The position numbers were made by a program, and so were the translations under genes. A DNA stretch of 64,000 nt from Terebella lapidaria (lineage: Eukaryota; Annelida; Polychaeta; Terebellida; Terebellidae), in assembly GCA_949152475.1 (NCBI GenBank), contig OX424563.1, forward strand, positions 22,541,001 through 22,605,000, read 5' to 3'. Shown here one piece after another: positions 1 to 64,000 of this stretch; the first letter of the stretch is position 1; every line of letters starts with the position of its first letter. The notes below the pieces were generated by a model. It saw only the letters and a list, made by a program, of their open reading frames with translations. It made no database searches and was not told the origin of the DNA.

Positions 1-659
1 AATATTACAACATGCCATGATCATATTCAACACGTGTTTTTGCACCTGGCGTCCAATGCTCTGACGATGGGAAACACACATGTGTGGTATCATATATAAA
101 TAGCCATCCTGTTTGTCTTTTGTGAAATAACTATTGGCTCACATGTTTGAAATACAGATACTACATTCCACGACACATATGAAATATATGTATTTTGGTA
201 TAATGGATATAATTTGCAACTCAATATACATGTACAAACTGTGTCGTGACCACAATTCATTATTCCAAATTCACATATGCGAGCGTAAAAATCTGGTGAC
301 AGTAATGTTATTACTTACAGTAATGCAGTGGTTGTTTATTTCAAAACGGAGACAATAAATACGCCATCACTTCAAAACAACAAAATCTTAACAGCGTTCC
401 AGGTACTGGGTACGGTAACGATGACGTTAGTCCTGGCTGAGGAAATGATGTCTCATTCGTTTCGAAAACGATTTTTCGTAAATGGTAATCCCAACCAAAT
501 TTTGCTGCTTGGTATATAAATGTTCCATGTAGAACATTGCTTGTTCTATGTATTATGTGTGTTTTGTGTGTGCCCAGCAATGGGCTATGAGCATTAGAGT
601 TAGTCCAAAATAAATCCAAAAGCAATTCGTGACAGTGTATCTGGGGCTCATATTGGCCG
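1..659. other. AT-rich DNA with no gene seen
   Basis: I see no coding exon, RNA gene or well-bounded repeat here. The short open frames carry no recognisable domain. A few words (the TATATA-rich stretch near 90-110 and the ATACATGTAC region near 230) weakly resemble 3130-3270, so this may be the eroded left part of the duplication annotated at 660-1315. Confidence 0.4.
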
Positions 660-1315
660 ATATGTAATGGTATTTTGTGAACTGAACTTCAATCATACGA
701 CATCATTGACAAGACAATTACAGGGCGTTAATAATCTTGTAATGCGCATGCTCACGGGTGACTGATCCATACTGAGCAAAAGTTAGTTTGGTTACTGGCA
801 TCTTGATGAAATAGAAATCAATACCGTCATGGGGGCGGTGTAACGATAGATAAGACCGGCATGGCCAATCAAAGAAAGTATGCACAACAGTTGACTAGTC
901 GTATATCGAACATTATTTCAGTAGCCCATGTACAATATAATCCATTGACTGAATGAAGTATGACGACGTTCGCATCGTCTAATTCGATGCTTCGTGTTTC
1001 ACACGGCTTTCCTGTTTATGCAGAGACAGAAGAAATAGACAGCATAGCATAGGGAAAAAGCTTAATTTTCAACGGGAATACAAGAATCGCGTGTCTGTGC
1101 TATATATTTTACAATACGAAAATGGAAGCTACAATATACGGGCACCATTTAGACCAGGGACAAAGAAATCGATGGAGAGAGGCAAGACGAATTTACTACC
1201 GTACATCGCTGTAATTACTGTTTCGATTCTTCGTAGATCTAGTGAATCATTTCACACTTCGAAAATCATACAGCAAACAATCGACATAATTCATTTTGTT
1301 CCTGTTAGACACTTC
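660..1315 (+). repeat. Diverged tandem duplication, copy A
   Basis: This stretch aligns to 3400-4232 in the same orientation with scattered substitutions and indels. Anchors shared by both copies are AATCATACGACATCATTGAC near 690, TTTCCTGTT near 1009, the CAACGGGAATACAA region near 1069, and GACAAAGAAATCGAT near 1160. The offset grows from about 2.73 to 2.92 kb because of indels. Small indels between the copies break any common reading frame, so I treat it as duplicated non-coding DNA rather than a gene pair. Confidence 0.6.
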
Positions 1316-2343
1316 TCGTGCCCGGATCCCATTCACTAAGGTGTTTTGTACCAGTGTATTATCAACGAACAACATTCATCATGGATGCCACAAGTTTGGC
1401 GTTATAACATTATTTGCCTGACAATAATAGTCCATACTAAGGCATCAACTTTCCCGCATTTGCATGGTATTCGAAGGTTGAAAACTAAATGACTGTTAAA
1501 AACGATGTAGAGTATATTTTCCTCTCCAGACATGCAAGAAATCAAAGTGGATTGTCGCCTTCTTGTTGCACGAAGACGCAATATTTCTCTTAGAATGCCA
1601 GAATGTTCTAACTCGAGGGGCAAATACTTAGATTTGATTAAATTGCCTGGTGTGGAAAATACACAGTTTGACCGAATTATCGACGAATTCATATGAAGCA
1701 TGAAAAGGTAATCCCGCCTTATGGCAAATACAATCTATTTGCGTCTGATGTAGAAATGGACAATGACATAACATGTGTCAGGAGTATTCCAAACGGAAGT
1801 TATTTCACAGCGAGAAAAAAAATATACATAGATTCTGTTGTAGATCATTAATATAACAAGTGCAGTATTGGATCTGTCGAGTTTTAGAAACAAAAGATCC
1901 GAGAGTTGCATGATTGTGAGCGAACAAAGGTTCATACTTGCATTGTATTATATATTACATATTGTGTAGTGATATTATGTTGCCTACGTATCCATAGTGT
2001 ATTTACCCCATCCAGAGGTACGGAATCTGTCAATTAAATCACTGAAAACAAGGTACGAAAGTGGTCAATTGAATCCCTTTTAAAAAGTAGATTTTCTTCG
2101 TGAAACAGTCTGAGCTATGAAACTGGTCAAATAAATTCCTGAAGACAAGATTTAGTATATTTCCGTCGTGGAACACTTTCAACGACTTTCAATAAATAAA
2201 CTTTATTATTATTGACCACACCGTATTGATCGATAAAAGGTGAATCTTGATGGGTGTTTGCAAATGAGACTCCATTTCGATTGGTGCACAATAAAGTGAA
2301 AACAAATCGAATGCATGTCAATGCAAAGATACATCATCCTAAA
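1316..2343. other. Intergenic DNA, no feature recognised
   Basis: About 1 kb of AT-rich sequence. I see no tandem repeat, inverted repeat of note, or open frame with family features. Confidence 0.4.
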
Positions 2344-2433
2344 TGACTTTCTGTCCCCGGACTATGAGATTGGATAACGGACCCTGTTTTGTTTGCTCGG
2401 AATACTTAATACTGGGTATTGATCCCACGTCTA
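2344..2433 (+). repeat. 90-bp dispersed repeat, copy 1
   Basis: This piece starts GACTTTCTGTCCCCGGACTA and ends at CCACGTCTAT. It recurs almost unchanged at 36871-36961, over 34 kb away, where it is the end of a 196-bp insertion into array unit U5. The near identity of such a short piece amid diverged flanks marks it as a fragment of a recently active mobile element. The superfamily is not recognised. Confidence 0.65.
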
Positions 2434-3399
2434 TTATATAACTTGCATAAAAAGTTAGTTGTTTCATAGTGAATCATAATGATTACGAATTCAGCAGTAC
2501 TATAGCATTCACCGTTACGTCCAATGAAAATTTCCGATGCAAAGTTCCTCCATCGTCTGAAATCACTGATACTTGATAGTGATTGATAGTGTGTTGTTTC
2601 CATCGAGCTCGATCAGGAGGGCATCACTGAAAATGATATTTACTAGTACAAATGAAATCATTGCTAACCTACCAGCATGGGGAGAGGAGAAACCTTCTTT
2701 AAGTGAGTTTGATATCATTACTCATAGATATGTGTATGTCCCATGGAAGGTAATAACAAGATAACTGATTGAGGAGGCGGTCTCTGGGATGATCCACAAG
2801 ATAACGCCCACTAATGAACCATTCAATATCCCGGGTATCAGAGCAAATGTGTTCACGACTTGTTCCTTGCCTTGGGAGCATTTCCCATTTACTAATGATC
2901 ATTTCTTGACCATGGGGATTGGAATGAATAAATATCGTTATATGTCTGTGCACATGTCGTTATATGTCTGTGCTCGAAGTCATACGTTCCATGGTACAAA
3001 CCTATCTTCAGAGTGGGAAATCTGTGGCTGAAAGGGCACCAAAATATATTCATAATATTTGTCATACCTGTAAAAAAAACACCAGTTCATTGCACGTAGG
3101 CTTAAAAAATGCAATTCTTCTATTTGGTCACATGGAATATGGCGCCATATATAGACATATATCCTTGTGATGTAATTATCTCCTTGTAGGATTTCATTCT
3201 GACTAATACGTTACAGGACACAGATGGGCGATATGATACTTCTACATATTCGATATAATTTGAAATTTAATACACATGTTCCAGAGAACATACTTCTTTG
3301 GGGGAACTCTGGAAAAAAGTGCAGTGGGGAATTTCTGACAATCATCACGACAGTGGATCCGTGGTTATAGTTATAGGGACTACGCCACACGTGATTCGG
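2434..3399. other. Intergenic DNA, no gene seen
   Basis: Nothing recognisable apart from a small direct repeat of TATGTCTGTGC near 2940-2975 and an 8-bp stem (TTCCAGAG / CTCTGGAA) near 3279-3315. No domain-bearing reading frame. Confidence 0.4.
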
Positions 3400-4232
3400 T
3401 AAATTGTGATTCAGAGTCTTCGATCATACAATATCATTGACAAGATAGCTGAAGATCCTTAGTGGCTTTTCAATATATAAACGAATTCGTGGCTGACTCA
3501 TACTGAAATGGTGCCCTTTTCGTACCACAAAAAGTGATGTAATTTGTAACTCATATGTATGAAATATACCAACATATACATATGAGATAGTAAGTCATAC
3601 GTATGAGATACTAAGTCATGTGTATAGGTGTCTCACACGGATGAGTTAAATCTCATACGTGAAATCATACGTAGAATTAACTTCACTGTTTTGTTGTGGC
3701 ACAAACGTGGCTCCATACACTGAGGTTTCCAAAGGGAACGGAATCATACTGGACAAGGTAGGATAGTTCAACCAGCAGAGTGATAATTAGAAGTTACCAC
3801 ACACAATGGCATCCTGGAAAGCTTCATCCCAGGTCACTTCAGCAGCTCCTGTCACAATGAAGTCCAAGGTAAGTAAGTTATGACATTCGTATAATTTGAT
3901 TCTTCGTGCATCACATGGTTTTCCTGTTACAAAGACAAAAATAGACAACGTCACATCCTGGAACCAACTAATTTTCAATGGGAATACAAACATCGCATGT
4001 ATTCGAGCTATATATTTCGCAATGGGAAAATGGGAGTTACAATATATGAGCACCAATTTAGACCAGCGACAAAGAAATCGATAGAGAGAGACAAGACGAA
4101 AATACAATCGTACATTTACCGTTGCTGCAATAACAGTGTAAAATCTTCGCAGAACGTAATAAATAATTTCACACCTCGGAAAACATACACAAACCCCTCA
4201 ACAGACTTCATTTGTTCCATTCAGACGCTCCT
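3400..4232 (+). repeat. Diverged tandem duplication, copy B
   Basis: Second copy of 660-1315, in the same orientation. Relative to copy A it has a 1-nt insertion before TTTAGACCAG (near 4058), a 2-nt difference near 4000, and an added stretch at 3536-3672 made of palindromic CATACGTATG words. The frame is not conserved between copies, which argues against coding function. Confidence 0.6.
3536..3672. repeat. Short palindromic CATACGTATGAG repeats
   Basis: Several degenerate copies of a word built on CTCATACGTATGAG followed by ATACTAAGT lie within about 140 bp. Each word is close to self-complementary, so the stretch could form alternating small hairpins. It is absent from the corresponding place in copy A (660-1315), which suggests local expansion or a small insertion. 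Confidence 0.5.
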
Positions 4233-4369
4233 AGTGTTGATTCCCCATTGACTTATATTGCCTAATGTCAATATATCGACCGGATTTTAATATTTAAAGA
4301 TGTAGTCATTACACAATGTAGGAGTAAGTTATTTTCGTGTCTCCAGGTGCATTACCAACTAAAAACACG

Positions 4370-4665
4370 CCACGCATTATACGAGCCTCACGTTTGCGCT
4401 GGGGTATGAATACTAATTTGGTATCCTGAATTTGCTAACACACAAATTTTGCGTTATATTATGTTTATAACTTTTTGCGCTAGAGTTTGAATATCCTGAT
4501 ATTTCTGACGCACAAATTTTGTCTGGCGCTATATTATGTTTTTTTTATAGTATATTATATTATGTTTATACGTTTTGTGCTATGGTAAGGATATTCTGAC
4601 ATTTCTAACGCACACGTTTTGCATTATGTTATGAATGTCCTGATATTAATTATGTGTTCTTTCAT
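4370..4665 (+). repeat. Degenerate 80-90 bp tandem repeat, about four units
   Basis: Repeating landmarks are TTCTGACGCACAAATTTTG, then a TATATTATGTTTATA block, then TTTTGCGCTA and TGAATATCCTGATA. The units differ by point changes and by an extra ATATTATATTATG block near 4545. No coding potential. Confidence 0.6.
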
Positions 4666-5152
4666 TTGCGGTTTGCAATTTTTCCACACTCAATGATCTG
4701 GAGAATTCCCACGTAAAAATTTCGATTTCGAAAGCCACGATGCCTTCTGTCGGCGGTCTACAAAATAATTGAGTGAAATGACCCAGACGCATTTCTGTGC
4801 ATTATCTCATCAAATATAGCCGTTCAAACTTCCTTTGAGGAACATGACTTCTGGAAACGTTGCCCGAAACTTTCGAACGTTCGAAGAAAATATACATATT
4901 TTATTTAATTGCTTCTTTCATGGAAAACACATTTTGGCCGAATTATCGAATACATAACGTAGTCCCCTACAAACAGTGAGGTAACGAAGAGTCAAAATTT
5001 AAAAGTCATTTCTTGAATATTATCTCTTCAAAATGACATTTTTATAGTGTAAATGATCAGCATCCTAATACTGAAATGAAAATAGGGATCACCGTGCTCG
5101 TTTCTTCTACATTTTCGATCAAAATCACACACATTTACTTAAAATGACATGA
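4666..5152. other. Intergenic DNA, no feature recognised
   Basis: AT-rich sequence without a recognisable repeat, RNA or open frame of interest. Confidence 0.4.
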
Positions 5153-5304
5153 ATTATGGCATTTTTGCAAATTTTTTTGTCCATATTCACAACTTGCATC
5201 GTGTTTTCCATGCGAACGGATACGGTGACCACCTTTTTTCTTCTCAGTTTTAGGATGCTGAACAGTTACTCTAAAAACTATACCAATTTGAAGCTCTAGA
5301 TTAT
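5153..5304 (+). repeat. About 150-bp tandem duplication, uninterrupted copy
   Basis: The segment runs from ATGGCATTTTTGCA through CATGCGAACGGATACG to GAAGCTCTAGATTAT. It is repeated immediately downstream, where the second copy is split (5305-5385 plus 6816-6882) by a tandem-repeat element. This copy is therefore a natural empty site: it reads GGTGACCACC then TTTTTTCTTCTCAG where the other copy carries 1.4 kb of insert. Confidence 0.75.
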
Positions 5305-5383
5305 CATGGCATTTTTGCACATTTTTTTGTCCATATTCACAACTTGCATCGTGTTTTCCATGCGAACGGATACGGGGACCCCC

Positions 5384-6815
5384 ATTTTAGGTTACCGGAC
5401 CTATGGTCCGATAACCTATTGGCATGGCGTTGCGTCCGTCGTCCGTCGTCATCCGTCGTCGTCCGTCGTCGTCGTCCACATTTTTATCTTTTTTGTTTAC
5501 GGGCGAATTTTTCTGAAATTTTGCACAAAAATACTTAAAAATAATTCAAGAAGGAGGTATTTTGTAGTTTTTTTATTTTCGCATTTTTTTTTAAAATGGC
5601 GGTCGTTTTTTGACGAAAAATGCCTGATTTTGGACTTTGGCTGTCATTTTCTCAAAATCTGTTCAGTAACTTTTTTTCTTTTTGATACATAACACTCATC
5701 ATATGTACTTCTATGATGCCTATAAATTTCGTTGGGCTTGAATCGCTCGAAGTGGGCCATTTTGGTCCAAACTCGGCCCAAATTTGACTTTCCCATGTTA
5801 AATTCTCCTATGCTTTATAATGGGACACATTATGCCTGATATCTCACTTAATATTAAGATTAGAGACTAGGAATCAATTGTGGACATACATGAAATGATA
5901 TATGCTGAATATTCTCGTGACCTTGAATTTGACCTTTGACCTCTTTTTCAAGGTCACAGGACAAAATAGCTAATATATCTCGCTTATTATCGACTTTACA
6001 GCTTAGGAATCAATTGTGAACATATAGGAAATGATATATGCTGAATATGCTCATGACCTTGAATTTGACCTTTGACCTCATTTTCAAGGTCACAGGACAA
6101 AATGGCCAATTTCTCGCTTATCATCGACCTTACAGCTTAGGAATCAATTGTGGACATATAGGAAATGATATATGCTGAATATTCCGATGGCCTTGAATTT
6201 GACCTTCGACCCCATTTTCAAGGTCATAGGACAAAGTGGCTAATATCTCGCTTGTTATCGACTTTACAGCTTAGGAATCAGGTATGAACATATGGGAAAT
6301 GATATAGGCAAATTAATGCATGACCTTGAATTTGACCTTTGACCTCATTTTCAAGGTCACAGAACAAAATGGCTAATATCTCACTTATTATCGATTTTAC
6401 AGCTTAGGAACCAATTATGGACATATAGGAAATGATATATGCTGAATATTCTGATGACCTTGAATTTGACTTCTGACCTCAATCTCAAGGTCACAGGACA
6501 TAATGGCTCATATCTTGCTCCTCTATTGACTGCATGGCTTGGGAATCAATTGTGGTGATATATAAAATGATATACACTGAATATTTTGATGACCTTGAAT
6601 TTGACCTTTGCCTTCATTTTCAAGACCCCAGCACAAAATTGCTAATATCTCTGATTATTGATTTACAGCTTAGCAATCAACTGTGGACATGATATATGCT
6701 TGATATTATATATGCTGAATATTCTCTTGACCTTGAATTTAACCAGTGACCTGGCTAACATCTAAAATATTAAACATTGTCCGGTAACCTATCTTTGGCC
6801 CTCGGCCTAATTTTT
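5384..6815 (+). mobile_element. GGTTACC-ended tandem-repeat element (HINE/pearl-like), full copy
   Basis: Non-coding element of about 1.43 kb. In order it holds: a 27-nt hairpin at 5390-5416 (arms GGTTACCGGACC and GGTCCGATAACC); a (GTC/CGTC)n microsatellite at 5429-5474; about 370 bp of unique DNA; seven units of about 125-137 bp at roughly 5860-6760, each with GACCTTGAATTTGACC; the inverted end GTCCGGTAACC at 6779-6789, an exact 11-bp match to the left end; a GGCC-CTC-GGCC hairpin at 6797-6807; and a T-tract. Sub-terminal inverted repeats, microsatellite, tandem core and 3' hairpin are the layout of Helentron-associated elements (HINE/DINE/pearl). That assignment is inferred, since no Rep/helicase is present. 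Other copies: 17676-18054, 37285-37615 (minus), 56207-57260. Confidence 0.7.
5860..6760 (+). repeat. Core array of about 125-137 bp units, seven copies
   Basis: Each unit contains TTAGGAATCAATTGTGGACA, a GGAAATGATATATGCTGAAT block, GACCTTGAATTTGACC, CAAGGTCA and GGCTAATATCTCGCTTATTA. The GACCTTGAATT word recurs near 5931, 6056, 6190, 6322, 6457, 6592 and 6729. Units decay toward the right end. Every unit carries two or more AGGTCA half-site words. Confidence 0.75.
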
Positions 6816-6885
6816 CTTTTCAGTTTTAGGATGCTGAACAGTTACTCTAAAAAAAATACCAATTTGAAGCTCTAGATTATGTTGA

Positions 6886-7594
6886 TACAGTTATTCAGTT
6901 TAAAAAAAAACGCTTTGACAATCTCCGCTCACTGTAATATATATATATATGTAATGCAGAAATGTGCACTGTATATTCCGTCAAACGCACGTACTATTGT
7001 AGTTTGTCACGTGAATGCCATAAATTTCCATGAATGGATTCATCATAAGACCCGAGACGAAGGAGACTACCATTCATAAACACGCTATATATTCTTGGGT
7101 TGCATTTGCGAAGCATCAGGACTACGTGAAATGAATCGGACAGCTCTCCTGAGCTATTGCCTGCACCTGATTTGAACATGTGTCTTAATCATTTTCCTTC
7201 TCAGCCGTTCGCTGCAGATGCGAATTAATCTTCGGTTACAACATAATTCAGTTATCTTCATACCATTTAATGCGATCCTGTTTTTGGGTTAAAGCTCAGC
7301 TACACAATCAGCTGTCAAGAAATGATACTAGGCAACTGAACATGCAACTCGGGAAATCGATAACGTATCAAAACCATCCAAATTTAATAACCAGCATAAC
7401 TATTTAAACTAAGGTATCTATTTACCAAGCGAAAGCAAATTCATTTTCGTGGTGCTTATTTATGCTGCTTTGACCTTAAAAAAAAAAATGTTCAGATGTT
7501 AAGGTCATCAGATGAAGTGAAACAGTATCAAGATTCAGTGTATTGACAGATTCACACAGTTTACTCACAATATGAAACCGATCCAAAACCACAC
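6886..7594. other. Intergenic DNA, no gene seen
   Basis: Follows the end of the split 150-bp duplication. Contains a short (TA)n tract near 6940 and an A-run near 7479; otherwise nothing recognised. Confidence 0.4.
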
Positions 7595-10500
7595 GATATT
7601 CCGAGATGTGAAACATGTTTAGTTGTGAATGAATTATGAATATAAAATAATTGATGTATTGATTAGTTTTGGAAGTCACTGTGTCTTGCTTATCTTGCAT
7701 AGCCAGAATTTGACTGGGTTGAGTGTAATCGAGGAGTATTTGGTCGTCTCTTTTGTGCTGACAAAACTGGAGTGTTCGGATTGGGACAGTCAACTCGACC
7801 GTCCAATTGTCGTCGTTCTGAAAAGCTGGTGACAATATAATTCCTGAGCACACGATGCAATTATTTACAGATTATGTCACAATACAACACAGCGTAATGG
7901 CAAGTATTTAAGAAGGAAACGCTCACCATGTTCCTAACTAAAGTCAAACAACTGAAGTCCCACATTGCCAAAACTCATCCGCCAAATTCATAAGCCCCTC
8001 CTTAGAGATGGTGGGCGATAAACAGACATCTGGACGTATGACAGCACCAGCGACGACGAGATTTATTTAATTACGATTTCTAGTTCACGATCTAGTATAT
8101 TGTTATCATTATTAGCAAGCTGGACAACGTATTTTGTCTTCATTATCCCAAAATATTGAGGCTGATCTCACTCGGTTCCCGTGGGTACCCACATAACCTT
8201 CAGTTCTGCTTGTCATATCATCATTCAAGTCATTCGAGGAAAAATCATTTAATATCAAACGCATCAATCATTGACGAACGTCAGTTCTTTGGTATCCACA
8301 TAAGAAAGGAAACCAGCTAACTCAGTCGTCTTATAAAAAGTCAATTGTTTGTTTGGCACAAGATAGTGTAACTTCAAAATTCCTGGAACGGAATTCTCTT
8401 GAGCTAAAAACAGAAGATAAAAACTAGCATTCTGTTGATCTTGAAATTGACAGCTTAATTAAATATTCTGAAAGGGTTCATCACGGACACGTCATACAAC
8501 ATGGTTCGATCGAAACTAAGATGAAACGATGAAAAAATTGTTTGGCTGGACGAAACTTTGATCCCAAAGACAAGAAGGAAAGACACTTACAAGGTAATCT
8601 AAAATGTGATCCCGAAGGGAGGGGAAATCGGTGTCTGGATGGTTCGAATTCGAGACAAAAATGACAATACATCATCAGATATTTCAAGTTCCTTGATAGA
8701 ATAATTTTACACAAAGACAACAGGCAGAACGAGGTTTTTAGTTTTTGAATACTCCAAAGGGCTTTGAACCTCAGAATGAACGCAATGGCGGAAGGAAATT
8801 GGAACACTTTTGCAAAATTTGAATGTATATTTGTGATTGTTCTGTTCGTAAAGGGTATTATAGAAAACGCCGTATCGAATACAACGTTTCCCTCCTGCAT
8901 TATTTTTCATTGCAAAATGCGATCAAGGGCGCTCCATTCTACAATTTCGAGCACTACTCTCACTATTGAGCACGGCCGGCAGATGATTCCAGTAATCGAA
9001 ATCATATACTGATTTATGTGTTCCGACATAAATGTTATCCTGATATTGTCTAAATAGATCCTCATATGGCGGAGATTGACTATGAATCTATGACACAGGC
9101 ATGAGAGAGAGACAAAACCTGTTAGTGTATGTCCTTCCTCCTCCATTTCGTCCTTGAAATGCACTTGCACCTCGAAAATATGCCTGTTTTATTGATGCCA
9201 GATGTGACAGATGTATAGAACGATTGACATTCTCAGAAACACACCCATATATGTGGCCTGACTAACAAAATAGAACTATCGATGAAATATTTGGCATTTC
9301 AAGGCTGTCGTGCCTTTGAATGGCAGGACGCTGATAAGGTATTTTCAGGTCTACAATATGACTTCTGTATCCGTACCGATCGTTGTGTCTGAACCCCCGC
9401 CCTTCCTTGACAGATGTTCCCCAGGTTTTTAACCTCCTGTTAGTATATTGGTTTTATATTCTGGTTTTTATAATGTGGTCGCCTGGGAGGTTAAGAATGA
9501 CCGTATAAAACAAAGCTTACTGGAAACATTCAACATTTAGTATAGTCACCAATTACTCGAATTTCACACTAATAATACACTCGCGCGAGTAGTCTTCGCT
9601 CGTCATGCAAGGTGTCGCAAATGTTTTTAAAGACATTTGAATATTTACTGCGAGTATATCTTTAAAGAATTCTCCTTGTTGTCACAGGTGTAACAGATGC
9701 TCGTTTCGTAGGCATTTCAAACTTCTCAATGTAACCTCTTCCTAATTTGAACCTGCGAGATTTTGAGAGAAATTTGATAACAGAAAGCAATATGAAAAAC
9801 AACTGGACGAGTGTTCCACGACATATAAATGCGAACCCCGGCTCGTCACACTCGCATATGTTGCACAGGACATTCACATAAAATATGTGCGACAATTCCG
9901 TGATATCCGAACAACGTCCACACAAATAATTTTTAAAACTCCTCACTTTTGCACTTAATAATTAACGAAAAATGGAAAGGGTTAAGACGTGTTCGAGACA
10001 TCTTGAAGCCTACGACGACTTTGTAAGTATTCCGTAAGAAGTTGTCACGGATATTCCTTCTTGAAAATCTTGTGACAAATAAGGACACTACACGACTCGT
10101 GCAGGCTCGTAAACCTCGTTCGCAAGTGGTCGCATCCGATATACTTTGCTCAAAGTGATTCACATTCAATGATGTCATTGTTTAGGCAGGAACTACTTCC
10201 TGACTGCCTGTCGTCCCTGGACAATGTGGACGAATACTGCCGGTCTGTAGTGTATACAATGATGAAATAAAATGTATCAATGATTTTATGTATCAACCTA
10301 TTACGAACGATACAAACAGATTTTGATGATGCCAAAAGCAAGCCTAAAATGCAATTTTTGGGAATAAAATCAAAGCCCGGTCAAATATTTACAGCCAAAG
10401 TCCACTGGTGTCCACAGGGAAAGACAATAGGTGAAATATAGTTGTTTCTACTGTACACTTAATGGGATGAGCATACGTTTGCCCAGCAACGTACTAAAAC

Positions 10501-11390
10501 AATTTGTAATTTCGAAACCCTCCAAATATAGTGTGCAAGTACATAAGTACCCATTATAAACTATCTGCGTGTATCAATAAAAATGTATAATTGTAGTCAA
10601 ATCAATGAATGAAAACGGAAATCGGCACATGTGGATTTTTCCCCAAAGCACAAATACAAAGCGAAGCGCACGAGAGTGAATTAGACATTATTATTCATAT
10701 GATCTACATTTCGTCGGTATTCATCATACACCAAACCTGAGCACTTTGAACGAAGACCCACTTCTGCGAAGTTTACTCTTCACAGAACATGACAATTACA
10801 GTATCTATATCTGGTCAACCCCTAAGAGTTTCGAGCAACAAATCAGCATTGATCTGTTATTGATCAGTTTTGTTACTGTAGTTCACTCAGCATTGACAAG
10901 TTCTGGCTGAAGTGCCCTCAAGATTGCAAGGTGTGCTTGAAAAAAGTGCACCCAATATTTATTGTAATGGTGTGAATGTCTCTCAGCGTACTTGTTCACA
11001 GTAATATGTATGTGTGGATACTTTTTTTGTTCTAATTTACTGTTCTAAAAACGCAAAACTCATTAAGCATTTTTTGAATGAGGGTACGATGGAAATTTGA
11101 TTTCGCCTGATACCTTATTACATGCTTACGCCCGATTTCACCCGCAAAGTACGTGAATTTACCTCCCAGTCAGGTACACTCATTCCAACAAGCGATTCAT
11201 GCGTCATTACGTAAATACTGGAACGGTATATCACTCGCAAGTATAAACAGAGCAGGAAGATGCAAGATGGACTGACCACTGACAATTGCATTCTTGTGTG
11301 GTGTGAAATTGCCAAATTTTGCAATTTATGTTGTTTCTACATCCTTAAGTGAAAGACTCTGAAAATAAACTAGACGTCAAAACAGTAGGC
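7595..11390 (+). repeat. Segmental duplication of 3.8 kb, copy 1 (without the later insertions)
   Basis: Aligns throughout to 14738-20770 in the same orientation at roughly 90-95% identity by eye. After subtracting two insertions from copy 2, both copies are about 3.79 kb. Minus-strand open frames at 8907-9170 and 9662-9946 stay open in both copies, but most nucleotide differences change amino acids (5 of about 7, and roughly 16 of about 24), which is what neutral DNA gives. No domain was recognised. It preserves the empty sites for the insertions found at 17271 and 19398. Confidence 0.85.
10285..10560 (+). repeat. Interspersed repeat family S, copy in duplication 1
   Basis: Shares an order of words with 18477-18790 (plus) and, reverse complemented, with 29645-29835, 38985-39260 and 62715-62890. 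The words are GTATCAACCTATTACNA, TTTTGATGATGCCAA, AAAGCCCGGTCAAATA, CCACTGGTGTC and GTTGTTTCTACTGTACAC. It occurs at different places relative to the surrounding units, so it is interspersed rather than part of one array. About 280 bp, non-coding, possibly SINE-like, but I see no clear A/B box or tail. Confidence 0.6.
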
Positions 11391-11698
11391 CTACTGGTGA
11401 GCCGTAAATGGATAGCATACATTACATATATACATACAGCATATCGGGCCCATACGCAGCCTATTAAAATTGTATGTGTAGATTCTACGCCGATCGCTTC
11501 GGCTTACCGTCTGGAAATTACGATGCAGAGTGGGACATATGCCGGATGCAAATCTTAGTAATCATGTTATCCATATGACCCATTATGGGTAACAATCCTG
11601 TATTACTGTATTGGCAATATTATCAGTTTATTCAACCCACCTCTGGGCACCTGTCTTGCTCGAGCTTCGGAAATACCTGTATCCTAATCATAACGAGA
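11391..11698. other. Short spacer, no gene seen
   Basis: Lies between the end of duplication copy 1 and the ACCCTCGCCC-ended element. Nothing recognised. Confidence 0.4.
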
Positions 11699-11749
11699 CA
11701 ATCAGAGATTGCAGACCCTCGCCCTTCAGATTTAGTCACTAAAATTAGG

Positions 11750-13140
11750 CGATAATTGAGTTATGGTCTTAAGACCATCGGTTGTACGCCATACGATTGG
11801 GAATTGGCCAAAGAAAAATACAAAAATAGGTTGAAGATTTAATATTGATTAGAACCGGAGTTATAGCCATTTATGTGATTTTCTTTTTTCCGTTGCCATT
11901 GCAACCGTTTTGTGAGCCACTACCATAGCACTGCAGCCCTATAAATTTCAAATCGATCGGACCGTTTGCCTTTGAGTTATGAGCGCAGACATTTGCATTG
12001 AAACGTCGCTGGCCAAAAATAACCAAAATCGTGACCCCCAATTTTTCGACATCGGGCGATAATGGAGAGTTTTCGTCGTACGACCACCGGTCGTACACCA
12101 AACGATCGAGAATTGGCCAAAGAAAAATACAAAATTAGTTGGAAAAATTAATATCAAGTAGAACCGGAGTTACAGCCAATTAAGTGATTTTCACTTTTTC
12201 CGTTGCCATGGCAACTGTTTTCATCCGATTTTGACAAAATTCGAACGGGACCGAGCGATTACCGTAGCACTCCAGCTCTATAAATTTCAGATTTATCAGA
12301 CCGTTTGCCTTTGAGTTATGAGCGTAGACATTTGCATTGAAACGTCGCTAGCAAAAAATAACCGAAATCGTGACCCCCAATTTTTCGACATCGGGCGATA
12401 ATGGAGTTTTCGTTGTACGACCATTGGTCGTACACCATACGATCGCGAATTGGCCAAAGAAAAATACAAAAATATTTGGAAAACTAATATCAAGTAGAAC
12501 CGGAGTTAGAGCCAATTAGGTGATTTTCACTTTTTCCGTTGCCATGGCGACTGTTTTCATCCGATTTTAACAAAATTCGAACGGGACCGAGCGACTACCA
12601 TAGCACACCAGCATTATAAATTTCAGATCGATCAGACCGTTTGCCTTTGAGTTATGAGCGCATTGAAACGTCGCTGGCAAAAAATAACCGAAATCGTGAC
12701 CCCCAATTTTTCGACATCGGGCGATAATGGAGAGTTTTCGTCGTACGACCATCGGTCGTATACCATACGATCGAGAATTGGCCAAAGAAAAATACAAAAA
12801 TAGATGGAAAAATTAATATCAAGTAGAACCGGAGTCACAGCCAATTAAGTGATTTTCACATTTTCCGTTGCCATGGCAACCGTTTTCATCTGACTCTGAC
12901 AAAATTCGAACAGGACCGAGCGACTATCATACTGCTCCAGCTTTAGAAATTTCAGATTGATCGGACCGTTTGCCTTTGAGTTATGAGCGCAGACATTTGC
13001 ACTGAAACGTCGCTGACAAAAAATCACCGAAATCGTGACCCTCAATTTTTCGACATCGGGCGATAATAGAGAGTTTTCGTCGTACGACCATCGGCCGTAC
13101 ACCATAGGGTCGGGAATTGGCCAGAGAAAAATACAAAATT
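11750..13140 (-). repeat. Core tandem array of about 325-345 bp units
   Basis: Landmark GGGCGATAATGGAGAGTTTT with a following TCGTACGACC word recurs near 11750 (degenerate), 12060, 12395, 12720 and 13065. Each unit also has GAATTGGCCAAAGAAAAATA, GTAGAACCGGAGTT, GTTGCCATGGCAAC and TTTGCCTTTGAGTTATGAGC. Identity between the middle units is high, and the outer units are more diverged. Confidence 0.8.
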
Positions 13141-13146
13141 AGTTTA

Positions 13147-13863
13147 AAGTCATAGTAGCAAGGTACCATTATATGGTTTAATTCCTGTTCAGATAAAGGC
13201 ATTGTGGACATTTGGTGATAAAAAAAGATGTTCGCGTTAATTGGTAATTAATAACAGCGACATATAATCAAGTATATTGAGCCAGTATTGCAATCGCCTT
13301 CTCATGCCGATGAAAAAATAGCTTCGGCAGTTTCCGTAATCGTGACGTCAGTTGAGGCAAAATGTGCTTTGATGGCTGGCCAAAAACGTAAAACACGTAA
13401 TTTGGGCGGTCAGCTCAAAGATAGAAAACCACTCCAAAATGCATGAGATTCAAAAGAAAACACGTGAAAACCAACAAATACTGGACATCTTGCAGTTCAA
13501 CAAACCTCCTTTCTGGGAGAATAAATAGTACTGATTCTAAATATCAAGACAAGAAATGCCGTATTCCCACTATCTCACCCGTTCACTTGAATTGTCAAAC
13601 ATACACAATGAGAATGAATATGCGACATGCAGTTTACCTTGCTGGCTACATGTACTTTCAATTCTGCCTCAACTGACGTCACCAACCACGTGACCCATAC
13701 TAAAATCGTGATCAAAATCTTCGGTAATTTACGGAAGGAGTGCCTATTTGATTCAATATCTCGAAACTCATTGATTGTATTTGTAAAATTCGTTCGAATT
13801 TACAGATAACTATTCATAATGGACTAAATGAAAAGCACTTTCATCGGCATGCTACTAGGTCTT
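13147..13863. mobile_element. Foldback MITE nested in the tandem-repeat element
   Basis: Interrupts a core unit: the left flank ends in AAATTAGTT and the right flank resumes AGAAATTAATATTC, contiguous in sister units. The ends are imperfect inverted repeats, AAGTCATAGTAGCA against AAGACCTAGTAGCA, each beside a TA (13145-13146 and 13864-13865), as in Tc1/mariner-type MITEs. Further inverted pairs are exact: CATGCCGATGAAA (13303-13315 with 13839-13851) and GTGACGTCAGTTGAGGCA (13342-13359 with 13665-13682). About 300 bp of unpaired centre remains. No transposase. The TA target and superfamily are inferred. Confidence 0.65.
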
Positions 13864-14144
13864 TAAGAAATTAATATTCATTAGAACTAGAGTTATAGTC
13901 AATTATGTGATTTTCTCTTTTTTCGTTGCCATGGCAACAATTTTTTTCTGATTTTGACAAAAATTGAGGAGGACCGAGCCACGGTGATACCGCTTCTTCC
14001 CTATAAATTTCAGGACGATCGGACCATTCGGTTTTGAGTTATGCGCGCGGACAGACAAACAAACAAACAAACAGACAAACAGACATACAAACTGACAGAC
14101 CCAATTACAATACCCTCTGCCCCTATCGGGGCGAGGGTAATAAC

Positions 14145-14737
14145 AGGCTGCATTTTACGCTATTAGGTTTAGCACAAACATACCATCATTTCTTGGTTTC
14201 TTTCTCGTGTAATGTGATCACACATGTGTACTATCCTCTCACACATGTGTAATATCCTCTCACACATGCATCATATCATAGCGAATGTTCCTCACACATG
14301 CATTGTATCATTTCGCACTAACATCATCAAATAACCTTGAATTTTAGGCGTAATGGTGACGCTACATGTGTGATTTGGTTTTCAATGGTATTTCTATGTA
14401 CACTTTTGCCACCAGAACCGCAAACTTTTGCAATATATAGCAGTTTACAACCAAAACAAGCGCAACATGTGTGACTTAATGCACTAAATTAATTCGTGCA
14501 TACCATTTCCGCTGCTTGGTTTTAAATGATCGATATTGTTCCCATATATAATTGTAGGCTGTTGGTTTTGTGCAAATTCATCTTAACCACACAATAATGA
14601 TATAATTGTGTTCGGGCCTGATTTACTCACACATACGTATTATCTTTCCACACATGCATCATATCTCTCACACATGTGTCGTGTCCGTTTTCACACATGC
14701 ATATCCAGCGCTTTAACAGTTTGCGGGGAGTGATTCT
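14145..14737. repeat. Spacer with iterated CACACATGTGT / CACACATGCAT words
   Basis: Eight copies of CACACATG followed by TGT or CAT, or close variants, cluster at the two ends (14219-14305 and 14628-14705). Most follow a CTCT or TTTC tract. ACATGTGT is self-complementary. The middle 300 bp contains two more ACATGTGTGA words (14352 and 14463). No gene is seen. It may be a small element with repeated sub-terminal motifs, but I could not find matching termini. Confidence 0.45.
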
Positions 14738-17270
14738 GAGATGTGAAATATGTTTAGTTGTGAATGAATTATGAATATAAAATAATTGATGTATTGATTA
14801 GTTTTGGAAGTCACTGTGTCTTGCTTATCTTGCATAGCCAGAATTTGACTGGGTTGAGTGTAATCGAGGAATTTTTGGTCGTCTCTTTTGTGCTGACAAA
14901 ACTGGAGTGTTCGGATTTGGCACAGTCAACTCGACCGTCCAATTGTCGTCTTTCTGAAAAGCTGGTGACAATATAATTCCTAAGCACACGATGACATTAT
15001 TTACAGATTTTGTCACAATACAACACAGTGTAGTGGCAAATATTCATGAAGGAAAACACTCACTATGTTCCTAACTAAAGTCCCACAACTAAAGTCCCAC
15101 GTTGCCAAAAACCATTCGCCAAATTCACAAGCCCCTCCTTAGAGATGGTGGGCGATAAACAGACATCTGGACGTATGACAGCCCCGGCGACGACGAGATT
15201 TATTTAATTACGATTTCTAGTATATTGTTATCATTATTAGCTAGCTGGACAACGTATTTTGTCCTCATCATCCCAAAATATTGAGGCTGATCTCACTCGG
15301 TTCCCGTGGGTACCCACATAACCTTCAGTTCTGCTTGTCATATCATCATTCAAGTCATTCGAGGAAAAATCATTTAATATCAAACGCATCAATCATTGAC
15401 GAACGTCAGTTCTTTGGTATCCACATAAGAAAGGAAACCAGCTAACTCAGTCGTCTTATAAAAAGTCAATTGTTTGTTTGGCACAAGATAGTGTAACTTC
15501 AAAATTCCTGGAACGGAATTCTCTTGAGCTAAAAACAGAAGATAAAAACTAGCATTCTGTTGATCTTGAAATTGACAGCTTAATTAAATATTCTGAAAGG
15601 GTTCATCACGGACACGTCATACAACATGGTTCGATCGAACCTGAGATGAAACGATGAAAAAATTGTTTGGCTGGACGAAACATTGATCCCAAAGACAAGA
15701 AGGAAAGACACTTACAAGGTAATCTAAAATGTGATCCCGAAGGGAGGGGAAATCGGTGTCTGGATGGTTCAAATTCGAGACAAAAATGACAATACTTCAT
15801 CAGATGTTTCAAGTTCGTTGATTGAACAATTTTACACAAAGACAACAGGCAGAACGAGGATTTTAGATTTTGAATACTCCAAAGGGCTCTGAAACTCAGA
15901 ATGAACTCACTGGCGGAAGGAAATTGGAACGCTTTTGCAAAATTTGAATGTATATTTATGATTGTTCTGTTCGTTAAGGGTATTATAGAAAACCCCGTAT
16001 CGAATACAACGTCTCCCTCCTGCCTTTTGTTTCATTGCAAAATGCGACCAAGGGCGCTCCATTCTACAATTTCGAGCACTACTCTCACTATTGAGCACGG
16101 CCGGCAGATGATTCCAGTAATTGAAATCATATACTGATTTATGTGTTCCGACATAAATGTTATCCTGATATTGTCTAAATAGATCCTCATATGGCGGAGA
16201 TTAACTATGAATCTACGACACAGGCATGAGAGAGAGACAAAACCTGTGATTGTATGTCCTCCCTCCTCCATTTCGTCCTTGAAATGCACTTGCACCTCAA
16301 AAATATGCCTGTTTTATTGATGCCAGATGTGACAGATGTATAAAGCGATTGACATTCTCGGAAACACACCCATATGTGTCCTGACTAACAAAATAGAACT
16401 ATGATGAAATATTTGGCATATCAAGGCTGTGGAGTCTTTGAATGGCAGGACCCTGATAAGATTTCTTTCAGGTCTACAATATGATTTCTGTATCCGTACC
16501 GATCTTTGTGTCTGAACCCCCGCCCTTCCTTGACAGATTCTACAGATCTTCTCCAGGTTTTTAACCTCTGGTTAGTATATTGGTCTTATATTCTGGTTTT
16601 TATATTGTGGTCGAGTGGAGGTGTAAAAATGACCGTATTAAACAAAGCAGACTGGAAACAATCAATATTCATGCAGTATTCCCCCAATGACTTGAATTAC
16701 ACACTTGCAATACAATCGCGTGAGTAACTTCGCTTGTCATGCAAGATGTCGCAATTATTTTTCAAGAAATTTAAATATTTACTGCGAGTATATCACTATA
16801 GTATTCTTTTTGGTGTCACAAGTATAGCAGATACTCGTTTCGAAGTCATTTCAAAATTCTCAATGTAACCTCTTCCTAATTTGAGCCTGTGAGATTTTGA
16901 GAGAAATTTGATAGCAGAAAGCAATATGCAAAACAACTGGACGAGTGTTCCACGACATATAAATGCGAACCCCGGCTCGTCACACTCGCATATGTTGCAC
17001 AGGACATTCACATAAAATATGTGGGACGATTCCGTGATATCCGAACAACGTCCACACAAATGATTGTTAAAACTCCTCACTTTTGCACTTAATAATTAAC
17101 GAAAAATGGAAAGGGTTAAGACGTGTTTGAGACAGCTTAAAGTCTACGAAGACTTTGTAAGTATTCCGTAAGAAGTTGTCACGGATATTCCTTCTCAAAA
17201 ATCTTGTGACACAATAAGGACACCACACGACTCGTGCAGGCTCGTAAACCCCGTTCGCAAGTGGTCGCAT

Positions 17271-18313
17271 GTTGAACCGGTAAATGTGAAATCAAATGCT
17301 AAATGTGAAACCTAACGGTAAATGTGAAAACACACTAACGCTAAATGTGAAACCTAACGGTAAATGTGAAACTATGTGCTTGACGCTAAATGTGAAAATA
17401 TATATATAGTTACCACTCACAGTCATCAGACTGGTACGAACAACTAAGAACTACCCTAATCCCGAAATGGATAGCATCGAAATGGATAGCCTGCCCTTCT
17501 CCACTCCCGCCTGGTCGACTGTAGAACCGCTTCTCTCTAGTTCAAATCGGTTCTGCAGGAAAGCAGGTGTTCCCATCACTGATCTGTCTTTTTAGGTTAC
17601 GGTATCTTTGATCTAACAAGCCACAGCATACAAGGAATAGAATGCGTAAGAATATGCCCGGGTGACATGTTTTTAGGTTACCTGACAAAATGAATAATAT
17701 CTCGCTTATTATCGACTTTGTAGCTTAGATATCAATTGTGGACATATAGGAAATGATATATGCTGAACATCCTGATGACCTTGAATTTGACCTCATCTTC
17801 AAGGTCAGAGCACAAAATGGTAATGTCTCTTTTAATATCGACTTTTCAGCTTAGGAATCAATTGTGGACATATAGGAAGTCATATATGCGATATCATCGA
17901 GTTACTAAGTCGGGAATTTCAAAAAATATAATTTTTTCTGGGTGGCCCCGCTACGCTTCCGTAGCCTAGGCCTATACGTTGGCAGTTATTTACATGTCAC
18001 AAGACAATAAATGCCAGTACGCCTAATAACCTAGTTTTGCCCTTGGCCGATTTTTCACATCTACCGTCGTGATTTCTTTTCATATTTACCGTTAAGGGTG
18101 ATTTCCTTAATTTTGACATTTACCGTTAGGTTTCACATTTACCGATAGTGTTTTTTTACATTTATCGTTCGGTTTCACATTTACCGTTGATGTGTTTTCA
18201 CATTTACCGTTAGGTTTCATATTTACCGTTGATGTGTTTTTACATTTACCGTTAGGTTTCACTTTTACTGTTGATTTCACATTTACCGTTGATTTCACAT
18301 TTACCGGTTCAAC
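17271..18313. mobile_element. Foldback transposon with iterated TTTCACATTTACCGTT arms
   Basis: Termini are a perfect inverted repeat beginning GTTGAACCGGTAAATGTG. Left arm 17271-17402 and right arm 18050-18313 consist of repeats of a 16-20 bp motif, GGTAAATGTGAAACCTAAC on the left and its complement on the right. Flanks are GGTCGCAT (17263-17270) and AGTCGCAT (18314-18321), an 8-bp target-site duplication with one mismatch. The paralogous empty site in copy 1 (10126-10140) has the word once. The centre holds unrelated DNA, including a nested GGTTACC-type fragment. Iterated-motif arms with 8-bp duplications recall sea-urchin TU foldback elements; placement in hAT or another superfamily is inference. 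No transposase seen. Confidence 0.8.
17676..18054 (+). mobile_element. GGTTACC-ended element, short nested copy
   Basis: Begins GGTTACCTGAC (17676-17686), carries about two core units with ATCAATTGTGGACATATAGG and GACCTTGAATTTGACC, and ends in ATAACC, a GCCCTTGGC hairpin and a T-tract (18031-18054). It lies inside the foldback at 17271-18313, so it was either captured or inserted there. It has lost the 5' hairpin and microsatellite of the full copy at 5384. Confidence 0.65.
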
Positions 18314-18476
18314 AGTCGCATCCGATGTACTCTGCTCAAAGTGATTCACATTCAATGATGTCATTGTTTAGGCAGGAACTACTTCCTGACTGCCTGTCGT
18401 CCCTTGGTCAATGTGGACGAATACTACTGGTCTGTAGTGTATACAGTGATGAAATAAAATGTATCGATAATTCTAT

Positions 18477-18790
18477 GTATCAACCTATTACGAACATTAC
18501 AAACATAATTTGATGATGCCAAAAGCAAGCCTAAAATGCAACATTTTGGAATAAATCAAAGCCCGGTCAAATATTTGTAGCCAAAGCCCACTGGTGTCCA
18601 CAGGGAAAGACAATATGTGAAATATAGTTGTTTCTACTGTACACCTAATGGGATTAGCATACGTTTGCCCAACAACGCACTAAAACAATTTGGAATTTCG
18701 AAACCACACCAATGCAGTAAGTGTATGGCAAGTACATAAGTACACATTATAAATTATCTGCGATTCTCAATAAAAATGTATAATTTTTGT
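18477..18790 (+). repeat. Interspersed repeat family S, copy in duplication 2
   Basis: Paralogue of 10285-10560, inherited through the segmental duplication. It retains the CCACTGGTGTCCACAG and GTTGTTTCTACTGTACAC words. Confidence 0.6.
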
Positions 18791-19399
18791 AGTCAAATCA
18801 ATGAATGAAAACGGATATCAAGCACATATGGATTTTTCCCCAAAGCACAAATACAAAACGAAGCGCACAAGAGTGAATCAGACATTATTATTCAGATGAT
18901 CTACATTTCGTGGGTATTCATCATACACCAAACATGTGAGCACTTTGAGCCAAGACCCACATCTGCGAAGTTTACTATTCACAGAACATGACAATTACAG
19001 TATCTATATCTGGTCAACCCCTAAGAGTTTCGAGCAACAAATCAGCATTGATCTTTTTTTGATCAGTTTTGTTACTGTAGTTCACTCAGCATTGACAAGT
19101 TCTGGCTGAAGTAGACTCAAGATTGCTTGAAAAAAGTGCACCCAATAATTATTCTAATGGTGTGAATGTCTCTCAGCGTAATTGTTCACAGTAATATGTA
19201 TGTGTGGTTACTATTTTTGTTCTAATTTACTGTTATACAAACGCAAAACCCATTAAGCATTTTTTGAATGAGGGTACGATGGACATTTGATTTCGCCTGA
19301 TACCTGACTACACCGTGACGCCCGATTCCACCCGCAAAGTACGTGAATTTACCTCGCAGTCAGGTACAATCATTCCAACAAGCGATTCATGCGTCATGA

Positions 19400-19854
19400 G
19401 GTGTCACAGTAGTGAATAATTTCTGTTTAGATGAAATTTCAAGATCATCGTCCAAATATCATCGTTTTAGTGCATGTTGAAATTTCCTGATCCATTAGTG
19501 TAATATATCATAGGAAAGCCGTACTCTCTGGGATATTTTCTATCAAGTTTGAGATATATGTTGTGTGATTCGTTTTCGAACTATGAACTGAAAGAATTTG
19601 CCGGTGAGAAAAAAATATGTAGAAACAGACACCATATGCAATTTTTGGTCAAACTCACATTTTTTCTAGCATTATTCACATCAAAACACCCATGAATCAC
19701 GTAGTTGTCTTGTGTGCTTTCCAAACAAATACAAAAACGTAGATTTTTTTTCTGTTTTCTTGCACAAATAACCACAGTTCGAAAATACGCATGTTTCGAA
19801 ATTTTGTTTATTTACCATTCAACCCGGATGTGACGCAATTACTACTGTGATACC
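19400..19854. mobile_element. MITE with GGTGTCACAGTAGT termini, left copy of a composite
   Basis: About 455 bp. Starts GGTGTCACAGTAGT and ends ACTACTGTGATACC, an inverted repeat of 14 bp with one mismatch (longer with gaps). Nearly identical in sequence and orientation to 20117-20585. Followed directly by TTAA. Open frames read across it are short and shared by both copies only because the DNA is. Superfamily unknown. Confidence 0.75.
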
Positions 19855-20116
19855 TTAATGAGTGTTTAACTTGTAGATAATGAACTTATTTTTTTTTAGC
19901 ACATTCTGACGCTACATTTTGACGAGAATCACGCAAAAACTCACACATGTATTGAAATGGTCATTATAAAAAAATCCAAACACATTACATATATTCAAAT
20001 GAGCATTTTCATCTGAGCAATTAAACATATTTTACAAAAATAAATCCGATATATCTTCCAGGAGGTTTGTAAGGCTGGTATTTTCCCGTTTATTAGACAA
20101 TAGCTGAGCTAATTAA
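19855..20116. other. 262-bp cargo between two MITE copies
   Basis: AT-rich DNA beginning and ending with TTAA (19855-19858 and 20113-20116). It is not present in duplication copy 1 and not recognised elsewhere in the window. It has been carried, or trapped, between the two direct MITE copies. Confidence 0.6.
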
Positions 20117-20585
20117 GGTGTCACAGTAGTAAATAATTTCTGTTTAAACGAAATTTCAAGATCATCGTCCAAATATCATCATTTTAGTGTATGTTGAAAT
20201 TTCCTGATCCATTAGTGTAATATATCATAGGAAAGCCGTACTCTCTGGGATATTTTCTATCAAGTTTAAGATATATGTTGTATGATTCGTTTTCGAACTA
20301 TGGACTGAAAGATGAACCGCACTAGAATTTGCCAGTGAGAAAAAAATGTGTAGAAACAGACACCATATGCAATTTTTGGTCAAACTCACATTTTTTCTAG
20401 CATTATTCACATCAAAACACCCATGAATCACGTAGTTGTCTTGTGTGCCTTCCAAACAAATACAAAAACGTGGAATTTTTTCTGTTTTCTAGACACAAAT
20501 AACCACAGTTCGAAAATACGCATGTTTCGAAATTTTGTTTATTTACCATTCAACCCGGATGTGACGCAATTACTACTGTGATACC
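20117..20585. mobile_element. MITE with GGTGTCACAGTAGT termini, right copy of a composite
   Basis: About 469 bp, the same element as 19400-19854 with a roughly 13-bp length difference (GATGAACCGCACTAG region near 20310). It ends at 20585 and is followed by ATTACGTAAATAC, which in duplication copy 1 directly follows GCGTC. The whole 19398-20585 block is therefore one insertion relative to copy 1, with at most a 2-3 bp (AT or CAT) duplication. Confidence 0.75.
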
Positions 20586-20781
20586 ATTACGTAAATACCG
20601 GAACATACATCACGCGCAGGTATAAACAGAGCAGCAAGATGCAAGAGTGACTGACCACTGACAGTTGCCTTCTTGTGTGAATTTGACAAATTTTGCAATT
20701 TATGTTGTTTCTATATCCTTTAGTGAAACACTAACTAGACGTGAGTGTTTAAACTAGACGTCAAGGCCTAAAGATGCCTTG

Positions 20782-21550
20782 AAGGCATTTCGGAGTTACG
20801 ACTATTTATAACATGTTTGCCCCGGGCTCTATGATGAAAATAGATATTGATGAAAATGAAAAATACCTACTCGTTCAAAATGATTGGAGGTTGAGGTCAA
20901 AGTTCATCCTCAATACCCCTCCACACATGTTTGTCTAGGGCGACGAGTCCGAAAATGAAAAATGCTGACTCGACAATAGGGCGTGGGCAAAGCTCATTCG
21001 ATAGGACGCAGCATTGTAATAGTGGGGAATGTCGTCTGTTGTGAACCATGCACGGGGCATTTGGTGCGAAAATTCCGTATGTTTGGAGTAATACCATGGT
21101 ATCCTGATAATAAATAATAAAAAAACCTCCCGAGATATCGATAAATAAAACATCATTTTCGCTCTATGACACACCGTTTTCGAGATATACATGAAAGCCT
21201 GAAGTCAGCGAAAATTCTCGAAGGCTCTAGGCCAAAGGTCGTTCGAAGGATTGATCTCAAAATCGACAGGATTCTTCTCTGGTGGTATCTGAACCTATGT
21301 GCGAAGATCTGCAGCCATTGCCTGAAGAGTTATCGTCAGGAAACCAATTGTCAAATTCAACCTTGATTTCATCCTCACGGACCTGAGGAGATCCGTGAGG
21401 AATACGGCTCTTCCACATATCATTTCTGACCAGTGATGAAACTTTGGCAAGGATACGTCAAGACAAACTAAAGTTATCGTCCAGAATCCAAAAAGGTGGA
21501 AGAAGAAACAAATCTGCTAAAACGTAAAGGCATTAATGCCGAAATGCCTT
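20782..21550. mobile_element. Candidate inverted-repeat element, AAGGCATTTCGG termini
   Basis: AAGGCATTTCGG at 20782-20793 is exactly inverted at 21539-21550. Both ends also contain small palindromes made of the same letters: ATGCCTT-G-AAGGCAT on the left and GGCATTAATGCC on the right. Between them is a 9-bp hairpin, CCTCACGGA / TCCGTGAGG, at 21373-21400. It lies just past the end of segmental duplication copy 2. I have no empty site or target duplication for it, so its limits are uncertain. Confidence 0.4.
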
Positions 21551-22149
21551 AGAGTCGCTCATTATATTCGTTTCCAAGGACACAATTGCGTCATCATTTA
21601 ATATAATGTTGTTGATTTTTCCTCTTAACATATTTATTAGGCATTACAAGTAGTCATGCTGGTTAACGGAAGGTTCATTACAAAAAGTGCGTTTGATTGG
21701 GCTTCAAATCAATCCTGTGGCTAGGTTAGAAGTCAATGGGGATTGAGGTTTTACGAAATTGTCACTACCCTATAATTTGAAGAAGAAAAAATGCTGCTTG
21801 CGTTCACGCAAATAATGTTCAAATTGTAGTATTGGCCTCAACTATTATGCCAAAGTTTCCGACAGGTCCCTGACTATCACGACAAAAACAAATGGTATGA
21901 ACTCAGTGACTATTTCTGAAAAAAAAGAAGATTATCACCATATGATTCTGAAAAAATAGGCGCATACTCAGAGAACGAATATCATTGAATACATGTTGAA
22001 CATTTTGATACATGTTTGACGCAAATATCCGTGTTTCGCGACAAACTAAGTTGTATCAATCCAATTGGTACATAACCAATATCATAATTAAGTTTTATGC
22101 CTTTGTTACATTGGTGTGGGGTGTTCAATACTCGCATGCAAAGTAGTCA
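21551..22149. other. Intergenic DNA, no gene seen
   Basis: Nothing recognised. Similarity to the U-array begins at about 22150. Confidence 0.4.
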
Positions 22150-25100
22150 GTGCAGATATTTCGTCCCATATCAATCCGGTTATTTATCATGTTTGTAACT
22201 ACTAGTATTCACAATTAGGAACAACGCGGTCAAGCATGTATAGTGCATGTGATCATTCACCCGCCGAGAAAGTACCGTGACTCCACTTGTCAAATGTTTA
22301 TCGATATGTCGTCCACGCAGGCCATCGACCGGTGTTTGGGTAGTTTGGGGCCCGTGTCATTGGCTCAATACCTCCGCCACATTTTGGGCACAGATTTACC
22401 AAAGGCGAGACGCTTCTTCTCCGGATTTGCATTTGCTCACGCAAGAATATCGTTCCACTCATTGATTGATCCAATGAATGGTAAATCAATTATAGGGCTG
22501 AGGATATTTTTTTCACTCACAATGATTTTTTTTAGTTACGTTTTTTCCCACTCATTGGTGTTCCTACTAAAGGCCAATGAATCATGGCACATTATTTTCA
22601 ACGATGCCATTTAATAACATCACATAACATCACATGAGAATGTTGGACTTTCGCTGTTTATACAGAGTACCGTTTCTAATAACTACTGTTGACGCTGATG
22701 AATGACATTGGAGACCTAATGTTCGTAGTCCAAAGTGCCAACGGGGCAACTGAAAAAAAATTCAAGTCAACACAATTTTCCACATATGAAAAATTTTGAA
22801 TTGTTCCTGCAGAAATGGCATATCAACCAATAACTCTTAAGGAAAGCATTTACATTAATATCCATCGATCCTTTTTTGTTTGCACGACTCTTTCAGTATT
22901 GACAGTGCTTTGGTTGAAGCCCTGGAACAAGACAAGATGCACTTGAACAAAACACCTCTAATATCTTAACGTGGAGGGATATATTAATAGCAGGCGTCCG
23001 GGCTTGCAACGAGGCAGCTCATCGAAATGCAACTAAGGTACACAGAGACAGACTGGTACATTTGCAAATGGCGCAGGTGACCTCCATCATTTGACTGTTC
23101 AATTTTCTTCATTTTTGATTTTTTTAAATGCTTTATGATATCGATCGCTAGAGGTGTCCTGAACATCGCTTGTTTATTTTAAACACTGCTATTCGATCAA
23201 ATGATGATGGGGTATTCAAATCCATCATCCAATATAAATATATCCTTTGAACTCACAAACCGATGTTTTCAAGGCTGTTTAGTGACAATCAAAAATCGCA
23301 AATCATGGGGAATCTCAATGGGAAACAAAGGCAGATGAGGAAACAGCCAGTTGAAGATAGAGGTCGTACATACAATTTATTGTCCACGACAATATCCGGC
23401 AGATATTTGCAGCAGATCTACATATTAACCCGAATGCACTTGTTTACAGGAGCTGGAAGGTGTTCTGAATACCGGTATTTCCCTTTGGGTTTCTACAACA
23501 ACTTGTTTTTTCCATATTGGGTTAAAACCAATATTGTATATGAAACTCGAACTTAGGACATTCCCCCATTGCCTCTTCTCTCAGAGCAAGGAGAGGGGTT
23601 GGTGGTGGTGGGGGGGGGGGGTCACACTCAAGAGGGAAAGACTATACTAATGGATAAATGAATGTGTTCCGTCTCGCTATTACTCCGAATAATCGTCTTT
23701 CCGTACAAAAAAAATATATATTGAGCTATAGATCAAAATTATTAAATAAAGCGAGCTAAATACATCATCTTTGTGATTTCCTCTTACACAATATATGTAT
23801 ATCGGTTTTTAGCAGAGTATTTGCTGCAAATCAGCATCAAACCAAGAAAATAATAAGTAGGTCGCTGGTTTAGAACAAACTATCCATGTATCTTCGTAAA
23901 CACAGCTATATGCACGAATACATGAGAATGCGATAAACATGGATACAATATTGGACACAGTGTGGAGAACCAGCTGATGGTTAGTGCAGCGGATTGTAAT
24001 TATTTGTATTCGGGAAATTATCGCCTCTTTTATGGGAAAATCATGTCCATGATGTATTGGAACGGGACTGCAGCCATTCCGTAATGAAATCTATAATAAA
24101 ATACCAAATATGACGTAATAATTATTAAATAATATGTTTTACCACTTGGTAGCACTTGCAGATGTATGGATGTTCGAAACAATTATCTGCATCAGCCTCC
24201 ATTATTATGTAATATTCTGTTATTGATTATTAACTGCTATGGAACATTCTTGCTCAAACATGGAAAATACATTTGTAGTGTAAAGCTGTTCTGCCTGATA
24301 ATGACCTAGTAGCCACTCGCACTTTAAATCGATTTCACATCCTTTTCTCACTCTGTAGTTTGTTTCAAACGTGACGCAATCGGTAGAAACAATTATATTC
24401 AATTTATGTCCAGATACTACTGATCCATGGCGCCGTTAATGTGCAGTCATCATATATTATGGAAGACATTTCCAGGAAAAGTAGACTGCAACATTCATCA
24501 ATTGTTCTGCAATACTTCAACAGTGATGTCTGATCGTAGTCCAATGTTATACGTAAGGGCATTCCCTCAAAAGAAAGATAATGTTGAATAGACGCGATTT
24601 ATATGAAACCAGTAGGTTGTCAGCTCTGTAATGCGAGAGGAGTGTAGGCAGACTATATCAAGTTTATGTCTTTCATGAAATTTTCAGATAATGAAATTCA
24701 GTTTCTCTTACAATGAGTAAGAGTTCTATCACTTAATATATAGTGTATTGTTCCCATCTAAATGCCACATTTGCACCATGTTATCATGGTATAGAAATGG
24801 AGTAGGAATATTATTTTTACCCTACATCGTTAGTGCCCAGAATCGGATGGACAGAAACATATGACATTACAACATAGCAGTCGAACCTATTACATGTTAT
24901 GCTGCAGCCAGTTGAAATATCACTGAGATACACCCTCTCCTGCCCCATACTTATTATAAAGTTTTGAAACATTTGCGAATTCATGATATCAACAAAATGG
25001 GAAGACTGTTTTGCTCAGAACAAAGAGTGCATCCACATAAAACACACACTGATACCCTATTGTGTTGTTTCATAACCTCCAAGGACAGCATTCTCATGCA

Positions 25101-25270
25101 ATATTGAATATCGTTTTTTAATTGACTTCTACAGCTGTATATTGAAAACATTATCCCATTTATTGATTGATTACCATGTCCCTGTTTTGCTGAAATGTTT
25201 ATTTAATAATTTTAAAGTGAATTTTCTCAAGGTAAATGTTCTAGTTAACTTACAAGCATGTGAGAACAAA
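22150..25270 (+). repeat. Large tandem unit U1
   Basis: First of seven related direct units. Ordered landmarks shared with the others: CATTCACCCGCC (22258), the GTAAATCAATTA block (22478), GGGAATCTCAATGGGAAACA (about 23307), CCATATTGGGTTAAAACC (23512), GTGATGGTTAGTGCA-like (23977), and GACTGTTTTGCTCAG (25005). U1 is the most diverged of the U1-U5 block. Open frames in corresponding positions of different units are not in the same frame, so I do not call a gene. Confidence 0.65.
23591..23622 (+). repeat. Purine/poly-G tract
   Basis: A GGTGGTGG stretch runs into about 12 consecutive G. It may form a G-quadruplex with neighbouring G-runs. Located in U1 where other units have GAGCACGGGGG, so it looks like a local expansion. 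Confidence 0.6.
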
Positions 25271-28200
25271 TTAGGTATTATTTGAATACAAGACTGGGGT
25301 CGTCATTTTTCCTTCATACGAGTGTCTATATCATTATCAGATAAAGGGTGTCATTAATCAAAATGCAGACACAGGGTTATCAACAGGATTTCTGTGTTGT
25401 GATTAAAACCTATATATGGTAACAAACCATTGTACGTCTTATACAGATTGGTATGGAACAACAGTAATATATGCATAAAAAGACAAGAGTGCAAATAATG
25501 ATTACCCTATATCAATCACCCCATATCAAAGTTATTTTTCACTATTTACAAGTTTACACAAACGCGGTCAAGCAAAGTTTAAGCGACCAGTCAAAAATAC
25601 ATCATTCACCCGCCATGAAAATACTGTGACCCCTTGTCAAATGTTTCATTGATGTGTCCTCAACGCGAACAATCGACCGGTATTAGCATCAAGTCCGGGA
25701 TCGGTGTCATTGCCTACGGAAGACCGTAATTGCCAGGTGTGAAAATATATTTATCTGGCGGCCGCCACTTAACTATCTGGCGGCCGCCACAAAATATTCG
25801 CTCCCCTCCTGCCTCAATAAATTTAGCGAATATTTGTTTGCGCGATGAAATGTACATATTTTCATGTCATTGATTGGTATCATGGACCATAGGGCAACTT
25901 TCAATACATATTCCATAGGTGAAAAAAATACAATATTAATCAGATAATTAGACGAATATTTGTCACCACCATCGAATATGCACTGTTTTTATTTATTCAC
26001 ATACCCCCTTTAACCTATATATCAAGGTAGCAACCATGATTGCAGAGGGCCTAGTTGCCATGGCCACAACAAATAACATCAATTCATTGATGATAAGTTT
26101 TGTTGAATAATTTGCATATCAACCGTCCCCTCCCCCCCACGTCACCCCATATAATATTGTCTCGTTAAAAACAGTATGTAGATGATGTCACGACTTTTAT
26201 TTGGATACTAATTAGCAACATGTACAGTATATGGCTTTACAAGAATCTCCTACAGAGATTATTATGTGGCGGCCGCCAGATAAATAAGTGGCGGCCGCCA
26301 GATAATTAAGTGGCGGCCGCCAGATAAATATATTTTCACACCTTGCAGTACCTGGCTTCAACGGGCTTCCGTAATTGCCTCAATACCTCCGCCACCCTTC
26401 AATATCCGTGGCACAGATTTCCCAGAGGTGAGACGCTTCTTGTATAGGTTTGTATTTGCACACGCGAGAATATTGTTCCACCAATTGATTGGCCATTGAA
26501 TTGTAAATCAATTACCGGTGAGGATATCATGAAATGTTCTCACTCACACTGAATCTGTTCAGTGTGGTATAATCATTGCTCAATGATATATTCGTGGTTT
26601 CCTGCTGAAGGCCGATTAATCATTATACCTTATACAAATGCTGATATTCAATTACAATACCAGATAAATCAAAGTGGCTATCAAAGATCCATCTATTGCT
26701 GTTTATACAGAATTACGGTTTCCGATATTTGTCATTACTGACGGTGGCAATCGGTCGTGACAAATGGCATTGATACCTGTCTGCATTAAATGTATGAATA
26801 TTCATAGTTCGAAATGTGAATTGGGCAATTTGAATATAAATTTTTTTCGAGCCATTTACTTGGCATCACCATTGACAAAATAGTTTGAATATGTGAACCA
26901 TGATGTCGAGCTCCCATGGCAAACGCATCAAAACAGAATTATCAGGGAAGACTTGTACAGGATGAATTTTCTTGTAAGATCATATAGCGTTTAGAAGAAA
27001 AATGTTTTTACACTGGAAATATAAAACGGAGTAATAGTCCTGTGAGATCGATTCATCGGACAAAGGTTGCAACTTCAGTCGTCCTACATGTTGGATATTT
27101 TATACTTTGTTCCACCAATTTTATTTCATCCTGTGTGAAATATCAGTTGTTTCTACCATACTTATTCATGAACCGATGTGACAATATATCAGAACATTTC
27201 TCTCTTTTTGTGAACCCCCCTGATTTCAGTAATGTTTATTGGTCCAATTGATTGTCATATATTTATATCCCAATGTATTCACATATCCCTGCTCCAACGC
27301 CGTTAAGTGGCATTGAAAAACTGCAAGTATTTACACGAAAATTAATCACGATGAATCTCATTGGAACAATAAACCAGATGGGAGAAAAACCAGTTGAATA
27401 TTGATGTTGTCTGTACAATTTATTCTGAAGAGGATGCCTCAGAGATATTACTAAAAGATGTACATGTATAATTGAATATAATCAGAGCCAGAGGGTGTAT
27501 TAATTATATCTCCTGAAGGGTTCTACAACACGTTTAATCCATATTGGGTTAGAAGCAAGGTTTTCATATTGAACTCAAACTCAGCATTGATCTCAGCATC
27601 GATTGTCATTCATTGTTCATGGTGCTTTTGACTGCGGGTTGTCCATCGGAATAAGACGCACTCAGACGGAAACATTCTGAGTACATTAATGGTTATTTTT
27701 CGATACTGTATTGCTGGAAATATCAGTTAATATGTAGAGAACAGGTACATTGTAAATAGCCAAGGTATTGATCACATAGTCTCATTTGAATGCATTCGCA
27801 GACAAAATCACTTAAGTACATGTAAACCAAAAGGCCTTTGTGTTCTCCTCTTAGACAACATTGTATTCTTTTATGAGATCGTCTTTTTCAAACCAGCTAA
27901 TGCAAACCAGAAAAGATTAGTAGAACACTGGTTAACAAAACAACTACAACTGTAATTCATTTATACATGTATACAAAAAGATGACAATAAAATTAACATT
28001 GATACATTACGGAAAATAATATCAAGTGTCCACCACATTGTGGAGAATTAGGTGATGGTTAGTGCAATATACTAATTATTCATATCATGGCAAGGAACGC
28101 CTCTTTCATGGTGAAATTATGTTCATGATGTATGGAAGAAAACGCTGTTTCCCGCGTGCTGGAAAACACACGAAGCAGGCTTTGTTTTTGTCACATGCTA

Positions 28201-28367
28201 AAAATATATGATTCTGAAATATTACTTGAGGACACATCGCATATGCCTAGTTAGTTGAAAGATTTTGCTGTCCGATCCTGAAAAAGAATTCTACGCTTGC
28301 AGTTTCCGAACACTTAAACATTCAAGATATCAATATACTGTAAAGACTGTTTTGCTTAGTGTCAATA
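25271..28367 (+). repeat. Large tandem unit U2
   Basis: Landmarks: ACTGGGGTCGTCATT (25293), CAAACCATTGTACGTCTTAT (25424), CACCCGCCATG (25608), TGTGAATTGGGCAATTTGAA (26816), the CCCTGCTCCAACGCCGTTAA block (27284) and GTGATGGTTAGTGCAATATA (28051). Contains the 657-bp MITE at 25716-26372. Its 27000-27300 segment is almost identical to U4 at 34390-34690. Confidence 0.75.
25716..26372. mobile_element. MITE with GGCGGCCGCC-repeat arms and 8-bp target duplication
   Basis: Inserted in U2. Flanks are CATTGCCT (25708-25715) and AATTGCCT (26373-26380), where sister units U1, U4 and U5 have the word once before CAATACCTCCGCC. Ends begin ACGGAAG and match imperfectly for about 20 bp; then follows a near-perfect inverted repeat from GGTGTGAAAATATATTTATC. 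Five copies of the self-complementary GGCGGCCGCC (two left at 25757 and 25779, three right at 26268, 26290 and 26312) are spaced 22 bp and separated by AGATAA-type linkers. The 8-bp duplication fits hAT-like transposition (inference). The interior has no transposase and is AT-rich, in contrast to the GC-only motifs. Confidence 0.8.
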
Positions 28368-29644
28368 TATAATGTGTGAATATTCATAGTTCGAAGTGTG
28401 AATTGGGCAACTTGAATATATTTTTCAAGTCATTCACTTGTCATCACCATTGACAAAATAGTTCAAATATGTGGACCATGGTGGACCGTAATTCCCTTGG
28501 CAAGCACATCAAAACAGAATTATCAGGGAAGACTTGTACAGGATTAATTTTTTTGTAAGGTCATATACTTTGCTCCACCATATTTTTTTCACTAGGTGTA
28601 AACTATCAGTTGTTTCTACTGTACATATTCATCAACCGTTGTGACAACATATCATGACATTTTGCTCTTTTTGTGAACCCCACAGGCTTCAGTAATGTTT
28701 ATTGGTCCAATTGATTGTCATATATTTATATCCCAACGTATTCACATACTCTTGTTACAACGCTGTTAAGTGGCATTGAAAAATCACAAGTATTCAGACG
28801 AAAATTAATCATGGGCTATCGCATCGGAGCAAGATATCAGACGGGAGATCAGCCAGGTAAATATCGAGGTTGCATGTACAATTGATTCACAAGACAATGT
28901 CCCAGGGATATCACTAGTAGATGTACATGTTTACCAAAATGCATCTGTTTTCTTCACCCGCTAAGAGCCAGAGGATGTGTTAGGTATTTCCCCTGTGGCT
29001 TCTACAACAATGCTTTTAATCCATATTTTTAATCCAAGATTTTTTTTAACTCGAACTTAGCATTGATCTCAGCATCGATTGTCACTGTTCATGATGCCTT
29101 TAAGTGCAGGCATCCCTCCTTCGCCACTTCTTAAAGCACGGGGGGTAAGACGCACCCAGAAGGAAACGTTTCAAGTTCACTAATGGTTACTTTTTCGCCA
29201 CTGTATTGCTGGAAATATTAGTCAATATTTACAGATCAGGTGCAATGTAAATAGCCATGGTACATATTCACATATATTCCTTTGAATGCATTCGCAGACA
29301 AGTTCAGTTAAGTACATCCAAACAAAATGCCTTCGTGTTTTCCTCTTAGACAACATGTATTCTTTCTGGAGAGCATCTCTTTCAAACCAGCAAACTCACA
29401 GAAAATACTTACAGTAGTAGAAGACTGGTCAACAAAACAATGTGTTCATTTATACACATGCACAAATAGATGACAATGAAATTACCATTGATACATTACG
29501 GAAAATAAATCAAATCAAGTGTCCAACACGTTGTTTAGAATTAGGTGATGGTTAGTGCAATATACTAATTATTCATATCATTTTATTCCGCACCTTTTGT
29601 ACTAGTTTTTATCGCAACCAGTTATGGTGGAACTATTCACTAAT

Positions 29645-29835
29645 GTTGTACACTAATTCCATCTGGTGTTCAGTAGAAACAACTATAATTACACACTGTC
29701 TGTCCATGATGACGCCAGTGTAGCTTTAGATATGAATGTTTGGTTGGGCTTTGTTTCTATTCTGAAAGTTTGGAAATAAGGTTTTTTTATTGACATCATC
29801 AAAATTTGGTTAACAGCTGTAATAGGTTGATACAT
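29645..29835 (-). repeat. Interspersed repeat family S, fragment
   Basis: Reverse-complement match to 10285-10560: CAGTAGAAACAACTATAATT, GATGACGCCAGTGT, TTGGGCTTTGTTTCTATTC, GACATCATCAAAATTTGG and GTAATAGGTTGATAC appear in the expected order. Confidence 0.6.
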
Positions 29836-29928
29836 ACAATCCCGAGAAAATTTTCGCAAAGTCCGAGTGGCTTTTAACAATAGTTTTAGATTTCTGATGG
29901 GTTATGACCGGAGATGTAGTGCCAGTGG

Positions 29929-31256
29929 CACTGTCGGAACCCCGACTACCGTAACGTCACGTTACGGTAGTCATTAAGATGGCGGAAAGTGTGTCGATTC
30001 GTTTTGTTTCCTATCAATTTTTTTTGATAAGTTGTGCGATACAGTGTCAAATTGGAACAATTTTGAAGCCACGAAGTGTATGCAGTTATCAGGCCCACTA
30101 GAGTAGCCAGAGCAGCGAGTGTACGTGTGATATTCGTTCGATAAGGAAACAATGACGACTACCGTAACCATGGTAACGTCAGGTAGTATCAGAGTAGTGA
30201 CTACCGTAACGCGAACGGCCGACTACCGTAACGTTACAAACCAAGCAGATCATTGATGTGCTATTTTGTTTCATATACTAATTCTCCACAACAAATATCT
30301 CGTTTCCTTTTGTGGGTATACAACTGCCAGGTTGTGTATCTGTTGCCAGTATTATATCGTTCATGAATGGCTACATAGGCAGTCCCACTGTTGCAAATAA
30401 TTATATGGATAATCCTATTTAATTACAGGGCACTTATCAAATAGCAATGGATATATATAGTTGCAATGTTATATAGCCCTTTATCAATATATAGTTAATA
30501 TTATATAGCCCTTTATCAATAACTATACAGACCTTGTATGTAACAGCTCCTTGTTTGTCGTTGACTGATATGTTCATGGATCAGGAGCTCGAAATTCGGA
30601 TTTGGACTTGATTGCCTGGAATTTATGCCTGCTTCGCATCTTGACTTTGTTGAATCTATAGCAATTATCTGGTCATAACTCTCGTAGTTTAAAATTTCGT
30701 GGTCAACGTACGGTATTAGTGTAATGAATACGCAAACATCCGAATTTTCAAGTTGTTACTCCAAAATAGACATAGGTTTTATGGGTGTGAATTTGATTTG
30801 TAGATCATCGCAGCAACTTTTACAGCGGACGGATTGAATATAGATACCATTTTGTTATATATATATTTTTTGTCATTTGTTCTGCATCTGAAACCCATCT
30901 CTGTAATGATGAGAATGATTGTTGTTTAATTTTACGTGCGTATTGGCCAAATCACAGTAGTGACGTTACGGTAGTCCTAAGCCGCAGATCGGTCTCGTTA
31001 CGGTAGTCGGACCGAAACGTTACGGTAGTCAATAGCAAATCTTATCAACGACTTTTATCCCGAAAATGCCGTTACAGCCTATTCTGCATGACAATATATA
31101 TATTCTAAATGTCTCATACTATATGTCTGTGGAATAGTTCGTGTCAGTATATTTTTGTTAGCAAGAAAACAGCAGACAATTAAACGAATCGATTCACCTT
31201 GCGCCATCTTCATGACTACCGTAACGTGACGTTACCGTAGTCGGGTTCCGACAGTG
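29929..31256. mobile_element. CACTGTCGG-ended MITE with iterated CTACCGTAACG motif and perfect 5-bp target duplication
   Basis: 1328 bp, bounded by about 56-bp terminal inverted repeats starting CACTGTCGGAACCC and running into AAGATGGCG, with few mismatches. AGTGG stands immediately outside both ends (29924-29928 and 31257-31261), an exact 5-bp duplication. The motif GACTACCGTAACG occurs forward in the left half (near 29945, 30157, 30199, 30221) and inverted in the right half (near 30964, 30996, 31018), plus palindromic pairs in each terminus. The centre is unique AT-rich DNA without a transposase. Termini beginning CAC with a GC-rich 5-bp duplication are shared by Transib/RAG-type transposons, while CACTG starts also occur in CACTA/EnSpm (usually 2-3 bp duplications). 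Superfamily unresolved. Confidence 0.8.
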
Positions 31257-31839
31257 AGTGGAATGTTCACTACCACAAGTATTGATGATTTTAATATCTT
31301 ATAAGGAAATGTACGTATAGTTTTAACGCTCGTGTTTCGAAATCTACAAATATTCTTATGCACTTTTTTGCATAAGAATTTTGCATTCTTTCAAAACGTT
31401 TTTGTCCTGCCATCTACACGGGAGTTTTACAACTGCATCTATCTCAGGCGAACTGTATTATGTGCAATTGTTTTGGTTCTCATTTATGTGGGCATATCCT
31501 CTGTTTTTATTCTTGTTCATATATGGACCTTGTGTCTGGAATAAACACATTCGATTCAAATCAATATCATGGAAAGTAGCGCCTCTTTCATGGGGAAATT
31601 ATGTTCATGATTTATAAAATCAAACGCTGAATCATGACGAATCACAAGATCGGAGGTCGAGTGCTTTTTCCCGCGTGCTGGAAAACACACGAAGCAGGTT
31701 TGGTTTTCATCACATGCTATGAATATATGATTCTGAATTATTAGGTGAGGACACATCGCATATGCCTGCTAGTAAGTAGAAAGATTTTGCTGTCCGACCC
31801 TGAAAAATAATTCTACGCTTGAAGTTTCCAAACATTTAA

Positions 31840-32544
31840 CCTTTTCGCTACTGACCCACCCCTCAGCATCCATACTGAGCCGCGTCATGTATGAAATGAT
31901 AGGATTTCTATATGTTTGATTATTTTTATACAAAGATGTTTCAGAGAAAATGTGTGACAATAAAGTCATATTATGGTGTGCTATTTCCACATAGTATACT
32001 TTTCAACACCGTTTCATCAGTTGCCGTGGAGCCAAGAAAAAAATTATAGGGACCAAACAGATGACTATTTCCATTTACTTTATAATACAACCATATTCGA
32101 ATTTGTAATGAAATATAACCCAAAACATTTTACTGAGTACTTGTAGTCTTCTATATTTGTTATGAAGTGAAGATCGTGGGTTTTGATAGTGTTTACAGCA
32201 TGTCAATATCTTGAATAGTTATGGATATATTAAAGTTTTAGTGAAAATTGTCTATAGTCCGACCCATTGTAATCTGTACCTGTGACGTCGCAAGGTTAAT
32301 GACAGGTTAATTATTCGATTAACTAAACAGTCAATTAAGCTTCAAAATATCAATCGGTTGCAATACGTATGTGCTAGTTTAGCGTGTAGGTACATTCTCG
32401 GGTATATATAACATTAAATACAATCAGTGGACAGTTACCTATACGTCTATTGGTTGTCAAATTTATGGTTACGCAGCGTAACCATCAGTACAGCAGCAGG
32501 GGTGTGGTATGGTTACGCAGCGTAACCATGAGTAGTGAAAAGGG
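31840..32544. mobile_element. Insertion in U3 with CCTTTTCNCTACT ends and GGTTACG palindromes
   Basis: Sister units run from AACATTTA directly to GCATTCAAGAT. Here about 705 bp intervene, starting CCTTTTCGCTACT (31840-31852) and ending in the inverse AGTAGTGAAAAGG (32531-32543). Near the right end two identical 21-bp palindromes (arms ATGGTTACG and CGTAACCAT, loop CAG) lie at 32465-32485 and 32509-32529. The left end lacks them, suggesting the right terminus was expanded. The target duplication is unclear (ACATTTAA against GCATTCAA). Confidence 0.6.
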
Positions 32545-33362
32545 CATTCAACACTGTAAAGACTGTTTTGCTCAGCGCCAAGAGTGTATACACGTAAAAA
32601 CACAAACTGTTACTCTATATATACAGCATTCTCGTGCAGTAATGAAAATATTGGATATCGTTTGAAGCTACTGTCTTCGAAACCATTCAATATTTTTTTA
32701 AAACTGTATTTCATATTAAACATGCTAAATTATCTGAAATAGACATACATCAAATGTAATGACTATTACCAGTCCTCTGGGAAATATCGCTCATTTGAAC
32801 AGGCGGTTCTCGCGTAAATACAGGAACTGTATCCATCACACGCAGATGTACACAAAGCATAGAAGTGCAAATGGACTGACCATTTCACGTTCATCATGGT
32901 TCATCACTGATTAGTTTCTCACAACTACACTATATATGCACATACAAACTGGAAACTGTATTCGATGTGGACTTCTAAGCGTGATTCGGGCATTTGTTAC
33001 ATTCGGATTTGATGGATACACTTTCGTTTGTTTATATACAATCCCGGTACAAAATGTGTAATAAAACGGACGAAAAGACACCTCGGTCAATTGTAATGGT
33101 CAAAATCATTGAACACACCTTTTGTTTTCTTGCATTAGATGTTTTGCAGAAAAATGTATTTTTGAAAAAAAAATATTGCATGCATTCGAAGGCAGTAGCT
33201 TTAATACTCCAGTTCCATGTTGCACACATTACCCCATTTATCGATTACATTGTACTAGTATCTGTCTTGTTGAGATTTTGTATTGGATAACTTTAATGGG
33301 ATGAGACTATTTGCTTGCAACGTCACTGCTCTGGTTCACTTACAAGCCTGTGAATGCGAATT

Positions 33363-36075
33363 GGGTATTGTTTGATACAATACTGGGGTCATCATTTTTC
33401 CCTTATACATTAATCAAAAAGCATGTACACATTCACCAAAAGGATTTATGTCTGTGATTGAAACCTATATATGGTAGCAAACCATTGTACGTCTTATATA
33501 GATTAGCATGGAACAACAATAATATATGCATAAAAAGACAGAGGGCGAATAATGATTACCCTAATATCAATTACCCTATATCAAAGTTATGCGACCAATC
33601 AAAAATACATCATTCACCCATCATGAAAGTAACGTGATTCCCCTGTCAAATGTTTCATCGATGTGTCCTCAACGCCAGCAATCGACCGGTATTAGCGTAA
33701 AGGCTGGAGTGTGTGTCCTTGCTTCAATACCTCCGCCACCCTTCAGTATCCTAGGCACAGATTTCCCAGAGGTGAGAGGCTTCTTGTATGCGTTTGTATT
33801 TGCACACGCAATAATATTGTTCTACCATTTGCTTGGCCAATGAATTGTAAATCAATTACGGGTGGGTATATCATGAGATGTTTTCACTCACACTGAATCT
33901 TTTCAATGTGGTCTTTGATATATTCGTGGTTGATATAAGCCGATTAATCATTATACATTATACAAATGCTGATATCCAATTACAATACCAGATAAATCAA
34001 GTGGCTATCGATCGATCGATCTATTGCTGTTTATACAGATTTACGGTTTCCGATATTTGTCATTTCTGACGTCGTCAATCGGTCGTGACAAATGGCATTG
34101 ATTCCTGTCTGCATTAAATGCATGAATATTCATAGTTCGTTTGTTATTGAAATCATCAAATTTTGGCAGTATTGGTGGTAATAGGTTGATACTTACACCG
34201 AAATGTGAATTGGGCAATTTGAATATATATTTTTTTCGAGCCATTTACTTGGCATCACCATTGACAAAAACGTTTGAATATATGGTCCATGATGTCGAGC
34301 TCCCTTGGCAAACGCATCAAAACAGAATTATCAGGGAAGACTTGTACAGTATGAATTTTTTTGTAAGATCATATAGCGTTTAGAAGAAAAATGTTTTTAC
34401 ACTGGAAATATAAAACGGAGTAATAGTCGTGTGAGATCGATTCATCGGACGAAGGTTGCAACTTCAGTCGTCCTACATGTTGGATATTTTATACTTTGTT
34501 CCATCAAATTTGTTTCATCCTGTGTAAAATATCAGTTGTTTCTACCAAACATATTCATGAACCGATATGACAATATATCAGAACATTTCTCTCTTCTTGT
34601 GAACCCCCCTGATTTCAGTAATGTTTATTAGTTCAATTGATTGTCATATATTTATATCCCAATGTATTCACATATCCCTGCTCCAACGCCCTTGAGTGGC
34701 ATTGAAAAACCGCAAGTATTTACACGAAAGTTAATCACGGGGAATCTCATTGGAACAAGAAAGCAGATGGGAGAAAAACCAGTTGAATATTGATGTTGTA
34801 TATACAATTTAATCCTGAGAGGATGCCCTAGAGATATTACTGAAAGATGTACATGTATAATCGAATGCACCCGTTTTTCTGCCCGCTCAGAACCAGAGGG
34901 TGTATTAATTATATCCCCTGTAGGGTCCACAACGCGTTTAATCCATATTGGGTTAAAAGCAAGGTTTTCATATTGAACTCAAACTTAGCATTGATCTCAG
35001 CATCGATTGTCATTCATTGCTCATGGTGCTTTAAAGTGCGGGTTGTCCTCCTCCGCTGCTTCTCAGAGCATCGGAGTAAGACGCATTCGGACGGAAACAT
35101 TCTAAGTATACTAATGGTTATTTTTCGCTAATGTATTGCTCAGTTTATATGTAGAGAACATGTACAATGTAAATAGCCATGGTATTGATCACATATTCTC
35201 ATATGAATGCATTCACAGACAAAATCAGTTAAGGACATCCAAACAAAATGCCTTTGTATTTTCCTCTTAGACAACATGTATTATTTTTGGAGAGCGCCTC
35301 TTTCAAACCAGCAAATGCACAGAGAATATTTCGTAGAACACTGGTTAATAAAACAACTTATTAATTTATACACGTAAACAAATAGATGACAATGAAATTA
35401 ACATTGACACATTATGGAAAATAATATCACGTGTCCAACACTTTGTGGAGAATTAGGTGATGGTTAGTGCAATATACTAATTATTCATACCATGGCACGT
35501 AAAGCTTCTTTCGCGGCGAAATTGTGTATGAATTATGAAATCAAACACTAAATCATGACAAATCACGAGACCGGAAGTCGCGTGCTTTCTGGCGTTATTT
35601 TGCCAGTTCGAACCAGATATTTCCTGCGTACTGAAAATCACAAGAAGCAGGTTTTGTTTTATCATATGCTATGAATAAATGATTCTGAAATATTACTAGG
35701 GAACACATCGCATATGCCTGCTAGTTAGTTGAAAGACTTTGCTGTTCGATCTTGAAAAAAAATTATATGCTCGAAGTTTCAAAACATTTATGCATTCAAG
35801 ATATCAATATACTTAGACTGTTTTGCTCAGCGTCAAGAGTGTAATACACATAAAAACACGAACTGATACCCTGTATATATACAACATTCTCGTGCAGTAA
35901 TGAAAATATTGGATATCGTTTAATACTTGACTTCTTATTGAACACATTACAAAATGTATCGTTTATATTGTCTTTGTCTTGTTGAGAGTTTTGATTGGAT
36001 AACGTTAATGGGATGAGACTATTTACTAGCAATGCCAGTGTTTTAGTTAACTTATAAGCCCGTGAAAACAAATGA
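33363..36075 (+). repeat. Large tandem unit U4
   Basis: A complete 2.71-kb unit with all landmarks: ACTGGGGTCATCATT (33384), CACCCATCATG, CTTCAATACCTCCGCC (33722), TGTGAATTGGGCAATTTGAA (34204), the CCCTGCTCCAACGCC block (34675), CCATATTGGGTTAAAAGC (34943), GTGATGGTTAGTGCAATATA (35458), CATCGCATATGCCTGCTAGT (35707) and GACTGTTTTGCTCAG (35817). Best reference for the family. A family S fragment (34138-34195, minus) is embedded. Confidence 0.75.
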
Positions 36076-36766
36076 GGTATTAGCTAAATACAATACTGGG
36101 GTCATCATTTCTCCCTCATACGAGTACCTATATACATCATCCTCAGATGATGGGTGTCATTAATCAAAATGCATGAACACGTTTATCAAAAGGGTTTCTG
36201 GCTTGTGATTAAAACTTATATATGGTAACAAACCATTGTACGTCTTATATAGTTTGGCATGGAACAACAATAATACATGCATAAAATACAGAGTGCAAAT
36301 AATGTTGCCCTATATCAATTACCCCATATCAAAGTTATTTTTTACTATTTACAAGATGACACAAACGTGGTCAAGCAAAGTTTATGCGACCAATCGAAAA
36401 TCATTCACTCCCCCATGAAAGTACCGTGACTATCCATGTCAAATGTTTTATCGATGTGTCCTCAACGCAGCAATACACCCGTATTAACATCCAAGTCTGG
36501 GATCGGTGTCATGGCCTCAATACCTCCGCCACCCTTCAGTACCGTGGCACAGATTTCCCAGAGGTAAGACACTTTTTGTAAGAGTTTGTATTCATTCGCA
36601 CACGCAATAATGTCCTTCCACCAATTGAATGGCCAATGAATTGTAAATCAATTACGGGTGGGGAAATCATGAGATGTTTCCACTCACACTGAATCTTTTC
36701 AGTGTGGTGCAAGCTTTGATCATTGATATATATGTGGTTTCCTACTGAAAAGGTGATTAATCATTA

Positions 36767-36962
36767 TGCTCACTCTTTCCGGAACACCTGATTTCACCTC
36801 CTAATGGCCATTTTGGGGGGTTCGTGAGTTTCCCTGTTATTTTTGTTTTCTCTCACTTCGTATGCCTGATATGACTTTCTGTCCCCGGACTATGAGATTG
36901 GATAACGGACCCTGTTTTGTTTGCTCGGAATACTTAATACTGGGTATTGATTCCACGTCTAT
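36767..36962 (+). mobile_element. 196-bp insertion carrying the 90-bp dispersed repeat
   Basis: U2 and U4 read ATTAATCATTATAC followed by ATTATACAAATGCTG; U5 has an extra 196 bp here, starting GCTCACTCTTTCCGGAACAC. Its last 90 bp match 2344-2433. Terminal inverted repeats and a target duplication are not evident, so it could be a truncated retroelement end. Family not recognised. Confidence 0.55.
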
Positions 36963-37284
36963 ACATATACAAATGCTGCTATTCAATTACAATACCTGAT
37001 AAATCAAAGTGGCTATCAAAGGTTGATCTATTACTTTTTATACATAATTACCGTAGTTCGAAGTGTGAATTGGGGTACTTGAATGTATTCAATTTGAATA
37101 TATATTTTTCAAGCCATTTACTTGGCATCTACATTGACAAAATAGTTTGAATATGTGGTCCATGATGTCGAGCTCCCTTGGCAAACGCATCAAAACACAA
37201 TTATCAGGAAAGACTTGTACAGGATTAAATATTTTGTAAGATCATATCTATAGCATTTAGAAAAAATGTTTTTACACTGGAAAT

Positions 37285-37615
37285 AAAAAAAAAATTAGCC
37301 CAAGGGCTAAAAAAGGTTACCAGACAACATATATATTAGATATTAGACTTCGTCCCATCACCTTGAAAATAAGGTCATTGGTCAATTCAAGGTCATGAGA
37401 ATATTCATATTTCTAGTATGTCCACAATCGATTCCTAAGCTGTAAACTCGACAATAAGTGAGATATTAGCCATTTTGTTCTCTGACCTTGAAAATGAGAT
37501 CGAAGGTCAAATTCAAGGTCACCAAAATATTCAGTATATATAATTTCCTATATGTTCACTATGGATTCCTAAGCTGTTAAGTCGATAATAAGCATGATAT
37601 AAACCAAGGCTGTAA
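37285..37615 (-). mobile_element. GGTTACC-ended element, inverted 3' fragment
   Basis: Reverse orientation of the family at 5384. On the plus strand it reads an A-tract, a TTAGCCCAAGGGCTAA palindrome (37295-37310), GGTTACCAGAC (37315-37325), then about two core units with CAAGGTCATGAGAATATTCA and ATCGATTCCTAAGCTGTAAA. The 5' hairpin and microsatellite are missing. Confidence 0.65.
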
Positions 37616-38705
37616 AGCTCTTCTGGTGAGCCCCACTAACTTTAGTACTGTTTATTGGTCCAATTGATTGTCATATATTTATATCCCAATGTATTCACAT
37701 ATCCATGCTCCAACGCTGTTAAGTGGCATTGAAAAACCGCAAGTATTTACACGAAAATTAATCACGGGGAATCTCATTGGAACGAGAAAGCAGATGGGAG
37801 AAAAACCAGTTGAATATCGATGTTGTATGTACAATTTATTCCTAAGAGGATGCCCGAGAGATATAACTAAAAGATGTACATGTATAATCGAATGCACCCG
37901 TTTTCCGCCTGCTCAGAGCCAGAGGGTGTATTAATTATATCCCCTGTGGCGTTCTACAACGCGTTTAATCCATAATGAGTTAAAAGCAAGGTTTTCATAT
38001 TGAACTCAAACTTAGCATTGATCTCAGCATCGATTGTCGTTGTTCATGATGCTTTTGAGTGCGGGCATTCTTTCTCCAACCACTTCTCAGAGGACGGGGG
38101 TAAGACACACTCACACGGAAACATTCTAAGTATGCTAATGGTTGTTTTTCGCCACTGTATTGCTGGAAATATCAGTTTATAAGTAGAGAACAGGTACAAT
38201 GTAAATAGTCAAGGTATTGATCACATAGTCTTATATGAATGCATTCACAGACAAAATCAGTTAAGTACATCCGAACAGATTGGCCTTTGTGTTTTCCTCT
38301 TAGACAACGTGTATTCTTTTTGGAGAGCGTCTCTTCCAAACCAGCAAATGCACAGAGCATACTTTAAGTTAGTAGAACACTGGTTAACAAAACAAATTAC
38401 GCATGCACAAATAGATGACAATGAAACTAACATTGATACATTACGGAAAACAACATCAAGTGTCCAACACACTTTGGAGAATTAGGTGATGGATAGTGTA
38501 ATATACTGATTATACATATCATGGCAAGGAACCCCTCTTCCATGGTGAAATTATGTTCATGATACATGAAATCAAACGCTGAATCATGACGAACCACGAG
38601 ATAGGAGGTTGAGTTCTTCCGCCAGCTCGACCGAGATCTATCCCGCGTGCAAGGAAACACCAGATTTCGTTTTATCACAAGCTATGAATATATGATTCTG
38701 AAATA

Positions 38706-38984
38706 TTTGGAAACCCAATCACTCTAGATTAAAGTGAAATTTCATGAAAAATTTTAAGATTTTCTCACAAACTATGATTGTACCCAAGGGCCCCTTCTAC
38801 TGAGTAAGATATCCGTGAACATGTGCATTGCTAGGAAACCGTATGAACAATGCAGATCACGCAGTCGTCAAGTATTTTGTATTATGACGTCACGGTGGTT
38901 GTAGGATTTTTTTGCATGGTACGTTGCTAGGGCTGAATCGCGTATTGAATATTGATGTTGTAGTCATTCTGGTTATTGATTAGG
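38706..38984. other. Spacer after U5, no feature recognised
   Basis: No repeat or gene identified. Contains a TATTATGACGTCACGG word near 38880. Confidence 0.35.
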
Positions 38985-39260
38985 TACTTATGTACTTGTC
39001 ATATATCTGTTCCATGGGGTTTGTTTCGGATTTCTAAAATATTTTCATAGGTTGTTGGGCAGTTGTATACTAAGTCCATCAGGTGTACAGTAGAAACAAC
39101 TACATTCAACACACTGTCTGCCCCTGATGACGCCAGTGTGTCTTTGGATAAACTATTTGGTCGGGCTTTATTTCTATTGCAAAATGTTGTATTTTACGTT
39201 TGTTATTGGCATCATCAAAATCTACTGTATTTGTGGTAATAGATTGATACCTACATTCAT
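38985..39260 (-). repeat. Interspersed repeat family S
   Basis: Inverted relative to the 10285 copy: GTACTTATGTACTTG, CATCAGGTGTACAGTAGAAA, CTGATGACGCCAGTGTGTC, GGTCGGGCTTTATTTC and GGCATCATCAAAAT appear in order. It is among the longer copies. Confidence 0.6.
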
Positions 39261-39540
39261 TGTGGCGTCACAGAACACTCCTGCTCCTTTTTGTTATTTC
39301 ACATCAAACGCATTCGGACAAGGGCATGTGAATATGGGAAATGTTTAACGAAAATGTGAATAGTGCAAACATGATGTTTCTGGCAAAGGTTATCACAATG
39401 TCGAAATCACTATGTGCTCCTACTGTTTGTAGTTCAAGATAAATTCATAGCATGTGATAAATGATGACATGTCAAATATGATGACAATTATAATAACTAT
39501 GTTAATACTAACTATACTAATTCTCTGCATTAGCATCTGA

Positions 39541-39840
39541 TAGTCGGGCATGTACGGGGGTCCCTTTGCACCCCTCCCCCCCCCCCCCCCCCATGATACT
39601 CCAAAACCAACTTTTTTCTCAAGGTGTTTTAATACGAATAAACATTACATATGTCTCCGTTTGCGCATCCATTGCAAAAATTGGTTTTCGGTGAAAAACG
39701 CCCCCCCCCCCCCCCGCGAAATCTCGAATTTTGAGATTGCTTAACTTCAGGCTGCATAGGTCTACAAAATAAAATCTTTGTTACCTTTTGCTCCTTATTG
39801 TAGGGGCCTGATACATTGTACATGAGAAAACAATAGTTTT
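39541..39840 (+). repeat. 300-bp inverted repeat, left copy flanking the 40-53 kb array
   Basis: Begins TAGTCGGGCATGTACGGGG and contains poly-C runs at about 39574-39592 and 39702-39715, AACTTTTTTCTCAAGGTGTT, CATTACATATGTCTCCG, and GGGGCCTGATACATTGTACA. It is the reverse complement of 53112-53407 at roughly 88% by eye. In this copy the second C-run replaces a GGCCATTTTTCAAAATGGCC hairpin kept in the right copy. The apparent proline-rich open frames are read from the C-runs and are not credible genes. Confidence 0.75.
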
Positions 39841-40442
39841 AAAAACAGTAGTTCTAAACAGTAGGACAGCTCAAGACAACGTTGTTGTACTTCAAGAGAA
39901 TGCAAGGCAATGGTGAAGACTAATATGTCAATTCATCCAATATAGCAGTACCAATATCATGTTCCATCATGTTCATGTGTTAAGATAGCCAATGAAGATG
40001 TTCTACATTATTGTTCTCTGTTTGTGATATAAAATGTATCCCAAGCATGTTTGTGAGTAATGCGTAATGCATAAGTGTATGAATAAATTCAAATAACAAT
40101 ATGTTCTTACTTGCTTTCCATCTCAATGAGATGCTGTCATTTTAAATTGATATTATATCTATAGCTAGAATAACACCGAAAATGGAATTTAAATACCAAA
40201 GTACCCTTTGAAGTAAGTATCACACATCTGCATAGCACAATTAGTTACAAACTTGAATTTTCGGGGTGTGTTTAGCAGGATCTTGGATTTATGTTAATTA
40301 ACAAAACTAACCAAATCAAGCTCTATTTGTTCAAGGATTTATTGGGATTGCAAATCAGTGAAAGTCTCGATCAGAAATATCCAAGCAAGATCCACAATTG
40401 AGACCATAGGGGTGTCAGGGGGGCTATGTTCGAGAGATATCT
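39841..40442. other. Intergenic DNA between flank repeat and element array
   Basis: AT-rich, no feature recognised. Confidence 0.4.
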
Positions 40443-42880
40443 AAAAAATCGGCCATAGGCCAACACTTGACGAAATATCTACACATTTGTTTATTTACAT
40501 TTAAAACATTTACTCATAATTTACACATTGAAAATATTTACTGAACAACTAGCATTAGAAATTGACACATTTAAGACACCTCCTGAGCATCACCCAGCAG
40601 TAGAATTCACAATTTTAGAAATTAGACAAGAGTTGCTTCATTTACACAGTGACCTTGGCCTTAATACTTGTCCCTGAATTCTGAATTTTCAAAAATTTGT
40701 TAGAATTAATAATGCACAACTCCTGAGCAGACATACATATTGAAATTTTATGACGTCTCCTGAGCAAGACCCAGCCATTTGAGACTGACTCATTTAAAAC
40801 ATCCAATCGATGTGTGTATCAACATAGTATATACTACTAACAGCACAAAATTTTGATGATGTCAATATAAAAAAAATCATAAAATACAGTATTGCTATTA
40901 ATGTTCGTTACTACAACTTGGTAACTTTCATATCATGATGCTGCATCTTTGGAGAACCATCTAATGAATTCAAGCAGATCGTGATGGCCGTTTTTGTATG
41001 CCATACTGGTATTATATGACAGAGGCGACGACAATTTTCGCACGACATAATGCCCATATTCCTACCAAATGATCATTCAACAGTGTATATTATTAATATA
41101 TCATAACACATTGCAAAAAGTTCTTGGATAACCGCTATAATAGATTATAATGGTACTGGATATTCTAAAAAAAAACAAAGAGCAAAAAAAATATTTACCA
41201 GCAGGTAGATTCGAACCCACAGAGTCAACAGCCTACGTGTTAGAGAGCGAGCACTGTAACCACTCGGCCACCGAGCCATCATACAACTTGTTGCCGTATT
41301 CCCTTCCCCATTGTGAACAACTTTTACTGTACATGTATGACCGCATGCATGTCGGCATGACTGCACGAAGAAATCGATCCCAAAATAACTGTAACTTTAT
41401 AACCCAAACTAATATTGATAACCAACTTTCACAGTCAACTCAATTGGAGAATTAGAGCAAGAAAAGTCCACATTTCATATTTGTGTATTCAAATCTGCAT
41501 AAAACATTTCATATTTCCTATAAATTGGCAACTTATGTTAGGTAATTTTGCGGCCACTACTCTAGGGCTACAACTATGCAGCTTGCACATGACCCCCAGA
41601 TTTTCGGCATCGGGCGATAATCGGGAGTTTTGGTCGTACGACCATCGCACATACACCATTTGAAGCCGAATTGACCATACAAAAATACAAAAATACTGAC
41701 AAAAATTAATGTTGATCGAAAGTGGAGTTATTGCGATTTTTCGATTTTGACCTTTTACATGACCTTGACCTCAATTTTCGACCTTGAGTTAAGAAACTCC
41801 ACAGATTTGTTCAATTTTATAAGGCACAACTCTTGAGTAAAAATCAATAACACATATCAGAACCTGGCCTCGCAATATGGGGTTGAAGTTGCGAGACATG
41901 AAACCATAAAATCAAGACCCTCGAATTTTTGACCCGGACCGAAAATCGGCAATTTTGGTCGTACGACCATCGGGCATGCACCACAGGACGTGGAATTGAC
42001 CATAAAAAAATATAAAAATACTCACAAAAATTAACATTGAATAGAAACGGAGTTATTGCGATTTTTCGATTTTGACCTTTACTATGACTTTAACTGTAAT
42101 TCTTGATCTTGAGTCCTACACCTTTACACATATGTTCAGTGTGATAAGACACACCTACTGATTAAAAATCAGCAACTTATATTGGATTTTGACTCCACAA
42201 TAACGGTTTGAATATTGCACAAAATACAAATGATCTCAAAACCCCCAAATTTTCGACCTTGGGCGATAATCGGTAGTTTTGGTCGTACAACCATCGGACA
42301 TACGTCAGCTGATGTCGAATTGACCAAATAAAAATACAAAAATGTTTAAAAAAATTAATTTTGATCAGAAGCGAAGTTATTGCGATTTTTCGATTTTGAC
42401 CTTTACTATGACCTTAACGCTAATTCTTGACCTTGAGTCCTATAACTTCACAATCGTGTTTTGTGTGATAAGGCACAACTTCTGAGTAAAAATCAGGAAC
42501 ATCTATCGGGAACTTGCTCTATTATATGGTTTTGAATATTGTGAGGCAGGAAAAACCTAAATTCGTGACCCCCAAATTTTCGACCTGGACCGGAAATCGG
42601 GAGTTTTGGTCATACGACCATCGGGCATGCATCATATGATGCGGAATTGACCATAGAAAAAAATAAAAATACCTAGAAAAAATAATATTGATTAAAAACG
42701 GAGTTATTGCGATTTTTCGATTTTGACCTTTTCCTTGACCTTGACCTCAGTTTTTGACCTTGACCTCCCAAAAGTTAATCACTTGGTCGAGTACTAATTG
42801 CACGTCTTCTGACAAATTTTCGGGACTTTACGATCAAAATTGTGACCTGTAGAGCGCTAACAAACAAACAAACAAACAAA
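40443..42880 (-). mobile_element. ACTTGACGAAAT-ended tandem-repeat element E6
   Basis: Minus-strand element with its 3' terminus at the left: AAAAATCGG followed by the hairpin GGCC-ATA-GGCC and ACTTGACGAAAT. Going right it holds the arm DNA with a tRNA-like module (41197-41279), four core units of about 325 bp with GGTCGTACGACC or variants, and a GCGCTAACAAACAAAC microsatellite at the 5' side. The palindromic 5' terminus is lost. It is nearly identical to E2 at an offset of 7.58-7.60 kb, apart from a TAATACT repeat expansion in E2, so the two derive from a recent duplication. Confidence 0.7.
41197..41279 (-). ncRNA. tRNA-like Pol III module (tRNA-derived SINE head), copy 1
   Basis: The minus strand has an A-box-like TGGCCGAGTGG (41260-41270) and a B-box-like GGTTCGAATCT (41207-41217) about 43 bp apart, followed by a T-run (A-run on plus at 41184-41191) that could terminate Pol III. 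Spacing suggests a tRNA with a long variable arm (Leu/Ser type). Acceptor and T-stem pairing is poor when folded by eye, so it is a pseudogene or SINE head rather than a working tRNA. The same module sits in E3 and E2 at the same place, so it was amplified with the host element. Confidence 0.6.
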
Positions 42881-43539
42881 TAATTTACACATTTAAACAT
42901 GTACACAAAATTTACACATTGAAATCATTTCCTGAACAACCGCTAGCATTAGAAATCGAGATATTTAAGCCATCTCCTGAACATCATCCAGCAGTATAGT
43001 CTACAATTTAAGACATTAGACGTGAGAGTTGCTTCATTTTCACCGTGACCTTGGCCTTAATTCTTGACCTTGAGGTCTGAAATTTCAAACTTTTGTTGGA
43101 ATTGATGAGGCACAACTCCTGAGTACAAATCATAAAAAAAGATATTGAAACTTGGTTAAAAAACATAGTCTAAAACGTTGGGATCCCCAAAAACGAAAAT
43201 CTTGACCCCCGAATTTTCGACCTCTGTTGCAAATCGGCAGTTTTGGTCGTACGGCCATCAGACATACATCATATGATAGGGAATTGACCAAATAAAATTA
43301 CAATAATACTTAGAAAAATTAGACTTGATTAGGAGCGGAGTTATTGCAATTATTCGATTTTGACCTTTTCATTGACCTTGACCTCAATTTTCGACCTTGA
43401 CCTCCCAAAAGTGAACTCATCCGTCATATGTTGACTGTGCATCTTACGACCAGTTTTCATGATTCTGGAATCAAAATTGTGACCTCTAGAGCGCTAACAA
43501 ACAAACATACATTGTATATTCATCTGATCGACATGCAGT
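42881..43539 (-). mobile_element. ACTTGACGAAAT-ended element E5 (short, 3'-truncated)
   Basis: Near-identical tandem partner of E4, about 98% by eye. It contains one arm and one core unit (GGTCGTACGGCC at 43245), then GCGCTAACAAACAAACATAC and a CATCTGATCGACATGCAG tail unique to E4 and E5. It joins E6 inside the CAAA microsatellite, which is a likely recombination point. Confidence 0.65.
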
Positions 43540-44240
43540 AAAATCGGCCATAGGCCAACACTTGACGAAATAATTTACACATTTGTTTACATTTAAACAT
43601 GTACACAAAATTTACACATTGAAATCATTTCCTGAACAACCCCTAGCATTAGAAATCGAGATATTTAAGCCATCTCCTGAACATCATCCAGCAGTATAGT
43701 CTACAATTTTAGACATTAGACGTGAGAGTTGCTTCATTTTCACCGTGACCTTGGCCTTAATTCTTGACCTTGAGGTCTGAAATTTCAAAGTTTTGTTGGA
43801 ATTGATGAGGCACAACTCCTGAGTACAAATCATAAAAAAAAAGATATTGAAACTTGGTTAAAAAACATAGTCTAAAACGTTGGGATCCCCAAAAACGAAA
43901 ATCTTGACCCCCGAATTTTCGACCTCTGTCGCAAATCGGCAGTTTTGGTCGTACGGCCATCAAACATACATCATATGATAGGGAATTGACCAAATAAAAT
44001 TACAATAATACTTAGAAAAATTAGACTTGATTGGGAGCGGAGTTATTGCAATTATTCGATTTTGACCTTTTCATTGACCTTGACCTCAATTTTCGACCTT
44101 GACCTCCCAAAAGTGAACTCATCCGTCATATGTTGATTGTGCATCTTACTACCAGTTTTCATGATTCTGGAATCAAAATTGTGACCTCTAGAGCGCTAAC
44201 AAACAAACATACATTGTATATTCATCTGATCGACATGCAG
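43540..44240 (-). mobile_element. ACTTGACGAAAT-ended element E4 (short)
   Basis: Starts with AAAATCGGCCATAGGCCAAC and ACTTGACGAAAT, then about 650 bp duplicated from or to E5. It lacks the tRNA-like module and the 5' palindrome. Confidence 0.65.
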
Positions 44241-44976
44241 TAAAATCGGCCATAGGCCAACACTTGACGAATTAACTAAACATTTGTTTACATTTAAAAC
44301 ATTTACTCATTAATTACACATTGAAAAGATATACTGAACAACTTCTAGCATTAGGAATTGGCACTTTTAAGACACCTCCTGAGCATCACCCAGCAGAAGA
44401 ATTCTCAATTTTAGAAATTAGACAAGAGTTGCTTCATTTTCACAGTGACCTTGGCCCTTGAATTCTGAATTTTCACAAATTTGTTAGAATTAATAATGCA
44501 CAACTCCTGAGCAGACATACATATTGAATCTTTATGACGTCTCCTGAGCAAGACCCAGCCATTTGAGACTGACTCATTCAAAACATTCAATCGATGTGTG
44601 TATCAACATAATATATACTACTAACAGCACAAAATTTTGATGATGTCAATATAAGAAAAATTATAGAATACAACACTGCTATAAATGTTCGTTACTACAA
44701 CTTGGTAACTTTCATATCATGATGCTGCATCTTCGGAGAACTATCTAATGAGTTCAAGCAGATCGTGATGGCCGTTTTTGCATGCCATACTGGTATTATA
44801 TGACAGAGGCAACGATAATTTTTGCACGCCATATTAGTACCAAATGATCATTCAACAGTGTATATTCATAATATATCAAAACAAATTGCAAAAAGTTCTT
44901 GGATAAAACCACTATAATAGATTATAATAGTACTGGATATTCTTGAAAAAAATAAAGAGCAAAAAAAAAATATTTA

Positions 44977-45059
44977 AAAGCAGGTAGATTCGAACTAGCA
45001 GAGTCAAAAGCCTACGTGTTAGAGAGCGAGTGCTGGAACCACTCGGCCACCGAGCCATC
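44977..45059 (-). ncRNA. tRNA-like Pol III module, copy 2
   Basis: A box at 45039-45049 is intact; the B box at 44986-44996 reads AGTTCGAATCT on the minus strand, one change from copy 1. Surrounding bases differ at several positions, in line with E3 being the older arm. Confidence 0.5.
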
Positions 45060-45401
45060 ATGCAATAAATTGCCATATTCCCCTTCCCCATGGAGAACAA
45101 CATTTACTGTACATGTATGACCGCATGCATGTCGGCATGACTGCACGAAGAAATCGATCCAAAATAACTGTAACTTTAAAACCCAAACTAGTATTGATAA
45201 CCAACTTTCACAGTCAACTCAATTGGGGAATTAGGGCAAGAAAAGTCCACGTTTCACATTTGTGTATTCAAATCTGCATAAAACATTTCATATCTCCTAT
45301 AAATTGGCAACTTATGTGAGGTAATTTTGCGGCCACTACACTAGGGCTACCACTATGCAACTTGCACATGACCCCCAGATTTTCGGCACCGGGCGATAAT
45401 C

Positions 45402-46869
45402 GGGACTTTTGGTCGTACGACCATCGCACATACACCATTTGACGCCGAATTAACCATATAAAAATACAAAAATACTGACAAAAATTAATGTTGATCAAAA
45501 GTGGAGTTATTGCGATTTTTCGATTTTGACCTTTTACATGACCTTGACCTTAATTTTCAACCTTGAGTTAAGAAACTCCACAGATTTGTTCAATTTGATA
45601 AGGCACAACTCCTGAGTAAAAATCAATAACCCATATCAGAAATTGGCCTCGCAATATGGGGTTGAAGGTTGCGAGACATGAAACCATAAAATCATGACCC
45701 TCAAATTTTCGACCTGGACCGAAAATCGGGACTTTTGGTCGTACGACCATCGCACATACACCATTTGACGCCGAATTAACCATATAAAAATACAAAAATA
45801 CTGACAAAAATTAATGTTGATCAAAAGTGGAGTTATTGCGATTTTTCGATTTTGACCTTTTACATGACCTTGACCTTAATTTTCAACCTTGAGTTAAGAA
45901 ACTCCACAGATTTGTTCAATTTGATAAGGCACAACTCCTGAGTAAAAATCAATAACCCATATCAGAAATTGGCCTCGCAATATGGGGTTGAAGGTTGCGA
46001 GACATGAAACCATAAAATCATGACCCTCAAATTTTCGACCTGGACCGAAAATCGGGACTTTTGGTCGTACGACCATCGCACATACACCATTTGACGCCGA
46101 ATTAACCATATAAAAATACAAAAATACTGACAAAAATTAATGTTGATCAAAAGTGGAGTTATTGCGATTTTTCGATTTTGACCTTTTACATGACCTTGAC
46201 CTTAATTTTCAACCTTGAGTTAAGAAACTCCACAGATTTGTTCAATTTGATAAGGCACAACTCCTGAGTAAAAATCAATAACCCATATCAGAAATTGGCC
46301 TCGCAATATGGGGTTGAAGGTTGCGAGACATGAAACCATAAAATCATGACCCTCAAATTTTCGACCTGGACCGAAAATCGGGACTTTTGGTCGTACGACC
46401 ATCGCACATACACCATTTGACGCCGAATTAACCATATAAAAATACAAAAATACTGACAAAAATTAATGTTGATCAAAAGTGGAGTTATTGCGATTTTTCG
46501 ATTTTGACCTTTTACATGACCTTGACCTTAATTTTCAACCTTGAGTTAAGAAACTCCACAGATTTGTTCAATTTGATAAGGCACAACTCCTGAGTAAAAA
46601 TCAATAACCCATATCAGAAATTGGCCTCGCAATATGGGGTTGAAGGTTGCGAGACATGAAACCATAAAATCATGACCCTCAAATTTTCGACCTGGACCGA
46701 AAATCGGGACTTTTGGTCGTACGACCATCGCACATACACCATTTGACGCCGAATTAACCATATAAAAATACAAAAATACTGACAAAAATTAATGTTGATC
46801 AAAAGTGGAGTTATTGCGATTTTTCGATTTTGACCTTTTACATGACCTTGACCTTAATTTTCAACCTTG
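45402..46869 (-). repeat. Identical 326-bp tandem units (about 4.5 copies)
   Basis: The palindrome GGTCGTACGACC recurs at 45411, 45737, 46063, 46389, 46715 and 47041, exactly 326 bp apart, and the intervening sequence appears base-for-base identical from about 45402 to 46869. The next unit then carries a few changes (GTTGAGAAACT, TTCCATTTG, ACTCGTGAG). The surrounding core units in the same element differ by 10% or more, so this block is freshly amplified or homogenised. Confidence 0.9.
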
Positions 46870-48001
46870 AGTTGAGAAACTCCACAGATTTGTTCCATTT
46901 GATAAGGCACAACTCGTGAGTAAAAATCAATAACCCATATCAGAAATTGGCCTCGCAATATGGGGTTGAAGGTTGCGAGACATGAAACCATAAAATCATG
47001 ACCCTCAAATTTTCAACCTGGACCGAAAATCAAGAGTTTTGGTCGTACGACCATCGGGCATGCACCACAGGGCGCGGAATTGACCATAAAAAAATATAAA
47101 AGTACTCAGAAAAAATAACATTGAATAGAAACGGAGTTATTGCGATTTTTCGATTTTGACCTTTACTATGACTTTAACTGTAATTCTTGATCTTGAGTCC
47201 TACATTTTTACACATATGTTCAGTATGATAAGACACACCTACTGATTAAAAATCAGCAACTTCTATCGGATTCTGACTGCACAATAACGGTTTGAATATT
47301 GCACAAAATACAAATGATCTGAAAACCCCCAAATGTTCAACCATGGGCGATAATCGGGAGTTTTGGTCGTACAACCATCGGACATACGTCAGCTGATGTC
47401 GAATTGACCAAATAAAAATACAAAAATGTTCAGAAAAATTAATTTTGATCAAAAGCCAAGTTAATGCAATTTTTCGATTTTGACCTTTACTATGACCTTA
47501 ACTCTAATCCTTGACCTTGAGTCCTATAACTTCACAATCGTGTTTTGTGTGATAAGGCACAACTTCTGAGTAAAAATCAGCAACATATATCGGGAATTTG
47601 CTCTATAATATGGTTTTGAATATTGCGAGGTAGAAAAAAACCTAAATTCGTGACCCCCAAATTTTCGACCCGGACCGAAAATCGGGAGTTTTGGTCGTAC
47701 GACCATCGGGCATGCATCATATGATGCGGAATTGACCATAGAAAAATATAAAAATAGCTAGAAAAAATAACATTGATTAAAAACGGAGTTATCGCAATTT
47801 TTCGATTTTGACCTTTTGCTTGACCTTGACCTCAATTTTTGACCTTGACCTCCCAAAAGTTAATCACTTGGTCGAGTACTGACTGCACAACTTCTGACAA
47901 ATTTTCAGCACTCTACGATCAAAATTGTGACCTGTAGAGCGCTAACAAACAAACAAACAAACAAACAAACAAACAGACAGACAAACGCAACTGACCAACA
48001 T

Positions 48002-48028
48002 ACTTGACGAAATTTAATTTCGTCAAGT
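48002..48028. repeat. Perfect 27-nt palindrome at element terminus
   Basis: Arms ACTTGACGAAATT and AATTTCGTCAAGT around a single T. Identical copies at 50517-50543, 52787-52813 and 52860-52886 mark the 5' ends of E2 and E1. Half of it (ACTTGACGAAAT) is the opposite sub-terminal repeat of each element. Confidence 0.85.
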
Positions 48029-48796
48029 AAAAATCGGCCATAGGCCAACACTTGACGAAATATCTACACATTTGTTTATTTACATTTAAAACATTTACTC
48101 ATAATTTACACATTGAAAATATTTACTGAACAACTAGCATTAGAAATTGACACATTTAAGACACCTCCTGAGCATCACCCAGCAGTAGAATTCACAATTT
48201 TAGAAATTAGACAAGAGTTGCTTCATTTACACAGTGACCTTGGCCTTAATACTTAATACTTAATACTTGGTCCCTGAATTCTGAATTTTCAAAAATTTGT
48301 TAGAATTAATAATGCACAACTCCTGAGCAGACATACATATTGAAATTTTATGACGTCTCCTGAGCAAGACCCAGCCATTTGAGACTGACTCATTTAAAAC
48401 ATCCAATCGATGTGTGTATCAACATAGTATATACTACTAACAGCACAAAATTTTGATGATGTCAATATAAAAAAAATCATAAAATACAGTATTGCTATTA
48501 ATGTTTGTTACTACAACTTGGTAACTTTCATATCATGATGCTGCATCTTTGGAGAACCATCTAATGAATTCAAGCAGATCGTGATGGCCGTTTTTGTATG
48601 CCATACTGGTATTATATGACAGAGGCGACGACAATTTTCGCACGACATAATGCCCATATTCCTACCAAATGATCATTCAACAGTGTATATTATTAATATA
48701 TCATAACACATTGCAAAAAGTTCTTGGATAACCGCTATAATAGATTATAATGGTACTGGATATTCTAAAAAAAAACAAAGAGCAAAAAAAATATTT

Positions 48797-48879
48797 ACCA
48801 GCAGGTAGATTCTAACCCACAGAGTCAACAGCCTACGTGTTAGAGAGCGAGCACTGTAACCACTCGGCCACCGAGCCAT
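48797..48879 (-). ncRNA. tRNA-like Pol III module, copy 3 (B box mutated)
   Basis: Same as copy 1 except that the B-box core TTCGAAT is changed to TTAGAAT at 48807-48817. The A box at 48860-48870 is intact. The hit on the most critical B-box base suggests this copy is a weaker Pol III promoter. Confidence 0.5.
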
Positions 48880-50469
48880 CATACAACTTGTTGCCGTATT
48901 CCCTTCCCCATTGTGAACAACTTTTACTGTACATGTATGACCGCATGCATGTCGGCATGACTGCACGAAGAAATCGATCCCAAAATAACTGTAACTTTAT
49001 AACCCAAACTAATATTGATAACCAACTTTCACAGTCAACTCAATTGGAGAATTAGAGCAAGGAAAGTCCACATTTCATATTTGTGTATTCAAATCTGCAT
49101 AAAACATTTCATATTTCCTATAAATTGGCAACTTATGTTAGGTAATTTTGCGGCCACTACTCTAGGGCTACAACTATGCAACTTGCACATGACCCCCAGA
49201 TTTTCGGCATCGGGCGATAATCGGGAGTTTTGGTCGTACGACCATCGCACATACACCATTTGACGCCGAATTGACCATACAAAAATACAAAAATACTGAC
49301 AAAAATTAATGTTGATCGAAAGTGGAGTTATTGCGATTTTTCGATTTTGACCTTTTACATGACCTTGACCTTAATTTTCGGCCTTGAGTTAAGAAACTCC
49401 ACAGATTTGTTCAATTTTATAAGGCACAACTCTTGAGTAAAAATCAATAACACATATCAGAACCTGGCCTCGCAATATGGGGTTGAAGTTGCGAGTCATG
49501 AAACCATAAAATCAAGACCGTCGAATTTTTGACCCGGACCGAAAATCGAGAATTTTGGTCGTACGACCATCGGGCATGCACCACAGGACGTGGAATTGAC
49601 CATAAAAAAATATAAAAATACTCACAAAAATTAACATTGAATAGAAACGGAGTTATTGCGATTTTTCGATTTTGACCTTTACTATGACTTTAACTGTAAT
49701 TCTTGATCTTGAGTCCTACACCTTTACACATATGTTCAGTGTGATAAGACACACCTACTGATTAAAAATCAGCAACTTATATTGGATTTTGACTCCACAA
49801 TAACGGTTTGAATATTGTACAAAATTCAAATGATCTCAAAACCCCCAAATGTTCGACCTTGGGCGATAATCGGGAGTTTTGGTCGTACAACCATCGGACA
49901 TACGTCAGCTGATGTCGAATTGACCAAATAAAAATACAAAAATGTTTAGAAAAATTAATTTTGATCAGAAGCGAAGTTATTGCGAATTTTCGATTTTGAC
50001 CTTTACTATGACCTTAACGCTAATTCTTGACCTTGAGTCCTATAACTTCACAATCGTGTTTTGTGTGATAAGGCACAACTTCTGAGTAAAAATCAGGAAC
50101 ATCTATCTGGAACTTGCTCTATTATATGGTTTTGAATATTGTGAGGCAGGAAAAACCTAAATTCGTGACCCCCAAATTTTCGACCTGGACCGGAAATCGG
50201 GAGTTTTGGTCATACGACCATCGGGCATGCATCATATGATGCGGAATTGACCATAGAAAAATATAAAAATACCTAGAAAAAATAACATCGATTAGAAACT
50301 GAGTTATTGCGATTTTTCGATTTTGACCTTTTCCTTGACCTTGACCTCAGTTTTTGACCTTGACCTCCCAAAAGTTAATCACTTGGTCGAGTACTAATTG
50401 CACATCTTCTGACAAATTTTCGGGACTTTACGATCAAAATTGTGACCTGTAGAGCGCTAACAAATAAAC

Positions 50470-50500
50470 AAACAAACAAACAAACAAACAGACAGACAAA
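50470..50500. repeat. (CAAA)n(CAGA)n microsatellite
   Basis: Part of the 5' region of element E2. Homologous tracts are at 42855-42877 (E6), 47945-47990 (E3) and 52710-52770 with 52814-52845 (E1). All precede CGCAACTGACCAACAT and the terminal palindrome where these are kept. Confidence 0.8.
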
Positions 50501-50543
50501 CGCAACTGACCAACATACTTGACGAAATTTAATTTCGTCAAGT

Positions 50544-52886
50544 AAAAATCGGCCATAGGCCAACACTTGACGAAATGACTAAACATTTGTTTACATTTAA
50601 AACATTTACCCATAATTTACACATTGAAAAGATTTACTGAACAACTCCTCGACATTTGAAGAAAGATACTTTTTTCATGAAATTTTTACGTTGGGCAAAC
50701 TTTTCAAGGTCAAGGTCAAAGTGCACATTCAAGGTCAGCGGACAAAGACCTTTTGATATGCTACAATATGGTCCCAGTTTGAACTTTCTATGACGAATAG
50801 TTCCGAAGTTATGGCAATTTTCTGTGATTTTGACCTTTTCTTTGACCTTGATCTTGACCCTTGACCTTGGGTCACGAAAACTGTGCATTGCCCGTGCATG
50901 AAGATATAAATTATACTTGAACAATTCCATCAGAATCGAACAAGAATTCCGGACACTGTGGCTTTTCGAAATTTCGAAAAATTTACGTACATGAGGTCAC
51001 TGTGACGTCAATAAACGTCACATTTGAAAACTGATGGGAAACTATTTATCATGGGTTCAAGGCCTTCCATTTGATATATTACTTGATACCTTTTAGTTAG
51101 TTTGAAAATTTGACCTTGAAGTTTTGCTCATGTGACCTCATTTTTCCGATCCAGTTCAAGGTTAATCATGGAATTGACATATAAGTCTGATTGCTATACC
51201 TCTTCTGAATGATATGGTTCAAATTTTATGAGACTACAACGATTCAAACAGATGTTATAACCGAAAGGGTGTTTTTCTGGGATTTCAATGACCTTGACCT
51301 TGACCTTTGACCTTTGTATTTCAATTTTTAAAGGTCAATGCTATTAATATGCATGTCAAGTTTCAAGGTATTCCATACAGTATTGACGCTGTTATGGCCT
51401 TTTGAAATTTCGGTACTTTGACGTTTATGACGTCATTGTGACGTCAGTGTACGTCGCAGCGCCGAAAATAGGGCATCACTGCAATCAATGGCTCAAAACC
51501 TTTCCAACGATATACTAATCGATATGGTGCGATGACCTTCGTATTTGACCTTGACATTCACCTTAGGCGAACTTCTCAAGGTCAAGATCAAATGCCAAGG
51601 CCAAGGTCACAGAAGATAGGACTCGAGTTTATCTACAATATGAACTTGGTTTGAAGTCTCTATAACAAATAGAACCGAAGTTATGGCCACTGATGTGTTT
51701 TTAACATTTTGCGTGACCTTGACCTTGATCTTTGACCTTGAGTCACGAAAATTGTGCATTGCCTGTGCATGAAGACATATATTATAAATGTGTAATTTCA
51801 TAATATTCAAACAAGATTTGTGGACACTACGACCGTTTGAAATTTCGGAAAATTAACGTTTATGACGTCACTGTGACGTCAATAAACGTCACATCTCAAA
51901 ACTGATGAGACATTATGTACCAGGCAATCAAGACCTTTCATTTGATATACTACTTGATAGGTTTCAGTTAGTTTGAAAATTTGACCTTGAAGTTTTCCTC
52001 ATATGACCTTATTTTCCTGACCAAGTTCAAGGTCAATCATGAAATTGACATATACGCCCGATTGCTATACCTCTTCTGAATGATATGGTTCAAATTTCAT
52101 GAACCTACGACAATTCAAACGGATCTTATTACCGGAAACGTGTTTTTCTAGGATTTCGATGACCTTGACCTTGACCTTTGACCTTTGTACTTAAATTCGT
52201 AGAGGTCATTGCTGTCAATATGCATATCAAGTTTCAAGAGATTCCATACAGTATTAACGATGTTATGGCCTTTTGAAATTTCGGAAATTTGACGTTTATG
52301 ACGTCATTGTGACGTCAGTTTACGTCGCAGCGCCAAAAATAAGGTATCACTGGAATCAGGGGGTCAAGACCTTTCCAACGATATACTACTCGATATGGTG
52401 CGCTGACATTCGTACTTGACCTTGACATTCACCTTATGGCGAACTTCTCAAGGTCAAGGTCAAATGTCAATGTCAAGGTCACAGAAGATAGAACTCAAGT
52501 ATATCTACAACATGAACTTAGTTTGATGTCTCTAGGACAATTAGAACCGGAGTTATGGCCATTTATGTGTTTTTGACGTTTTGCGTGACCTTGAACTCAA
52601 TATTTGACCTTGACCTCCCAAAAATGAACTCATCCATCTGTATTTGATTGCACATCTTCTGACCTATTTGCATGATTCTACGATCAAAATTGTGACCTGT
52701 GGAGCGCTAACACACAAACAAACACACAAACAAACAAACAAACAAACAAACAAACAAACAGACAGACAAACGCGACTGACCAACATACTTGACGAAATTT
52801 AATTTCGTCAAGTAACAAACAAACAAACAGACAGACAGACAAACGCAACTGACCAACATACTTGACGAAATTTAATTTCGTCAAGT
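50544..52886 (-). mobile_element. ACTTGACGAAAT-ended tandem-repeat element E1 (variant core)
   Basis: Shares both termini with E2: the GGCC-ATA-GGCC hairpin (50551-50561), ACTTGACGAAAT (50565-50576), the (CAAA)n microsatellite and the palindrome. From about 50640 the core is different: two direct copies of about 865 bp with paired TGACGTCA sites and long TGACCTTGACCTTTGACCT runs. The 5' terminal block (microsatellite plus palindrome) is itself duplicated (52787-52813 and 52860-52886). AGAACCGGAGTTATGGCC near 52547 links this core to the other families. Confidence 0.7.
50992..52317. promoter_or_regulatory. Paired CRE-like TGACGTCA sites among AGGTCA runs
   Basis: TGACGTCA pairs start 11 bp apart at 51428/51439, 51863/51874 and 52299/52310, with a degenerate first partner (TGAGGTCA, 50992) beside the intact site at 51003. 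They recur about every 425-436 bp and are embedded in AAGGTCA / TGACCTTTGACCT runs. Eight-base palindromes of this type are the known CREB/ATF consensus, and AGGTCA direct repeats are nuclear-receptor half-sites. That any factor binds here is inference. Confidence 0.4.
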
Positions 52887-53111
52887 AATGAATGTGTGCT
52901 AGTGTACCATGTGTGCAGGTGTACATACATCACAAGAAAAAGCTTGATTGTATTTATTTGGGTCTAAATGGATATGAAAACTTAGGTATAGACCCCAAAA
53001 TGAATATCCTAGGTTGACTCAGTCCGAAGTTTTGGACATTTTAGTGAAAACTTATCGAAATTTGGCGGCCATCTTGGATTCATGGACATATTCATATTAT
53101 AAATATTTATT
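52887..53111. other. Short spacer, no feature recognised
   Basis: Joins the element array to the right inverted flank repeat. Includes TTTGGCGGCCATCTTGGATT near 53056. Confidence 0.4.
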
Positions 53112-53407
53112 TAACTAATGTTTTCCCATGTACAATGTATCAGGCCCCTACAATAAGCAGCAAAAGGTAACAAAGATTGTATTTTGTAGACCTATGCAGC
53201 CTAAAGTGAAGCAATATCAAAATTCGAGATTTCGCGGGCGGCCATTTTGAAAAATGGCCCGAAAACCAATTTTTGCAATGGATGCGCAACCGGAGACATA
53301 TGTAATGCTTATTAGTAATAAAACACCTTGAGAAAAAAGTTGGCTTCAGAGGATCATGGGGGGGGGGGGGGGGGGTTGCAAAGGGACCCCCCGTACATGC
53401 CCGACTA
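53112..53407 (-). repeat. 300-bp inverted repeat, right copy flanking the 40-53 kb array
   Basis: Reverse complement of 39541-39840. It ends CCCGTACATGCCCGACTA and holds a G-run of about 18 at 53357-53375. The hairpin GGCCATTTTGAAAAATGGCC (53240-53259), lost in the left copy, is kept here. Confidence 0.75.
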
Positions 53408-54351
53408 TGATGAATGTCGATTATCATGATTATCATGTAGCTAATATTCTTGTCCATATGTGGAAAATACATTTTGAGTATCAATGTGTTATGCTTGATG
53501 ATGACCCAGTAGCCAATCATTGTCACAACTTTTGCTCAAGAAATGTGTTTGTAGTCAATAATATGTACATCTGTACAGAATAACATCGAAAAATAATATG
53601 TTGAAAGTATGTTATTCATATAGCACAATTATGTTGTTCGTTATATATTTTATATATTTTTTTATGTTTTCGAGGAATGTCTCAGCTGATGACATTTTTT
53701 TAAACAAAGAATGAGAGTAGTGTTACCCAATTAATAAGTCATTGTTTCCAGCTAAGTGCCATGTTTGGATTAAATTATAACAATTTAGGAAAACAAAACT
53801 AGCCCAGAAATGTTACTTTATTATGCATATATTAGAGCACTGAATCGGATCACATGACCGTATAGGATACGGAACTAACAAAGTGTTTTATTATATAATA
53901 GCTATATTATCAACTTTTATTGTGCAAAAAACGCGTCCTATATCACCATAAATAACGATTTGGAGACAAGTTAACGCATCGATCCATATGGACGAGTCAT
54001 AAAATTACGGTATTGACCGATTGAGACGTCGCATTCAAGTATAGCAAATCAAGAAACGTTTGTTCTGTGTGAATCTGGCGCTGATCAGAAGTCGGAGAAC
54101 TGTCAAAATGACAAAGGCTGCAAATCGACAGTAACCAGAACATTGTCTTTCTTGTGTTTCATCATTCTCATCAATTGCCCGCATTTCCATCGGTACTCTG
54201 ATTAACACTCATCATGGCTGAGGTGAGCGTGAGTAGATCAACCGTGAATACATGCTTCTCCAACGTATTTTGAGGTAACGAGTGCTGGAGAATAGAATGA
54301 GGGTTTTACAGGTTCTCGAAATAAACCTCGAAATATATAATAAAACACTAG
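53408..54351. other. Intergenic DNA, no gene seen
   Basis: About 0.9 kb of unique-looking AT-rich sequence. Open frames are short and lack family features. Confidence 0.4.
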
Positions 54352-54479
54352 CTTTCACTGCCGGTCATTATGTTGTTTTACTGACCCCAGAAATACCATA
54401 ATCACCTCGGTTTCACCTCGGTCATTATGATATTTTTGATGTCTGTAAAACAACATAATGACCGGCAGCAAAAGTCAAT
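54352..54479. repeat. Near-perfect 128-nt hairpin (short foldback)
   Basis: Arms start CTTTCACTGCCGGTCATTAT on the left and end in its complement on the right. Pairing extends over about 50 bp per arm with few mismatches, around a 14-nt centre (TCGGTTTCACCTCG). Could be a minimal MITE or a structured-RNA/small-RNA precursor. No flanking duplication is obvious. Confidence 0.7.
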
Positions 54480-55158
54480 AACAGTTCACCATAGCTAGCA
54501 TTTGAAGTGCTACAGTCAGTTGGGACACCACTGTGCTACACCCTTTCCCAACCCATAGCTAGTAAAGGAGATGCACTACACATAGACGTAGTCCATTATC
54601 GTCCACTCTTACGCCTGAATTTGTTGCAGGAAGTTTTAAACAGCAGAGCAAACACTAGTCGCTGGGTGCAACGGAAAATATGACATTATTTCAATACGCC
54701 TGGGCCAACTATTGCATTGGTCAGCTAGTGCAGTGTTTTTAGGCTCCACTGGTCTGGCATATCTGCTATCCAGCAGTGTTTCAACAGTGGGCTTCACTCC
54801 AGTATGGCGTTCGGTGCAGTGGAGATTATGGTAGGGGAGACATGTCAATACAATGTATGGTAGTCTGAGGACAGACAGATACATATGGTATGTATGGACG
54901 AATTCTTGCTGACTGTTTAGGGCGAAATAACTGAAGATAACAAGATGTGTATATTGTTCACACATTGTCACTGCGTATTGTCAATGTAAAATTAAATATT
55001 TGAATTTAAAATATGTGGTTTGCGTTGCAAACAACTGACAGTATTGTAATTACCGCGAGCTTTTAGGCAAGTAAAGCAGTCGAAAGTGGACATCCATCCG
55101 CCGTAACCTGTCAATGACCTCGACAACTCATCAATATATTGTTCAAATTTCTTAAAAA
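54480..55158. other. Intergenic DNA, no gene seen
   Basis: No recognisable repeat. A minus-strand open frame of about 110 codons at 54636-54971 has no domain or compositional support. Confidence 0.4.
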
Positions 55159-55168
55159 TCCAGGGTAC

Positions 55169-56207
55169 GTAACTTACACTAAATTATTTGATGCTGGGGT
55201 CGTGCCAATTTGAATTATGGGTCAGAGATATGGGGTTATAAGAACTTTACTAAATGTGATACAGTACTAAACAAGGCAATGAGATATTTTTGGGAGTCCA
55301 TAGATTTGCAAAAACAGCTGCAGTACAGGGGGATATGGGATGGTTATCAATGAAATACAGGAGATATAAACAAATGCTCAGATTCTGGAATAGACTTGTC
55401 AAAATGGATGAGACCCGTTTACCTAAAAGATTGTTTTTGTACATGTATACACAAACATGTAATAACTGGTGTCATGATATATTAGGTATAGCTACCCAAC
55501 TGGATATGAAAATGTGTTATGAAAACATGCAAATATTTAACATGAAGCTTTGTAGTGAAAGATGTTTGGTTGAGATGCATAAAGAATGGCAGTTATGTGT
55601 GATGTCAAAGCCCAAATTACGTACATGTACCTATGTTAAATTTAAAAATAAATTTGAACCAGAGTTATATGTACTCAGAAATTTATCGAAATATAAGCGC
55701 TCTCTATTTGCACAACTCCGATGTGGTATACTTCCATTAGCAATAGAAACGGGTAGGTTTAAAAATGTGAAAGACAGTATTACTAGAAAGTTTAGAAAAC
55801 AAACAGCCGAAGAAAGAACTTGTAAAATTTGTAATAATGACAATATAGAGGACGAGCAACACTTTCTATTCAACTGTCCGAAATATGCACACCTGAGGTC
55901 TTTGTTTTATGACGATATGAAAAGTAGTTTACTGATTTCTAATTTTGAAGTACTGAGTAATGATGAAAAACTTGGAGGGCATGTGTGGAGTTCGTGTTCA
56001 ATGCTTGGAATATCAGAAAGATGTATAACCGGAAATGAATGTGCCTGTGGATTATATTTAAATGTATACTTACTTGTGATATAGTAATAATAATGAGTGT
56101 CACTTATAATCCTTTTGGGCTGGGTACTTTAATTTTTGTATTATGTAGTATGAATGTTGTATGTTGAAGTACAAGTGACTTAAATAAATCATTACCTTAC
56201 CTTACCT
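55169..56207 (+). pseudogene. 5'-truncated non-LTR retrotransposon (CR1/Jockey-like LINE), post-RT C-terminal region
   Basis: This is the C-terminal part of a LINE ORF2, the protein with endonuclease and reverse transcriptase that copies the element into the genome; both of those domains are missing. The readable frame from about 55290 to 56084 (some 264 residues) is basic and contains C-x2-C-x9-H-x4-C (about residues 178-196; CKIC, EDEQHFLFNC, then PKYAHLR), the zinc-knuckle-like motif typical after the RT in CR1/Jockey-type elements. Upstream, LFDAGVVPI, LNYGSEIWGYKNF and NKAMRYF match the usual pre-knuckle region but lie in different frames: one T is missing near 55210 and another near 55288. 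After the stop are an AATAAA-like word and a 3' tail of ACCTT repeats (56191-56207), common for this clade. Dead copy; clade assignment moderately sure. Confidence 0.8.
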
Positions 56208-57260
56208 GTTAGGTTACCAGACCTTTGGTCCGATAACCTCTGTCGTCGTGCGTTTACATTTTTATCTTTGAAGTTTACCGTCGAATTTTTCTGAAATTTT
56301 GAACAAAAATACTTTGAAATATTTTAAGAGAGAAGTATTTTTTATTTTTTTTATTTTCGCAATTTCTTCAAAATGGCGGCCATTTTCGACGAAAAATGGA
56401 AAATTTTGGACTTGACGGTTTTTTCCTCAAAATCTGTCCAGTAACTTTACTTCTTCTTGATGCGTAACATTCCTTTTATTTGTACGGAGCCACTGAAAGG
56501 ACATGGATGAAATATCATTTGACATATCGTTATTGCGTTCCCTCGCAATATTATTGCATTCCCTCACAATATTATTGTGTTCCCTCGCGATCTAATTGCG
56601 TTCCCTAGCGTTCCGGATCGCGTTCCCTCGCATTCCAGATCGCATTCCCTCGCAATCTCATTGCGTTCCCTCGCATCCCAGATCGCATTCCTTCACGATC
56701 TTATTGCATTCCCTTGCAATCCGGATCGCGTTCCCTTGCGATCTTATTACGTTCCCTCACATTCTGGATCGCGTTCCCTTGCATTGTGCGGACGAAAATG
56801 ACTTCTGAGGAGGTTTTTCTACAAGATCGCGATCCAAAATGCGAGGGAATGCAATAGGATCGCAAGGAACCCAATAATATCGTGAGGGAATGCGATGCGG
56901 ATTGCGAGGGAACGCAATAAGATTGCGAGGGAACGAGATCCGGGATGCGAGGGAACATGATCCGGAATGCGAGGGAACACAATAAGATCGTGAGGCAACG
57001 ATTGCGAGGGAATGCAATAATATTGCGAGGGAACGCGATCCGGATTGCGAGGGAACGCAATAGCAATGTGCTGAAAATATTTCTCCCATGTCCTCTCAGA
57101 GGCTCCGTATATATACCCCTGTGCCGTGAATAAGTTTTGTTACCCTTGAATCGTTCGAAGTGGGCCGAAATGAAAATTTCCAATTTTTAAATTTTCCCAT
57201 GCTTTATAGTGGGACACATTGTGCTTAATATTTTACTTGAAGATATTGAAGATACCAAAA
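56207..57260 (+). mobile_element. GGTTACC-ended element, 5' part, split by a foldback
   Basis: Matches the first 470 bp of the element at 5384: hairpin 56212-56238 (GGTTACCAGACC and GGTCCGATAACC arms), CCGTCGAATTTTTCTGAAATT, ATGGCGGCCATTTT, CTCAAAATCTGTCCAGTAAC. After the foldback insert it continues GAATCGTTCGAAGTGGGCC and TTTATAGTGGGACACATT. It stops before the 125-bp core array. It begins directly at the 3' tail of the LINE, so the two insertions abut. Confidence 0.65.
56485..57107. mobile_element. Foldback element with iterated GCGTTCCCTCGCA arms
   Basis: Ends are inverted repeats CGGAGCC(A/T)CTGA and AGGACATGG on both sides. Inside, the left arm (56528-56785) is a run of GCGTTCCCTCGCAATCTTATT-like 20-mers and the right arm (56838-57065) is the same motif inverted, with a spacer of about 50 bp centred on 56810. 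It interrupts the GGTTACC-type element between GTAACATTCC and TTGAATCG, contiguous in the paralogue at 5690-5750. The flanking duplication is poor (TATTTGTA against TATATATA). Open frames through the arms give repetitive, meaningless proteins. Confidence 0.75.
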
Positions 57261-57294
57261 AAGTGTACAATGTGAGCAAATTGTTTACTATAAG

Positions 57295-57350
57295 TCTATA
57301 AGTCTATAAGACTATAAGAAGTTTACTATAAGACTATAAGTCTGAACTTA
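57295..57350 (+). repeat. ACTATAAGTCT-like short repeats
   Basis: At least six TATAAG(T/A)CT-type words in about 55 bp. They lie at the junction between the GGTTACC fragment and unit U6. Confidence 0.6.
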
Positions 57351-57364
57351 TAATCAGTGGAAAC

Positions 57365-60100
57365 AAATTAGGTATTATTGGAATGCACTACCGGTGTGCA
57401 TCATTGTTTCATCATATGACTGCCCATATCAATCCTCATTATGACTGCCGATATCATTCACATAGAATGGGTTTCATTAATCAAAATCGAGGTACACTTT
57501 TATCAAAAGGATTTCTGTCGTGTGAATAAAAATTATATATATAGCAACAGACATTGTACGTATTATTCAGAATGGCATGGGCAACAACAATATATTGCAT
57601 ATGAAGTAGACAGAGTGCTCATGAAGATTATCTCATATCAATTCGGTTATTCGTACTATTTGCAAGAAACCACAACGCGGTGAAACAAATTGTTTGCGAC
57701 CGATCGAAAATACATCATTCACCAGTCATGTAAGCAGAGTGACCCCCCTGCCAAATGTTTTATCGACATGTCCTCGACGTGAGCAATGGACTGGTATTAG
57801 CCTAATGTCTGTGTCAATAGCTTAATACCTCTGCCAGCCTTTGACATCTCTGGCACAGATTTCTCAGACGCGACACGCTCCTTGTATGTATTTGCATCTG
57901 CACACGCAACACTATTGTTCCATTCATTGATGGCCTGATAAATTGTAAATCAATTATTTGGTGGAGATGGCGTGAGTTTTTTCTTCCACTCTCAATGATG
58001 TTATTCTTCAAGTATTTTTTTTTCTATTTTCTGGTATTGGTATACGCAAATTCCTACTAAAAGCCAATCAATCATGACGCATTATGTACATGGCTGTCAT
58101 TCAATAATATCTCGTGGATGAATCAAAATTTTGTAGATTGATATAATTATGCTATTTATACAGAATTATCGCGTCCAATATTCTTATTGGCATTGTGTAG
58201 CTTGAGAAATGGTTTTGAAGTATGACACTAATGACGTGAATGTTCCTACAAGGATCGTCTATAATATAGAAGATCCTCGGTTCCTAGTTCAGAGTACCAA
58301 CTGGGCAATTCGAATAAAAATCGAAAATCTGACTTTTACATTGACATATACAAAGCAATTCGTAGATGAGGCCCAAACGAAAAAATATAAAAAGTCCATT
58401 GGAAATTCCATGTTAACCAATAACTAATCGGGAAAACTTTTAACAGGGATGACTACCGGATAAGTCTTCGAAGTTCCGTCGAATATATCCTGGATCAATT
58501 TGGTTTGCACGACTCTTAGTATTAACTTTTTTGTTTCCCTGGAGCAAGACAAGCTGCACTTGAATATAGTACATCCATTGTCCAGATGCTGAGTACTATA
58601 TATCTAGTGTAGATGATATAAAATTACATGTGTTACTTTTGGAATGGATCCGTCGTGCACTTTTTTTATACCTTTTTAGCTTTTAAATAATGTTCATTAA
58701 TATACTTAAATGAGTAGAAGTCTTTCAAATCAGATTATACTCCAACATCATTGAATAAATACGAAAACCTTCCACAATTCCACAGCAGGTTGCTGAATTA
58801 AATAAAAGCTGATAATAGCTTCTACATTAGACACCCTTAGACCTTACATCATCTGTTTCGTGCATGTAGTTATTGAGTCAATTGGGGGAAACATCTAGGC
58901 ATCCTATATGTAACTGCTATATCCACGTTTGAAAGGGTATGTGTGCTGCATATCTGGGCGTCTGCCGTATATCGTCCGTCTACTCTGATCGCCTGGTTAC
59001 ATTTCAATATCAGGCAACTGGTCTTTCACCGTGGTATTCCAGGAAGCTGAATTCGCAGCTAGTGCAAGTACCCACTTTGAACTCCTGAAGGCGTCCTAAA
59101 CACCTCTAGTTGGTTCATGATTAAATGATAAAATCTATTACCAAATATTAATATTCCACTGTTTTCACATACCCATGCTCAAACGCTGTAACATGACATC
59201 ATAAAATCGCTAATATTGACTAAAAAAAATCATGCATACTCTCATTGGAACGGAAATGTACAATCTATTCCCACAATAAATACCTATAATTATTACTATA
59301 TTTAATTGTACAATATATTCCCACGATAAATCCCTGTAATTATTACTATATTTAATTCACAGTATATGTAAAGTATACTCGAATGCACTCGCTTCCCCGA
59401 ACACTCGTAGCTAAAGGGTCTTTTTAAGTATATCCTCTGTAGGGTTCAGCAACAATACGTTCCATCCATAGTGGGTTAAACCAAGATTTTTTATATTGAA
59501 CTCGAACTAAGCATCGATTATCATTCTTCTTGATGCCTCAAGTGAGGACACTCCTCCGCCTTTTTTCTTGGAGCAAGTAGGCAATACGTACTCCGAGGGA
59601 AACATCTTAAGTATACCATTGGTTAGGGTTGTTTTCCTTGGAATATCAGTATGTCACAGAACAGGAACAATGTAAATAGGTAAGATATTGATCGCCGTTA
59701 CATTGAAAGCCTTCAGAGACGAAATCAGTTAAGTATATCAAAACAAAACGTGTTTCCCCTTTGCCAATATGCACTTAATGGTTTTGGCAGTGTCTCTTTT
59801 ACCTAAGCAAATACCCGCGAGCTACTCAGTAGGTCGCTAATCGAAAACAAACTATGTACATATGCAACTCAACACACATATTCACAAATACTTTAAAAGA
59901 CAATAAACATTGAGAAGTTATCAATAGATGGCTCAATACTAGGTGTTGATTAATATAGCAGACGGTATTCAGTTAAATATATCCGGGCTAGTAACGCCTC
60001 TTTTGTGGTAACATTCATTACACGACGCTCGAATTTGAACATGACTTAACCATTTCATTGATCCTAGAATTTATAATAAAATATCAAACATATATTTGAC
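57365..60100 (+). repeat. Large tandem unit U6 (diverged)
   Basis: Same landmark order as U1-U5: TAGGTATTATTGGAATGCAC (57370), GACATTGTACGTATTATTCA (57549), the ACATCATTCACCAGTCATG stretch (57711), GTAAATCAATTATTTGGTGG (57945), CCAACTGGGCAATTCGAAT (58297), ATACCCATGCTCAAACGCTG (59169) and CCATAGTGGGTTAAACCAAG (59467). Closer to U1 and U7 than to U2-U5. A short direct repeat (CAATATATTCCCACGATAAA-like) sits near 59260-59350. Confidence 0.65.
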
Positions 60101-60402
60101 ATGGTTGAACTATGCCTCCAACCGATATCAAATGGTGTCTTTCATTGATTTATAAATCAATTTTCTGGATTGACGGGTGTCAGAAGTCGATGATTATTAA
60201 ATTCCCTGTCCAGTGTCCATTCATGGAAAATAAATTTGTTGTGTCAATCTGTCCTGTCTGGTTAGACAGCCACTTTTCTGCCATTATCGTACATTATTAT
60301 CGTACATTACCATTATCGTAAATATTGATTTTGCTCTACCTCAGGGTAGCCATCTTTGAATTTTGGTTCGAAGTGATGTCAAAAATTTTATTCATATATG
60401 TG

Positions 60403-61145
60403 TACAGTGGCTGATATATGCCATAGTTTTATTCTTTAGTTTTCATTTATGTACGATATTTTCCAGACGCATGTAATACACGTACTTAATATTAAATACG
60501 CGTATTTAATGTTTAAATACGCGTACTTAATATTAAATACGCGTATTTAATGATAAATACACGTAATTAATATTAAATACGCGTACATAATATTAAATAC
60601 GTGTATATAATATTAAATACGTGTATTTATTATTAAATACGCGTACTTAATGTTAAATACGTGTATCTAATATTAAATACGCGTACTTAATATTAAATAC
60701 ACGTACATAATATTAAATACGCGTATATAATATTAAATACGTGTATTTAATGTTAAGTACACGTACTTAATATTGAATACCAGACAGTTAGATATTTTAT
60801 TCTTTTTTGCAGCGCCATGTCGCTTGATACATTCCTTGTTTCACGAGACATACACATCAACATAACCACATCCAATTTTTGCTAATTTAATATTAATTAA
60901 CATTAAGTACGGTATTTAACATTAAATACGCGTATTTAATTTTAAGTACACGTATTTTATATTATATACGCATATTTAATATTATATACGTGTATTTAAT
61001 ATTAAGTATGTGTATTTAATATTAAGTACGCGTATTTAACATTAAGTACGTGAATTTAATGATTTTCTTTTCTTTAGAATGTCCATCTGGAAAAAATAAA
61101 TAAATGAAATCTGAAAAATAAAACTATGGCATATATCAGCCACCG
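60403..61145. mobile_element. Foldback element with 20-bp ACGCGT/ACGTGT tandem array and 8-bp flanking repeat
   Basis: TATATGTG lies directly outside both ends (60395-60402 and 61146-61153). Arms pair over about 75 bp, including 27 exact bases (60407-60433 with 61117-61143) containing GTGGCTGATATATGCCATAG. The interior is 15 units of 20 bp (consensus TAAATACGCGTACTTAATAT) at 60468-60785, a 100-bp interruption, and about eight more units at 60890-61062. Termini CAGTGGCTG with an 8-bp duplication resemble hAT-type ends (inference). No transposase. Confidence 0.75.
60468..61062 (+). repeat. 20-bp tandem repeat, about 23 units in two blocks
   Basis: Each unit centres on TACGCGTA or TACGTGTA followed by TTAATATTAA. 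The central eight bases are self-complementary in many units, and period 20 holds with almost no indels. Interrupted at 60786-60889 by unique DNA. Confidence 0.9.
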
Positions 61146-61153
61146 TATATGTG

Positions 61154-61899
61154 GGTGGTTTGGTTCAAAAGTTAGTTCTATTCTATTACGATGGTACTCG
61201 GAACCATTTTGGATTGCTTTCTCTAACATGATAATTCCGGTTGAATGGGGTATGCGCTGCAGTATAAGAACCGATTACATGCCAGAGCGGTCCAATTGCT
61301 AACCTGGACTCCCTTCGTTATTCCGTCATATGCTCAAAATAAACAAAATTGACATGCAGACAAAAATATTTCAAGAGAAGTTCAGCATTGCTATCATTCT
61401 CAGCATCATGACAGAAGTCTAGTTTGCAAGAAAATGCCGTTCAATTCCAAGGTGAGGTATGCCAAGTTAGAACACGATACCTCCAGCAGCGCAAAATGAA
61501 TCAAAGATGGCTGCCCAAAGGTAGAGCAACTTCACAAGTGTTGTGCAAGACAGTCAGACAGAGAGGGATCGTCATTCACACAGACGTACATGACGAAAAT
61601 TATTCCTGCCTGGCAAAATGGTGATTATCACTGATAATGACGAAACAATGTCAAACGTCTTTGGTAGTTGAACTTCACTGGAGTTCATTGTTCAAAATTA
61701 TGATTGGATCACTTCAAGAGGATAACACTTTCAGTGGAAAGTATGTAATGTACATAGGCTCATGGTGTATTTTCAAACGTGACCCCCTGAGGGACATGTA
61801 CATGTTCCAATTGAAGGACCTTAAGTATTGACTGAGTCAAGGATATAATACTACTACATATATGACATCAAAATGTTCTTAAATAGGTGACCATATCAT
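61154..61899. other. Intergenic DNA, no gene seen
   Basis: Two short open frames (61424-61624 and 61637-61831) without recognisable features. I see no splice-consistent exon set. Confidence 0.4.
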
Positions 61900-64000
61900 T
61901 ACACACTTGGTCGTTATCATTATTCAAAATGTGGATAAACATTGAATAACTGAATCTCGTCCTAATGTTGAAACTGTATGGTAACAGACAGTGTACGTCT
62001 TATTAAGATTGGCATAGGACAACAATATATTGCATATGAAATAGACATGATGACTATCTCATACCAATTTGGTGATTTCTACTATTTACAGGAAAGCACA
62101 AACGCGGTCATGCAAATTGTATACGATCCATCAAAAGTATATTAGTTGCCAGTCATGTGAATACAGTGACTCTCCCCTTGTCAAACGTTTTTTTCGATAT
62201 GTCCTCAACGCGACCAATGGGTCGGAATTAGCCTGATATCTGTCTGTAGTCTGTGTCACTGGTTCGATACCTCTGTCGCCTTTTGGCATCTGTGGCACAG
62301 ATTTCCCAGAGGCGGGACGCTTCTGTGGATTTTGCATTAGCACACGCGAGAATATTGTCCCACCCACTGATTGGCCAATGAATTGTAAATCAATTATGGG
62401 TGGGGATAGCATGAGGTGTTTTCACTCACATTGAATTATTTCTGCCATTGGAATCAGACATTCTATTGGTATCAGAAATACATAATGTATTTCTGTTGGT
62501 ATATACACAGATTGCTACTGAAAGCCAATTAATCATGACACATTATTTGCAAGGCTGTCATATGGATGAATCAAAATGTTATAGATCGATTTATTTTTAT
62601 TTATACAGAATTATCGTGTCTAATGGCTTTCGTAATGACATTTAAGGCATAAATGTATGTGTTCGAAGCACCAACTGGACAATTCAAAGAGAAGCATCGT
62701 AAATCTATCTTTGTATACTAATTCCAGCAGGTGCACAGCAGAAAGAACTAGATTTCATACACTGTCTGCCCCTAATGAAGTCAGTCTGTCTGTCTGAAGC
62801 CCAATTTGGTTGGGCTTCGTTTCCATTCTAAATGTTGTATTTTACGTTTGTTATTGGTATAATAAATAATCTAGTGGTATTGTTGGTAATAAATTGATGG
62901 TAATAGATACTTACTTTCACAGCGACATAGACAAAATGTCAAAATATGTAGCCCAAAGGTCCCATGGAAATGGCATATCAACCAATAATTATTCTGGAAA
63001 ACTTTTACAGGGATTGCTACCGGGAAAGGCTTCGACCTTCAGTCGAATATCTCATCGGTCAGTTTTGTTTGCACGACTCTCATAGTATTGACAATATTTT
63101 GGTTTGAGTCTCCAGAACAAGACAAGATGCACTTGAATAGAACACCTCCTATGTCCTATTGCTGAGGGATACATACAGCATAATTGATGAAAATAAAAGC
63201 ATGTGTTACACGTGTAGTAGTTCGGCAACGCTGGTTGTGTTTTTTTAGCTTTTAAATAATGTTTACATCTTTCATTCATAAGTGAACGGCTAAAACCAGT
63301 GCAATTTCGAACATGCTTCAACATCACCGAATGAATCGGCAAACTCTCCCACAACTCCACACCATGTTGCTGATTTTGCTGATAACGGTTGCTACTTTAG
63401 ACACCATAACACCTTTTCAGCATGTTTATTGAATAGCGTGAATTCCTCGCAACTCCATACAAACGTTGCTGCTACGTCAGACATCAATGTATTGGATCCG
63501 TGTATGACTACCTACGCTTGAATGTTGTGTGTACTGTATGTATGTCCGTCGTATATCGTCAATCTACTCGGATCGCCGGTAACATTATACTATCAGCAAC
63601 TGGTCTTGAAACATGGCTCTTTGTTGAAATGCAACTGAGCTATCGAAAAACGAAAGAAAGATTAAATTTGTGCACAAGTACCACCATAATTTTTAATGGT
63701 ATTCTGAACTTTTCTTCATTCTCCGGTCGTCTTCTGAACTTATATACACGCACCAATGACATTGAATCCCCAAAGGTATCCTAAACACCGACAGTTGGTT
63801 CTTGAATAAATACTGAGATCGATTACCATATATTTGTATGCGAGTATATTTGTATCCACATACCCCTGTTAACGCTATCAAGTGGCATTGGATAATTGTC
63901 ATTGAATAAATTATCGAGAAAGATAAATAATGGGGAAAAAATAAGAACAATAATTGGTAATCTCATTGTAAAGAAAAAAGCAGATCGAAAATTCGTACGT
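61900..64000 (+). repeat. Large tandem unit U7 (runs off the window)
   Basis: Landmarks: GACAGTGTACGTCTTATTAA (61987), ATTAGTTGCCAGTCATGTGA (62142), GGTTCGATACCTCTGTCGCC (62262), GTAAATCAATTATGGGTGGG (62383), GAAGCACCAACTGGACAATT (62666) and ATACCCCTGTTAACGCTATC (63860). A family S copy is inserted at 62715-62890. Continues past the end of the window. Confidence 0.65.
62715..62890 (-). repeat. Interspersed repeat family S, fragment in U7
   Basis: CAGCAGGTGCACAGCAGAAA, CACTGTCTGCCCCTAATGAA, TTGGTTGGGCTTCGTTTCC and GTTGTATTTTACGTTTGTTA match the 38985 copy in order. Position within U7 differs from that in other units, supporting independent insertion. Confidence 0.6.

Follow-up and report, generated by a model that had tools for sequence, protein, structure and literature searches.

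Probable non-autonomous Helentrons in a Terebella lapidaria locus, two families of which most likely carry one body with two sets of ends

Several elements on one stretch of Terebella lapidaria DNA (the window, 64,000 nucleotides) read in a similar order of parts under different ends, which raises the question of what kind of element they are and whether a single machinery could serve them all. An earlier note had described three families, here called A, B and E, as sharing the layout of Helentron-associated elements (HINEs). The best explanation, which we consider highly probable, is that all three families are HINEs, that B and E carry one body with two sets of ends, and that the array of E units grew stepwise.

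Table 1 Location of the elements and their parts in the window.
Feature	Position	Strand	Remark
Empty site (unfilled tandem copy of the A1 flank)	5153..5304	+	
A1, complete family-A element, AGGTTACC ends	5389..6815	+	
A1 5' palindrome, 3-nt loop, AGGTTACCGGAC...GTCCGATAACCT	5389..5417	+	DNA fold -9.6 kcal/mol; 0/200 shuffles equal
A1 (GTC)n-type tract	about 5433-5477		
A1 tandem core, 134-bp unit, TGACCT-rich	5868..6752	+	
A1 3' subterminal repeat	6779..6790	-	perfect inverted copy of 5389-5400
A1 3' hairpin GGCC-CTC-GGCC, then TAATTTTT	6797..6815	+	hairpin proper 6797-6807
A2, 5' part of family-A element	56211..57260	+	right limit approximate
A3, 3' part of family-A element	37291..37606	-	hairpin AGCCC-TT-GGGCT, T tract
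A4, degenerate family-A element	17594..18055 (approximate)	+	5' end putative
B, family-B element	11699..14138	-	
B 5' palindrome, one unpaired (bulged) base	14112..14138	-	DNA fold -12.1 kcal/mol; 0/200 shuffles equal
B (TTTG)n tract	14050..14100	-	
B tandem core, 339-bp unit	11914..13144	-	homologous to E core; AGGTCA-free
B 3' subterminal repeat GGGCGAGGGT	11715..11724	-	
B 3' hairpin CAATC-TCT-GATTG	11699..11711	-	no T tract after; 3' end putative
E array, six units head-to-tail	40444-52886	-	
E6	50544..52886	-	both ends; 5' end of 73 bp duplicated; different 436-bp core
E5	48029..50543	-	both ends
E4	44242..48028	-	both ends; 3' repeat with one mismatch; longest core
E3	43540..44241	-	short; 5' end non-palindromic
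E2	42883..43539	-	98.5% like E3; no 3' hairpin; 5' end non-palindromic
E1	40444..42882	-	98.4% like E5; no 5' palindrome

On the minus strand, an E unit reads palindrome ACTTGACGAAATTAAATTTCGTCAAGT, (TTTG)n, core, ATTTCGTCAAGT, GGCCTATGGCC and GATTTTT, with a core unit of 324-326 bp except in E6 (436 bp). A strict scan of the window for the layout matched only A1 and E and none of 3000 dinucleotide-preserving shuffles, so we rejected a chance origin of the layout for these two. A looser scan returned the same two families and also matched 299 of 4410 shuffles; both scans were designed after the elements had been seen. The layout claimed for all three families therefore stands for A1 and E, whereas B, missed by both scans, fits less well: its palindrome is bulged, its hairpin is fair, and it has no T tract, the tract being present in two of the three families as the earlier note had it. 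Of the six E units, to all of which the layout had been ascribed, three (E4, E5 and E6) have both ends, whereas E1, E2 and E3 each lack one end and the 5' ends of E2 and E3 do not fold.

HINEs carry subterminal inverted repeats, some 11-15 bp long, at either end. The repeats here pair in inverted orientation within an element, at 12 of 12 positions in A1, E5 and E6, 10 of 10 in B and 11 of 12 in E4. Partners are perfect within A1 (where AGGTTACCGGAC pairs with GTCCGGTAACCT), B, E5 and E6, and no repeat matches across families. End palindromes of these elements include AGGTTACCGGAC, ACCCTCGCCCC and ACTTGACGAAAT, and none of 200 shuffles folded as well as the 5' palindromes of A1, B and E. At the 3' side, GGCC-N3-GGCC with a T tract is present in A1, E1 and E3-E6; the tail type GGCC-N3-GGCC-(T)NATTTTT is common to A1 and E, in agreement with the claim of one hairpin type in two families. 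A 4-bp all-GC stem with a 3-nt loop and TTTT occurs at 0.05% of positions, elements included. Fold energy does not single out the hairpin tails of A1, A3, A4 and E, for which 36 (37-nt tail of A1, not significant), 24, 53 and 14 of 200 shuffles, respectively, folded equally well. In the case of B, 2.2% of positions have a perfect 5-bp stem with a 3-nt loop that begins no more than 10 nt away, and its tail was equalled in folding by 2 of 200 shuffles; we regard this hairpin as moderate evidence for the layout.

A microsatellite and central tandem repeats occur together in A1, B, E4, E5 and E6; E1 has a core, and E2 and E3 are short. AGGTCA and TGACCT together number 21 in A1 (14.7 per kb) and 5.6-16.2 per kb across the six E units, with 0, 15.8 and 6.4 per kb in A2, A3 and A4, and 8 in the 45.9 kb of the rest of the window. 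B has none, and the AGGTCA-rich core attributed to all three families thus holds for A1 and E and fails for B.

Family A has three pieces in the window beyond the elements listed in the earlier note. A2 and A3 are each missing one end. A2, which is split by an inverted-repeat insert (about 56477-57115), shows no tandem core, and its 5' palindrome folds more weakly than that of A1 (3 of 200 shuffles equally good). A4 has degenerate subterminal repeats and a putative 5' end that does not fold; it is nested in a foldback element (17271-18314) and accounts for the core that this foldback has in common with family A. Between A1 and A2/A3, a change in the subterminal repeat is mirrored on both sides, AGGTTACCAGAC in A2 with GTCTGGTAACCT in A3, a pairing that comes from two separate incomplete copies, and the local 5' arm of A2 is unchanged from A1 (GTCCGATAACCT).

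The insertion of A1 can be read from its empty site, which in alignment matches a fusion of 5303-5388 and 6816-6880, with one gapped base and a few substitutions near the point of fusion. A1 was inserted in a T run, and nothing beyond Ts is duplicated at this one site; a short duplication of T only would be compatible with it, since the single empty site sits in the T run. No empty site for E or B was found within the window. TT precedes the outer 5' ends in all five cases (A1, A2, A4 with its putative end, B and the E array), for which the chance is about 1.3e-5. The earlier note had named T/T sites as boundaries and cut-and-paste target duplications as a refutation; the window gives TT at these 5' ends and, at one site, no duplication beyond Ts. 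None of the 24 window ORFs of at least 100 aa contains a Rep or helicase domain by Pfam; four gave weak hits to unrelated families, all below the curated cut-off.

On the basis of the layout, the TT at the 5' ends, the empty site and the ORFs free of Rep and helicase domains, we find good support in A and E, and fair support in B, for the proposed match to Helentron-associated elements. The non-palindromic 5' ends of E2 and E3 are left unexplained by it. Ordinary MITEs, cut-and-paste elements that end in inverted repeats and duplicate a short T-rich target, would account for inverted repeats at both ends and for the TTTT by which the two A1 flank alignments overlap. However, the 3' repeats are subterminal, lying 25 nt inside the element in A1 and 21 nt in E, the palindrome is one-sided (5' only), no constant target repeat except T was seen at the ends examined, and neighbouring E units have a single T tract in common, which makes MITEs a very improbable reading. 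As HINEs, the gene-less A, B and E would depend for copying on a Rep-helicase supplied by an autonomous Helentron located elsewhere. This enzyme would nick the T/T adjoining the 5' palindrome, one strand would be displaced during copying, the 3' hairpin and T tract would halt copying, and a T-rich target would receive the strand with no duplication of target sequence. The window itself shows the order of parts, T/T at the 5' ends, the one empty site and E termini that resemble each other more than the E bodies do; we infer that copying is of the rolling-circle type and which enzyme performs it.

Stepwise growth from copies that differ in age, as opposed to a single burst, is the most likely origin of the E array. 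Its termini are more conserved than its bodies: the first 45 nt are identical among E4, E5 and the outer E6 5' end (44/45 at the inner E6 end), whereas E6 has a 5' module with 76-80% identity to its E4 and E5 counterparts, and the 5' modules of the units span 75 to 98.5% identity. The junction GATTTT(T)|ACT is intact at four of the five places and broken at the fifth, E2/E1, and in E6 the additional 5' end of 73 bp meets the rest precisely at a (TTTG)nTT. Read-through rolling-circle copying in one event would explain the head-to-tail order, the exact junctions and the 98.5% likeness of the adjacent E2 and E3. We consider it improbable, given that the 5' modules differ by 1.5-25%, that the core of E6 is different, and that the other close pair, E1 and E5 (98.4% overall), is not adjacent.

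E1, E4 and E5 also contain a tRNA-like stretch with A- and B-box-like motifs; a captured tRNA gene was rejected, as neither ARAGORN nor Rfam made a call there. Rfam microRNA matches in E were discarded because they fell below gathering scores and lie over the two duplicated palindromes (52787-52886) and an AGGTCA-rich part of the core. Searched with one exact family-E end pattern per collection, viral_contigs and genome_contigs gave no match.

The families had been called unrelated by their ends, and B and E indeed differ in their 5' ends (2 positions match ungapped in the first 12 nt) and in their 3' parts, but their bodies align. With the nested insert of B omitted, B and E4 are collinear at 62.5% identity over 1694 columns (E 4e-115); with the insert kept in, nt 998-2381 of B match E4 at 62.2% (E 5e-100). 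The alignment starts at nt 31 of B and nt 26 of E4 and spans from just inside the palindrome to 59 nt before the 3' end of B. Its 5' part scores 162 against 20 +/- 7 for 100 shuffles, and the best match of B among 200 Markov versions of E4 has an E of 0.28. E4 has in addition further monomers and about 1.1 kb (nt 2661-3787) with no match in B. The two families have sequence in common from the microsatellite inwards and nothing in common before it; E6, similarly, keeps the E4/E5 5' terminus up to the microsatellite, with a 76-80% body beyond.

Most likely, a single ancestral body, comprising the microsatellite, 5' segment and core array, gave rise to both B and E, which carry it with two different sets of ends, so that the ends behave as exchangeable units; a common body under unrelated-looking ends suggests such exchange. 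It is possible, if rather doubtful, that the ends are exchangeable cassettes with the microsatellite as the 5'-side joint, and that the subterminal repeats are recognised by their mutual pairing rather than by sequence, in which case a single enzyme that reads hairpin and T tract could act on ends whatever their sequence. We give similar, limited weight to independent capture of the same satellite by B and E, a shared body without end exchange. Many such elements have tandem cores, satellite capture is allowed by published models (PMC7492417), the 5' segment of B is a degenerate copy of its own core monomer (68-77%), and the 3' part of E has no counterpart in B; the same orientation, the same phase directly after (TTTG)n and the collinear alignment speak against it. 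Divergence of the termini from one ancestor by point change, without exchange, is unlikely: the bodies are only 62% identical and much time has thus elapsed, but the agreement in the first 12 nt lies below that of the body, and E termini are better conserved than E bodies. With regard to one machinery, the argument from unrelated termini in the same order finds no support in that form; subterminal repeats that differ within a genome are the published rule. Two observations, the tail type common to A1 and E and the body common to B and E, tend to favour a machinery that the families may share.

Exchange of ends and bodies at the microsatellite, if real, would help account for the spread of satellite-like repeats through genomes on many elements that look unrelated, and for the difficulty of matching autonomous to non-autonomous partners in the oyster. 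It also raises the testable question of whether the enzyme reads the sequence of the subterminal repeats or their pairing alone. Literature searches with four end strings returned nothing on mobile elements, judged by title, and searches on AGGTCA with mollusc and tandem-repeat terms nothing on topic, judged by listing.

The architecture itself has already been described, and A, B and E would be further HINEs of a known kind. Several HINE families with unrelated ends in one genome is a published pattern (PMC7492417, PMC4067079): the mite account counts seven Helentron and HINE families in one genome (PMC4067079), and the oyster account eleven Cg_HINE elements, some unrelated in every module (PMC7492417). 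As described, Cg_HINE of the Pacific oyster has a left flank with subterminal inverted repeat (subTIR), inverted repeat and microsatellite, a satellite-like core, a right flank with subTIR and palindrome, insertion at TT or T-rich sites without target duplication, and several families per genome, all as here, where the 3' hairpin is a candidate one; no autonomous element could be matched to the oyster copies either (PMC7492417). Oyster monomers average 140-180 bp (PMC7492417), compared with 324-339 bp in B and E1-E5, 436 bp in E6 and 134 bp in A1. In the described oyster elements each core cluster goes with one specific flank pair, unlike the one core type with two end sets of B and E, and a shared body with different ends is absent from the three oyster groups presented (PMC7492417). 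The HINE-Mo/Helentron families of mites, mosquitoes and flies, including DINE-1, are likewise described with palindromic subTIRs, a 3' stem-loop and a T-rich target with variable T number and no target modification (PMC4067079). In the mite, mosquito and fly cases given there, the autonomous partner has the same ends (PMC4067079), whereas none was seen among the window ORFs. By description, the pearl elements CvA/CvE/CvG and DTC84 of bivalves have a comparable architecture with central repeats (PMC7492417, PMC11136912).

The window consists of repeat-rich DNA of eukaryotic type, and the members of three families of gene-less elements (A, B and E) are listed below together with other repeats. 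The abundance of such elements in molluscs would suit an invertebrate host, perhaps a mollusc. In array E, both ends were present in E4, E5 and E6. The 5' starts of E3 and E2 had another, non-palindromic sequence, while the 3' hairpin of E2 and the 5' palindrome of E1 have both been lost at one junction, whose breakpoint was set by eye within TTT. These elements are likely non-autonomous Helentrons of the HINE type, with a solid assignment for A and E and a weaker one for B.

Elements and other repeats in the window
Feature	Position	Strand
A1, complete family-A element	5389-6815	+
A2, 5' part of family-A element	56211-57260	
A3, 3' part of family-A element	37291-37606	-
A4, degenerate family-A piece	about 17594-18055	
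B, single family-B copy	11699-14138	read on -
Array E, six head-to-tail family-E units	40444-52886	read on -
E6, unit of array E	50544-52886	read on -
Insert in B core	about 13145-13866	
Inverted-repeat element interrupting A2	56477-57115	
Segmental duplication, two copies	7598-11358; 14733-20732	
Foldback element in second duplication copy	17271-18314	
Foldback of 20-bp units	60403-61147	
tRNA-like stretches in E1, E4 and E5	about 41205-41277; 44984-45056; 48805-48877	-
Repeated diverged segments	22126-39262; 57345-63616	

A strict scan for the element layout required TT, a palindrome of 10 bp (one mismatch allowed), an exact inverted copy of it 300-6000 bases further along, a hairpin and TTTT. 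A1 and E were the sole matches, and 0 of 3000 dinucleotide-preserving shuffles gave one. A looser scan returned the same two families, with matches in 299 of 4410 shuffles; since both scans were designed once the elements were known, these figures are somewhat favourable. B was missed by both. Dropping the T-tract demand from the strict scan added one match at about 25.7-26.3 kb (hairpin GGCGGCCGCC), and 7 of 3000 shuffles then matched. In A1, B and E the 5' palindrome folded better than all shuffles (0/200 as good). For the 3' tails, fold energy was unremarkable in A1 (36/200 shuffles as good), A3 (24/200), A4 (53/200) and E (14/200); the tail of B stood out (2/200), and a stem of its kind occurs at 2.2% of positions.

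The flank of A1 is a tandem duplication. When its left part (5303-5388) and right part (6816-6880) are put end to end, they align with the unfilled copy (5153-5304), apart from a one-base gap and a few substitutions near the join. A1 was thus inserted in a T run, where a T-only target duplication is indistinguishable from Ts belonging to the element. TT precedes all five outer 5' ends (A1, A2, A4, B and the E array); as TT is expected at a site with a frequency of 0.105, the chance for all five is about 1.3e-5, counting the degenerate A4 end, which could be excluded. TT also precedes the extra 5' end of E6, and the E units 3' of intact junctions are preceded by four or five Ts.

B and E had been considered unrelated, a view overturned by their bodies. 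Once its nested insert was removed, B (1721 nt) aligned with E4 between its nt 31 and 1662, at 62.5% identity across 1694 columns (E 4e-115). In the first 12 nt, only 2 positions match between B and E, and the last 250 nt of B and of E4 scored no better against each other than shuffles did (25 vs 22 +/- 7). No 3'-end match is expected here, because E4 runs on past the common part, through additional monomers and then a stretch of about 1.1 kb (nt 2661-3787) to which nothing in B corresponds. B and E thus have one common body with different 5' ends and 3' parts.

E6 and E4/E5 are the converse, with common termini and largely different cores. Against E4/E5, the first 45 nt matched at 45/45 for the outer E6 end and 44/45 for the inner one, and the last 40 nt at 37 of 39-40 positions. 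The 5' module of E6 was only 76-80% identical, and the cores had in common a block of about 70 bp (72-79%). Jointly, the two pairs suggest exchange in both directions, with the 5'-side border at the microsatellite in each. Between the A core and E, matches were confined to short and weak ones (the best with E 2e-4, minus strand), mostly in AGGTCA-rich stretches.

AGGTCA-rich cores had been claimed for all three families. This held for A1, with 21 AGGTCA/TGACCT, and for E, where the density per unit is 5.6-16.2 per kb, and failed for B (0); 8 lie in the other 45.9 kb of the window. E6 is packed with these half-sites (16 per kb), which resemble nuclear-receptor sites.

Array E may have grown as different copies were joined repeatedly at the T tract, some units (E2/E3) being duplicated afterwards. 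The adjacent E2 and E3 are 98.5% alike; the non-adjacent E1 and E5 are 97% alike in their 5' modules and 98.4% overall. One burst of rolling-circle copying fits less well, because it would yield equally similar units, whereas the six 5' modules diverge by 1.5-25%. Stepwise joining of different copies would thus explain the array better. The tRNA-like stretches (GGCTCGGTGGCCGAGTGGTT...GTTCGAATC; GTTAGAATC in E5) run in the element sense direction, and received no call by ARAGORN or Rfam.

Other insertions were also observed. The B-core insert (about 0.7 kb) has ends that are short and inverted (CTAGTAGC/GCTACTA), and repeats resembling TTTAA at its borders. A2 is interrupted by a long element, an imperfect inverted repeat whose tandem units resemble GCGTTCCCTCGCAATC; the foldback of AATACGCGTACTTAATATTA units is similar. 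The segmental duplication has two main blocks of about 91-93% identity and a short third block of 86%; the foldback in its second copy is bordered by the direct repeat GTCGCAT, and the first copy holds the empty site. The diverged segments, about 59-84% identical, are perhaps a gene cluster.

A machinery common to the families, as the earlier note proposed, is possible; among the window's ORFs that reach 100 aa, 24 in all, no Rep or helicase was found. The part order itself is ordinary for the HINE class. Thomas et al. (PMC4067079) describe palindromic subterminal inverted repeats (subTIRs), 3' stem-loops and T-rich unmodified targets, and seven families in one mite, where members of a family have identical subTIRs over 11 bp or more. 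In Vojvoda Zeljko et al. (PMC7492417), eleven Cg_HINE elements fall into three groups by relatedness (of all modules; of the flanks, with unrelated repeats; of none), with each repeat cluster tied to one pair of flanks. A narrow search of literature available in part gave no precedent for related repeats with unrelated ends. The window elements are thus like Cg_HINE in part order, microsatellite included, but differ in that B and E combine related repeats with unrelated ends, a combination outside the three groups.
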